From contig NW_002476443.1 of assembly GCF_000189635.1 (NCBI RefSeq), positions 1,752-65,751 on the forward strand: a stretch of DNA of 64,000 nucleotides, given 5' to 3'. The notes under the pieces were generated by a model. That model was not told the DNA's origin, did no database searches, and saw only the letters and a program-made list of their open reading frames with translations. How positions within the stretch are numbered: position 1 is the stretch's first letter; each line of letters opens with the position of its first letter. A program made the translations under genes and the position numbers. The DNA comes from Tetrahymena thermophila SB210. Lineage: Eukaryota; Ciliophora; Oligohymenophorea; Hymenostomatida; Tetrahymenidae. This document shows, one piece after another, positions 1 to 64,000 of this stretch.

Positions 1-201
1 AAAAACTATAAAATGAAGTTAAAATTGCAAGGCAAATTTAAAGATAAAAACAAACATGATTAAAAGTTAAATTAATCAAGTTTTATTAATTAGTCATAAT
101 CAAAATATGAAAGAATAAAAATTTAGCAAGATTTTTTACTAATTTAAATTTGCTTTCCAAAATATATTTTCATAAATAAAAAGCAAATAAATATTTTTTA
201 C

Positions 202-3200
202 GAGGCTCCAATTGTCAGAGTTTTTAGATTATGGCTTTTAGCTAAGCTAGAACAAAGTAATTGTACCCCTAATTGAGTTTGTGAGTTCAACCTTTTAATT
301 TTATATCAGTTGATTTTAAAATAGTTAATAGAACATTCAAAATAGAAATTTATAAAAAATATCTAAATTTATTTTTAAAAATAAAAATAATTTTAGTGAT
401 AAGAGCAAATAAATGAATGAGTGATTGATTAATTAAAAATAATAAAAACAGAAAAAAAAACAAGTATACAATTGATAATAAAAATATTTTATAATTTTTC
501 CTCATATTCAGTATATTTATTTTTATTATTCTTGAAATATCAAGTAGAATTTTTTAAATTAATTTAAATTTAAATTTTTTTGATAATTAAAAATTGCTAA
601 AAAAGTTAATAAAGTATTATTACTAGAGATAGAGGGTCAAATTTGAAAGATTAGAGCAACAAGCCAAACTAGAACCCAAATCTGATAAGGCTTGATCTTT
701 TAAAAAATTCCATCTTTTAATTATTTGAAACAAAAAAATTTAAATAAATTTATTATAAAATAAATGAATAAATAAATAAATAAATAAAGAGAACAAAATT
801 TTAAATTGAATTAATCATAGCCGAAATAATAAATTAAAATATAAAAATTAATAAACTAAAAAAGAATTAATTAAGTAATCAATCCTAAAAGAATTTAAAA
901 TATAATAAATCAATAATTTAAGCTATTTGCGTTTATTTTATTAATTTATTTATTGACTATTTAGATTTTTGTTTGTCAAATTTAAAAAAATAAAATATGA
1001 AATTTAAAAGAAAAACAAATTATTTTTTCACCTTAGGTCAATTTTCAAAGTTAACAGTTTATTGCAATGAGATAAACCAGAAGCTAAGTCTAATATACTA
1101 TCATCTAGTATTGATTCGCTTTTATAGTTTTAAAATAAATTTGTAAGTTTACATGTAAAATAAAAAGAAGAAATTTAAGAAAAAAAATGAGTTTAAAATA
1201 AAAGTATTAATTAAGGAAATAAACAAAATAAATAATTAATTTAAAATAAGAGCAAATCACTAAAAATTAATATAATATAAATATTTTATGAGTTTTACTT
1301 ATTTTTTAATTATTTAGTTATTTGCTTAATTAAGTAAGAAATCAAATAAATTTTATAAAAGTAGATAAATTTTTTTTTACAAGAAATCAAGTTTCAAAGT
1401 TGAGAGATTGGTGCACTGAGATAAAGCAGAACCCAATGCTGATGCACCCTACTTATTCATTTTATTACCCCTTTTAATATTTGTAAAATATTTTTGAGGG
1501 AATTATGATAAAAAGTTAGGATAGACAAATAAGATTAAATAGAAAACTTAAAATAGAAATTAAAAGTTGAAAAAAATTAATGAAGTTTTTAGTTTTTTAT
1601 AAGTTAAATACATTTAATATAATAAAAACTAATTTTTAATAATCAATTTTTTTAATTGATCAATTTATAAATAAAAGCAAATAAATTATTTTTACCATAT
1701 GTAGTAATAAAAACTTGAAAGATTTTTGCATCGAGATAAACCAGAAGCTAGAGATGAAAAACCCTTATCATTAATTTGATTCAATCTTTTAATATTTAGG
1801 AAAAACATATTATGTTACTTTGAAAAAAGATAGAAAAATAAAGGAAAATCAAATAAGAAGATTTTTAAAGTAATAAAAATTAACGCAAATTAAAAATTTA
1901 AGTGAGTCATTGTAAGCCAAAATTAAATAAAATATTTTTAATTTGTAAAGTTATAAATAGTAATTAATCCAATTTATTAATTCATATTTATATTGATTGA
2001 GAATATTTAAATTAACTATATTAGTAAATTTAATTTTATTAAGAAATAGACTAATGTTAGTTACTATATGTTGAGGATTAAATTTTACAGATTACAGCAG
2101 TGAGCTAAAGCACTACCAAGTTCTGAAATGCCATCATCAGCAATTTTATTTCGCCTATTAGTATTACATAAATATGAAAGAATTTGGAGTAAAACAATAT
2201 TAAAATGCAAAAAAAATTCAATAATAAATTAAATAATAACTTAATGATTAATTTAGTGCAAAGAGACATTCAAACAAAATTATTGGCGTAAAGACAAATT
2301 ATATCAAAAATTTAACAATTTTATTAATAAATAATTTTTAGATTGGTTGATTGTTTTTCAGTATTAATAATTAAATCAAATATTAATAAAAATAAATGAA
2401 TCAATAAACTATTTTTACCAAAGATGAAGCGTTAAAGATGAAAGATTTGTACGCTAACTTAAAAAAAATGTCATCCCTGAGAGGGCTTCATCTCCAATGT
2501 AATTACTCCTATTTGTTTTATAAATGATATTTGTTTGTTTAAATAGCAAAATAATCAATGAATAGAATTAAGAAAACATGTTTTTAAAAATGAACAATAA
2601 AAGTAAAAATAAAGTTTAAAATGAAATGTTTTTAAGTTTTCTTAATTAATTTATGAATTAAATATTTATTAAAATTAATATTTACAACAAAAAGATGTTA
2701 ATAAAAGAAAATGTATTTATACCCAAGATTTAGTGTGAAAGAAGTTAGATTAAGGCATAAAGCTAGACTAAAGCCTAAGGTTTTTGCACCCTTTTTACCA
2801 ATTTAATTAAAGCTTTTAATATTAACAAAAATAATAAAAATTTGCAAGCTAAAACATAAGAAATTTATGATAAATAGATATGCTTAAAATGCATAAATCA
2901 AATGAAAAGTTTAAAATAAAAATGAAATTTTAGTTCAATAAAATAAAAAAATATGTTTTAGAAAGTAAACATTTAATCCATCCTAAAAAATTAATTTAAT
3001 ACTTAAAAATATTAAGATTAATTCATTTTTTAGTTAATTGTTTAACTTAATTAAGAATAATAGAAAGTGCTAAAAAATAAATATTATTACTAAAGTTCGA
3101 GTTTCAAAGTTTTGAGTTTGGAGCACTTAGATAAACCAAAACCTAAATCTGAAGCACCCTTTTCACCAATTTAATTTGACCTATTAACATTCAATAGAAA

Positions 3201-4487
3201 TATATTATTATCAAAATAATATTAAGGTAAAATGCCAACAAATGGAAATAAATTTTTTACCCAAGGTTGAGCGATAAATCGGTGATATTTCTTAATTAAG
3301 CGAGACATAAACCTAAAGCTGAAGCACCCATATCACCCATTTTATTTTGCCTATTTATTATTTTAAAATAAATTAATTAAAAAGGAAAAAATTAATATTA
3401 ATTTTAAGGACAAGATAAAATAATAAGAAATTAATACTGAAATATCTTTGAAATAATAAAGTAGAGCTAGAAATTAATAAATTACAATAAATTAACTAAA
3501 TTAAATATGTTGTAATGTTTGTTATATTGATAAATTATTAATTAAAAATTTTATTTTGAAGAACATCCCATTTATTTATTTACTACCTACAATACATAAA
3601 TTTTATGGGAAAAAGAAGAAGATGGGGTGGAATCTATCTAAATAATTAGACAATTTATAATTATCCATACATTTATATTGATTTTTAAAAAATCAACAAT
3701 AATAAACTATAGTTTCAAAAAATATTAATGAATATTTTTACTGGAGGTCTAATTTCAAAATTGAGAGATTAATGCATTCAGATAAACCTAAAAATAAAGC
3801 TGTTATGCCTTTTTCACCAATTATATTTTCGCTTTTTATAGTTAGATATAATATGTCAATCAATAAAAAATAAATCAACTGTAAGTAAACGTAAATTTAA
3901 ATTAGAATTTTATATAAGAAAGAAATATTAATTGAATAAACTGAAGAAATCAATTTAATAAAGTTAAAAGCTTTTAAAATATAAATTTTTGACATTTTTT
4001 CTTTAAACTAATTAATTTAATTCTTTATTAATTAAAGCAAATTATTTTTACCAAAGATAGAGAGTCAAAATTGAAAGATTTTCGCATTTAGCTAAACCAG
4101 AACCTAAAAACGATGTGCCTTCATCACTTACTGAATTGTAACTTTTAATTTTTTGAAAAATTAGTGAGTTTTCTTTAAAAAAAACTAATAGAAAATATTG
4201 AAAGATATAAATAATTAAGTCAGCCTATAAGCAAATAAATAAACCAATATATTAATCCTAAAAAAGTAGAATAAATATGCAAAATATTCAAGTCTTATAT
4301 AAATAAACTAAATATTTTATATTATTTATTAATTTTAGTTTATAGCTTATAAAATAATTATAAAAATTGCTTATAAAAAAAAATAAATTATTTTTACAAG
4401 AGGTCGAGTATTAAATATTTGAGATTTTTACACTGAGCTAAAGAAGAACTCAGAGGTGATATGCCCTGATCACCAATTTAATTTTCC
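202..4487 (-). CDS. LRR gene, partial: 13 LRR exons, runs off left edge
   Basis: Thirteen LRR exons on the minus strand, in transcript order: 4487-4398, 4141-4052, 3831-3742, 3350-3261, 3180-3091, 2812-2723, 2508-2419, 2154-2065, 1785-1696, 1470-1381, 1118-1032, 713-624, 291-202. Twelve are exactly 90 nt and one is 87 nt. Each is preceded by AG, followed by GTAA, GTGA or GTAT, begins with one base of a split codon and ends with two. All are open with TGA as the only stop. The first encodes ENQIGDQG, then LAQCKNL, then LILDLL; later ones keep N-x-I-G, L-x-x-x-L-x-x-C and L-x-L-x-L. These are ribonuclease-inhibitor-like LRRs of 30 residues. Introns are 80-480 nt and, unlike array A1, no longer resemble each other. 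The gene lies 3' of gene A and probably has its own 5' exon near 4738-4790. No stop is seen, so the 3' end is outside the window. Function beyond ligand or protein binding cannot be inferred. Confidence 0.85.
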
Positions 4488-4737
4488 CTTTTAATTTAAG
4501 AAATAATAGTAAATTAAAATGAATAAATTTTCGAAAGGTATATAAAAGATAAAAATATAAAGAATTCAATGAAAGAAAAAGCTCAAAAATAAATAAAAAG
4601 TAAAAAAATTTATACAAAATAATGAAGAAAAATAACAAAAATCAAATTTAGTTAACAAAAATTAATTATTCAAAACTTTTGCATGAATAATGTTCTCTGA
4701 AAGATTTATTAAAATTATCATAGTTTTTATTTATTAC

Positions 4738-4790
4738 CTTAAACTAATTTATAGATCTGTGTAAGAGAATTATTCAGAGTCTGTAAACTT
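4738..4790 (-). other. candidate 5' exon feeding the left LRR array
   Basis: On the minus strand a short open stretch ends at a GTAATAAATA donor whose first base is at 4737. In the phase-2 frame used by all LRR exons it reads DSEQFSYTDLQISLR. This resembles the end of exon 11 of the kinase-LRR genes, which closes with NIVTINLR at a GTAATATT donor. It could be the N-terminal cap of the left LRR gene. Its upstream boundary and start codon are not identifiable in the AT-rich sequence, so this is an inference from phase and similarity only. Confidence 0.35.
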
Positions 4791-5510
4791 TAATATTAAA
4801 ATAAATATTTAAACTTGTTAAAATAAAAATATTGAATTACATTTTTTAGATTAGAAAAATATGTTATTTTCTATTACATTATTTTTTTCTTTTTGAACTT
4901 GAAGCAAATTTAATTAATTATTTTTTAAAGTAAAATTACTTTTATTAAATTATAGGTTAATTAATCATTATTTATTTTAAATAACTAATCAAATACATTA
5001 AATTTTATGTCTTAAGGTAAATATAATTTTAAGTCAAATAAACATAAATGAAAAGTTAATTAGAATAAAAATAAAAACTAAATAATTGAAATAAATGGTC
5101 AAAAAAGTACTATTTTTTAGTCAATATAATAGTGCTTCTGCGAATTTAAGGTATAATATTTTTATATTTTTTAACAAAAAAGTTAAATATTAAAAATCAA
5201 ATACTGTGTCTATGTATTTAAAATAAAAACTAGCTTTCATTTATTACAATATATCCAAATTTATTTAAAAATGTATAAAATTTTTAAAGATATATTTATT
5301 TTTTTGTATATATTTTTGCTAAATAATTTTTATGTCATTTTAGAAAGAACTATCCACATTTATTAATTGTATTCATTATTTATAATGTTTTTCACTAAGT
5401 TATTATGTTATTTAATCACATTCAATTAAATTTACTAAAAATATACATTTTATTTTTTAGTCATAAAAAAAATGTTTTTTAATTTTAATTAATTAGTATA
5501 TTTATGTCCA
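4791..5510. other. intergenic between gene A and left LRR gene
   Basis: AT-rich. The part from about 5160 upward is clearly similar to 27.8-28.3 kb, the matching position behind the LRR array of gene C, so the 3' flank was duplicated together with the gene. I see no LRR exon here. It may hold the promoter and first exon or exons of the left LRR gene. Confidence 0.5.
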
Positions 5511-7011
5511 TCACAAATCTATCTCAAACTTATTTATAAATATAAATATTTAAATTATTTTATAATCTTATTAATTTTACATCGATTTCTTATTTTTTTA
5601 ATTGATCTCTTAATATTTCTTTGAATTATTCTTTTGATTGAAAAATCTGATTGAATCTATTAGTTTTTATATATCAAATGTATCTTTATCAAACAATTTG
5701 TTTTAAGTATATTTAATAAAATCATTTTTTCTATATTAAAATTATTATTTTAGATTTATTTGTAAATAAATATATTTATTTTGAATAAATAAGCTAATCA
5801 CTAAGTGAAAAGCGTAAATCAACAAAATAATCAATTTTTTCAAAATTTCTTGCTTTATCAATCGATAAATTAAGTTTTTACAATAAAGAAAGTGTCAAAC
5901 TTGTGATATTCTTGCACTACGCTATTCCTGTGCCTAAATCTTTTGCACCCTCATCACCAATACTATTTTAACTATAAATATAAGAATAAATAATGAATTA
6001 AGAAAATAAATTTGGAGGAGAAAGGATTGTAAAAAAAGATTGTTGCTTTTGTTAGTATTTTCGTTTGTTTTTGAAGGAGTAAGTGACTAAGTATGTATTT
6101 AAGTAATTAAGTTAACAAATTGATTATTTTTTAGTTGAGGAGTAAGTAAGTAAGTTATTAAAACAGTAATTTAATAAAAAAAAAAAATAACTAACTCTAA
6201 CTTGCTTACTAACGAATTGACTTAATTAGCTAATCACTAAGTGAAAAGCGTAAATCAACAAAATAATCAATGTTTTCAAAATTTCTTGTTTTATCAATCG
6301 ATAAATTAAGTTTTTACCTTAAATCAAGTGTCAAACTTGTGATATTCTTGCACTATGCTATTCCTGTGCTTAAATCTTTTGCGCCCTCATCGCCAATACT
6401 ATTATTTCTTTAAATATAAGAATATATAATGAATTAAGAAAATAAATTTGGAGGAGAAAGGATTGTAAAAAATGATTGTTGCTTTTGTTAGTATCTTCGT
6501 TTGTTTTTGAAGGAGTAAGTGACTAAGTTTGTAAGTAAGTAATTAAGTTAACAAATTGATTATTTTTTAATTGAAGAGTAAGTAAGTTAGTTATTAAAAA
6601 AGTAATCTAATAAAAAAATAAATAACTAACTCTAACTTGCTTACTAACGAAGTGACTTAATTAGCTAATCACTAAATGAAAAGCGTAAATCAATAAAATA
6701 ATCAATTTTTTCAAAATTTCTTGCTTTATTAATCGATAAATTAAGTTTTTACCTTAAATCAAGTGTCAAATTTGTGATATTCTTGAACTACGCTATTCCT
6801 GTGCCTAAATCTTTTGCACCCTATGCACCAATACTATAATTGCTTTAAATATAAGAATAAATAATGAATTAAGAAAATAAATTTGGAGGAGAAAGGATTG
6901 TTAAAAATGATTGTTGTTTTTGTTAGTATCTTCGTTTGTTTTTGAAGGAGTAAGTGACTAAGTTTGTAAGTAAATAATTAAGTTAACAAATTGATTATTT
7001 TTTAATTGAAG

Positions 7012-7050
<39 letters not shown>

Positions 7051-10000
7051 TATTAAAAAAGTAATCTAATAAAAAAATAAATAACTAACTCTAACTTGCT
7101 TACTAACGAAGTGACTTAATTAGCTATTCACTAAATGAAAAGCGTAAATCAATAAAATAATCAATTTTTTCAAAATTTCTTGCTTTATCAATCGATAAAT
7201 TAAGTTTTTACCTTAAATCAAGTGTCAAATTTGTGATATTCTTGCACTACGCTATTCCTGTGCCTAAATCTTTTGCACCATATGCACCAATAATATTATA
7301 GCTTTAAATATAAGAATAAATAATAAATTAAGAAAATAAATTTGGAGGAGAAAGGATTGTAAAAAAAGATTGTTGCTTTTGTTAGTATGTCCGTTTGTTT
7401 TTGAAGGAGTAAGTAACTAAGTATGTAAGTAAGTAATTAAGTTAACAAATTGATTATTTTTTAGTTCAGGAATAAGTAAGTAAGTTATTCAAACAGCAAT
7501 CTAATAAAAAATAAATAACTAACTCTAACTTGCTTAGTAACGAAGTGACTTAATTAGCTAATCACTAAATGAAAAGCGTAAATCAACAAAATAATCAATT
7601 TTTTCAAAATTTCTTGCTTTATCAAACGATAAATTAAGTTTTTACCTTAAATCAAGTGTCAAACTTGTGATATTCTTGCACTACGCTATTCCTGTGCCTA
7701 ATTCTTTTGCACCCTATGCACCAATATTATTTTCACTATAAATATAAGAATAAATAATGAATTAAAAAAATAAATTTGGAGGAGAAAAGATTTTAAAAAA
7801 AGATTGTTGCTTTTGCTAGTATGTCCGTTTGTTTTTGAAGGAGTAAGTGACTAAGTATGTAATTAAGTAATTAAGTTAACAAATAGATTATTTTTTAGTT
7901 GAGGAATAAGTAAGTAAGTTATTAAAAAAGTAATCTAATAAAAAAATAAATAACTAACATTAACTTGCTTACTAACGAAGTGACTTAATTAGCTAATCAC
8001 TAAATGAAAAGCGTAAATCAATAAAATAATCAATTTTTCCAAAATTTCTTGCTTTATCAATAGATAAATTAAGTTTTTACCTTAAATCAAGTGTCAAACT
8101 TGTGATATTCTTGCACAACGCTATTCCTGTGCCTAAATCTTTTGCACCCTTATCAGCAATACCAATCAATCTTTAAATATAAGAATAAATAATGAATTAA
8201 GAAAATAAATTTGGAGGAGAAAGGATTGTAAAAAAAGATTGTTGCTTTTGTTAGTATCTTCGTTTGTTTTTGAAGGAGTAAGTAACTAAGTAATGTACTT
8301 TCTGTTTGATAAGAATCACTTTAATTTAAGAATTTTTTTTAATAAGGAGGTATTTTTCCAAAAATAAGTTTTTCATTGAGTCTTATTCAAAAGATTGTAA
8401 ATTCTCTAAGGAGTAAAAATTTTAAAAATAACTTTAAAAAAACCCTCCTTATTCAAACGTATGTACGGTATGTAAGTAAGTAATTAAGTTAACAAATTGA
8501 TTATTTTTTAGTTGAGGAGTAAGTAAGTAAGTAAGTTATTAAAAAAGCAATCAAATAAAAAAATAAATAACAAATTCTAACTTACTTACTAATGAAGTGA
8601 CTTAATTAGCTAATCACTAAGTGAAAAGCATAAATCAACAAAATAATGAATTTTTTATAAATTTCTTGCTTTATCAATCGATAAATTAAGTTTTTACTAT
8701 AAATAAAGTGTCAAACTTGTGATATTCTTGCACTACGCTATTCCTGTGCCTAAATCTTTTGCACCCTATGTACCAATATTATTCAATCTTTAAATATAAG
8801 AATAAATAATGAGTTAAGAAAATAAATTTGGAGGAGAAAGGATAGTAAAAAAGATTGTTGCTTTTGTTAGTATCTTAGTTTGTTTTTGAAGGAGTAAATA
8901 ACTAAGTATGTAAGTAAGTAATTAAGTTAACAAATTGATTATTTTTTAGTTGAGGAGTAAGTAAGTAAGTAAGTTATTAAAAAAGCAATCTAATAAAAAA
9001 ATAAATAACTAACTAACTCTAACTTGCTTACTAACTAAGTGACTTAATTAGATAATCACTAAGTGAAAAGCGTAAATCAATAAAATAATCAATTTTTCCA
9101 AAATTTCTTGCTTTATCAATAGATAAATTAAGTTTTTACCTTAAATTAAGTGTCAAACTTGTGATATTCTTGCACAACGCTATTCCTGTGCCTAAATCTT
9201 TTGCACCCTATGCACCAATACTATTATTGCTTTTAATATAAGAATAAATAATATATTAAGAAAATAAATTTGGAGGAGAAAAGATTGTAAAAAATGATTG
9301 TTGCTTTTTTTAGTATCTTCGTTTGTTTTTCAAGTAGTAAGTAACTAAGTATATAAGTAAGTAATTAAGTTAACAAATAGATTATTTTTTAGTTGAGGAA
9401 TAAGTAAGTAAGTTATTAAAAAAGTAATCTAATAAAAAAATAAATAACTAACTCTAACTTGCTTACTAACGAAGTGACTTAATTAGCTAATCACTAAATG
9501 AAAAGCGTAAATCAATAAAATAATCAATTTTTCCAAAATTTCTTGCTTTATCAGTAGATAAATTAAGTTTTTACCTTAAATTAAGTGTCAAACTTGTGAT
9601 ATTCTTACACTACGCTATTCCCGTGCCTAAATCTTTTGCACCCTCATTACCAATACTATTCCACCTTTAAATATAAGAATAAATAATGAATTAAGAAAAT
9701 AAATTTGGAGGAGAAAGGATTGTAAAAAAAGATTGTTGCTTTTGTTAGTATCTTCGTTTGTTTTTGAAGGAATAAAGTAACTAAGTATGTAAGTAAGTAA
9801 TTAAGTTAACAAATTGATTATTTTTTAGTTGAGGAGTAAGTAAGTAAGTTATTAAAAAAGCAATCTAATAAAAAATAAATAACTAACTCTAACTTGCTTA
9901 CTAACGAATTGACTTAATTAGCTAATCACTAATTGAAAAGCGTAAATCAACAAAATAATCAATTTTTTCAAAATTTCTTGCTTAATCAATCGATAAATTA

Positions 10001-10707
10001 AGTTTTTACCTTAAATCAAGTGTCAAACTTGTGATATTCTTGCACTACGCTATTCCTGTGCCTAAATCTTTTGCACCCTATGCACCAATACTATTATTGC
10101 TTTTAATATAAGAATAAATAATGTATTAAGAAAATAAATTTGGAGGAGAAAATATTGTAAAAAATGATTGTTGCTTTTGTTAGTATCTTCGTTTGATTTT
10201 CAAGTAGTAAGTAACTAAGTATATAAGTAAGTAATTAAGTTAACAAATAGATTATTTTTTAGTTGAGGAATAAGTAAGTAAGTTATTAAAAAAGCAATCT
10301 AATAAAAAAATAAATAAAAAATTCTAACTTACTTACTTACTAATGAAGTGACTTAATTAGCTAATCACTAAGTGAAAAGCATAAATCAACAAAATAATGA
10401 ATTTTTTATAAATTTCTTGCTTTATCAATAGATAAATTAAGTTTTTACTATAAATAAAGTGTCAAACTTGTGATATTCTTGCACTACGCTATTCCTGTGC
10501 CTAAATCTTTTGCACCCTATGCACCAATACTATTCTGCCTTTAAATATAAGAATAAATAATGTATTAAGAAAATAAATTTGGAGGAGAAAAGATTGTAAA
10601 AAATGATTGTTGCTTTTATTAGTTCCTTCGTTTGTTTTTCAAGGAGTAAGTAACTAAGTATAAAAGTAAGTAATTAAGTTAACAAATAGATTATTTTTTA
10701 ATTGAGG

Positions 10708-10748
<41 letters not shown>

Positions 10749-13700
10749 TTTATTAAAAAAATAATCTAATAAAAAAATAAATAACTAACTCTAACTTGCT
10801 TACTAACGAATTGACTTAATTAGCTAATCACTAAATGAAAAGCGTAAATCAATAAAATAATCAATTTTTCCAAAATTTCTTGCTTTATCAATAGATAAAT
10901 TAAGTTTTTACCATAAATAAAGTGTCAAACTTGTGATATTCTTGCACTACGCTATTCCTGTGCCTAAATCTTTTGCACCCTATGCACCAATACTATTATT
11001 GCTTTAAATATAAGAATAAATTATGAATTAAGAAAATATATGAGGAAGAAAGGATTTTAAAAAAAGATTGTTGCATTTATTAGTATCTTCGTTTATTTTT
11101 GAAGGATTAAGTAACTAAGTATGTAAGTAAGTAATTAAGTTAACAAATTGATTATTTTTTTTTTGAGGAGTATATAAAAAAAAATATTGTTGCTTTTATT
11201 AGTATTTTAATTTGTTTTTGAAGGAATAAAAATAATTAAAAACATGAAATCTATAATTCATAATTCATTTACTATATAAGTAGCATTAATGTAAAAATTA
11301 AAAAAACTTAATTCTATTAAATAGATATAAATAATTTATAATGAATTTATCAATAAATCTTAATAGAAAATAAGCAATTATTTAGATATTTAATTTTCAT
11401 GAATAATTCACTTGTTAACAAAAAAAATGAATCTCAAATTTTATGAATTATGCTCAATTATCAGAATGAATTATATTTTTAATTTCATTTTTTCTTTATT
11501 TTTATTTTTAACATTTTTTTAAAATAATTATTTTTCTAATAATAAAAAAAAGAGCTGAAGGAGAAAATTTTCAAAAATATATTTTTACTCTTTTGAAATA
11601 TTACCGTTATTTAAAAAATTAAGTTAGTAAATATAAATATAATTTACTTGCCTTAATAAACTAATTGTTAAGGAGAACAGATTATCAATAAAATAATTAT
11701 AAAAAGAGTAAAATGGATCATTAATAAAATATTAAAAGCCTAAATTAAAATGAAAATATTACATTAAATCTATTATGACAACATTGTAATTTTAAGCTAT
11801 ACTCAAATAATTTATAGATCTAATTTCTATAATCATATTTTGCTCTATTTTTTTATCATTTTGTATCGAAAGTGTTTTTTGTACTATTTATTTCATTTCT
11901 TTTGAATTAGAAATGAATTTTGCATCGCTTTATTCAACTATATCATACAAAGATGCCCTCTAAACACTATCAGAAACAACAAGAAGGTTAATAAATTTAT
12001 AAATTTCTGAATTTTTGTTAATTAAAATATTAGATTTTTCGAAAGGTTTATCTAACTGCTTTTGTGTCATTAATGCGAAATTTGAAACTGTATTTTCTTT
12101 CAGATCTTAATAATTATCTAATAAAGCTAGCAACAATCCTACTGAATATGAATCAGACTAAAATAAATAATTAATTTAAAATTAACATTTTCTTAAAAAA
12201 AAGTACTTTCTTTGTATAAATCTTAAGTTCATTATCCTTTTTATTTAATATTTCAGGTGCTGAATATCCTAAATTTCCTATGTGCTATTAAATTTTTTTT
12301 AATATTTAATATATAGAATTAAAAATCTACATCTATAGTTTGAATTGAATTTTTATTATCTGGAATCTAAGCAGATAAGCCGAAATCACCTTAAAATTAA
12401 AAGATAATGAAAAATATTTTATGAATAAAAATAATTTACATAATTTAATTTCTGGTTATTTTCCATCTAAATAAACCAAAAAATTTTCTGGTTTAATATC
12501 TCTATGAATGATATTAAATTAATGAATATAATTAACAGAATCTATAATTTAGATCGCTATTTAAAATTTATTATCTTCATTCAATTTTCCTTCTTTGTTT
12601 TATCTTTCAAGATATTCATCTAATGAACCTTTAGATAAACAGCAAAATGAAATGAAATTTATTTGTAAAAAAATCATTTTAATATTAAAAATTCTTCAAA
12701 ATAAATTAATTGAATAATTTTTATGAAAATATAATGTTTATTTTAATTAAAAATAATTATTTTTACAATTTATAAATAAAATTTTTTATTTTTTAAAAAT
12801 TTAAAAAATAAATTAAATTATAATTATTGAAAATATATTTATTTATTTGTTTATTTACTTAAAATTGTGTATTTATATGACAAAAATATCTTTATAATTA
12901 GTTTAATTGAAGCCTATTTTAAAATTAATGTAAATAATTTAATAAATTACATGAACATTTTTCTAACTCAAAAACTGAGTATCTATCAGGCCCTATATTA
13001 CTTTCTATTATATAGCTATCATAAAGCTATACGACTAGTGGCTCTTTTAATTTCTACATAATACTAATTTCATTTTAGATTTGTTATTCATCTTCTATTT
13101 TTTGTATTTTTAACACTATTTCTTTGTTATCAAGTTTTACTTTTTTAGTAGCTAATACCATTCCAAAGCCTCCAAAATTTAGAATTTGAAAATTATCCGA
13201 ATATTTTTTATGTTCATAGAGACTTTTCAGCAGATTAGATAATACTTCCACTTTTTTAAATTGTGCTTTCTTATCTTTTTCTAAAATTTTCTTATTGGTG
13301 TTCTCTAGGATAAACTAAGCATCTTTGTCAAATTAATTATGCTTTAAAATTAATTATGAGATAATTTAAATTTAATATATAACTTTTTACAAAAATTTAA
13401 ACTAAATATAATAATTATTTACCGTTTGTTTTTACTGTTGATTCATACTATCAAATATTTGCTGTGCCTATTCAGGTATTTATTCCTTTTATTATAAAAT
13501 TATTTTTTCAATTCAAATATTCCAGATAAATTAAAATCAATTTTTTTTATTTTAAAAGATTAATGTAATAAAAAAAGTAATTATTAAGTAAAATTTCTTT
13601 TTATATTAATTTGCTAGGAAAAACATTAATTTAGAAATAATAAGTTTGTTTTACAATTTGCATAAATTTTATTTGATAGTTTAAAAATGATAAGGTTTTT

Positions 13701-16534
13701 TTTTAAAGTTAAAAATTATAAGAAATATAAACTATTTTTATTTTATCATGCTCTTAAAAATATTTTTATTTCATCCAATTTTAAAAAAAAATATAAAATA
13801 TTTTTATTAATTATTTTTCATGCTTTTTTTAAGAGTCTCAATAAAATTTAATTGTTTTTGGGTTTTTTTAATAAGTTTAAATTTTGAGACTGTTTTTAAG
13901 TAAATTATGAAATAATATATTACCTCTAGTATCATAGAAGTCAATAAAAATTTCAATGGTTAACCATGCATTTAGATGAGAGAGGATAGTAATTCTCCTG
14001 CTGTAGTCCTGTCTAAATACCTATGTCTTAAGCATATTTTAGCTATTTTGTATATATTTGAATTCTTATCTATCTAATATTTTTCTTTAGGTATTTCTTC
14101 TCCGTTGAATAGATAATATTTAATATTGGTATCTATCCAATTCTCATTTAGAGCTTTGAGATTGTCAAGCTCTAATAAAATGAGTCCTAGTGAAAAGAGG
14201 TCTGACTATTTAATTAAAATAAACTTGAAAAATAATACAAAGCTATTATTAAAAACCTGAATTCTAGATTATCCTGCTTCCACTTCTGGAGCAAAATATG
14301 CATCAGTTCCTTTCTGAAAATTATAAAAAATATTGAAACCAATTAAAATAATAATTAAATTTTTAACCTTAGACACAAAGCTTTTTGATCTAGACACAGC
14401 TGATGCAAAACCTAGATCACCTAAATTTAAAAGATATTTATTAAAAATTAAATAATATAAAAATAATTAAGTACAAAGTTTGATTGAGAAACCATATTCA
14501 TTAGAAGGACAAACAAGGAAATTTTAAGGCTTGATATCCCTGTGCATAATATTTTTGACATGAAGGTTATTCAACCCTTCTATCATTTGTATGGCTATTA
14601 TTTCCTTCATCTCTTTCGGAGGTGGAACTTGTTATTTTCTAAGGATATCAAAGAATTATTTGAGATTATCTAGTTAATTGTAAAATTAAATTAATTATGA
14701 TTAGAATTTTAAAATAAAAATTAAATAAATTTTTGTTTTTAAATCTTTAAATTATTTTTTTTCTGTTTATTTACAAATATTTTATTTTTTAAAACTTAGA
14801 GAAAAAATAAAAATTTTAAATTGAATTTCTTCCTTTCTATATTATATAGAAATGAAAGAGTTCAATTAAATAATTTATTAAGAATATTGTTTTTTATACC
14901 TATTTTATAAAAATTAATATATTATTTTTTAGTAATTTTAGAATTAATATATTTATTTAACTAAATAATTGAAATTATTAGAAATTATTTATTTGTTTCA
15001 ACACATTTAATTAGTTTAAAATTAATTTAATTTCTGTTCAAATAGATTAATTATACAATTAAAGTTATTTAATTTACCCTCAAATGATAGAAATTTAACT
15101 ATTACCTATTTAATCTTTATTGAAATAATTTATTTTGTTCAGCTATTAAGATTTTTTAATTTTTTAAAAATTTATTTTTTGAATTAAACAATTTGAAATA
15201 AGTTTTAATTGTATTATTAATTTTATTATTAAGGAAGTTTTGGTTAATTTAATACAAAAAATTAATTAAAGAAGAAAATAAAATTTAAATTCTTTAATTT
15301 GAAAATTATTGATTATTAAGTTTATATTTTTATATGATCAGTTAGGAAAACAATAATATATTTCTTAACCAAAACCTATTTTTCTTCAATTTTAGGTTTT
15401 CTTATTTAAATTTAATTATTTTATTAATTTAATTTTTTAAAATGAAGTGAATTAAATAATCTTAGCTATTAATTTACTAAATACTATCTTTAGCTCTTTT
15501 TTAATTTTATATTAATTTAGTTAATATAATATAAATATTATTTCTAAGTTAAATAATAAATTTTTTGAGGATTGTTAAAAATTAATTAATTTTTCAATTA
15601 ATAATTAAATCAAATTATAAAATCAAATAATTTTTATTAATTTATTATTTAAAATAGTAAAAAATAAAAACAAAAATTTATGAAAATTGTTTAATAAAAA
15701 ATTAAATTGTTATATTGGGAAAATAGATTATAAAATTTTGATGAATTAATCTTCTAGAAGATTTAATTAAGAAATTTTACAAAATTTGTTAAAAATAAAT
15801 GAAAAAATCTTCATTGTGGGGAATCCTAAAAAATTAATTAAAATTAACATTTTTATATTAAATTAAATAATTTCTATTACATTTTCTAAATTAATTAGAT
15901 TTGTTAAGCGCAAATCTAATTTTTTTTAATCACCCTTAAAAAGACTTAGAAAAAAAATAAAATTATCTTTTTTTAAAATGGAGATATTAAGCCATATTAG
16001 GTCAATAAAAAGTCTAAATACATCTTATATTATGTATCTTTACACACTTTTTAAAAATGAAATAAAAAAAAAATGGATGAAAAATATGTGATTTTTTTTA
16101 CTCTCGCAAAGCTCCATTTCCATTACAAAGTAGGATTTGGCTTCAGTTTAAACGATAATATCGTTTCCATCATCATCTTCATCTTCTTTTTCTTCCATTA
16201 AATAGAAGCAATCATAAACGTTTACTAAACATTCTGATTAGCTAAACTTTTGAAGCATTTCATACTCCTTTTTCAAAGATTCGATTCCATTCTAGTCCTT
16301 TTGGTTTGAGCTCCCTAAGAATTTGAGAGCTACTTTGCGATTCTGTTAAGAATTATCTGCCTTTAAGATAAGAGCATAAGCGCCATTGCTTAAGTACTCA
16401 AAATTTTTGAAGTATTTTTTCTAACTGAACATCAACTTGACTAATTCCTTAATTGCTGGTTTTTGAATTTAGCAATCTTATGATACTTTGCTTGAGATAG
16501 TTTCGATTAACTAGTTTTGAACTTTCTTAGACAT
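5511..16534 (-). CDS. tandem double protein kinase with 12 LRRs (gene A)
   Basis: Minus-strand gene of 24 exons, 3495 nt, 1164 residues. Kinase exons: 16534-16102, 14669-14475, 14420-14368, 14313-14257, 14205-13924, 13485-13423, 13341-12951, 12628-12440, 12389-12331, 12284-12207, 12157-11763. These are followed by twelve 90-nt LRR exons (11001 to 5882) and a terminal exon 5730-5511 ending in TGA. Kinase 1 shows VALKFL (lysine), HRDIKPQN, DLG in place of DFG, GTDAYFAPEV and SDLFSLG. Kinase 2 shows LNFGGFGMV, IVLKIQ, HRDIKPEN, CDFG and GYSAPEIL. Both have the catalytic Asp and the Asn of the catalytic loop, so both could be active. I see no signal peptide or membrane segment, which suggests a cytosolic protein. 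The terminal exon encodes a charged Lys/Asn/Gln-rich tail of 72 residues. The start is the first ATG (MSKKVQNQL), conserved in units B and C. Known: kinases with LRRs are common in ciliates. Inferred: the LRR array supplies target recognition. Confidence 0.85.
5882..11001 (-). repeat. LRR exon array A1: 12 tandem exon-intron units
   Basis: Twelve units of about 430 bp, each one 90-nt LRR exon plus an intron of about 340 nt. Exons: 11001-10912, 10538-10449, 10099-10010, 9664-9575, 9229-9140, 8787-8698, 8170-8081, 7735-7646, 7301-7212, 6842-6753, 6407-6318, 5971-5882. The consensus peptide starts N-S-I-G-D-E-G-A-K, continues DLGTGIAQCKN and ends ITSLTLDLR. Some exons carry G-A-Q-G-A or G-A-Y-G-A in place of G-D-E-G-A. 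Introns are highly similar between units and hold (GTAA)n microsatellites that expand, for example at 7011-7050 and 10709-10747. Strong similarity in both exons and introns points to recent unequal crossing-over or gene conversion. Confidence 0.9.
8294..8468. mobile_element. MITE-like inverted-repeat insertion in an LRR intron
   Basis: The intron between LRR exons 8787-8698 and 8170-8081 is 527 nt instead of about 340. The extra sequence is absent from all other units. Its left part contains aataaggaggtattttt and its right part aaaaaaaccctccttatt, which are near reverse complements. The outer ends are GTAC with a similar GTTTG segment on both sides. It interrupts the (GTAA)n tract, with TA on each side. 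It has no coding capacity, so it would be a non-autonomous element. Confidence 0.6.
11002..11762 (-). other. intron joining kinase part to LRR array in gene A
   Basis: Between the phase-2 donor after exon 11 (GTAATATT, first base at 11762) and the first LRR exon. The part nearest the LRR exons is a degraded copy of the array intron (a GTTGCTTTT-like motif near 11190). The part nearest the kinase (about 11540-11760) is also found in units B and C. No further exon seen. Confidence 0.6.
14670..16101 (-). other. long first intron of gene A
   Basis: About 1.43 kb of AT-rich intron between the exon encoding MEMELCES and the exon with HRDIKPQN. The same long intron occurs in B (24077-22533) and in C (from 38980 down to about 37.93 kb). 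I see no gene inside it. Confidence 0.7.
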
Positions 16535-16570
16535 TTGGCTATTCACTTTTGTTATCTGACGGGGGTTGTT

Positions 16571-16618
16571 AACTGGGGTACTGACTTACTTAAAGTAGGC
16601 TGAGGGGTTTGCTTTTAT
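16571..16618 (-). promoter_or_regulatory. conserved 5' element upstream of gene A
   Basis: A G-rich block in AT-rich flank, 40-80 nt before the start codon. It contains TACTT-A-AAGTA, an inverted repeat, followed by GGCTGAGGGGTTTGC on the plus strand. The same block lies before B (24547-24592) and C (39441-39500) with only a few changes. It could be 5' UTR or a promoter element. Conservation may partly reflect recent duplication. Confidence 0.4.
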
Positions 16619-18667
16619 ACTAAAAACAGATGTTTTTATAGAGATGTAAAATTTATAGATATCAAAATCACTTTGTTTCTTCTATATAAAGAGAGGAAAA
16701 TCAGCTTAATTATAAAAGAAATTATAGCAAAAGACCTATCAAGAGAAACTGGTTAAAAATCAAGAAGAAATCTTAATTAATTTTCTAATATACTAACAAC
16801 TTTTCTATTTTTAGATTTTTATTAATTAAGGATAAGATAGCAATCAATATAAAGAGTATCTTTTTAAATTGGTAATATATTTTATAAACTAATTATCTAA
16901 AACAACCATTTTCTTATGCTAAAATATATTAACATAGATTTTTATAATATAAAATTTATTGCTGAGTATTTATAATTATACAACAATGAATGCGTATATA
17001 GATATATGTATTACTTAGTGGCTTTTAAAATAAATTAACTTTAAATATATTTATTTATTACAAATAAAACCTTTTAAATTTAATATTAATAAGTTTTTTT
17101 AAGTTTTTGTGAATAAAAATATATTACATATAAATCGCACTTGAAAATCAAAGTATTAGTAAAAGATATCAGCTACTTATTTTATTTGTTGATAAATGTA
17201 AATATTGTTTAGTTATTGCTTATTATGTATTGAATTATATAAAGAATCTATTATGTAATATTATTTAAATTTACTAATAAATTTTCTCTTTATTATGTAA
17301 AATAGCGTAAAAGGAAAAACAGACCAAAAGTCCTATTAATTAATAAATATTGTTATTAAATGAATGTGTTGTATAGTTTTTAATAAAGTAAATTTTTTAT
17401 TTGACAATTTAATCTAATCAAAGATCCTCTTTACATTAATCTTAAAATATACTTTTAAAGTGAAGCTTTTTTATACTACGCACCTATAGAACCAAATATT
17501 TTTCCCAAAATGTAAATATTTCAAATCTTATTGACAGTTTTTCTAATGAAAAAGTTAAATTTGGGATCAAAACTTTTGTCCAATTTTAACTAGCTCCTAA
17601 TTTGACAGTTTTACTGTATGTTTTTTAGATACAATTAAATAGAGAGCAAAAGCAAAAAACACTAAAGATCTTAGTGATATTTTGATTTTTAAAAGATTAT
17701 TCTTATCAGAATATCTTTTCAATTAATTAAAGTACCTACTCACTAATCTACAAATATACTAATATCTTTACTATTTATAGCTAGTTGATAATGGTTAAAT
17801 TTAATATTAATAATAATATTATCTATTTCATTTATATAATAGAATCGCTATCTAATTCAAATTAAAATATTTTCTCTTAAATCCTAAACAAAAAAAATTC
17901 TAAACTAAAATTATTTTTAATAAAAAAATAAATAATTCTACCTATTTTATTAGTAGCGATAAATTAATTTTATTTTAAAAGCTAAAACTAATTTTTGATT
18001 AAATCTTTTAAAATGGCTTATTAACTGTCAGCTAAATAGGTTATTTACTAAATTATTTTTAGGATAGATTTTAATTTATAAGGAAGGAGCATTTTGATTA
18101 ATAGCAAAAAATATATATAATTTACAAGAAGCCTTTAAAATTACATAACATTCTTTTGATGTTAGTATTATTATTTATTACAATTAATTATAAACCTAAT
18201 ATACTTAAATCCCAAATATTTTTACAAACTTAGCAACTTCAAACTAAAGAATAATATTTCTAAAATTAAAATTAAAAATAAATAATAGATTAAAAATATT
18301 CTTGAAATATTTTATTAATCTAAAATATAAAAAAGGGAGTTTTGTTTTTTTTGTTGATCAAAAATTTAAATAGAAATTAAATTAAAAGGAAAGTATTAAT
18401 TAATATAAGGTGAAATACCATTTTAAGTTAAGCTTTTCCAATTTCTTTTAATTGATTCCTTTAGTTATTTAATTTAACAAATTTTGCAATTATATTTATA
18501 AGAAATTGAATGAATTTTAATTTTTACAAAATTTGAAAAGAGTTAAATTATTTTCTATTTTTAATTCTTTGGATGAGTTAAAGTAACAAAAAAAGTAAGC
18601 AATCACAATAAAAAGAAATAGAAAAAAGAGCTTTATTGTTTTAAATTAATTTTTATATTTAAAAATA
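16619..18667. other. duplicated upstream flank of gene A
   Basis: About 1.6-1.8 kb of AT-rich sequence without an ORF I can support. It is shared with the flank of C (39500 to about 41150) and in part with B (24600-25852), for example the motif AGCTCCTAATTTGACAG near 17600, also seen near 25490 and 40450. The duplication unit therefore included the upstream region. The last ~300 bases before 18667 are unique AT-rich sequence. Confidence 0.6.
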
Positions 18668-19066
18668 TCACAATCCAAAACAATTAAACAGTTTTTACTA
18701 TTGGTTAAGTGTCAAATTTGAAAATTTGAGAGATAGATAGGGAATTTTTTTAATTTTAAGGTAGTTTTTTTAAGTAATCCGTTGTTAGTTACAATATTAT
18801 AAGTAACTTTATTCTCGACATTAAAGAGTTCTTGTATTTGTTTAAGCAAAAAATTTAGGCTATTAGGATTTTCTATAAAAACTTAAATAACACTAAACAT
18901 ATGCAATTAATTATTCATAAATTTTATCCTCTAACTTTAACGTTAGTTATTGTTCTAATTCAATAATTTATTGTTGTGATTGAATAAGTTTTCTTTCTTT
19001 TTAATTTGTTTTACTTTTCAAATAAAAAATGATAAATTCTTTAAATATATTTTCTAAAACAATCAT
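18668..19066 (-). CDS. hypothetical 132-residue ORF behind unit B
   Basis: Minus-strand ORF with TGA as the only stop. It begins MIVLENIFKEF and has a glutamine-rich, probably helical segment (LIQSQQQIIELEQQL) followed by a lysine-rich C-terminal half. It lies where the LRR array of unit B would be expected. Homology between B and A or C ends at about 19450, so this stretch is unrelated to the kinase-LRR family. Another open stretch at about 19341-19190 (MIQEKAFRKSL) could be an earlier exon or a separate ORF. I do not recognise a domain. It may be a remnant of an interrupted gene. Confidence 0.35.
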
Positions 19067-19668
19067 TATTTACTTTCAAAATTATTTATCTCTTTCTGAA
19101 TCTCTCATAAATAACATATTCTTGAAACAATCTGGAGAGATCTAATATTATTTTTGTTTAAACTATCTTGTTATTAAATTATATTTTAAATTAAAATTTT
19201 CTTACTCATTAATAAGTAATCAATTTTATCCTCAATATATTAATAAATTTACTTATAGACTACTCTAATTATCTCTTTGTAGTTATAATCAATAGTAAAT
19301 TTAACTAAACTTTTTCGAAATGCTTTTTCTTATATCATAAATTTCAAAATACCATCCCCAACCCAAAATAAATTGAAATAACTCAATATAACATAATTTT
19401 TTATATATATAATTTTCTTAATATTCAAGTCTTTATCTCTAATTTAACATATAAAAAATAGCTGAAGGAGAAAATTTTCAAAAATATATTTTTTCTCTTT
19501 TCAAATTTTACGTTATTTAAAAAATTAAGTTAGTAAATATAAATATAATTTACTTACTTTAATAAATTAATTGTTAAGGAGAATAGATTATCAATAAAAT
19601 AATTTTAAAAAGTGTAAAATGGAACATTAATAAAATATTAAAAGCCTAAATTAAAATGAAAATATTAC

Positions 19669-22600
19669 TTTAAATGCATTGTGACAATATTATAATTTTA
19701 AATTTTGCTCAAATCCTCTAAAGAATTAATTTCTATAGTCGCATTTTGCTCTATTTTTTTATCATTTTGTATCAAAAGTGTTTTTTGTACAATTTATTTC
19801 ATTTCTTTTGAATTAGAAAAGAATTTTATATCGCTTTATTCAACGATATCATACAGAGAAGCCCTCTAAGCACTATCAGAAAGAACAAGAAGGTTAATAA
19901 ATTTATAAATTTCTGAATTTTTGTTTAATTTTAACATTAGATTTTTTGAAAGGTTTATCTAATTGCTTTTGTGTCATTAATGCGAAATTTTAAACTGTAT
20001 TTTCTTTTAGATCTTAATAGTTATCTAATAAAGCTAGCAATAATCCTAATGAATATGAATCAGACTAAAATAAATAATTAATTTAAAATTAACATTTTAA
20101 AAAAAAAAGTAATTTCTTTGTATAAATCTTAAGTTCATTATCCTTTTTATTTAATATTTCAGGTGCTGAATATCCTAAATTTCCTATGTGCTATAAAATT
20201 GTTTTTAATATTTAATAAAAAGAATTAAAAATCTACTTCTATAGTTTGAATTGAATCTTTATTATCTGGAATTTAAGCAGATAAGCCAAAATCACCTTAT
20301 AATCAAAAGATAATGAAAAATATTTTATGAATAAAAATAGTTTACATAATTTTATTTCTGGTTATTTTTCATCTAAATAAACCAAAAAATTTTCTGGTTT
20401 AATATCTCTATGAATGATATTAAATGAATGAATATAATTGACAGAATCTATAATTTAGATAGCTATTTAAAATTTGTTGTCTTCATTTAATTATCCATCT
20501 TTGTTTTATCTTTCAAGATATTCATCTAATGAACCTTTTACAAGATAAACAGAATCAAATATATTTTTTAAAAATCATTTTTATATTAAAATGCTTCAAA
20601 ATAAAGTAATTTATAATGAAAGTATGATAATTATTTTTACAATTTATAAATTAAATTTTTAATTTTTTTGAAATTTAAAAACAAATTAAATTCTTTTTTA
20701 TTGAAAATAGATTTATTTATTTGTTTATTAAGTTAAAACTGGGTTTTTATTTGACAAAAATATCTTTATAATTAGTTAATTGAAACCTATATTAAAATAA
20801 ATGTTAAAAATTTAATTAATAAATTACATGAACATTTTTCTAATTCAAAAACTGAGTATCTATCAGGCCCTACATTATTTTCTACTATATAGCTATCATA
20901 AAGCTATACGACTAGTGGCTCTTTTAATTTCTACATAATACTAATTTCATTTTAGATTAGTATTCATCTTCTATTTTTTTATTTTTAACACTATTTCTTT
21001 GTTATCAAGTTTTACTTTTTTAGTAGCTAATACCATTCCAAATTATCCAAAGCTTAGAATTTGAAAATTATTCGAATATTTTTTATTTTCATAGAGACTT
21101 TTGAGCAGGTTAGATAATATTTCCACTTTTTTAAACTGTGCTTTCTTATCTTTTTCTAAAATTTTCTTATTGGTGTTCTATAGGATAAACTAAGCATCTT
21201 TGTCAAATTAATTATGCTTTAAAATTAATTATGAGATAATTTAAATTTAATTAATAACTTTTTACAAAAATATAAACTAAATATAATTATTTTTTACCTT
21301 TTTTTACTATTGATTAATACTATCAAATATTTACTATGCCTATTTAGGTATTTATTCCTTTTATAAAATTATTTATTGAATTCAAATATTACAAATAAAT
21401 TAAAATTATTTTTTTTTATTTAAAATGAAATAAAAAAAGTAATTATAAAATAAAATTTCTTTTAATATTAATTTACTAAGAAAAACAATAATTTACATTA
21501 ATAATAAAAAGAAATACTAAGTTTATTATTTAATTTATTAAAATTTTATTTAATTATTTAAAAATAATGTGGTTTCCATTTAAAAATTATAAGAAAGATA
21601 TGCTATTTTTATTATATCATGTTCTTAACAATATTTTTATTTAATCCAATTGTTTATTAAAATATTTGTTTTTAATGCTTTCTTAAGAGTTTCAATAATT
21701 TAATTGTTTTTGGGAATTTTTTTTAATAAGTAAGTTTAAATTTAGAGACTATTTTTAAATAAATTAAGAAATAATATATTTATTACCTCTATTATCATAG
21801 AAGTCAATACAAATTTCATGGTTAACCATGCATTTAGATGAGCGAGGATAGCAATTCTCCTGCTGTAATCCTGTCTAAATACCAAGGTTGTAAGCATATT
21901 TTAGCTATTTTGTAAATATTAGAATTCTTATCTATCTAATATTTTTCTTTAGGTATTTCTTCTCCGTTAAATAGATAATTTTTTGTTTTGGTGTCTATCC
22001 AATTCTCATTTAGAGTTTTGAGGTTGTCAAGCTCTAATAAAGCAAGTCCTAGCGAAAAGAGGTCTGACTATTTAATGTAAATAAACTTTAAAAAATAATA
22101 TAACACTATTATTAAAAACCTGAATTCTAGATTTTCCTTCTTCCACTTCTGGAGCAAAATATGCAGCAGTTCCTTTCTGAAAATTATAAAAAATATTGAA
22201 ACCAATAAAAATAATAATTTATTTTTTAACCTTAGACAAGAAGCTTTTTGATTTAGACACAGCTGATGCAAAACCTAGATCACCTAAATTTAAAAGATAT
22301 TTATTAAATATTATATAAAATAAAAATAATTATATACAAAGTTTGATTGAGAAACCATATTCCTTAGAAGTGCAAACAAGGAAATTTGAAGGTTTGATAT
22401 CCCTATGCATAATATTTTTGACATGAAGGTTATTCAATCCGTCTATCATTTAAATGGCTATTATTTCCTTCATCTCTTTTGGAGGCGGAACTTATTATTT
22501 TCTGAGGAAATCAAAGAGTTATTTGAGATTATCTAGTTAATTATATATTTAATTAATTATGATTAGTATGTTCAAATGAAAAATTTTGTTTTTATGTCTT

Positions 22601-24510
22601 CAAATTATTTTTTTTGTATTTATTATCATAAAATATTTTTTATTTTTAAAACTTCGAGAAAAAAATAAAAATTTATAAATTTAATTTCTTCCTTTATGTA
22701 TTAAGCAAAGATAATAATTTATTAAGGGTATTTCATTCTATACCTATTTTATAAAGAGTAATATATTATTTTTTAGTAATTTTAGAATTAACGTAAATTT
22801 ATTTAACAAAATAATAGAAATTAATTATTTGTTTCAACACATTTAATTAGTTTAAAATTAATTTAATTTGTGTTCAAATAGATTAATTATACAATTAAAA
22901 TTATTTAATTTTAACCTCAAATGATAGAAATTTAACTATAGCTGTTCCTGGTATTGAAATATCACAAACACTACTGTTGGATATTTCAATACCAGAACAT
23001 ATTTTTTTATATTAATAATTTAATTGCTTATAAAATTATAAAAAAAATTAATTAATAAAAAAATATAAAATTAAAATTTATTTAAATAATTGTTAAAATA
23101 AACAAAAAATATTTTTTTTATTATTTTTTTTTGGTTTTTGAAAAAAAAATAAGTTTTATTGATGTTATTAATTTTATTTAATTATTTGAGAAGTTTTGGT
23201 TAAATTAAATAAATATAATTTAATCTAAAAATTAATACATTAAAATCAATATTTAAAGAAGGAAAAAAAATTTTAATTCTTTAATATAAAATATATATAT
23301 TATTAAGTTTAATTTTTTATATGATCAAATTAGCAAATAAATCAATATTTTATTTCTTAACCAAAATCTATTTTTCTTCAATTCATTTTAAGTTTTTTAA
23401 TTTAATATAAAATTTAATTATTTTATTAATTTAATTTTAAAAATGAAATGAAATAAATTTTCTTAGCTGTTAATTTACTAAATTCTCTCTTAAGCTCATT
23501 TTTAATTTTATATTAATTTAGTTAATTTAATATAAATATTATTTCAAAGCTAAATAATATAATTTTTTAGTTAATAATTAAATCAAACTATAAAGCCAAA
23601 TAATATTTTTTTGATTATTTAAAATAGTAAAAATTAATAAAAACAAATATTTATAAAAATTGTTTCATTAAATTAAATTGTTATATTCGGGAAATAGATT
23701 ATAAAATTTTGATGAATTATTCTTCTAGAAGGTTTAATTAAGAAATCTTATAAAATTTATTAAAAATAAATGAAAAAATCTTAATTGTGATCCTAAAAAA
23801 TTAATTAAAATGATCATTTTTAAATTAAATAATTTCTATTATATTACCTAAATTAGTTAAATCTGTTTAGTGCAAAACTAATTTTTTTAATTTCGCTATC
23901 AAAATCAAAAAAAAGACTTAGAAAAAAAAATATAATTACCTATTTTTAAAATGGAGATGAGTAATCCATTTCAGGTCTATAAAAAGTATAAATATTTATA
24001 ACTTCTTTCTTATTTTATGTATTTTTACAAGTTTTAAAAAAAATAAAAATTGATGAAAAATATGTGATTCTTTTTACTCTCGCAAAGCTCCATTTCCATT
24101 ACAAAGAAGGATTTGACTCCAGTTTAAACAATAATATCGTTTCCATCAGTATCTTCATCTTCTTTTTCTTCCATTAAGTAGAAGCAATCATAGAAATTTA
24201 CTAAAAATTCTGATTGGCTAAACATTTGAAGCATTTCATACTCCTTTTTCAAAGATTCGATTCCATTCTTGTCCTTTTGGTTTGAACTCCCTAAGAATTT
24301 GAGAGCTACTTTGCGACTCTTTTAAGAATTATAAGCCTTTAAGATAATAGCACAATCGCCATTGCTTAAGTACTCATAATTTTTGAAGTATTTTTTCTAA
24401 CTGAACATCAAATTGACTAATTCCTTTATTGCTGGTCTTTGAATTTAGCAATCTTATGATACTTTACTTGAGATAATTTCTATTAAATCGTTTTGAACTT
24501 TCTTAGACAT
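19669..24510 (-). pseudogene. kinase-LRR unit B, frameshifted, LRR array lost
   Basis: Minus-strand copy of the double-kinase gene with the same 11-exon layout: first exon 24510-24078 (433 nt, as in A and C), exon 11 ending at 19669 with a GTAATATT donor. Most motifs survive: HRDIKPSN, DLG, GTAAYFAPEV in kinase 1; SFGQFGMV, HRD, a DFG exon and an APE exon in kinase 2. In the exon after SDLFSLG one base is missing compared with A and C, giving CAT GGT TAA CCA TGA; the TGA is at 21818-21816 and would stop the protein late in kinase 1. The phase-2 donor at the end of exon 11 has no LRR exon to join. Its first intron also carries a palindromic insertion. I judge it a recent pseudogene. A sequencing error at the deletion is the main alternative. 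Confidence 0.75.
22938..23003. mobile_element. small palindromic (foldback) element in intron of B
   Basis: Starts TA-GCTGTTCC and forms a hairpin. The left arm TGGTATTGAAATATC and right arm GATATTTCAATACCA are reverse complements around a short loop. Genes A and C lack it: A reads straight on from ATAGAAATTTAACTA at about 15.09 kb. Probably a non-autonomous TA-targeted element. Confidence 0.6.
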
Positions 24511-25852
24511 TTGAATATTCGCTTTCGCTATCCGACTTGGGTTGTTAAATGGTGTACTGACTTACTTAAAGTAGGTTGAGGGGTTTGCTTTTTTACAAAA
24601 AACAGATGTTTTTATAGAGATGTAAAATTTATGTATACAAAATCACTTTGTTTCTTCTATATAAAGAGGAGAATCAGCTTAAAAATAAAAGAAATTACAT
24701 CAAAAAATCTATTAAGTGAAATTGGTTAAAAATCAAGAAGATATCTTAATTAATTTTCAAATATACTAACAACTTTCTATTTTTAGATTATTATTATTAA
24801 AGGATAAGATAACAATGAATATAAACAATATCTTTTTAAATTTATAAAATATTTTATAAATTAATTTTCTGAAATAACCATTTTCTTATTCTAAAATATA
24901 TTAGCATATATTTCGAAAATATAAAATTTATCACATAATAATTATGATAATATTAATAATTAATATTTATATTGATATATGTATTACTTAGAGCATTTTA
25001 AAATAAATTAACTTAAAACTTATTTATTTATCATAAATAATATCTTTTAAATTTTAATATTTATCAATTTTTTTTAAGTTTTTATAAATTATAAAATATT
25101 AAATATAAAACACACTTGAAAATCAAGTATTAGTAAAAGATATTAATTACTTATTTTATTTGTTGCTAAATGAAACTTTTGTTTAGTTATTGCTTATTAT
25201 TTATTTGATTATACAAAGAATCTATTATGTAATGTAATTTTAATATACTATTAACTTTTCTCTTTATTACATAAAGTAGAGTAGTAAAGTCTTATTAATT
25301 AATATTGTTATTAAATAAATGAATGAATTGTATAGTTTTTATAAAAGTATATTTTTTATTAGTTAATTTTATCTAAGCACACCAATAGAAACAAATATTT
25401 TTTTCAGAATGCAAATATTTCAAAGCTTAGTGATGTATTTTTTAATGAAAAAGTTAAATTTAGGATCAAAACTTTTGTCCAATTTAACTATCTCCTAATT
25501 TGGCAGGTTTTACTGTAAGTTTTTTTTATAAAATTTTATATTGAGTGAAAGAAAAAAACACTCAAGATCTTAAGTTAAAACTAATTTTTAATGAAACCTT
25601 TTATTTATTTTTTTAAATAATTTAATATTTTTTTACTTTAAAAAGAATATTATTTGTTTTAAAGTGGCTTATTAACTGTCAGATAAATAGGTTATATACT
25701 AAATTATTTTTAGGATAGGTGTTAATTTATAAGGAAGGAGCATTTTGATTATTAGTAAAAAATATATTTAATTTATAAGAAGTCTTTTAAATTATATAAC
25801 ATTCTTTTGATGTTAGTATTTTTATTTATTTCAATTAATTATAAACCTAATA
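24511..25852. other. duplicated upstream flank of unit B
   Basis: AT-rich and similar to the flanks of A and C, including the G-rich 5' element at 24547-24592. Similarity stops at CCTAATATA, exactly where a palindromic element begins. No ORF supported. Confidence 0.6.
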
Positions 25853-25918
25853 TAGCTGTTCCAGCATTTAAAATATCACAGATCATGATATCATGATTTG
25901 TGATATTTCAAATAATTT
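25853..25918. mobile_element. second palindromic element at a homology breakpoint
   Basis: Starts TA-GCTGTTCC like the element at 22938, then AAATATCACAGATCATGATA and its inverse TCATGATTTGTGATATTT, a near-perfect hairpin. Its right end is incomplete. It lies precisely where the upstream flank of B stops matching those of A and C. Confidence 0.6.
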
Positions 25919-26178
25919 TTTTTTTTTTCTAAATCTTTTCAGTGAGATTTATGCTTAAATTATTTTATAGTTGGCTATTCTTAGTTTTATACTTATAATA
26001 TATTTATTTTATTATTTATATAAGTTATAAAATAATAATATATATTTAGTGATTTCTCTGAAATATATTTCTTTATTAAATTCATTTATTTGGATATTAA
26101 AATTATTATTTTTTTTCTGTAAATAAATAATCAATTTTTCTATATCTTGCTTTATCAATCTATATATAAATTAAGATC

Positions 26179-27346
26179 TCATCTTAAATCACGTTTCAAA
26201 CTTCTGATATTCTTTAACTACACTATTTCTGTGCCTAAATCTTTTGCAACATATGCACCAATACTATTATACCTTAAATATAAGAATAAATTATGAATTA
26301 AGAAAGTAAATTTAGAGTAGAAGGGATTCTAAATAAAGATTGCTGCTTTTGTTAGTATTTTAGTTTTTTTTTGAAGTAGTAAGTAAACAAATTGATTATT
26401 TTTTAGTTAAGTAGTAAGTATGTATGTTTTAAATTAGTAATCTAATAAATAATAAATAAATAAATAACTAAGCAACTGACTTAGTTAGCTAATCACTAGG
26501 GAAAAGTGTAAATCAGCAAATAAACAATTTTTTGTATATTTCTTGCTTTAATAATATAATATTAATCAATAAGGTAGGTTATAACTTTAAATAAGTGTTA
26601 AAATTGTGATATTGTTGCACTATACTATTCCTGTGCCTAATTCCTTTGCTCCCTTCTTTATAAAAATTTAATATATAATAATAGTTATAAAATAATATTT
26701 TAATATGCAATTCTGAGTGTATGCTACATGTGTAAATAAATTTCATTCATCACTAATATTATTTCCACTTTAAATATTAGAATAAATAATCTATTAAGTA
26801 AATAAATTTTGGAGAAAAAGGATTACATTAAGTATTCAAAATAAATAAATAACTAACTAACGAAGTGACTTAATTAGCTAATCACTAAACTAAAAGAGTA
26901 AATCAACAAAATAATCAATTTTTCTATATTTCTTGCTTTAGCAATCATTAAATAAAATTTATACACTAAATCAAGTGTTAAAATTGTGATATTCTTGCAC
27001 TATGCTATTCCTGTATCTTAAACTTTTGCATTTTCAACACAAATACTATTTAAGCTTTGAACATAATAATAAATAGTGAAGTACGAAAATAAATTTGTAA
27101 GAAAAAGGATTTTATAAAAAGTTTACTGCCTTTGTTAGTATTTTAGTCTGTTTTTGAAAGAGTAAAGAAACAAATTGATTATTTTTTAGTTTAATAGCAA
27201 AATAATCAATTTTTTCTATATTTATTACTTTATTAATCAATAAATTAAGTTTTTACTTAAAATAAAGTGCCAAACTTGTGATATTCTTTCACTATGATAT
27301 TCCGTACCTAAATCAATATAAGAATAAATAAATAATAAATTAAAAA
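26179..27346 (-). pseudogene. decaying LRR exons between C and B
   Basis: Four recognisable array-A1-type LRR exons on the minus strand at different stages of decay. The one ending at 27257 has lost its first half. 27054-26965 is an intact 90-nt open exon (LNSI at its start, TLDLV at its end). The one at about 26755-26586 is split by about 95 nt of unrelated sequence. 26272-26183 is open, but its donor GT has become AT, so the frame runs directly into TGA at 26181-26179. The set may be the tail of a lost unit or of an extended gene C. It shows that the family is losing as well as gaining repeats. Confidence 0.7.
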
Positions 27347-27499
27347 ATTAAATTTGGAGGAGAGATTTTTATTAAAAGAGTACTATTTATTTTTGTTAGA
27401 ATCTTAGCTTGTTATTGAAGGAGTAAGTAAACAAATTAATTTTTTTTAATTAAGTGTAAGTATGTAAACAAGTATGTATATAAATAAATAAGCAATATA

Positions 27500-27500
27500 A

Positions 27501-27567
<67 letters not shown>

Positions 27568-27570
27568 ATA
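27500..27570. repeat. (TAAA)n microsatellite
   Basis: About 18 perfect copies of TAAA in the spacer behind gene C. Confidence 0.95.
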
Positions 27571-28445
27571 GCTAGAGTGAAATGCCTATTTAATTTATAA
27601 AAGGCCAAATATAATATATCTTAATTACATATTAAATAATGCTAAATAAGCTTAAAGCAGCCTTATTTTTGTGTTTTTAGAAAGTTTAACACTCAAAATT
27701 AAAAATTTGAAATAATATATACTATTTATAGTTATAATATGTCATTTTTTTAAAAAAGATAAATATTGAAAAAATTTTTAGGACAAACTGGTATTTTGTT
27801 ATTAAAAATCAAATATACTGTCTATGTATTTAAAATAAAAATTAGGTTTCATTTATTACAAAATATCCAAATTTATTTAAAAATGTATAAAATTTAAAAA
27901 TAATTATTTATTTATATGAATATATTTTTGCTAAATAATTTCTATGTCATTTTATAAAGAATTATCCATATTTATTAATTATATTCATTATTTATAATGT
28001 TTTTCACGAAGCTTAATTATGTTATTTAATCACATTCAATTAAATTTACTAAAAAATAAAATATTTTAATTTTAATTAATTAGTATATTTGAGTCCATCA
28101 CAAATCTATCTTAATCTTATTTATAAATATAAATATTTTAATTATTTTATAATCTTATCAATTTTACTTTTATTTCTTATTTTTTTAATTGATCTCTTAA
28201 TATTTATTTGAATTATTCTTCTGATTGAGAAATCTTATTGCCTCTATAAGTTTTTATATATTAAATGTATCTTTATCAAACAATGTGTTTTAAATATATT
28301 TAATAAAACCATTTTTTGTATATTAAAATTATTATATTAGATTTATTTGTAAATAAATAAGCTAATCAGTGAAAAATGTAAATCAACAAAATAATCAATT
28401 TTTTCAAAATTTCTTGCTTTATCAATCGATAAATTAAGTTTTTAC
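27571..28445 (-). other. 3' flank of gene C and its likely terminal exon
   Basis: Similar to 5160-5800 behind gene A. In A the terminal exon begins after AG at 5732-5731. At the matching site in C (28319-28318) the dinucleotide reads AC, so this acceptor is lost. A nearby TTATAG could serve instead. The frame matching A meets a TGA earlier than in A. The true C-terminus of gene C is therefore unresolved from sequence alone. Confidence 0.5.
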
Positions 28446-31225
28446 CTTAAATCAAGTGTCAAACTTGTGATATTCTTACACTACGCTATTCCTATGCCTA
28501 AATCTTTTGCACCCTCATCACCAATACTATTACCACTTTAAATATAAGAATAAATAATGAATTAAGAAAATAAATTTGGAGGAGAAAGGATTGTAAAAAA
28601 AGATTGTTGCTTTTGTTAGTATCTTCGTTTGTTTTTGAAGGAGTAAGTAAGTAAGTAAGTAAGTAATTAAGTTAACAAATTGATTATTTTTTAGTTGAGG
28701 AGTAAGTAAGTAAGTTATTAAAAAAGCAATCTATCTAATAAAAAAATAAATAACTAACTCTAACTTGCTTACTAACAAAGTGACTTAATTAGCTAATCAC
28801 TAAGTGAAAAGCGTAAATCAACAAAATAATCAATTTTTTCAAAATTTCTGGCTTTATCAATCGATAAAATAAGTTTTTACTATAAATCAAGTGTCAAACT
28901 TGTGATATTCTTGCACTACGCTATTCTTGTGTCTAAATCTTTTGCACCCTATGCACCAATACTATTCCAACTTTAAATATAAGAATAAATAATGAATTAA
29001 GAAAATAAATTTGGAGGAGAAAAGATTGTAAAAAAGAATGTTGCTTTTGTTAGTATCTTCGTTTGTTTTTGAAGGAGTAAGTAAGTAAGTAATTAAGTTA
29101 ACAAATTGATTATTTTTTAGTTGAGGAGTAAGTAAGTAAGTTATTAAAAAAGCAATCTATCTAATAAAAAAATAAATAATTAACTCTAACTTGCTTACTA
29201 ACGAAGTGATATTAATTAGCTAATCACTAAGTGAAAAGCGTAAATCAACAAAATAATCAATTTTTTCAATATTTCTTGCTTTATCAATCGATAAATTAAG
29301 TTTTTACTTTAAAATAAGTGTCAAACTTGTGATATTCTTGCACTACGCTATTCCTGTGCCTAAATCTTTTGCACCCTCATCACCAATACCATTCCACCTT
29401 TAAATATAAGAATAAATAATGAATTAAGAAAATAAATTTGGAGGAGAAAGGATTGTAAAAAAAGATTGTTGCTTTTGTTAGTATCTTCGTTTGTTTTTGA
29501 AGGAGTAAGTAAGTAAGTAATTAAGTTAACAAATTGATTATTTTTTAGCTGAGGAGTAAGTAAGTAAGTAAGTAAATTATTAAAAAAGCAATCTATCTAA
29601 TAAAAAAATAAATAACTAACTCTAACTTGCTTACTAACGAAGTGACTTAATTAGCTAATCACTAAGTGAAAAGCGTAAATTAACAAAATAATCAATTTTT
29701 TCAAAATTTATTGCTTTATCAATCCATAAATTAAGTTTTTACTATAAATGAAGTGTCAAACTTGTGATATTCTTGCACTACGCTATTCCTGTGCCTAAAT
29801 CTTTTGCACCCTATGCACCAATAGTATTACGTCTTTAAATATAAGAATAAATAATGAATTGAGAAAATAAATTTGGAGGAGAAAGGATTGTAAAAAAGAT
29901 TGTTGCTTTTGTTAATATCTTCGTTTGTTTTTGAAGAGTAAGTAAGTAAGTAAGTAATTAAGTTAACAAATTGATTATTTTTTAGTTGAGGAGTAAGTAA
30001 GTAAGTTATTAAAAAAGCAATCTATCTAATAAAAAAATAAATAACTAACTCTAACTTGCTTACTAACGAAGTGACTTAATTAGCTAATCACTAAGTGAAA
30101 AGCGTAAATCAACAAAATAATCAATTTTTTCAAAATTTCTTGCTTTATCAATCGATAAATTAAGTTTTTACTATAAATCAAGTGTCAAACTTGTGATATT
30201 CTTGCACTAAGCTATTCCTGTGCCTAAATCTTTTGCACCCTATGCACCAATACTATTCTAACTTTAAATATAAGAATAAATAATGAATTAAGAAAATAAA
30301 TTTGGAGGAGAAAGGATTGTAAAAAAGAATGTTGCTTTTGTTAGTATCTTCGTTTGTTTTTGAAGGAGTAAGTAAGTAAGTAATTAAGTTAACAAATTGA
30401 TTATTTTTTAGTTGAGGAGTAAGTAAGTAAGTTATTAAAAAAGCAATCTATCTAATAAAAAAATAAATAATTAACTCTAACTTGCTTACTAACGAAGTGA
30501 TATTAATTAGCTAATCACTAAGTGAAAAGCGTAAATCAACAAAATAATCAATTTTTTCAATATTTCTTGCTTTATCAATCCATAAATTAAGTTTTTACTA
30601 TAAATGAAGTGTCAAACTTGTGATATTCTTGCACTATGCTATTCCTGAGCCTAAATCTTTTGCACCCTATGCACCAATAGTATTACAGCTTTAAATATAA
30701 GAATAAATAATGAATTAAGAAAATAAATTTGGAGGAGAAAGGATTGTAAAAAAGATTGTTGCTTTTGTTAGTATCTTCGTTTGTTTTTGAAGGAGTAAGT
30801 AAGTAAGTAAGTAATTAAGTTAACAAATTGATTATTTTTTAGTTGAGGAGTAAGTAAGTAAGTTATTAAAAAAGCAATCTATCTAATAAAAAAATAAATA
30901 ATTAACTCTAACTTGCTTACTAACGAAGTGATATTAATTAGCTAATCACTAAGTGAAAAGCGTAAATCAACAAAATAATCAATTTTTTCAATATTTCTTG
31001 CTTTATCAATCCATAAATTAAGTTTTTACTATAAATGAAGTGTCAAACTTGTGAAATTCTTGCACTACGCTATTCCTGAGCCTAAATCTTTTGCACCCTA
31101 TGCACCAATAGTATTACGGCTTTAAATATAAGAAGAAATAATGAATTAAGAAAATAAACTTGGAGGAGAAAGGATTGTAAAAAAAGATTGTTGCTTTTGT
31201 TAGTATCTTCGTTTGTTTTTGAAGG

Positions 31226-31258
<33 letters not shown>

Positions 31259-31668
31259 TTAAGTTAACAAATTGATTATTTTTTAGTTGAGGAGTAAGTA
31301 AGTAAGTTATTAAAAAAGCAATCTATCTAATAAAAAAATAAATAACTAACTCTAACTTGCTTACTAATGAAGTGATATTAATTAGCTAATCACTAAGTGA
31401 AAAGCGTAAATCAACAAAATAATCAATTTTTTCAAAATTTCTTGCTTTATCAATCGATAAATTAAGTTTTTACCTTAAATTAAGTGTCAAACTTGTGATA
31501 TTCTTGCATTACACTATTCCTGTGCCTAAATCTTTTGCACCCTCATCACCAATACTATTTTCACTTTAAATATAAGAATAAATAATGAATTAAGAAAATA
31601 AATTTGGAGGAGAAAGGATTGTAAAAAAGATTGTTGCTTTTGTTAGTATCTTCGTTTGTTTTTGAAGG

Positions 31669-31729
<61 letters not shown>

Positions 31730-34108
31730 TTAAGTTAACAAATTGATTATTTTGTAGTTGAGGAGTAAGTAAGTTATTAAAAAAGCAATCTATCTAATAA
31801 AAAAATAAATAACTAACTCTAACTTGCTTACTAACGAAGTGACTTAATTAGCTAATCACTAAGTGAAAAGCGCAAATCAACAAAATAATCAATTTTTTCA
31901 AAATTTCTTGCTTTATCAATCCATAAATTAAGTTTTTACTATAAATCAAGTGTCAAACTTGTGATATTCTTGCACTACGCTATTCCTGAGCCTAAATCTT
32001 TTGCACCCTATGCACCAATACTATTCTACCTTTAAATATAAGAATAAATAATGAATTAAGAAAATAAATTTGGAGGAGAAAGGATTGTAAAAAAGAATGT
32101 TGCTTTTGTTAGTATCTTCGTTTGTTTTTGAAGGAGTAAGTAAGTAAGTAATTAAGTTAACAAATTGATTATTTTTTAGTTGAGGAGTAAGTAAGTAAGT
32201 TATTAAAAAAGCAATCTATCTAATAAAAAAATAAATAATTAACTCTAACTTGCTTACTAACGAAGTGATATTAATTAGCTAATCACTAAGTGAAAAGCGT
32301 AAATCAACAAAATAATCAATTTTTTCAATATTTCTTGCTTTATCAATCCATAAATTAAGTTTTTACTATAAATGAAGTGTCAAACTTGTGATATTCTTGC
32401 ACTAAGCTATTCCTGAGCCTAAATCTTTTGCACCCTATGCACCAATAGTATTACGGCTTTAAATATAAGAAGAAATAATGAATTAAGAAAATAAACTTGG
32501 AGGAGAAAGGATTGTAAAAAAAGATTGTTGCTTTTGTTAGTATCTTCGTTTGTTTTTGAAGGAGTAAGTAAGTAAGTAAGTAATTAAGTTAACAAATTGA
32601 TTATTTTTTAGTTGAGGAGTAAGTAAGTAAGTTATTAAAAAAGCAATCTATCTAATAAAAAAATAAATAACTAACTCTAACTTGCTTACTAATGAAGTGA
32701 TATTAATTAGCTAATCACTAAGTGAAAAGCGTAAATCAACAAAATAATCAATTTTTTCAAAATTTCTTGCTTTATCAATCGATAAATTAAGTTTTTACCT
32801 TAAATTAAGTGTCAAACTTGTGATATTCTTGCATTACACTATTCCTGTGCCTAAATCTTTTGCACCCTCATCACCAATACTATTTTCACTTTAAATATAA
32901 GAATAAATAATGAATTAAGAAAATAAATTTGGAGGAGAAAGGATTGTAAAAAAAGATTGTTGCTTTTGTTAGTATCTTCGTTTGTTTTTGAAGGAGTAAG
33001 TAAGTAAGTAATTAAGTTAACAAATTGATTATTTTGTAGTTGAGGAGAAAGTAAGTAAATTATTAAAAAAGCATTCTATCTAATAAAAAAATAAATAACT
33101 AACTCTAACTTGCTTACTAACGAAGTGACTTAATTAGCTAATCACTAAGTGAAAAGCGTAAATCAACAAAATAACCAATTTTTTCAATATTTGTTGCTTT
33201 ATCAATCGATAAATTAAGTTTTTACTTTAAATTAAGTGTCAAACTTGTGATATTCTTGCACTACGCTATTTCTGTGCCTAAATCTTTTGCACCCTATGCA
33301 CCAATTCTATTATTGCTTTAAATATAAGAATAAATAATGAATTAAGAAAATAAATTTGGAGGAGAAAGGATTGTAAAAAAGATTGTTGCTTTTGTTAGTA
33401 TCTTCGTTTGTTTTTGAAGGATTAAGTAAGTAAGTTATTAAAAAAGCAATCTATCTAATAAAAAAATAAATAACTAATTCTAACTTGCTTACTAACGAAG
33501 TGACTTAATTAGCTAATCACTAAGTGAAAAGCGTAAATCAACAAAATAATCAATTTTTTCATAATTTCTTGCTTTATCAATCGATAAATTAAGTTTTTAC
33601 CTTAAATCAAGTGTCAAACTTGTGATATTCTTGCACTACGCTATTCCTGTGCCTAAATCTTTTGCACCCTATGCACCAATACTATTACCACTTTAAATAT
33701 AAGAAGAAATAATGAATTAAGAAATTTGGAGGAGAAAGGATTGTAAAAAAAGATTGTTGCTTTTGTTAGTATCTTCGTTTGTTTTTCAAGGAGTAAGTAA
33801 GTAATTAAGTTATCAAATTGATTATTTTATAGTTGAGGAGTAAGTAAGTAAGTTATTAAAAAGGCAATCTATCTAATAAAAAAATAAATAACTAACTCTA
33901 ACTTGCTTACTAACGAAGTGACTTAATTAGCTAATCACTAAGTGAAAAGCGTAAATCAACAAAATAATCAATTTTTTCAAAATTTCTTGCTTTATCAATC
34001 GATAAATTAAGTTTTTACTATAAATTAAGTGTCAAACTTGTGATATTCTTGCACTACGCTATTCCTGTGCCTAAATCTTTTGCACCCTATGCACGAATTA
34101 TATTATAG
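28446..34108 (-). repeat. LRR exon array of gene C: 14 tandem exon-intron units
   Basis: Exons 34108-34019, 33690-33601, 33315-33226, 32888-32799, 32456-32367, 32029-31940, 31563-31474, 31119-31030, 30688-30599, 30261-30172, 29832-29743, 29397-29308, 28970-28881, 28535-28446, each 90 nt between AG and GTAAAAAC. Units are nearly identical in exon and intron apart from (GTAA)n length and a few codons at the exon edges. Variant patterns repeat in blocks: exons 31119 and 32456 share AGAAGAAAT and AAACTTGGAGG in the neighbouring intron, and exons 31563 and 32888 share CATTACACTATTCC. This shows recent duplication of multi-unit blocks. Confidence 0.9.
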
Positions 34109-37100
34109 CTTTAAATATAAGAATAAATAATGAATTAAGAAAATAAATTTGGAGGAGAAAGGATTGTAAAAAAAGATTGTTGCTTTTGTTAGTATCTTCG
34201 TTTGTTTTTGAAAGAGTAAGTAAGTAAGTAATTAAGTTAACAAATTGATTATTTTTTAGTTGAGGAGTAAAAAAAAAAAATTGTTGCTTTTGTTAATATT
34301 TTAATTTGTTTTTGAAGGAGTAAAAATAATTAAAAACATGAAATTGATAATTCATTTACTTTATAAGTAGCATTAAAGTAAAAATTAAAAAATACTTAAT
34401 TCTATTAAATATATATGAATAATTTATAATGAATTTATAAATAAATCTTAAATAGAAAATAAGCAATTTTATAGATATTTAAAATTCCATGAACAATTCA
34501 CTGGTTAACAAAAAAATGAATCTTAAATTTTATGAATTATACTCAATTATCAGAATGAATTATATTTTTATTTCCATTTTTTCTTTTATTTTTAATTTTA
34601 TCTTTAATTTTTTTATTAATATAAAAAAAATAATCATTTTTTATATATTGCTAATCCAGGTATTTAAATTTGAAGACTAAGTAGCCTTATTGCTTTTTTT
34701 ATTTAAATTTGTCAAAATTTATCAGATCTACTTGTGATTTTATTAAAAAGAAAGGCCTTTTAATTTTTTATGAAAAACTAATTTTTTGCTATAAAAAGAG
34801 CTAAAAAATTTTCAAAAATACATTTTTTCTCTTTTGATATTAGAATTTTACCATTATTTAAAAAATTAAGTTAGTAAATATAAATATAATTAATTTACTT
34901 ACTTTAATAAACTAATTTTTAAGGAGAAAAGATTATCAATAAAATAGTTTTAAAAAGTGTAAAATTAATCATTAATAAAATATTAAAAACCTAAATTAAA
35001 ATGAAAATATTACCTTAAATTTATTGTGACAATATTGTAATCTTAAGCTTTGCTCAAATCCTCTAAAGAACTAATTTCTATAGTGGAATTTTGCTCTATT
35101 TTTTTATCATTTTGCATCAAAAGAGTTTTTTGTAAAATTTATTTCATTTCTTTTGAATTAGTTAAGAATTTTGTATCGCTTTATTCAACAATATCATACA
35201 GAGATGCCCTTTAACTACTATCAGAAACAACAAGAAGGTTAATAAACTTATAAATTTCTGAATTTTTGTTAATTTTAATCTTAGATTTTTCGAAAGGCTT
35301 ATCTAACTGCTTTTTTGTCATTAATAAGAAAGTAAAAGGTGCATTTTTCTTCAGATCTTAATAATTATCTAAGAAAACTAGTAATAATCCTACTGAATAT
35401 GAATCAGACTAAAATAAGAAATTAATTTAAAATTAACATTTTTATAAAAAAATTACTTTCTTTGAATAAATCTTAAGTTCATTATCCTATTTATTTAGTA
35501 TTTCAGGTGCTGAATATCCTAAATTACCTATGCTCTGTATATAAAGTTATTTTTAATATTTAATATATATAAAATTAAAATTCTACTTCTATAGCTTGAA
35601 TTGAATCTTTATTATCTGGAATCTAAGCAGATAAGCCGAAATCACCTTAAAATTAAAAGATAATGAAAAATAATTTATGCATAAAAATAGTTTACATAAT
35701 TTTATTTCTGGTTATTTTCCATCTAAATAAACCAAAAAATTTTCTGGTTTAATATCTCTATGAATGATATTAAATGAGTGAATATAATTAACAGAATCTA
35801 TAATTTAGATCGCTATTTAGTATTTATCATCATCGTTAAATTATCCATCTTTGTTTTATCTATCAAGATATTCATCTAATGAACCTTTTACAAAATAAAC
35901 AGTAAAATGTAATCAAATATATCATTTTTATACTAAAAATTTTTCAAAATAATAAAAGTATAATAATTATTTTTGTTAAAAAAAAATATTTATTTTTACA
36001 GTTTAAAAATTAAATTTTTTATTTTTTTTTAAATTTAAAAAATAAATTAAATTCTTTTTTATAAAAAAATATTTTTATTCATTTGTTTATTTATTAAAAA
36101 TTGGGTTTTATATGATAAAAATATCTTCATAAGTAATTAATTGAAACCTAAATTAAAATAAATATTAAGAATTTAATAAATTACATGAGCATTTTTCTAA
36201 TTCGAAGACTGAGTATCTGTCAGGTCCTATTTTATTCTCTATTACATAGCTATCATAAAGCTATACGACTAGTGGCTCTTTTAATTTCTACATAATACTA
36301 ATTTCATTTTAGATATGTTATTCATCTTCTATTTTTTGTATTTTTAACACTATTTCTTTTTTATCAAGTTTAGCTTTTTTAGTAGCTAATACCATTCCAA
36401 AGCTTCCAAAGCTTAGAATTTGAAAATTATTAGTATATTTTTTATTTTCATAGAGACTTTTCAGCAGATTAGATAATACTTCCACTTTTGTAAATTGTGC
36501 TTGAAAATCTTTTTGTATAATTTTGTCATTGGTGTTCTCTAGAATAAACTTAGCTTACTCGTCGAATTAATTTTGCTTTAAATTAATTATTTTTTAATTT
36601 ACATTTAATTTATAACTTTTTATAAAAATTTAAGCTAAAAATGATTACTGTTTGTTTTTGCAGTTGATTAATTTTTTCAAATATTTACTGTGCCTATCTA
36701 GGTATTTATTCCTTTTATTTTATAACAAATAAAATTCAAATATTCCAAAAATAAAATCAATTTTTTTTATTTTGAGAGATTAATGTAATAAAAAAATTTA
36801 TTATAAAATAAAACTTCTTTTTATATTAACTATTGAGGAAAATAACAATTTACATCAATAAAAAGAAATAATAAGTTTATTATATCATTTTCATAAATTT
36901 TATTTGATAGCTTAAAAATGATGTGTTGTTTTACATTTAAAAGTAAAAAATTTTGTTGCAGATAAGCTATTCTTTTTTTATTAAACTCTTAAAATTATTT
37001 TTATGTTATCAGATTTGTTAGGAAAATATAAAATATTTTGTTTTAAATTCTTTTTAATGATATTTTTAAGAGTTTCTATAAAATTTAATTTATTTTAGGA

Positions 37101-39413
37101 AACATTTAAAATTAACTTTTTAATAAGCTTAAATTTTGAGTAAATTAATTTTAAAATAATATATTTATTACCTCTAGTATCATAGAAGTCAATACAAATT
37201 TCAATGGTTAACCATGCATTTCGATAAGCTAAGATAGTAATTCTCCTGTTGTAGTCCTGTCTAAATACCAAGGTTTTAAGCATATTTTAGCTATTTTGTA
37301 AATATTAGAATTCTAATCTATCTAATATTTTTCTTTAGGTATTTCTTCTCCATTAAATAGATAATTTTTTGTTTTAGTATCTATCCAATTCTCATTTAGA
37401 GTTTTGAGATTGTCAAGCTCTAATAAAACGAGTCCTAGTGAAAAGAGATCTGACTATTTAATGTAAATAAACTTTAAAAAATAATATAACACTATTATTA
37501 AAAACCTGAATTCTAGATTGTCCTGCTTCCACTTCTGGAGCAAAATATGCATCAGTTCCTTTCTGAAAATTATAAAAAATATTGAAACCAATTAAAATAA
37601 TAATTAATTTTTTAACCTTAGACATGAAGCTTTTTGATTTAGACACAGCTGATGCAAAGCCAAGATCACCTGAATTTAAAAAATATTTATTAAATATTAA
37701 ATAATATAAAAATAATTATATACAAAGTTTGATTGAGAAACCATATTCCTTAGAGGCGCAAACAAGGAAATTTTAAGGTTTAATATCCCTGTGCATAATA
37801 TTTTTAACATGAAGGTTATTCAACCCTTCTATCATTTGAATGGCTATTATTTCCTTCATCTCTTTCGGAGGTGGAACTTATTATTTTCTGAGGAAATCAA
37901 AGAGTTATTTGAGATTATCTTGTTAATTATAAAATTAAATTAGTTTTATGTTTAAATTTTAATTAAAAAAATGTTTGTTTTAAAATTTTTAAATTATTTA
38001 TTTTTAATTTATTTGCAAATATTTTTTATTTTTTAAAAACTTAGAGAGGAAAATAAAAATTTTGAAATGGGATTTATTCATTTATTTATTAATAAAAGTT
38101 TTGAGTTAAATAATTTATTAATAATATTGCTTTTTAAACCTATATTATAAAAAATAAAGGATTATTTTATAGTAATTTATTTTAGAATTTATCTTATCTA
38201 TTTAACTAAATATTTAATATTTTTAGAAATTATTTATTTCAACACATTTAAGTAAGTTTAATATTAATTTAAATTTGTTCAAGTGGATTACTTATACTAT
38301 TAAAGTTGTTTAATTTTAGTCTCTCATGAGAAATTTATATAGTTTACTCATAATAATTTTTATTGAAATAATTTATATTTTTTTCAGTTATTAATATCTT
38401 TATATCTTTTAAATATTTATTTTTGAATTTAAGTTAAAAAAAATTTTGGAGGATAGTTAAAATAATTAATTTTTTAGGTAATAATTAATTTAATTTTTAA
38501 ATCAAATAACATTTTTAATTTATTATATTATAAATAAATTAAAAATATTTATGAAAATTGTTTATTAAAAAATTAAATTGTTATATTGGGTAAATAGATT
38601 ATAAAATTTTGATGAATTAATCTTCTAGAAAGTTTAATTAAGAAATCTTACAAAATTTGATTAAAATAAATGAAAAAGTCTTAATAGTGGGGAATCCTAA
38701 AAAATTAATTAAAATTAACATTTTTATATTAAATTAAATAATTTCTATTATATTTTCTAAATTAATTAAATCTGCTTAGCGCAAATCTAATTTTTTTAAA
38801 TTAACTATCTAAATCAAAAAAAGACTTAGAAAAAAAAATAAAATTACCTATTTTTAAAATGGTGATGCGTAAGCTAGGTCAGGTTAATAAAAAGTATAAA
38901 TATATCTTATTTTATGTATTTTTACACGTTTCTTAAAAAATGAAAAAAAAAAATGGATGAAAAATTTATGGTTTTTTTACTCTCGCAAAGCTCCATTTCC
39001 ATTACAAAGTAAGATTTGTTTTCAGTTTAAACGATAATTTTGTTTCCATCATCATCTTCATCATCATATTCTTCCATTAAATAGAAGCAATCATAGACAT
39101 TTACTAAACATTCTGATTGGCTAAACTTTTGAAGCATTTCATACTCCTTTTTCATAGATTCGATACCAGCTTTGTCCTCTTTGTTGGAACTCCCTAAGAA
39201 TTTGAGAGCTACTTGGCGATTTTGTTAAGAGTTCTAAGCCTTTAAGACAAGAGCATAAGCGCCACTGCTTAAGTACTCAAAATTTTTGAAGTGTTTTTTC
39301 TAGCTGAACATTAACTTGATCAATTCCTTAATTGATGCATTTTGAATTTAGCAATCTTTTGATACTTTGCTTGAGATAATTTCGACTAACTATCTTTGAA
39401 CTTTCATAGACAT
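28446..39413 (-). CDS. tandem double protein kinase with 14 LRRs (gene C)
   Basis: Minus-strand paralog of gene A with the same exon plan. Exon 1 is 39413-38981 (433 nt, start MSMKVQRQL); exon 11 is 35408-35014 (395 nt, identical length to A), ending NIVTINLR at a phase-2 donor. Kinase 1 keeps HRDIKPQN-type loop, DLG, GTDAYFAPEV and SDLFSLG. Kinase 2 keeps LSFGSFGMV, HRDIKPEN, CDFG, a SAPE exon and SDSYSVG. No in-frame TGA was found in the exons checked. Fourteen LRR exons follow (34108 to 28446), all exactly 90 nt and phase 2. The terminal exon lies beyond 28446 and is uncertain, so the 3' coordinate is a minimum. Probably a cytosolic kinase whose LRR solenoid binds a partner. No signal or membrane segment seen. 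Confidence 0.82.
31669..31729. repeat. long (GTAA)n tract in an LRR intron
   Basis: About 15 copies of GTAA; other introns of the array have 2-8. On the transcript it reads (TTAC)n. Length variation between otherwise identical introns indicates replication slippage. Confidence 0.95.
34109..35013 (-). other. intron joining kinase part to LRR array in gene C
   Basis: About 0.9 kb between exon 11 and the first LRR exon. Includes a partial array-type intron near 34270-34320. A 63-residue standard-code ORF on the plus strand at 34489 has no support and is ignored. Confidence 0.6.
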
Positions 39414-41423
39414 TTGGTTATTCACTTTCGCTTTGCGACTGGGGTTGTTAACTGGGGTACTGACTTACTTAAAGTAGGCTGAGGGGGTTTGCTTTTTTAC
39501 TAAAAACAGAGGTTTTTGTAGAGATGTAAAATTTATATATACCAAAATCGCTTTTTTTCTTCTATTTAAAGAGGAGAATCAGCTTAATAATAAAAGAAAT
39601 TAGAGTAAAACTCCTATCAAGAGAGATTGGTTAAAATCAAGAAGAAATCTTAATTAATTTTCAAATATACTAACAACTTTCTATTTTTAGATTATTGTTA
39701 TTAACAGATAAGATAGCAATCAATATAAACAGTATCTTTTTAAAATTTATAATATATTTTATAAATTATCTAAAGTTACCATTTTCTTATGAAAAAAAAA
39801 TTAACACAGATTTGTATTATATAAAAATTATCACTGAATAATAATGGTAATATCACTAAAAAATGCATACATATTTGTATTACTTAGCGACTTTTGAAAG
39901 AAAATAACTATAAATATATTTATTTACAATAAATAAAATCTTTTAAATTCTATAAATTATTTTAATGCTTTTGTGAATTATAATATATACATATATAACA
40001 GGCTTGAAAATTTAGTATATGTAATAGATATTAGCTACTTATTTTTTTTGTTGTTATATAAAAATATTGTTTAGTAATTGCTCATTATTTATTGGATTAT
40101 ACAAACCACCTATTCCGTCTGTAATATCATCTAAATATACTAATAACTTTTCTTTTTATGACTTAAATAGCTTGAAAGGAAAAACATATAAAAGTCCTCT
40201 TAATTAATATTTTTATTAAATGTAAGAATTGTATGGTTTTTATCAAAATATACTTTTTATTTGTTAATTTAATCTAATCAAAGATCCTATCCACTAATCT
40301 AAAAATATGTGTTTACAGTGAAGCCTGTTAATGCAGTAACCTATAGAAAGGAATATTTTTTCCAAAATGCAAATATTTCCAACTTATTTACAGATTTTTT
40401 AATGAAAAAGTTAAATTTGGGACCAGAACTTTTGTGCTATTTTAACTAGCTCCAAATTTGACAGGTTTTACTGTACATTTTTGTGATAGCAATTAAATAT
40501 AGAGCGAAAGCAAAAACACTAAAGATCTTTAAAGATATTTTGATTATCTGAAAAGAATATTCTTATCAAAATATCTTTTTAATTAATCAAAGTGCCTACT
40601 CACTGATCTACAAATATACTAACATCTTTTTTATTTAAAGCTAATTGATAATAGTAAAAATCAATAATAAAAGTAATATTATCTATTTCATTTATATTAT
40701 AGAATTGCTACTTAAATGCAAATTAAAATATTTTCTATTTTTCCCTAAACAAAAAAAATTCCAAGCTAAATTATTCTTAATATAAAATAAACAGTTCTAC
40801 TTACTTTATTAGTAACAATAAATTAATTTTATTTTAAAAGCTAAAACTAATTTTTGATGAAATCTTTTATTTGTTTTATAAAATAGTTTAATATATTTTT
40901 TTACTTTAATATAAGTACTTTTAAAGTGTATGTTTAACTATATTAAATATGTTTGTTTTATACTAAATTATTTGTAGCGCCATTTGTTAATTTGTATCGA
41001 ATGATCATTTAGATTAATAGTAAAAAATATATAAAATTTAAAAGAAGCTTAAAAATATATGGTGTAAGTATTATTACTTATTTTAATTAGGGATAAATCA
41101 AATATACTTAAATCCCACATATTTTTACAAACTAAGTAACTTCGAGCTAAAATGAAAAGCTCGAAAAGTATTTTTTTAATTTAGATCCTACTATTTTTGA
41201 GGTTATAAGGTAATTAGCTTTCTTGCGAAATTAATACAAAATGAGTGGAAATAAATTTAAAGTTATAAATAGATAAAAATTGTACACAAAATAAATACAT
41301 AGATACATTTAAACAATTTAAATTTTATTTTAAAGTTTTATTGAATGATATTTTATTGATATTAAAACTAAATAAAATGGAAAGGGGTCTACAATAAATT
41401 AGCGTAATTGCTACTTTAAAAGA
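39414..41423. other. upstream flank of gene C and 3' flank of next gene
   Basis: AT-rich, about 2 kb. Positions 39441-39500 hold the G-rich block shared with A and B. Up to about 41150 the sequence resembles the flank of A, marking the outer edge of the duplicated unit. No ORF supported. Confidence 0.6.
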
Positions 41424-42743
41424 TCATAGTTTGATAATTGTAATTTTTTCAGGTAAACTATAATAATTCTTTGACTCTTGTTATAAGGCAAAGAGCACTG
41501 CTTGCTGGTTTTATATAAATTCTAAGAAATGATTGAATTTGTTAATATTTTCATTGTATTTATCTTACTCTAAAAAATATTCACAAGAGTCAATTAATAG
41601 CAGTGTTTAATAACTATTTTATTACTTTTTAATACAAGATGACAACTAATTAAAAAATTCTTAAATGCGATTAAGCTAGCTGATTTGACTGATTTCCCTT
41701 AAATTTAAATATCTAATTTTATATAATTTTTAGCTTTCTTCTTATCTTGAGTCATTTAGTTCAGCGTTTTATTTGTTGAACAGCGAAATTTGTTGTTTTA
41801 TTAAGTATTTTAAGATTTAAAATTTTGTTTCTTACTATTGAGTTCCATTCGATTTGAATGATATAACTGCCCTATTTTTATCCAAAAATTAATAATCTGT
41901 ACTTTTATCATTATGAGTTGAAGAATAAATCAGCCATTAATTAAATTTTTGGACTTAACTTTGTGCTTCTTGATCAAGATTAAGGTTAATAATTTCATGC
42001 AAATATGTCGATTTAGGTGTTTTATAAAATTTATTAAATCTTAGCAAGGAAGAATAATCAATCTGTATATCGAATAAGCTCATGTTTGTGCAGAGAAACA
42101 TTTAATTATGAATATAAGCATCTTGATATGAAATTGAATCTATTTTAAATGCGATTAAGTTTTCCAAAATTTTAACATTAAGAATTGTGTTAGTGCAGAA
42201 TATCTAATTTTATCTTATCAATTATCTCTTAAGGATTTCTTCTACATCCAAGACTGAAGGTAAAAAAACAAGATTTAAGCTATCAGAAACAAATGAAATA
42301 TTTATCTTGACAACTTCACCTTTTTTGAAAATTTTGATTGTTTAAAATTATTTTTAATGATGAAATTATCTTACTAACTTCTAAAGTCTTCTTGATTATT
42401 TCTACTTCTGTGTATTTCTCTTATTCATCGTGATATGTAAAGGGATTAAGCTCTACATAAGAAGAAGAGTCTTCATCTGATAACATTACAATAAATTAGC
42501 TAATAATGTTATTTTTTCCACTCAAAGAACGCAAAATAAACTAACAACTTTTATGTTCTTCTATTTATTTTTTAACATTTGCATAATCCTTTTTGTTTAG
42601 TCTGAGATAGTTAAAAATTTGGTTTCTATCTAAAGTTTTTGAAGTAGAAATTATCATTATTATTTATGGATCTTAAAACAAATCTTTGCCTTTAAAAGCT
42701 ATAAATTTAATTCTTTCTTAATGACTTTGATTAAGCTCTGCAA
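41424..42743 (-). CDS. hypothetical protein
   Basis: Minus-strand gene with at least two exons. The last exon is 42319-41424 and ends in TGA. It is joined in phase to an exon ending at 42375 (donor GTAAGATAA). From the ATG at 42657 the product would be 392 residues (MIISTSKTLDRNQIF at the start). The open frame continues upstream to about 42743, next to a good acceptor (TTTCTTTGCAG), so there may be an earlier first exon. The C-terminal part contains LLLIDSCEYFLEQ, which looks like a Walker-B-type strand, and a glutamine-rich helical region. I saw no Walker A. I do not recognise the family; a degenerate AAA-type ATPase is one possibility. Confidence 0.6.
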
Positions 42744-42972
42744 AGAAAAATAGAACTACAAACAATAAATCAAAAGAACTAAAAGCAAATTTCTTTACTT
42801 TCTTGTAATTTTGCAGAGAAAAAAAATTTTATCAATTAAAATATTTAAAAAATATAAAGAAAACAATTTTTCTTTCTTAATAAAAAATGAATTTATTTTC
42901 TTTTAAAATATTTAAATTATTTGGAAAAAAACTCAAAAACAAAGATGAATTTTGATAATTTAATCTCGAAGT

Positions 42973-43044
42973 AGCAGGGTGGCGAAGTGGAATCGCGTTG
43001 GGCTCATAACTCAAAGGTCGGAGGATCGAAACCTCTCTCTGCTA
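42973..43044 (+). tRNA. initiator tRNA-Met (CAT)
   Basis: A 72-nt cloverleaf. The acceptor stem AGCAGGG pairs with CTCTGCT (one G-T), giving the A1:U72 pair of eukaryotic initiators. D stem GCGA/TCGC; anticodon loop CTCATAA with CAT; T loop ATCGAAA instead of TTCGANN. The A54 and A60 of this loop mark the initiator rather than the elongator. The genomic copy ends at A73, so CCA is added later. No intron. Confidence 0.95.
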
Positions 43045-43048
43045 TAAC

Positions 43049-43055
43049 TTTTTTT
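43049..43055 (+). terminator. RNA polymerase III terminator
   Basis: Run of seven T a few bases after the tRNA 3' end. Confidence 0.85.
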
Positions 43056-43403
43056 ATTCAAAATTTGCTTTATTTTACTTGCGGAAAAAAAATAAATAAG
43101 CAAATTTAAATAAATTAATAGAAATTGAATGCAATTTATATTTAATTTGTTCAGTATATTAAGAAAAGAATGAATTTGGCATTATTTGATTTTTGATTTA
43201 GTTTATCAAATTATTAATTTTTTTTGAAATTAAGGTTTTTGTTAAAAGAAATTTGTTTGTTAACGTTTAAAATCAAGAAATAAAGAAAGTAAAAGTGAAT
43301 GAATAAATAAATAAACAAAGTAAATCAGTTTGATGTATTTGATTGAATTATTAAATTCAAAAGAAATTTGATTTATTTGACAGTATTGATTAATTATAGC
43401 TAA

Positions 43404-46400
43404 ATGAATATGAATAAGAGTATCTAAAGCAAAAGCAACCCACGAACTCCAATAAATTAAAGGAAATATAGCTAACATTTCTATTTTTAAAATCCTGCTA
43501 GCTAGCAGAAAAATTGCGTGAGCGGCAACAATGATTAAAAGACTAAGGGTTTTAATAGCAACGAGGGACAGCATCTAGTTTGCGAATAATAAGAAAAGAT
43601 GCATTAAATATAATTTAGTTCAAATAGCAGTAGCAATGACATCTTTTTTTCTTCAAAGAACAATAATCAATTAAATTTAGATTTGATGAATCATGAATTT
43701 GTTGATGAGGAAAATAAAATTAAATAGTCTTTTGTTTAAAATGCTGCATGTCTTCCTTAAAATTATTATGAAATAGCTTCATCGAAGTCATCTATGGTTT
43801 GTTTAACTACTCCTTAGAATCCTCAAAAGAGGCTTTAAAAGAATCCGTCAGCTATTTCTATTTATAATGACGCGGCGAACAAAAGCAACAATCCAACTGC
43901 TTAAAAGAACACTCAAGAGAATATCTTCAATCCGAAGAAACTCTAGAACAATATTTCAGCTAAAAATAGCAGTAATATTAGTGCTCTATCTTCTATAAAT
44001 ATATCAAATTACACTTCTGAATAAATACAAAAGAACAATAATATTAGTGTTGCTTAATTTTAATTGCAACCAAGTTAGGACTAAAACATACTTTTTAAAG
44101 AATTGATAGGCTTTTAACAATAAAAATCGAATGAGATAGATACAAAATTAAATGGGAACTATCCTCATTTTCAGTAGAATTTAATTCAAGCTAGTTCTAT
44201 AGAAGCTGATGCGTTCTTGAAAAGACATTCCCCTATTCAATAGGAATTACCAAATAAAGGCTTAATGAATAATGGAGTATAAATGAACAGTGGAGGCTTA
44301 GACGGATAAGATTACTCTCAATTTTTAAAAGAAAACAAAAATAGCAGTAAAAATATGCTTAATATTTAGAAGAATTATTAACACAACGCTTCAAAGACGC
44401 CATAAAGAAAAATAAGCAACACTTCTAAGGTATCTCTGAATGCAACACCTTCCAATCAAAGCACAATATCATATGACAATCAAAAGAAAAAAAGTAGTTA
44501 AAAGAGCACTTTAAAGCTTATTCAAGACTCTAGCAGCTACAATAGTTATGTTCAGCAACAGAAGCAATAAAATTAATGTTTTTAAATAGAAAATCCTAAT
44601 AATAAATTTTAATATATCAGCAATTAAGACTTTAAGCAATAATAATAAATAAATTAGCAGCAGAATCCACTTTAAATTCAATAAAAATACAACAATTTGT
44701 GTATTGCAAATTAAAAAAACAATAGCTCTTCTTAGCATATTAATCCAATGTCTTCAATATCGATTCAATCTTAGAATTCTCTAAGCTAAAACCAACTTAT
44801 TTTTTAAAATTAGTTTGAACATTTCTAAATTGATCAAGGAAATAACAACAGTCAGCAGTTCGATAAGTAATTTTACTCAATAAACTAAAGATACTACGGT
44901 TTAAATAACGAATAATTGGACAAAGAAAACGTCATCCATTAACATGACAATGAAATAAAACATTCTTAAGATATTAATTAAGAAAAAGAAAATAAATTTT
45001 CAAGATTAAATTCATCTAAATCTACTAATTTACTTAATTATAAAAATAGCAATAATCAAGAAAATCCTTCTAATTTGTTTGATAAAAATAAATCAAATCA
45101 CTTAAATCACCAAATTAAATTGTAAAATTAAAATGAAAATTAGCTTATTTAATAGCAAAAACCACCTGCAACTCAAGAAGAAGACTACTCAGTTCCTCAA
45201 GAATTGCAAAACTCCTTTTAAATGAATAAAAATATGAGCAAATTGAATGTGCTAACAACAATCAGAGCATCTGAAATAGACTTACTGAAAGGAAACGAAA
45301 AAACTAATCAATCTTAACTTAATACAACTAACGCAAATAGATATTCCATTTAAAACACAAGTCCAAGAGCAGACCAAGAGAAATCAGCTTCTTTTAGTCT
45401 AATGCAAAACAATATAAAATCCACATAAAATTTATTAAGAACGCAATCCAACTAGCTTAGTTTTTAAAATCATTCAAAAATGTAGCTCTACAAAGGAAAA
45501 GAAAACAGACGAGAGGGTTTGCTAAGCGCTTATCCTAGCAAATAATAATAATAATAATTTAATGGATAACAATAGACATAAATATATACTGGAAATGAGA
45601 CTCAAAGACAATTTAATAACAGATAAAGCATAGATTCCTTCTTAGATGTTACGACTAAAAACATCCCTCAGACTTTCATCAGTTAAGAAAAATAAACAAA
45701 GCTCTCGATTTAACACAAAAATAAAAGTCACAGAAGAAATTGCAATTGCGATAATGACGAAAATATGATGGAATCTTGCTCTAAAGTCTATAGTTGGTTA
45801 GGAATAAACAAAGAATTATCTCAAGTCAACTCTACAATCTTCCTCTCATCAATGCCCTTGGACTTCGATCCTAAAATACAACTACAAATTTAAAAAGATG
45901 TGTTGAGAACTTATCAAAACTACGAATTCTTTTGGAATCCATAAATTCAGTAATCGATTTAAAATATTTTGTACAAATACATCAATCAATATCCCGAAGT
46001 TGGTAAGATTTTCTTCGCATTTTAATAGAAAAAATATTTATTCTTTATTAAATTAAAAAGGCTATGTTTAAGGAATGAATTTAATAGTAGGATATCTTAT
46101 TTGGCATGCAGATGAAACCTATGCTTTTGAACTCCTTTCTAAAATATGCAGCATTCTCAATCTTAATGACTTACTCAAGCCAGGTATTTAAAAAAATAAA
46201 TAAATCAATCAAAAGTGTTAACAAACAATGATTAATAAAAGGTTTCCCAGATTTGCAAAAGCACTTAAAAACAATTGAAGTTATTATGATTATAAACTGT
46301 CCCCAAATATATTAAATACTCAATAAATATGACTTGCACCCATCAATGTTTATCTCTGAGTGGATACTGGTCCTCCTCACAGATATTATTCCTCTCGAAT

Positions 46401-46722
46401 ACTCAGTAAATATGTTAAATTAAATAATTAATATTCGCTAAATCATTATATTTAATAAAAGCACCTAGTTTTGCAGGGAGTGTTTAAAGATGGCTGGATA
46501 TTTTTTTACAGGACTATAATTAACTTAATAAAAATACTGCTTAGAAAATTAGAAAATTTAGAGGACTAAAGCGAAATACTTTACGTTCTCAAATCAGTTA
46601 GATCTAGATAAAAAGAATATCAAATTGACTGGAATAAGATACTTGTAGCATAAGAACCACATATAACTAACTAATTTATTGAAAATATACAAACCCATAT
46701 AAAATCCAACGATATTAAATGA
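43404..46722 (+). CDS. TBC domain (Rab GTPase-activating) protein, Q/N-rich
   Basis: Four exons: 43404-46002, 46061-46183, 46242-46405, 46477-46722; 3132 nt, 1043 residues. The start is the first ATG after an in-frame TGA at 43344. Residues 1 to about 800 are low-complexity and rich in Asn, Gln and Ser, with many Gln as TAA or TAG. The C-terminal TBC domain has the arginine-finger motif I-Q-K-D-V-L-R-T-Y, the YVQGMN glutamine-finger motif across the first intron, then LVLLTDIIPL and GVFKDGWIFFYRTI. Both catalytic fingers (Arg and Gln) are present, so it should accelerate GTP hydrolysis by a Rab protein and act in membrane traffic. Introns are 58, 58 and 71 nt. Two standard-code ORFs on the opposite strand within exon 1 are artefacts. 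Confidence 0.9.
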
Positions 46723-47616
46723 ATATCAATATCCAAGCAAGCAAGCAATCAACTAACTAACATTCTAATAAATAATTAAAACTTAAAATTTTCTTTACAA
46801 TTAATAAAATTAATAATCATCATCATCATCATAATAATAATAATTATAATAATATATCCTTAAAAAAATTTTAATCCGCTAATTCTAATTATTAAATTTA
46901 TTCTATAGAGTTAAAAAGTAATTATTGTTTATATCTTAATATATCTCCTTATAATTTATTTTTCACTTTGCTCAACTCCAAATCATAATTAAAAAAACTC
47001 TTTGTGAATTTGATCTATAAATTAATTTAATTAAGATTAAACGAATTAAAAAATTTGCTATTATATTCTATTTACAAATATTAATAAATTTTATTTTTTT
47101 TTATTTTCTTTAAAACTTTCTTAATTATTAATAAAGATTATAATGATAACATAATAATCTATTATTAAAATTTTTTAAATTTAATAATAATTATTTTTTA
47201 TATTTTATTTTTATTAATTTAAAATAAAATTTACTAAAAATATAATTTTTCAAATCAAACTAAAATATTTTTTCTAAAAATTTAATTTATTATTTTAAAT
47301 TTTTAAATTAAAATTTGAAAAAAGAATGCTGGTCTTAATTGTAGATTAAAAATGAAGATTTAAAGCAAACTAGTTAGGATTAATTTGATTATTTGTTTGA
47401 TTGTTTGATTGTTTGTTTATTTTAGTGCAACTTTTTGATTTGATTGCTTGGCCTATGATTGCCAATAAATCAAATAAGATTATTTTTGTTAAGATTTTAG
47501 ATATAATATTTGGTTGCATTGGCTAATTCATTAATTAATTAATTATCTGCTTAATAAAATATAACTATCAATTGTCTTACATTTATTTAAATTACATCTA
47601 TTTTTTAAAAGAAGAT
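46723..47616. other. intergenic, AT-rich with ATC/ATA microsatellites
   Basis: A simple (CAT)n then (AAT)n tract around 46810-46850. No supported ORF. Confidence 0.6.
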
Positions 47617-47895
47617 ATGAAGAAATATTATTAGGATAATTAGGAAGTAAACCAAATTTTTAGATTTCGATTTGACCCAGAATTTCATTTTAATAGCATG
47701 ATATTTATTTCAAGTTAAAGCCTTTTTTATAACAGAGTTAGGGACATAAATATTTTTAGAGACCTACTTCAGCTGATTAGTAAATTCTACATTATTTATC
47801 AACGTATTTCACATTAGATTATTTTTAAATCAAAAGAGAGCTCAGTGCTGTAAACAAAAGCTAGGAAGATAAAGAGAATAAAGATAAGCAATTGA
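47617..47895 (+). CDS. small hypothetical ORF, 92 residues
   Basis: ATG to TGA with TAA and TAG as Gln: MKKYYQDNQEV at the start, many Phe/Ile and a basic C-terminus. It lies 160 bases before the coiled-coil gene on the same strand and could be a separate small gene, an upstream exon or chance. No family recognised. Confidence 0.3.
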
Positions 47896-48056
47896 GTTTG
47901 TAAATTGATAATAATTAGCAGTGCAACATTTTGAATTTAAAATATCATTAAATATATTTAGGCTATAAAAAAAGAATATTAGCTTTTTAAAATAAACATA
48001 GTCATCAAAGGTAGTTTACTTTATCTTACATCTATTTTTGTTTAGCAAAGACTTTA

Positions 48057-49041
48057 ATGTAATCAATCTAGGTATTTTAAATCAGACCATCAACTAGCAC
48101 ATTCAGAAACAGTTAGCAGCACCATAGAGGAATCATTTAATCAGAATCCAACCACTTTAAAAGCAATTTTAGCGCATATGATAAGGTTTTTGCTGGTTAT
48201 TTAGTCTTGATAAATTATAATTATGTTTTTTTACTTATAGGAGAAACTATTTGAGGAACTGCTACAACATAAAGAAAAAATAAAAGTACTCACTGATGAA
48301 AATTATAAAATAAAAACTGTGTTAATTAACAAAGACAGGGAACTCAAAAAATATGAAAAAGTTATTGAAGAATTATAAGCAAGTGGCAATTTAAAAAATT
48401 TGAACACGAAGTTTTCAACAGAAGTATAATCAATTGATTAAATAATCAATATTCCACTTAGAGAATATTAAATACAATGCTAAATATTCAATTCTTTAAA
48501 TACTTATTTATATATTTATTATTAGAGTTTTCTTTACATCAATCTAAAGAAACAAATTAAAGAGCTCAACGATGAAGTCAAATTTAAAACAGAAGAAATC
48601 AATACAATGAAAAAGAATTCTAAATATACAAAATTCCTTGAAATCGAAGTAGATTATTACATAAATGCTTTAAATTTTTACTTATTTATTATTTACTATT
48701 AATAATTTTAGCAAGAGAAGAAATGTTTTGTTGATGAAACTATAAAAATGAGAGGAATTATTCAAAATTTATAGGAGTAGCTTTAAAGAAATATCGTTGC
48801 AAATGAAAGACTCTTCCAATTAGAAAACTAGTAAACAATCAATACAAATGTAATTTCTACTTTAAAGCAGAGCAACCAAGAATTAGAAGATCAGCTGAAA
48901 GATTGTAAAAATTAGCTCAAAAGCAGCAAAGAACAAATGGATAAACAAAATACTAAGATAAAATCGTTAAAAAACGAACTTAATAAATACAACGCAACTA
49001 GCATTAATAACCAAAACAAAGAAAAAGATAAAATCAAATGA
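48057..49041 (+). CDS. coiled-coil protein, 254 residues
   Basis: Four exons, all joined in phase 0: 48057-48185, 48241-48423, 48526-48648, 48712-49041. Introns of 55, 102 and 63 nt with GT-AG ends. The N-terminal 43 residues (MQSIQVFQIRPSTS at the start) are polar. The rest is almost entirely heptad-like helix rich in Glu, Lys, Gln and Leu, for example EKLFEELLQHKEKIKVL and LEDQLKDCKNQLKSS. No catalytic domain seen. Probably a cytoskeletal or basal-body-type structural protein, but the family is not identified. Confidence 0.75.
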
Positions 49042-49445
49042 GTTAGTTATTCTACATTTAACACTTAAATAAAATATATTTCTTATTAAAAATTAAACAC
49101 ATCTTATATTAAATTATTTTGTAATCTATATGTTTTAATAAAAGTATTAAAAAAAAAGTTAATAAATTAATAAAAAAATTATTTTTTAATTTTCTCATTT
49201 TTTTAACCATTTTGCATTTTTTTCAATAATAGCTTATAATATTATAGACTATGATGTTTTTGAAATTAAAAATATAGTCATGACAAAATAGATTTTAATT
49301 AAAATTGCATAAAATTTGGAAAGAAAAAATTTGGAAAGATTTAATATTGATTAAGAATTAGGAACAAGTGTATTATATAATTTAAGATATAAACAATATA
49401 TTAATTATTAAAATAATTTAGGTTGTGAATAAACTTGGTTGTCGC
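49042..49445. other. short convergent intergenic region
   Basis: AT-rich 3' flanks of the coiled-coil gene (+) and the IF-2 gene (-). Nothing else seen. Confidence 0.6.
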
Positions 49446-52019
49446 TCACTCTTTTTCATAGGCTACGACAGTATCTCCTTCTTCGAAAGAATTAAATCTA
49501 AAGAAGATTATTCCGCATTCGCTGCCTTCTTTGATTTCTTCTACTTCTTTCTTAAAGTGTCTGAGATTAGCAATTTCTAAATCTTTTTCAATGATTTCGC
49601 CATCTCTTTCAATTCTATATAAATGTTTCTTATTTATTTTACCGCTTAAAACTTTGCATCCAGCAACGAATTGTGTTTCTTTTGATAATATTAAAATAAC
49701 TAAATAATCTTTAGATGAAATCTTTATATTTACATGATTTAGATGCTTTGATTTCAATAACTGATTGGATTACAGCTTGACCTCTTTCTACTTCTTTTTC
49801 TTCTTCTTCAGCCTCTTCTGGACCTTGTTCCATCAGCAATTTAATATCATCAATTAAGGTGTAAATAATTTTGTGAGATTTAACTACAATTTTCTTTTAT
49901 TTAACTAATTACTCTACATCCTTAGAGAGTTAGATATCCATACCCAATATCTTAGCATTAAATAATTCAGCGTCTCTAATATCAGCTTCTGTAACCTAAC
50001 CAACAGTAGCGCTAATTATATTTAATTGAATATCTTCGTATGCTAACTTAGCCTTGATAATTTAAGACACCAAAGTTTCTTTTGTACCAAAATCGTTTGC
50101 CTTTATAATTAAATTAATACTATTTCCTACTTTAACATCTCCTACTAAATTAGCCATATACTACTTATTCTATTACAAATCTTATTTTAATTTTTATATT
50201 TTTTATTAAATATCATTCATCTCTGTTTCTGACTTAAAATCTATTTCTTCCAATTGTTTTATTTTCTTTTATTCATTTATTATTATAATTAAATTTCATT
50301 AAATTTTTATTCTAATCGTTAGAATTACGTCTAAAATTCTTGCCTCTACTTCGTTATATTTAGCTTCTGTGATTTCTCTGTTTCCAGAGAAGAATTTTCT
50401 TTTTTCTCTGACATTTCTTTAAATTAATTAATAAAATAATTCTTTTAAAATATTAATACAAAAATAATTAATTTTACTCAAATTTCAACTTAGATCCTGA
50501 TCCTTAAATGAATTGTTCTTCTTGGCTATTGAGTTCTTCTTCATTTTTAATTCTTCTTTGGGAGATCACTTTAGCTTTGTTTTCTGACTCTAAAGCAAAA
50601 ACTACGTCTCCAGATTAAGGCAATTCTTTAATTCCAGTCTTATTTTTTTTGTTTATTTTTAATATTAAATTGAATCTAAATTCAATATAAAAATATTACA
50701 ATTTCAACTGCATATGAAGGAAAAGCCTGCTTAAGCATATTTTTTTTATCATCTTTTATTGATCTCACTTTGCAATAGTTATTTCCAATAATAATATGAT
50801 CACCAACCTTTAATGTGCCTTTTTAGACAATAATTGTGCAACTTTTTTCATCATTGTCAACATCTCTTCTGCTTTCAATCACAACTCCTTCAGCTAAAGA
50901 ATCGTAATCCTATATTAAATTTTCCATTAAATTCTATTTAAATTCCTTAATATTTTTTACTTCTTTCAATTCCATGAGTTCTGATTCGAATAAAATTAAT
51001 TCCAACAGCAAGTCCATGTTTGTGCCATTTAAAGCAGAAATATGAACAACTGGAATGTTACCTCCAAATGGCTCTAAATCTAATTTCCCTTACTCCTTTA
51101 ATTACTTTTCAACTAAATCAGGACGTGCTCCTGGAACATCAATTTTATTTATTGCAACTAAGATATGAACTTGATTCTAATGAGCTAACTTAATAACTTC
51201 TAGTGTCTTTTTTATCAGAAATTGTTGATTAAAATTATTATTTACACATTCAATATAAAACAAAAAATATACCTAAGGCTATATTCCTTCAATAGCAGAT
51301 ACAACCAAAATAATCATATCTGTTGAATTAGCTCCACGCACTCTCATATTTGAAAAAGCCTCGTGACCTGGAGTATCAATAAAAGTTATTCTTTACCCTT
51401 CAGGAGTTAAAACGTGAAATGCACCAATTTTTTGAGTTATACCTCCAAATTCACCTTTAGCAATTTAACTATTTCTTAAATAATCTAACAATGTTGTTTT
51501 GCCATGATCGACGTGACCCATAATGGTAACAACAGGCGATCTTTGCTTTATGTTCCCCTTTTCGTTCTTATGCTATATCTTTACATCATATTCTAAAGAT
51601 ATCAGATTTGCCTCCTTTAAACTAATTTTTTCAGGATTTATGCCCATTGATGTTAACTTTTAGAGTAATTTTTAACCATCAAAAGCAATAAATTCAGCCA
51701 ATTGTTCTATGTTAACAAAATCTGTATTGACAACATAAGTTTGAATAATCTTCTTTACCCTATTTTGGTGCTATGGGTTTGAAATTAACTCAATCTAATT
51801 AAACTCCTCCTATAAATTCTTTTGTATTTGCTACCCCTTCGAAGCGTCATTTCCTAATTTAATAGAGTTCTTCAATATTTAAGGACGCTATTCTAAACTG
51901 CAAAATGGGCTTCGAGATTAAAATTATATATTTTGTATCAAAGAAAGTCTAGAATTTTGATGAATCTTTAGAGACGACTTAATAAATTAAAGTTTTTGCT
52001 TAAATATCTTGCCTAACAT
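49446..52019 (-). CDS. mitochondrial translation initiation factor IF-2
   Basis: Six exons: 52019-51273, 51206-50700, 50638-50478, 50416-50329, 50265-49734, 49678-49446; 2268 nt, 755 residues. The N-terminus [19 protein letters not shown] is basic, amphipathic and lacks acidic residues, as expected for a mitochondrial targeting sequence. The GTPase domain shows G1 [14 protein letters not shown], switch region [11 protein letters not shown]3 [13 protein letters not shown]4 [10 protein letters not shown] and a G5-like SALNG. Domains II-IV follow, ending with [25 protein letters not shown] and a short tail. It would bring initiator tRNA to the mitochondrial ribosome and hydrolyse GTP on subunit joining. 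It is divergently arranged with the COG8-like gene. The last exon is partly visible as a standard-code ORF because it contains no TAA or TAG. Confidence 0.95.
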
Positions 52020-53263
52020 TCTTGTTTATTCGTTTTTATTTGTTTTTTGTTTGCTTGCTTGCTTTCTTGATAGAATTTTAACAAAATTAATAAATAAATC
52101 AATAGAAAAATTTTTATATTCAATATTTTTTTAATTTTCATAGAACTTTCTTTTTTTTATGTAGATATAATACAAATTTAGATTAAAGATACCAACAATA
52201 TCTACTTTTCATTTAATTAAACGAATGCCTCTTAGTATATTAATCATATATTTTCAAAATAAAAAGGTGAGCTATTATATTATTCTCTCCTCACTAAGGC
52301 ATCATCAATCAATCAAACAGATAAAAAAATTTATTAATAACTCTTTTTTCACCTTTAAAATAAAAAAATATTAATAATAATAAACTAATATAAATAATTT
52401 TAAAATACTATTTCAACTAACATGTTTAAGTTAATTATAGATATATGGATTTAATCAAAAAGAAAATAAATAAAAGCAATTTATATTCTTTTTATTTTAT
52501 AAAACTTCTTATTTTTAAAAATTTCAAAAAAAACTAGATTTAAAATACCATCAATGTTTGCTTGCCTTTTCTTTATTAAATAAGATAAATTCAAAGAAGC
52601 TATTGTTGATTATTTTATGTTGGAAACCAAACCAACCATGAAAATTTTGCTATGATATTTGGTTTCTGCATACTTTAATTAGTATAATAGCATCATAAGA
52701 TTATTTATGGATGATGACTCTGAAAAATTTATGAGATTTTAAAATTAAATTCTCCATTCATTTAAATTTTTTTTTCATATTCTTTTTTCATTAATATTGA
52801 GCCTTCCCTAAATATTTTAGAAAAATAACCTCCCTAAATTTATTAATAAATATTTTACTAGTTAGTAAGTTTTATAATTTATCATAACAATCAAGCCTAA
52901 TAATCTCGAAAATAAAGCAATAAGCAAGGATACGATTATTTATCATATCTTTTTATTAAATATTTTTATTTTTATATGGTATTTTTATGAAATAAATTAA
53001 AAATATAATGATTTTAATTGTGTTTTTTTATATATTTAATAAAAGTTTTAAAAGTAACTTAGATTGTTTCCACACGTTCGTTGAAACTAATAAAGAATAT
53101 CTTTATAAATCACTTTGGATAGAATATTTATTGATTTAATAATCAGAATAAATAGATAAGCAAACAATAATAAAATTTTAATCAATTTTATTACAAAAAT
53201 TTTAGTTTGTTTTTAAATTATCAAATAAATAATAAATAAATAAATAATTATTTTAATAAGAAT
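52020..53263. other. divergent promoter region with two inverted repeats
   Basis: 1.2 kb between the IF-2 (-) and COG8-like (+) start codons. Two hairpin-capable stretches: ATGCCTCTTAGT at about 52225 with ACTAAGGCAT at about 52294, and GAAACCAAA at about 52622 with TTTGGTTTC at about 52662. The second lies in locally GC-richer sequence up to about 52730. Either could be a small RNA gene or a regulatory site. Neither matches a family I know. Confidence 0.35.
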
Positions 53264-54673
53264 ATGTATTCGGAATATTTAAAAGATAAGCTGGATGATC
53301 CGTTTTGGAAGGACATTCTGAATGGTTCATATGAAAGCATTTAGTCGAATTTAGACATGCTTAAGAGCGAGATTTAGAAGAACAGATTTGAGATGAAGTA
53401 GCAAATAAGTGCAAATTTAAATGATTATGTGAAGAGTTAAGAATCAGCTATAAAATTAACACAAGAATTAAACAGAATTAGGGTTAGTAGCAAAGCAGAG
53501 CAGTTTAAAAAGTAGATCAAATTATTTAAAATAGTTAATGCTAATAGTGAAGGAGCAGACGCTAATACTGCTACTTAAAAAAGCCAGGTCTAGGATTAAT
53601 AGGAAGGAGGCAAAGCTATTTTATTACAAAGCTAGAGTTTGTTTGAAAAATTCAAGAGATGCTAATAGGAAAATGATTACATGGAAATATTTGAAGTTGA
53701 AAGTGTAATTTAAAGGTGTTTAAAGGCAGAAGATTATGAAGAACTTAGCAAACTTCTTTTTTGGCTTGAAAAATTAATTTTAAAAAATAAAGATAATGCA
53801 AGTCTACATAAAATATTCTCAGAGATTATGAAGAAATATAGAAAAGTTTTGTGCAACATACTCTTTTAGAATTACAATAAGTCCAAGAAGGATAAATTGA
53901 AGAAATTTTTTATAGATTTTGGCAAAAATTTAAAATCTTAGAAAGATTCTTATTTGTTTGAGATATTTTAGGCACATTTTGCAAAGAAATTTAAGCAGAT
54001 CTTTGAAAAAAATAAAACTCAGCTTGTTCAAATTAATCATATAGCAAATATATTTGATATATATGGAAAATCGCTAAATAAAAGTGTCTTATTTGTATAA
54101 GAAATCAATGAAAGCTTAAAAGAAAAAGAGCAAATTAAAATTCTTTAGTTTGTCAACAAATTTAGAAAAAATCTTATTGATTTAATAGACAAAGTTAGGA
54201 ATAACAAATTGAATGAAATTAAAATAAGGATAGCCTAATTTTAGGAGCCTCTCAAAACTCATTTAAGACTCGGATCAGTAGACTAGCTTTAAATTTCATT
54301 GCAGACCAAAGTATTTTTAATTAAAGCTAAAGCTTTCTTGAGATATCGCAACAGATTTTTAATCACTTTGGGTGAGCTTAAAGTTATTGAAAATGAATAA
54401 GAAATGTTCAACGAAATGGTCAAAAACTCTGAAGGAATTCAAGTCTTATTGAATATGATTAAAGTCTACAGATTCTTATTACAAACAAATAGAATTAATG
54501 AGTAGAAAATAGATGAATATGTTTCCTAATTTATTGAACATGTTAGCAAAGAAATATAAAACCTAATATAAATTTACTACAACACAGAAGATTTAAAATA
54601 AACAGCAGAAGAATTAGATAATAAAAGAAAAATATTAATAGAAATGCTTTTCAAACAAAGAAAAAATTTTTGA
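53264..54673 (+). CDS. COG8-like Golgi tethering-complex subunit
   Basis: Single exon, 469 residues, ATG to TGA. The N-terminal 70 residues (YLKDKLDDPFWKDILNG, then LDMLKSEIQKNRFEMKQQ) are a helical region like the Dor1/COG8 start, where a tyrosine-leucine entry is followed by long helices. Around residue 145 the stretch IFEVESVIQRCLKAEDYEEL matches the COG8 pattern of a 'leucine-rich segment, R/C-x-x-G-x-Y-E-E-A' spacing. The remainder is all-helical and rich in Lys, Phe and Gln, with no enzyme motif. Known: COG8 is part of the lobe B of the conserved oligomeric Golgi complex, which tethers retrograde vesicles. The assignment rests on a loose pattern. Another multisubunit tether (exocyst or GARP family) is possible. 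Confidence 0.55.
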
Positions 54674-55304
54674 AAAAATACATCAATTATTTTTTATTGT
54701 AAATATTCCAAATAATTTATTTATTTTATCAAGTAAAATATATTTATTCATAATTAATTTTTATCTAACTTTCTAAATTTCTACCTTCGATTTCATAAAT
54801 TAAATAAATATTATACATAAGTTAATAAAAAAGCAAATTAATTTTTTTTATTTGTTGTATATCAAATTAAAAAGCGCTTTAAATTCAATATCAACGAGTC
54901 CAATAAAAAATATAATGAAAACTTAATTAAATAATTAATATAAATTCATTTAGAAGCGAAATACAAAATATCCAAAAAATTAGCAAAAAAAATTGTTATA
55001 ATTTTCATATTCAAGTTTTTAAGCTTAAAATAAGAAGCAATATTTAAGAAAGAAATAATAATAGATATTATAATTTATAAAACTTGATATAAACAGAACT
55101 ATATAGATTTTTATAAAAATGATATTAATAAATTACGAAAATTGCTTATTTAATTTTTAAAAGCAAGGATTTATTTATTTAAATAAATTAATTTCAAGAA
55201 TTAATAATTAGAGCTTTTTTTAGAAATTCTAAAAAGCCTAATGCTTTATTTATTCTTATTAGTTTTATTTGATGCTAAATTTTAATTTTAAAAATAAAAT
55301 ATTT
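54674..55304. other. convergent intergenic region
   Basis: AT-rich 3' flanks between two convergent genes. No ORF or RNA gene supported. Confidence 0.6.
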
Positions 55305-56877
55305 TCATTAATTTTATTATTAAGCGTGATTTTGATATAATAACAAATTTAGTAGAGAGGGTATTTCCAAAATATTAATGCAAGAAACTTCTTCAAATTC
55401 TTCTTAACCTGCAAAGTGTTTTAGTTTTAAATTTAACCTCTTAGAGATAAAGTTTCCATAACTTCTTAGCTTTAATAAATCTCCATCTTGCATTTGCAAA
55501 GTTATTTGAGATTTTGTGTTATCATTTATGCTTTCAATTCTATTTTTATTAATTACAATTTCAATTTAAAAATGTTAATTTATTTTTTTTTCATTTGATA
55601 ATTTACTTTATATTTTTAAAGTTGATTGTTTTCTCTAAATAGCTAAGACCTGCATCAATTAAACTTATTATATCTTCTTCTAGATTTTAAGCATCAGTTT
55701 CAGAAATAACTTCTATTTTTAGATCTTACATTCCATTTAGATTTTTATTATAAACTAGAGTAAAAACTAAAATTTTGAACTTCTCTTAAAAATTAATTCT
55801 TGTTTAGATCAGTTGTAGCAAACCAGGAATGCTTGAGTCAAGACAAAAATATTCTTTTTCTTCTGCATTAGTTTCAACAAATTTATATTCTTCGTTGAAT
55901 ATCATATTAATTGGATATTCACATTTTTAAAAATTGTAAAAACTGTTATCAAAAATTTAAAAGCCTTAGTTATTGAATATTTGAACTGTGAACTTTTTGA
56001 GGTATTAAAACTATTGCAATAACCTGGAATCATCAGGTCTAAATGCCTTTAGTTGTCCTTAAATATCTACAAGCATCTCTCCTGATTAAGCTAATAAAGG
56101 AATATTAGAATTTATTACATCTTAATGTGGCATTTAAATTGCCGATAAATTATGATTTTCAACATATTTTTTAAGTTTAAGTAAACTTGTCTGTTTCTAA
56201 GAATTCAAATCATATTTTTTGTTTTCTAAAAGAAAATAAAGTTCCTATTTATTTTATATTTAAATGAAGCTTTATTTATTTATTTATTTAGAAAGTTCTT
56301 TCATTTATTATTCAAAAATAAATTTATCATTAAATTCATTGAGCATTTACATAAAGTTCATTCTTTAAAATTTGGATGGCCTTTGTTGATTTATTCATAT
56401 TTTCTAGATTATTTTTTTGACTTTTATGCACTTGACCTATTCTCCTAGCAGTTTTCTCCATGTCTAAAGTTCTACTCATCTAATACTAAGCTCTCCATTA
56501 ATAAAATATAATTAAAAAAAATGTTTTATCTTCTAATTAGATATTACAGCGAAGGATAATCCTTATGTGCGGTTTACATGAGTTCATAATCCTTTTAAAT
56601 ATTTTTCATTTTGTTATACTTCTTGAGAAAATCATCAATATTCTTTGCTTAATTATTTTTGTGTAATTAATAAGATAAAAATGATAAAATATGCTAGTCA
56701 TTCTTAAAAATTTAGTGTGAAAGTAACTCTTTATAAATTCATACTTTGAGGAGAGTTTATGATAATCTTTTGCTATTCAACCTCTTTAGCGAGAGTATCT
56801 AAATCTACTTTCTATTTAAGCTTTATAAAGTAACTCAAGCAGCTTCTGTAACAATATTTATTAACAAAACTTATCAT
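55305..56877 (-). CDS. hypothetical protein, 415 residues, five exons
   Basis: Exons 56877-56745, 56647-56548, 56492-56351, 56244-55607, 55539-55305; 1248 nt, an exact multiple of three, ending in TGA. Intron phases are 1, 2, 0 and 2. The first 130 residues are helical (for example DDFLKKYNKMKNIQKDYEL and MEKTARRIGQVHKSQKN). The middle and C-terminal parts look globular, with short beta-like stretches such as FTVQIFNNQGFQIFDN and ITLQMQDGDLLKLRSY. No signal peptide or membrane segment. I do not recognise the family. The start ATG is the first usable one but an alternative internal start is possible. Confidence 0.65.
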
Positions 56878-57669
56878 TTATTATCAATCTTTTCGTATAT
56901 TGAATTATTAACATAATGAATGAAAGATTAGATATATATAAATTAATCAATAATCGATATCTATCAATTATTTTTTGATCTCATTACAAATAAATAAATG
57001 CAAATATAATTAATTAATAAATAAATGCTATTTTTTAGCTATTAAAATGAATGAAAAATCTATTAAATTTGCCCAATTTTCAATTAAATTCTAAATTGTA
57101 TTTCCATAATTAAATTTTTTTCTTCTAATTTTTGATGATCTTTAAATATAAAAGATATTAACATCTTATTCTACTTGTTTTTGTTGTAAGTAAGTTTTCT
57201 AAATAAATTCATTTAATCTAATTTGTATGCATTAATTTATGTTATTCACTTTTTATTAATGAGTTTAATTTTAATTCTAATTATAAATTATTACTTTTTG
57301 GTGATAAAATTTAAGAAATTTCATCAAATCTTTCATGATTTTAAAGTTTAATTTTAGCTATTTATCAAAGCATTTAAAAAATGAGATAGAATTATATTAA
57401 AATTATAATTTTATCAATAATTATTGTATTAAGTAAGTTAATAATATTTTTTACATGTTCTTTTTTATTACTTTAACAGAAAACATATAAACTATTAAAA
57501 TTTACTTCTTTATTCTGTATTATAAAGATAGATTAAAAGTTACTAAAAGAGAATCTAATCTTACTTTTTTAGATTTATAACATATTTTAATTATCGTTTA
57601 AATATACATGATGTATAGATAGTTAGATAGATAATTAGTTATTTAGATATGTAAAGATAGATAGATAGA

Positions 57670-57700
<31 letters not shown>

Positions 57701-58073
57701 ATAGGTAATTAGAATATATGTAGATAGATAAATATAAATGTATTCTTAGATATACACATATATACATAGATAGATGATATATTGGTAGTTAAATAAATTT
57801 ATAAATAATAAAATAGATAGATAGATAGATTAATAAGTTGATAGATGAAATTACTAATGTATGGATAGATAAATAGAGAGAATTTCATACATATTAATTT
57901 TGGATTGTATATATTTACATGAGATTGTTTTAGATTGGTTTAGTTAGTAATTTTGATGTTTTTGTTTATGAAATAACTATCTTGAGTATTATGTTTAATA
58001 ATGTTGATTGAATATATCTTGAAAGTTTGGATAAGCTTCATAAAATATGATTTTAAAGGAAATAATTTTATTT
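56878..58073. other. intergenic with GATA/TAAA microsatellites
   Basis: AT-rich. Around 57590-57880 there are imperfect (TAGA)n and (TAAA)n tracts, the purest at 57654-57704. No gene supported. Confidence 0.7.
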
Positions 58074-59587
58074 TCACTGGTCTACTGTGATGTAGCCGTC
58101 ATCTTACAATTTTTACAAGAAATTTTAGGTGAATTACTTCTGTTTGTATTTACTTAAAAGGTCTGTTTTTTTATCAACTTTTTTGATGAGGTGATTAATT
58201 AATTTTCTCTTAAATTCTGACCTGTTTTTAAATTCGATGAAGTTAGGGTTGTCAATTTTGACTTCAACGTTCACCTATCCTTGCTGGAGAAGATTTATTT
58301 CTTTTAAGTCGTTTTCGAATTCGTTTTCTAGGTTGTTAATTTTATGGTTGGTAAAGCTTGACTATTTTGCTGCTTCCAATTTTTCTTAGTTGCAGGTTTC
58401 TACGAAGTTTTACACTTCTTTTTGCATTTCTATTTTGTTGAGAAGCATTTGTAACTTATTCGCTTTCGCGAATTGTTTGTTTTCTCTCAGTTTATTAATA
58501 CGTTGTTACAAGATTTCAGCTTGAGATTAAACTTTAATCTGAGCTTTTCTGTCTTAATAAGGATTTGAGGACATTGATTTAGATTATCTTTGAAGAAGTT
58601 AGTTCCTCTTTTATTGCTATTAATAATACTACTATTACTGTGTATTTTACAAGCCAGATTATGATTTAGGAGTTTTTATTTAATAGGCTTCGACAGAGCT
58701 GTTAAATGGAGTAAACTTAGCAGATAAATTTCTGCTTATTTATTTTGTTTGAGTGTCTGTTCCTGATTTCACATCAGTTGAAATCTAAGAAAGTTCAATA
58801 GGATTTTTTTGTGGTGTAAATAAAGCAGAGTTAGCTGTTAAGTTTTTAAATTAGACTTTTTGAGAATGTGATCTGTGTAAAGTAGAATTAGGAACTGAGT
58901 AATTGCTTTAAGTTAAGAAAAACTGTTGCCCATTCTAAGATTGTTGAGTGTTCAGGTTGAAAGATTTTTTTGTAGATATTCTAGAATCAAATATATTAGG
59001 TGCAGATTCATGAGTTTTGTTCTAAGAGAATAATTCCTTAAGTTTTTAGTGGCATTTTTCTTATTCAGTTTGAACAAAATGCAAAGGAATCTATCTGGGC
59101 ATACTTCTTTAGATTTCCTCTTACATTTTTGCGTATTCAGGTGAAATCAACCGCTGAAAAACGTTTACTTTCTCACTTGGAGGTTTGACACTTTCTTTGT
59201 TTCTGACAAATTTCTCTGGATCGAACTGAGGATCCTTAACTAAATAAATAATTAATAAAAGAAACAAACAAATTTGACTTAGTAATGTAAAAAAATAAAT
59301 AAATAATCCAATTTTACTTGCATTCAAAATAGCTTTTTTGTTATTCTCAGCCATTTAATTGTATAATTTTTCTGTTTATTCATTTTTCTTCTTGAAAGAT
59401 GTCATATTAAATTTATTTCTAGCAGCATCAATATCAATATTATCAAGCTAAGTCTTTTTAAAAATTTTAATCATATTTTTTTAATTTTCTTCTTCTTCAT
59501 CTTCAATCAGCTCTTGCAGCATTTCTAAAGCCTTAACTTTAGGTATTGATTCTAGACCGTCATCCTAAGTACCGTACTGTATTTCTT
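58074..59587 (-). CDS. single-pass membrane protein with coiled coil
   Basis: Open on the minus strand from an acceptor at 59587 to TGA at 58076-58074. The first ATG inside is at 59522 (482 residues from there), but the frame continues upstream as an acidic stretch (DDGLESIPKVKALEM) and starts after a spliced two-base codon remainder, so a short 5' exon is probably missing. Near the N-terminus there is one hydrophobic segment (IGLFIYFFTLLSQICLFLLL). After it come polar, Gln/Ser/Asn-rich linker sequence and a basic coiled coil (INKLRENKQFAKANKLQMLL). Probably anchored in a membrane with a long cytosolic tail. No enzyme domain seen. A 77-residue standard-code ORF here is simply the TAA/TAG-free part. 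Confidence 0.7.
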
Positions 59588-60530
59588 CTATAATAAATTA
59601 AAAATTACATTAAAACTAATTCAAGCCATAATTAATTAATTATTATTATTATTATTTTAAATTCAAACTCTATTTAATTTTTATTCTCAATTCAAATGGT
59701 ATTTAATAATTATTCTAAATTTAAACACTATTCAAAAAATATTATGACTATTGAAAACTTTTAGCTCAACAATATTTATCAAATACAAAAAAATTAGTTT
59801 AATCTATTTTATCATTTTTTTATTTTGAGAGTTCTAAAATTTGCTAATTTTTAGTGGAATTACTTAATATTTAAAAAAGGAAATTCCTTTTTATTTTAAA
59901 TAAAAAAGATAGCTTTAAACTAAAATAAGTGAATAAGAATGCTGGTTTGATTATCTTTATTTTTGATTTGTTTTTTATTAATCAATGTGCATATATTATT
60001 TTTAATGAATCATTATATTTAAAATACCATTGCATTTGATTTGATAAAAATAAATCAATTATTTTATTCTGCTATAAAGCAAGCAACGAGGGATAGATGT
60101 ATAAAATTTTTATTAAGTATTCTCTAAAATATTTTTGAAATAAATTTATAGGGTATATTTTGGTTATCTTTAAAGAAATTATCCATCTGACCCTCTTAAC
60201 AATTAATTAGATTATTTGAATAAAAGGTCTTAATTTATTCAATAGTTTTTTTGCTTCATTTAAATTTAACTATTCTTTTTGTTAATTATTCTCTTTCAGT
60301 TTCTTTTTAATATTTATCTGCCTATTTAAAATGCTATCTTTATAAAAAGTTTATTTAGTGCCTCATTAATCTCAATAAGTTTGAATTATAAATCATACTC
60401 AAATAAACTGAATTAAATAACATTTGTTATTGATTAAAATAATGTTTTATATTCTTATTTTGCTATGTTTTTGTTATTTTAAATGAAATTTTTGATTGGA
60501 AATACATTTAATTTTGTGCAGATAAGCAAT
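59588..60530. other. intergenic, possible missing first exon
   Basis: Very AT-rich. The 5' exon of the membrane protein should lie here, ending in phase 1, but I could not identify it. A long open frame on the minus strand from about 60650 down to 60310 is judged to be intron and 3' flank of the next gene. Confidence 0.4.
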
Positions 60531-61366
60531 TCAAATTATTATTTTATTTTATATTGCTTTTGAACCAGTTTTCTTAGAATAAAAGTAATGCTTCGATTTG
60601 TAAAAATCTATATTGATAAATTAATAGATAAATAAATGCATTTATCACCTTCTTTCATAGAGAGAATTTTGCCGAGAGTTAAGTTTCTGCTTTGACAAAT
60701 GATATTCATGAATTTGTTAACTTTTTCGTTGTCTTCTAATCCTTGCATGGTTTGCTAATCCTTTTTGATTTTTCTTTGAATTTTAGCCATATCTGCATGT
60801 CTACTTTTTAGGTCGTTTAGCTTATCTTTTAAAGATATTTTTTTGAAATCTCTGAACAATTCCTATAAGTTATTCTGATCGAGATTATTAGCAACCAATA
60901 TGTTCAAAGTCTATTCAATGTCACTTCTCTCTTTTCTTCCTTTTGCCTACTTAAGAATTTTATTTTCCTCAGAAACAACTGCAAAGTCATCAGTGTATTC
61001 ATTTTATTTCATTCTGATCATAACTTCTTGATAAAATGGATCTTATCTTTCTTTTTCTTCATCCTTTTTGAGCTATTCCAAATTTACTTCTTCTTGAACC
61101 TAAGAACTTTCTTCATTATCTTTTTGAGCTCCACTTGCTTGTCCGTTAGCCTTTCTAACCATAATATTAATTCCCTTTTATAACTATTGATGCGATAAAT
61201 TCTTTCCTTCTCTTTCACGAGTGTTGCTGACTTTTTTATTTATGTACATGATCATATTCTTCGACCTGTACTCATTGAAATTAGAGTTGTCGTACCTCAA
61301 AGAGTGAGGCTAAACAGTCTTCCTAAGTAAATATCCCGTATAACCTAAATTAGTGTTTGAGGACAT
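60531..61366 (-). CDS. coiled-coil protein, 264 residues, two exons
   Basis: Exons 61366-60649 and 60607-60531 (795 nt, exact multiple of three, TGA). The 41-nt intron is GTGATAAAT...TATAG. The N-terminus MSSNTNLGYTGYLLRKTVQP is polar, with a basic stretch and tyrosines (RYDNSNFNEYRSKNMIMYIN). Residues 90-230 are strongly charged helix (LEQLKKDEEKERQ; FRDFKKISLKDKLNDLKSRH). The C-terminus is basic (KSKHYFYSKKTGSKAIQNK). The overall character suits a ciliary or cytoskeletal protein, but no family is recognised. Confidence 0.75.
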
Positions 61367-62573
61367 TGCTAAAAGCTAATATTATTGTGTTACTCCTTAT
61401 ATTTTATTTGTAAGTCAATCGGTTTTCCTTTATTTATTGATTGATAGAAGACTAAAAACAAACAAATAATCAAATAATAAAGTAAATTAATTAATGTTTC
61501 AATTTTAATAAATTAAACTAAAGGTATTTTTTATAAATATATTCAGCATATCATCAAAATTGTTTCTTTATTTATTTATTTGATTCATTTATTGTTTGGC
61601 GTAAAATAATTAATCAATTAATTAATTAATTAAATAAATAAATGTCAGAAGTTTTTCAAAGTAAAATTTTTAACTCGTTTTGTGTTAAATGAATTAAAAA
61701 ATTTTCCATATTTTCAGAGCTTTTTTAAGCTAACATGATTATCTAAATAATTAAATTAATATTTTAAGTGCTGGCCAATATTAATCTTTTAGCTGAAAGG
61801 TATTTTGCTTAACAAATTAATTGCTATTAAACAAATTAGCTAAATAATTTTTAACTTTTAATCAAAATTCGAAATTTATTAACAAATCAAATTTAAAGCA
61901 ACCAAAAAATATAACAAAACCTAAGCCACAAACAATTTCATTTCAACTTATCAAAAGTAAATTGAAAAAATTAAATTTATTTATATTTTTTAAGAATTTT
62001 TTACAATTTTTATATCAAATTAAATATAAAAATACTTGAGAAAAAATGATCAAAAATGATCAAAAAACTGATTAATTTAATTAATTTCTATTTTTCACTT
62101 AAAATAAAAAATATTTTAACAAAAATTAAATGATTTAATTGACAAATTTGTTTTTGTTTTAATAAAATTTTAATTAACATTTTTAAATATAATTTTTGTA
62201 ATTTGTTTTAAACTATCCTTTTCTTTTTATTTATCTTTATGGTTTTTAATCTGTTTTTAGCTTTTATTAAAATTATTTTTTTGATTTGATTTATTTGTTA
62301 AATATTTGTTGGCTTAAATGTGTTTTTATTTGGGCTAATTTTAAACGAAATAAATTTATTATTGAAAACAAATTTTTAGAAAAAGCTTTTATTGATGTTG
62401 TTTTTTTTGTTTTGTTATTTTTTTCGTGTTGATTTATTTTATTTTTTGTTGAGTTTTTTTTGGAGCAATAAGAGGGCTTATTTTGTAATGAGAAGAAGGG
62501 GAAATAATTGATAAGGAATATAAATTTAATATAAATAATAACTATAATGTGGAGGATATAATAATATACAATT
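61367..62573. other. intergenic, AT-rich
   Basis: About 1.2 kb with runs such as (TTAA)n near 61610. A 96-residue standard-code ORF on the minus strand at 62291-62581 begins at the stop of the next gene and is probably its 3' UTR. Confidence 0.6.
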
Positions 62574-64000
62574 TCATTCAATTTTATTATTTTTTTTTTG
62601 GTTTTATATTTATAAATTTTTTAAAGATGGTTGTTAAATTTGTTGTTATTGTTGTTGTGGTTGTTGTTAGGGATAGTTTAAAATTTATGGTGTTTTAGAG
62701 ATAAAATTAGTTGATGCTGAGGGGTAGTTAGTAGTTTCGTGAGATTGTTTGGTGGAAAAGGTTAAGACTTATTATTATTGTTGTTATTCAGATTATTGGC
62801 CTTTATATTTAGATTTGGATTATTGAGTAATTAATTTATCAATTTAGTCTTTAGTGTAGGTATATTGTAGTATATTTTATGTTGGATTATAACAAGATGA
62901 AACTGATTTCAAGTTGCCATCTGAGTTTTTGGGTGAAAATAATTAAATTTAATGGTTGGAGTGGTCTACGAAGTTGACGTAATTGCAATTATTGTTGTTG
63001 TTGTTAATGGAAAATGAAGAATTTGTGCTTCCTTTTTTGCTTGAGGGATTAAAAATTTACTTACTCTTTAGGGAGAGATTCGGAGACAGGACTTCAAATT
63101 AGTGCTTTGTGATTTTTTCTTTTTCGAAGGTCTCGTCGAACTCTTCTGTCATAGTAAAGGTATTTTTATGAAATTCGTTGTGTTTGAAATGATTTTTGTT
63201 GTTGTTGTTGAATTCAGATTTGGTTTTATTGGGAATTCCGTTTTTATTTTTGAGATGGAAACTGTTGATGAGCTGGGTTTCATTAATTTTTTTTTCAATT
63301 TTGTTGAAGCTGTTTAGAGTGCTACGGTTAGTTTCAAGGATGTTTTCTTCCAAGATAGGTAGAAATGTTTGAGGTAATTGTTTTTTGTCGTCTCTTTGAG
63401 TTTGCTAGGGAGAGTGGGAATCAGATTCAATTGAGGCGTTGCTTAAGATGATCAAGTAGTCCTGCTGCTAATTATATAAAATGTTTTCTTTACTACTGGG
63501 AATATGTTTGTCAATCAAATTTTAAGTGATATTGTCAATTTATTATTGTTAAGATAGTACATCGGAAGTAGAATTGTGACTTGTATCTTGTATGCCGTGA
63601 GACTGCATAAATGAATAAGGCACAAGCTGCGAGTTATTTTAATCCTTATTGTTATTTTATTTAGCTCTCGAAGAAGTTAAATCATAGCTAAATTCTTTGC
63701 TTTGATTTTATTACTATAAATTTTAGCCACTAATGGCACCTCCTTAGTGGTTAGAGAGAAATCTTCTACGACTTGAATTCGGAAGTTGCTCACACGAGCC
63801 ATTCCGATTAGAGGCAAACGTTTGATTTATATGGTTGTTGCAAAATGACGCCGCGTTATAACTTCCTTTGTGACTTGGTTTATTAAAAATTTGCTCCTTT
63901 TTCATTCTAAGCTAAGGCTCTCTTGTTCTAAATTGGTATTTGGTAACTTCTGCTTTAGTAAACTCTCCTGTCTCATCGATAGTATCGTCGCAGTCCTCGT
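62574..64000 (-). CDS. Q/N-rich protein, 5' end outside the window
   Basis: Open from the right edge of the window to TGA at 62576-62574, about 475 residues, with no intron needed. Composition is dominated by Asn, Gln, Ser, Lys and Thr, with a polyglutamine stretch mostly written TAA/CAA near 62770-62790 and another near 62650-62670, and polyasparagine tracts (NNNNKNH; INNNNNN). Local G+C is higher than the flanks, supporting coding. No folded domain seen in this part; the ordered region may lie upstream. ORFs in both strands at 63.1-63.35 kb in the standard code are fragments or shadows. Confidence 0.8.

Follow-up and report, generated by a model that had tools for sequence, protein, structure and literature searches.

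Tetrahymena genes in which each LRR is encoded by a 90-bp exon (group III) were described in 2019, and the genes analyzed here belong to that family (Xiong et al., 2019; PMC6564038). According to the available sections of that paper, the family is characterized by exons of exactly 90 bp, phase-2 introns, arrays of exon-intron units that can be recognized in the DNA itself, conserved Leu positions, and protein kinases among the expanded domains; the exon length, intron phase, arrays, and kinases are likewise found at this locus, and the Leu positions may be. The commonest intron here is about 340 bp, compared with about 257 bp in T. thermophila and 232 bp in T. malaccensis as given in those sections. 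Bacterial recognition was proposed there as one possibility for the family, and the terms hypervariable, positive selection, and concave are absent from the available main text. A search of the open literature on the phenomenon reported below found nothing for ciliates besides this paper.

The closest known parallel is the brown-algal ROCO genes. In the available account, the LRR-ROCO genes have one LRR per phase-2 exon and undergo exon shuffling, as here, and positive selection acts on four concave-face sites (PMC11378527). The same account shows that they differ in exon length (72 bp instead of 90 bp), in their 23-residue repeat, and in encoding a ROC-COR GTPase rather than kinases; Pfam searches of the scanned pieces of the Tetrahymena genes, as distinct from whole genes, found kinase and LRR families and no Roc or COR. 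When prokaryote genomes were scanned with the spliced array, 18 stretches matched the pattern, but none was confirmed as a relative.

LRR exon arrays

The window, which is the whole 64-kb stretch of DNA analyzed, has an A+T content of 78% and contains four groups of LRR exons:

5882-11001, minus strand: array A, 12 young 90-bp phase-2 LRR exons, recognized by their borders, an open frame in the ciliate code, and intron lengths
28446-34108, minus strand: array C, 14 young 90-bp phase-2 LRR exons, recognized by the same three features
202-4487, minus strand: an older, diverged array, 12 detected 90-bp phase-2 LRR exons, from the exon scan
26183-27346, minus strand: four decayed copies of the LRR exon, located downstream of array C, from the exon scan

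A sequence-only reading made earlier from this DNA had placed the 26 LRR exons of arrays A and C within 5882-34108, and all of them were found there on the minus strand. Array A extends from exon A1 (10912-11001) to exon A12 (5882-5971), position 5882 being the last base of A12, and array C extends from exon C1 (34019-34108) to exon C14 (28446-28535), position 34108 being the first base of C1. All 26 exons are exactly 90 bp with AG/GT borders, are in phase 2, and have neither a TGA nor any length change among them. The 11 introns of array A are 344-527 bp long (344-346 bp in six), and the 13 introns of array C are 285-376 bp long. Runs of the tetranucleotide AGTA occur in introns of both arrays (10708-10748 in A and 31669-31735 in C) and may be a partial source of the intron length differences. 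The LRR exon scan of the plus strand of the window gave no matches.

The exons of the older array are splice-compatible with array A and have diverged throughout, and this array is perhaps a continuation of array A and gene A. Its palette at codon 28 is similar to that of the young arrays, with D, N, H, Y, or E in 11 of 12 exons. In the young arrays, Leu occupies codons 12, 25, 27, and 29 in all 26 exons, and Ile occupies codon 16 in all 26 and codon 22 in 25. These six codons probably correspond to the six conserved leucine positions of Xiong et al. (2019), whose available sections give Ile as the most frequent residue at position 16 of the 90-bp LRR exons in T. shanghaiensis (PMC6564038).

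The arrays read in the ciliate code, in which TAA and TAG encode Gln: the 778 codons of arrays A and C include 5 TAA, 43 TAG, and no TGA. The same code is found in another reading frame of the window:

50685-52208, minus strand: IF2-like GTPase reading frame, named from its sequence and the Pfam GTP_EFTU match

The GTPase domain of this frame has 11 Gln codons, of which four are TAA and three are TAG, and all seven fall within stretches that read as conserved GTPase sequence. The plus strand of the window also carries a tRNA-Met (CAT) gene at 42972-43045, identified by ARAGORN, and a ciliate-code reading frame of 922 codons at 43347-46112, which has no Pfam match at E 0.01.

Kinase domains and gene layout

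Three paralogous kinase parts are located in the window:

11763-16658 (N-terminal limit provisional), minus strand: kinase part of gene A, from Pfam PF00069, translation, exon end, and omega
35014-39538 (limits approximate), minus strand: kinase part of gene C, a paralogue of A, from DNA alignment
19669-24634 (limits approximate), minus strand: kinase part of gene B, a third paralogue, from DNA alignment and Pfam

Gene A encodes kinase 1 at about 16651-13920 (HRDIKPQN, DLG) and kinase 2 at about 13359-11830 (HRDIKPEN, DFG). The pieces with the HRD motif exceed the PF00069 gathering score for both kinases (E 8.6e-10 and 3.5e-13); for the N lobe of kinase 2, the scanned piece falls short of that score (E 8.5e-5). 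Two pieces of gene B match PF00069, the HRD piece above the gathering score (E 1.9e-14) and the N-lobe of kinase 1 below it (E 2.8e-6), and the one piece of gene C that was scanned, the N-lobe of kinase 1, also scores below it (E 1e-6); kinase 2 of both B and C is identified solely by DNA alignment to A. The kinase segments are under purifying selection, with dN/dS over six segments of 0.39 (A-B), 0.48 (A-C), and 0.44 (B-C).

The last kinase exon carries half an LRR and a phase-2 donor at its end in all three genes (seen by eye in B and C). At the place of codon 28, this half LRR has D, H, and N in A, B, and C, respectively, with AT, AA, and AG before the donor. Judging from phase, motif, and position, the kinase exon would be joined to the array, which would give a kinase-kinase-LRR layout on the coding strand. 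For gene B, minus-strand exon scans from its kinase part down to position 11001 found no LRR exon. The family had been described in the sequence-only reading as kinase-linked and receptor-like; kinase sequences do lie upstream of each array, but the order kinase, kinase, LRR is not that of a plant-type LRR receptor kinase (an LRR ectodomain N-terminal of a membrane span and a kinase), and this candidate was rejected.

Variable positions in the LRR exons

Variation among the 26 exons is concentrated in two tracts at the exon edges:

10998-11001, minus strand: hypervariable tract 1 (exon A1 as example; same place in every exon), 15 different 4-mers among 26 exons
10912-10919, minus strand: hypervariable tract 2 (exon A1 as example), 10 different types among 26 exons

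Tract 1 consists of exon base 1, which completes the split junction codon (x7) as its third base, together with codon 1 (x8). Tract 2 consists of codon 28 (x5), the invariant Leu 29, and the two bases before the donor, which are the first two of the junction codon. Nine of these bases (exon bases 1-4, 83-85, and 89-90) had been named as varying between constant introns and scaffold codons, and they were compared with the other 81 exon bases and the flanking introns. The mean per-site diversity (pi) is 0.512 at the nine bases and 0.663 at exon bases 1-4 alone, compared with 0.060 at the other 81 exon bases, 0.045 in the upstream intron (109 columns), and 0.078 in the downstream intron (149 columns). 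Sites with pi of at least 0.5 make up 7 of the 9 named bases, 1 of the 81 other exon bases (in codon 3), and none of the 258 intron columns. Bases 84 and 85 are among the nine but hardly vary (pi 0.15 and 0). Among 276 windows of four intron columns, the highest pi is 0.216 and none is at 0.663 or above. The predicted excess of diversity, far above that of intron and silent sites, is therefore what the alignment of the 26 exons with their flanking introns contains.

The residues at codon 1 agree letter for letter with those read earlier, both in gene C (Y, G, N, E, R, Q, E, R, C, Q, R, W, W, G) and in gene A (N, Q, N, W, N, L, L, E, Y, N, N, Q), and counts over the 26 exons confirm the variation noticed at the codon before the last full Leu and at the two bases before the donor. 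Codon 28 encodes D in 11 exons, N in 6, H in 4, Y in 3, and S and I in one each, and is NAT in 24 of 26. Immediately before the donor, the exon ends in AG in 12 copies, TA in 10, AA in 2, and TT and TG in one each; a splice-signal effect on the exon edges was looked at by eye in these donors, 12/26 of which follow AG and 10/26 TA. Exon base 1 is C in 10, T in 8, and A and G in 4 each, and all four bases occur at positions 1, 2, and 83. Entropy is 3.02 bits at codon 1, 2.32 at the junction, 2.15 at codon 28, and 1.91 at codon 3; codons 6 and 7 have 1.27 bits each, mostly because Ala-Gln (17) alternates with Asp-Glu (7). The variable sites form distinct combinations in 22 of the 26 exons. Polar, charged, or aromatic residues account for 73 of the 76 at x5, x7, and x8, with W and Y enriched and no Lys, whereas the share predicted from window trinucleotides is 47%; the p-value of 8.5e-21 for this palette is too small because related repeats are treated as independent.

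Since the nine sites were first picked by eye on the same data, the data were split between arrays A and C, and sites with pi of at least 0.5 picked in one array were measured in the other. The sites from array A have a mean pi of 0.402 in C, compared with 0.051 for other columns, and those from array C have 0.542 in A, compared with 0.074 (permutation p 5e-5 in both directions). The picked lists include intron sites (4 of 9 in A and 1 of 8 in C), none of which is common to both. The x positions usually vary between repeats of any LRR protein, and the informative feature is therefore solely how these sites compare with young introns and silent sites. The control for an ordinary-LRR reading was an RI-like LRR protein with 28-residue repeats encoded on a viral contig from IMG/VR (L001, 2435-3133). 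Its repeats vary most at x5 and also at x7, x8, and positions outside this region, and they have many silent differences. At codons with an unchanging residue, 19.2% of codon comparisons differ in this one control (6 repeats, 17 codons), compared with 0.6% of those between exons in the arrays (13 codons).

Position in the LRR fold

Setting the register from the conserved Asn (codon 2) of LxxLxLxxN makes codon 28 x5, the junction codon x7, codon 1 x8, and codon 3 x10. The array matches RI-like LRR domains of solved structure: phmmer against solved-structure chains gave Rna1p/RanGAP (1.1e-5) and NLRX1 (1.1e-5), Pfam LRR_6 matches the array at 8.9e-33, and HMMER aligns it with the RI-like LRR domains of Rna1p, NLRX1, and axonemal proteins. 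In some of these alignments, the 30-residue repeat is two residues longer in the strand region than the 28-residue repeat. Codon 28 may accordingly be either x5 or part of an extension of the same strand, and it would alternate with Leu either way.

The viral RI-like LRR protein, which has the same core motif, served as a proxy for the array itself in a structure model (232 residues, mean pLDDT 92.9). Strands of the proxy cover x3-x7 in 4 of 7 repeats (e.g., residues 72-76, with Asn at 78) and only x3-x5 in the other 3, so that x5 is within the strand in 7/7, x7 is within it in 4/7 and outside in 3/7, and x8 follows it in 7/7. Exposure of these x positions on the concave face of LRR proteins is documented in the available parts of two papers (PMC8226289; PMC3138743). 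From the LRR register and the proxy model, the variable residues would be located on the binding face, and by register they would be exposed. The earlier proposal of a concave beta-sheet location would hold for x5, x7, and x8 by register and, in the modeled strand, for x5 throughout and x7 in part, but x8 lies beyond it.

Selection and homogenization

Among the 32 repeat pairs whose introns differ by less than 2%, 45.5% of comparisons at the nine sites still show a difference. The ratio piN/piS is 1.52 at codon 1 (piS 0.45), infinite at codon 28, where there is no silent change, 2.79 at codon 3, and 1.77 at codons 6 and 7, although the N and S changes counted per codon fall short of what a firm test needs and the copies are paralogues on one contig. 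Across the 27 codons that remain when 1 and 28 are excluded, the ratio is 1.05, and it is 0.63 when codons 3, 6, and 7 are removed as well. The junction codon by itself shows no selection signal (0.87). The diversifying selection suggested by the sequence-only reading is thus favored at codons 1 and 28 and by the intron contrast, but the junction codon does not share it, so that it is the comparison with introns and scaffold that carries the case for selection. Tree-based tests are unsafe because distances in the exon middle do not track intron distances (rho -0.41 to 0.04). Most 90-bp-exon LRR genes have Ka/Ks values indicating purifying selection, according to the available sections of Xiong et al. 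(2019; PMC6564038), and this counts against the selection reading.

The high silent variation at base 1 is not explained by amino-acid selection alone, unless base 1 hitchhikes with codon 1. The two are paired in part (C-AAT in 5/6 and T-GAA in 3/3), and the frequent silent change at base 1 perhaps reflects a base that travels with codon 1. The silent bases 7, 85, 86, and 88, which lie between or beside variable ones, are invariant in 26/26 exons and are evidence against a regional mutation hotspot.

Intron diversity is 0.071 between arrays A and C, 0.079 within A, and 0.046 within C, and scaffold bases differ by 0.035 between the arrays. Because the introns of A and C are this close while the kinase dS of A versus C is 0.178, either the arrays arose later than the genes or homogenization has acted between A and C. 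The variable tracts at the 5′ and 3′ exon edges show no association with each other (rho 0.05, permutation p 0.18); in the same set of 21 segment pairs tested, a weak association links the 3′ tract to the far downstream intron (rho 0.22, p 0.02). The junction codon is assembled from two exons, and a new exon order would therefore make a new contact residue without mutation. Joining every exon end to every exon start yields 676 junction codons, of which 4 are TGA; the standard code would give 84 stops.

Interpretation

The explanation we consider probable is that selection maintains diversity at the recognition residues, the remainder of the array being young or homogenized. The genes would belong to the young part of the Tetrahymena 90-bp-exon LRR family, and their repeats are apparently joined to two protein kinase domains. 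One exon would supply one 30-residue LRR turn, the phase-2 intron interrupting the repeat within the binding strand. Unequal crossing over or conversion may keep introns and scaffold codons near-identical, the similarity being observed and the mechanism proposed. Selection would hold x5, x7, and x8 of the concave face and the adjoining x10 different and mostly polar or aromatic; at these four positions, the pattern is observed, selection is read from the excess over introns and silent sites, and exposure is read from the register. The ciliate code, as computed from the exon joins, would remove most of the stop codons that such joins create. The likely role of these proteins would be to bind many partners, such as food, intruding microbes, or their products, and to signal to the kinases.

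Alternatively, the variable positions could be unconstrained and old, with introns and scaffold recently homogenized by gene conversion and no selection for recognition. The closeness of introns (0.071) and scaffold (0.035) between A and C despite the kinase dS of 0.178 fits such a history, as does the silent variation at base 1, which appears as old as that at codon 1. However, conversion tracts would carry the variable bases too, as these lie inside the homogenized unit, unless selection resists, and the palette is restricted rather than random, as the prevalence of NAT at codon 28 and the mostly polar residues indicate; we regard this history as unlikely. Targeted hypermutation of the exon edges, by a hotspot or a retro-element-like process with selection merely filtering its products, could account for variation in four contiguous bases at the acceptor and two at the donor, silent changes at base 1 included, and for the use of all four bases at positions 1, 2, and 83. 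Such a process seems very improbable, given that position 83 is eight bases upstream of the donor GT while base 84 varies little and bases 85-88 do not vary, that no length change occurs in the 26 exons, and that the exon pairs C4/C7 and C5/C8, with no difference in 259-260 flanking intron columns, are also identical at the nine sites.

Instead of recognizing foreign matter, the diverse residues might serve to assemble internal partners, such as complexes of the cilium or cytoskeleton. Searches with the array and the old exons gave matches to LRR chains with the names dynein regulatory complex subunit 5 and radial spoke protein 15 and to a chain of 8th8, which we take to be a Tetrahymena structure, with the name Kinase domain protein. 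As a general expectation, though, structural proteins would not keep near-identical repeats that differ mainly at contacts, and the young, species-specific expansion of the family described in the available sections of Xiong et al. (2019; PMC6564038) suits changing targets better, which makes an internal role doubtful in our estimation.

A further and more tentative possibility is that the arrays form a germline, kinase-coupled recognition repertoire that is ready for shuffling: with an intron inside a contact codon, a rearrangement or exon skip would write a new residue, and the ciliate code would keep nearly all of the joins readable. Recognition of the VLR or NLR type would in that case have an independent counterpart in a single-celled eukaryote.

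Comparison with known recognition systems

The likeness to hypervariable LRR receptors pointed out in the sequence-only reading is supported. Lamprey VLRs have a variable LRR face, as found here, and are assembled somatically, in contrast to the arrays of this locus, which are contiguous in the one version of the DNA given. In the highly variable plant NLRs, as described in the available text, high-entropy residues (threshold 1.5 bits) likewise occur at LRR x positions, many of them concave, but the diversity is between alleles rather than between repeats, and the proteins carry NB-ARC rather than kinases (PMC8226289). The cereal tandem kinase immune proteins, in the accounts available, have two kinase domains in one protein, as would be the case here, a likeness of architecture. 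The signature of binding-face diversity in young exons would provide a molecular reason to test the 90-bp-exon family as recognition proteins and would name the residues to test. It would also add to brown algae and plants another lineage whose LRR repeats become diverse at matching positions.
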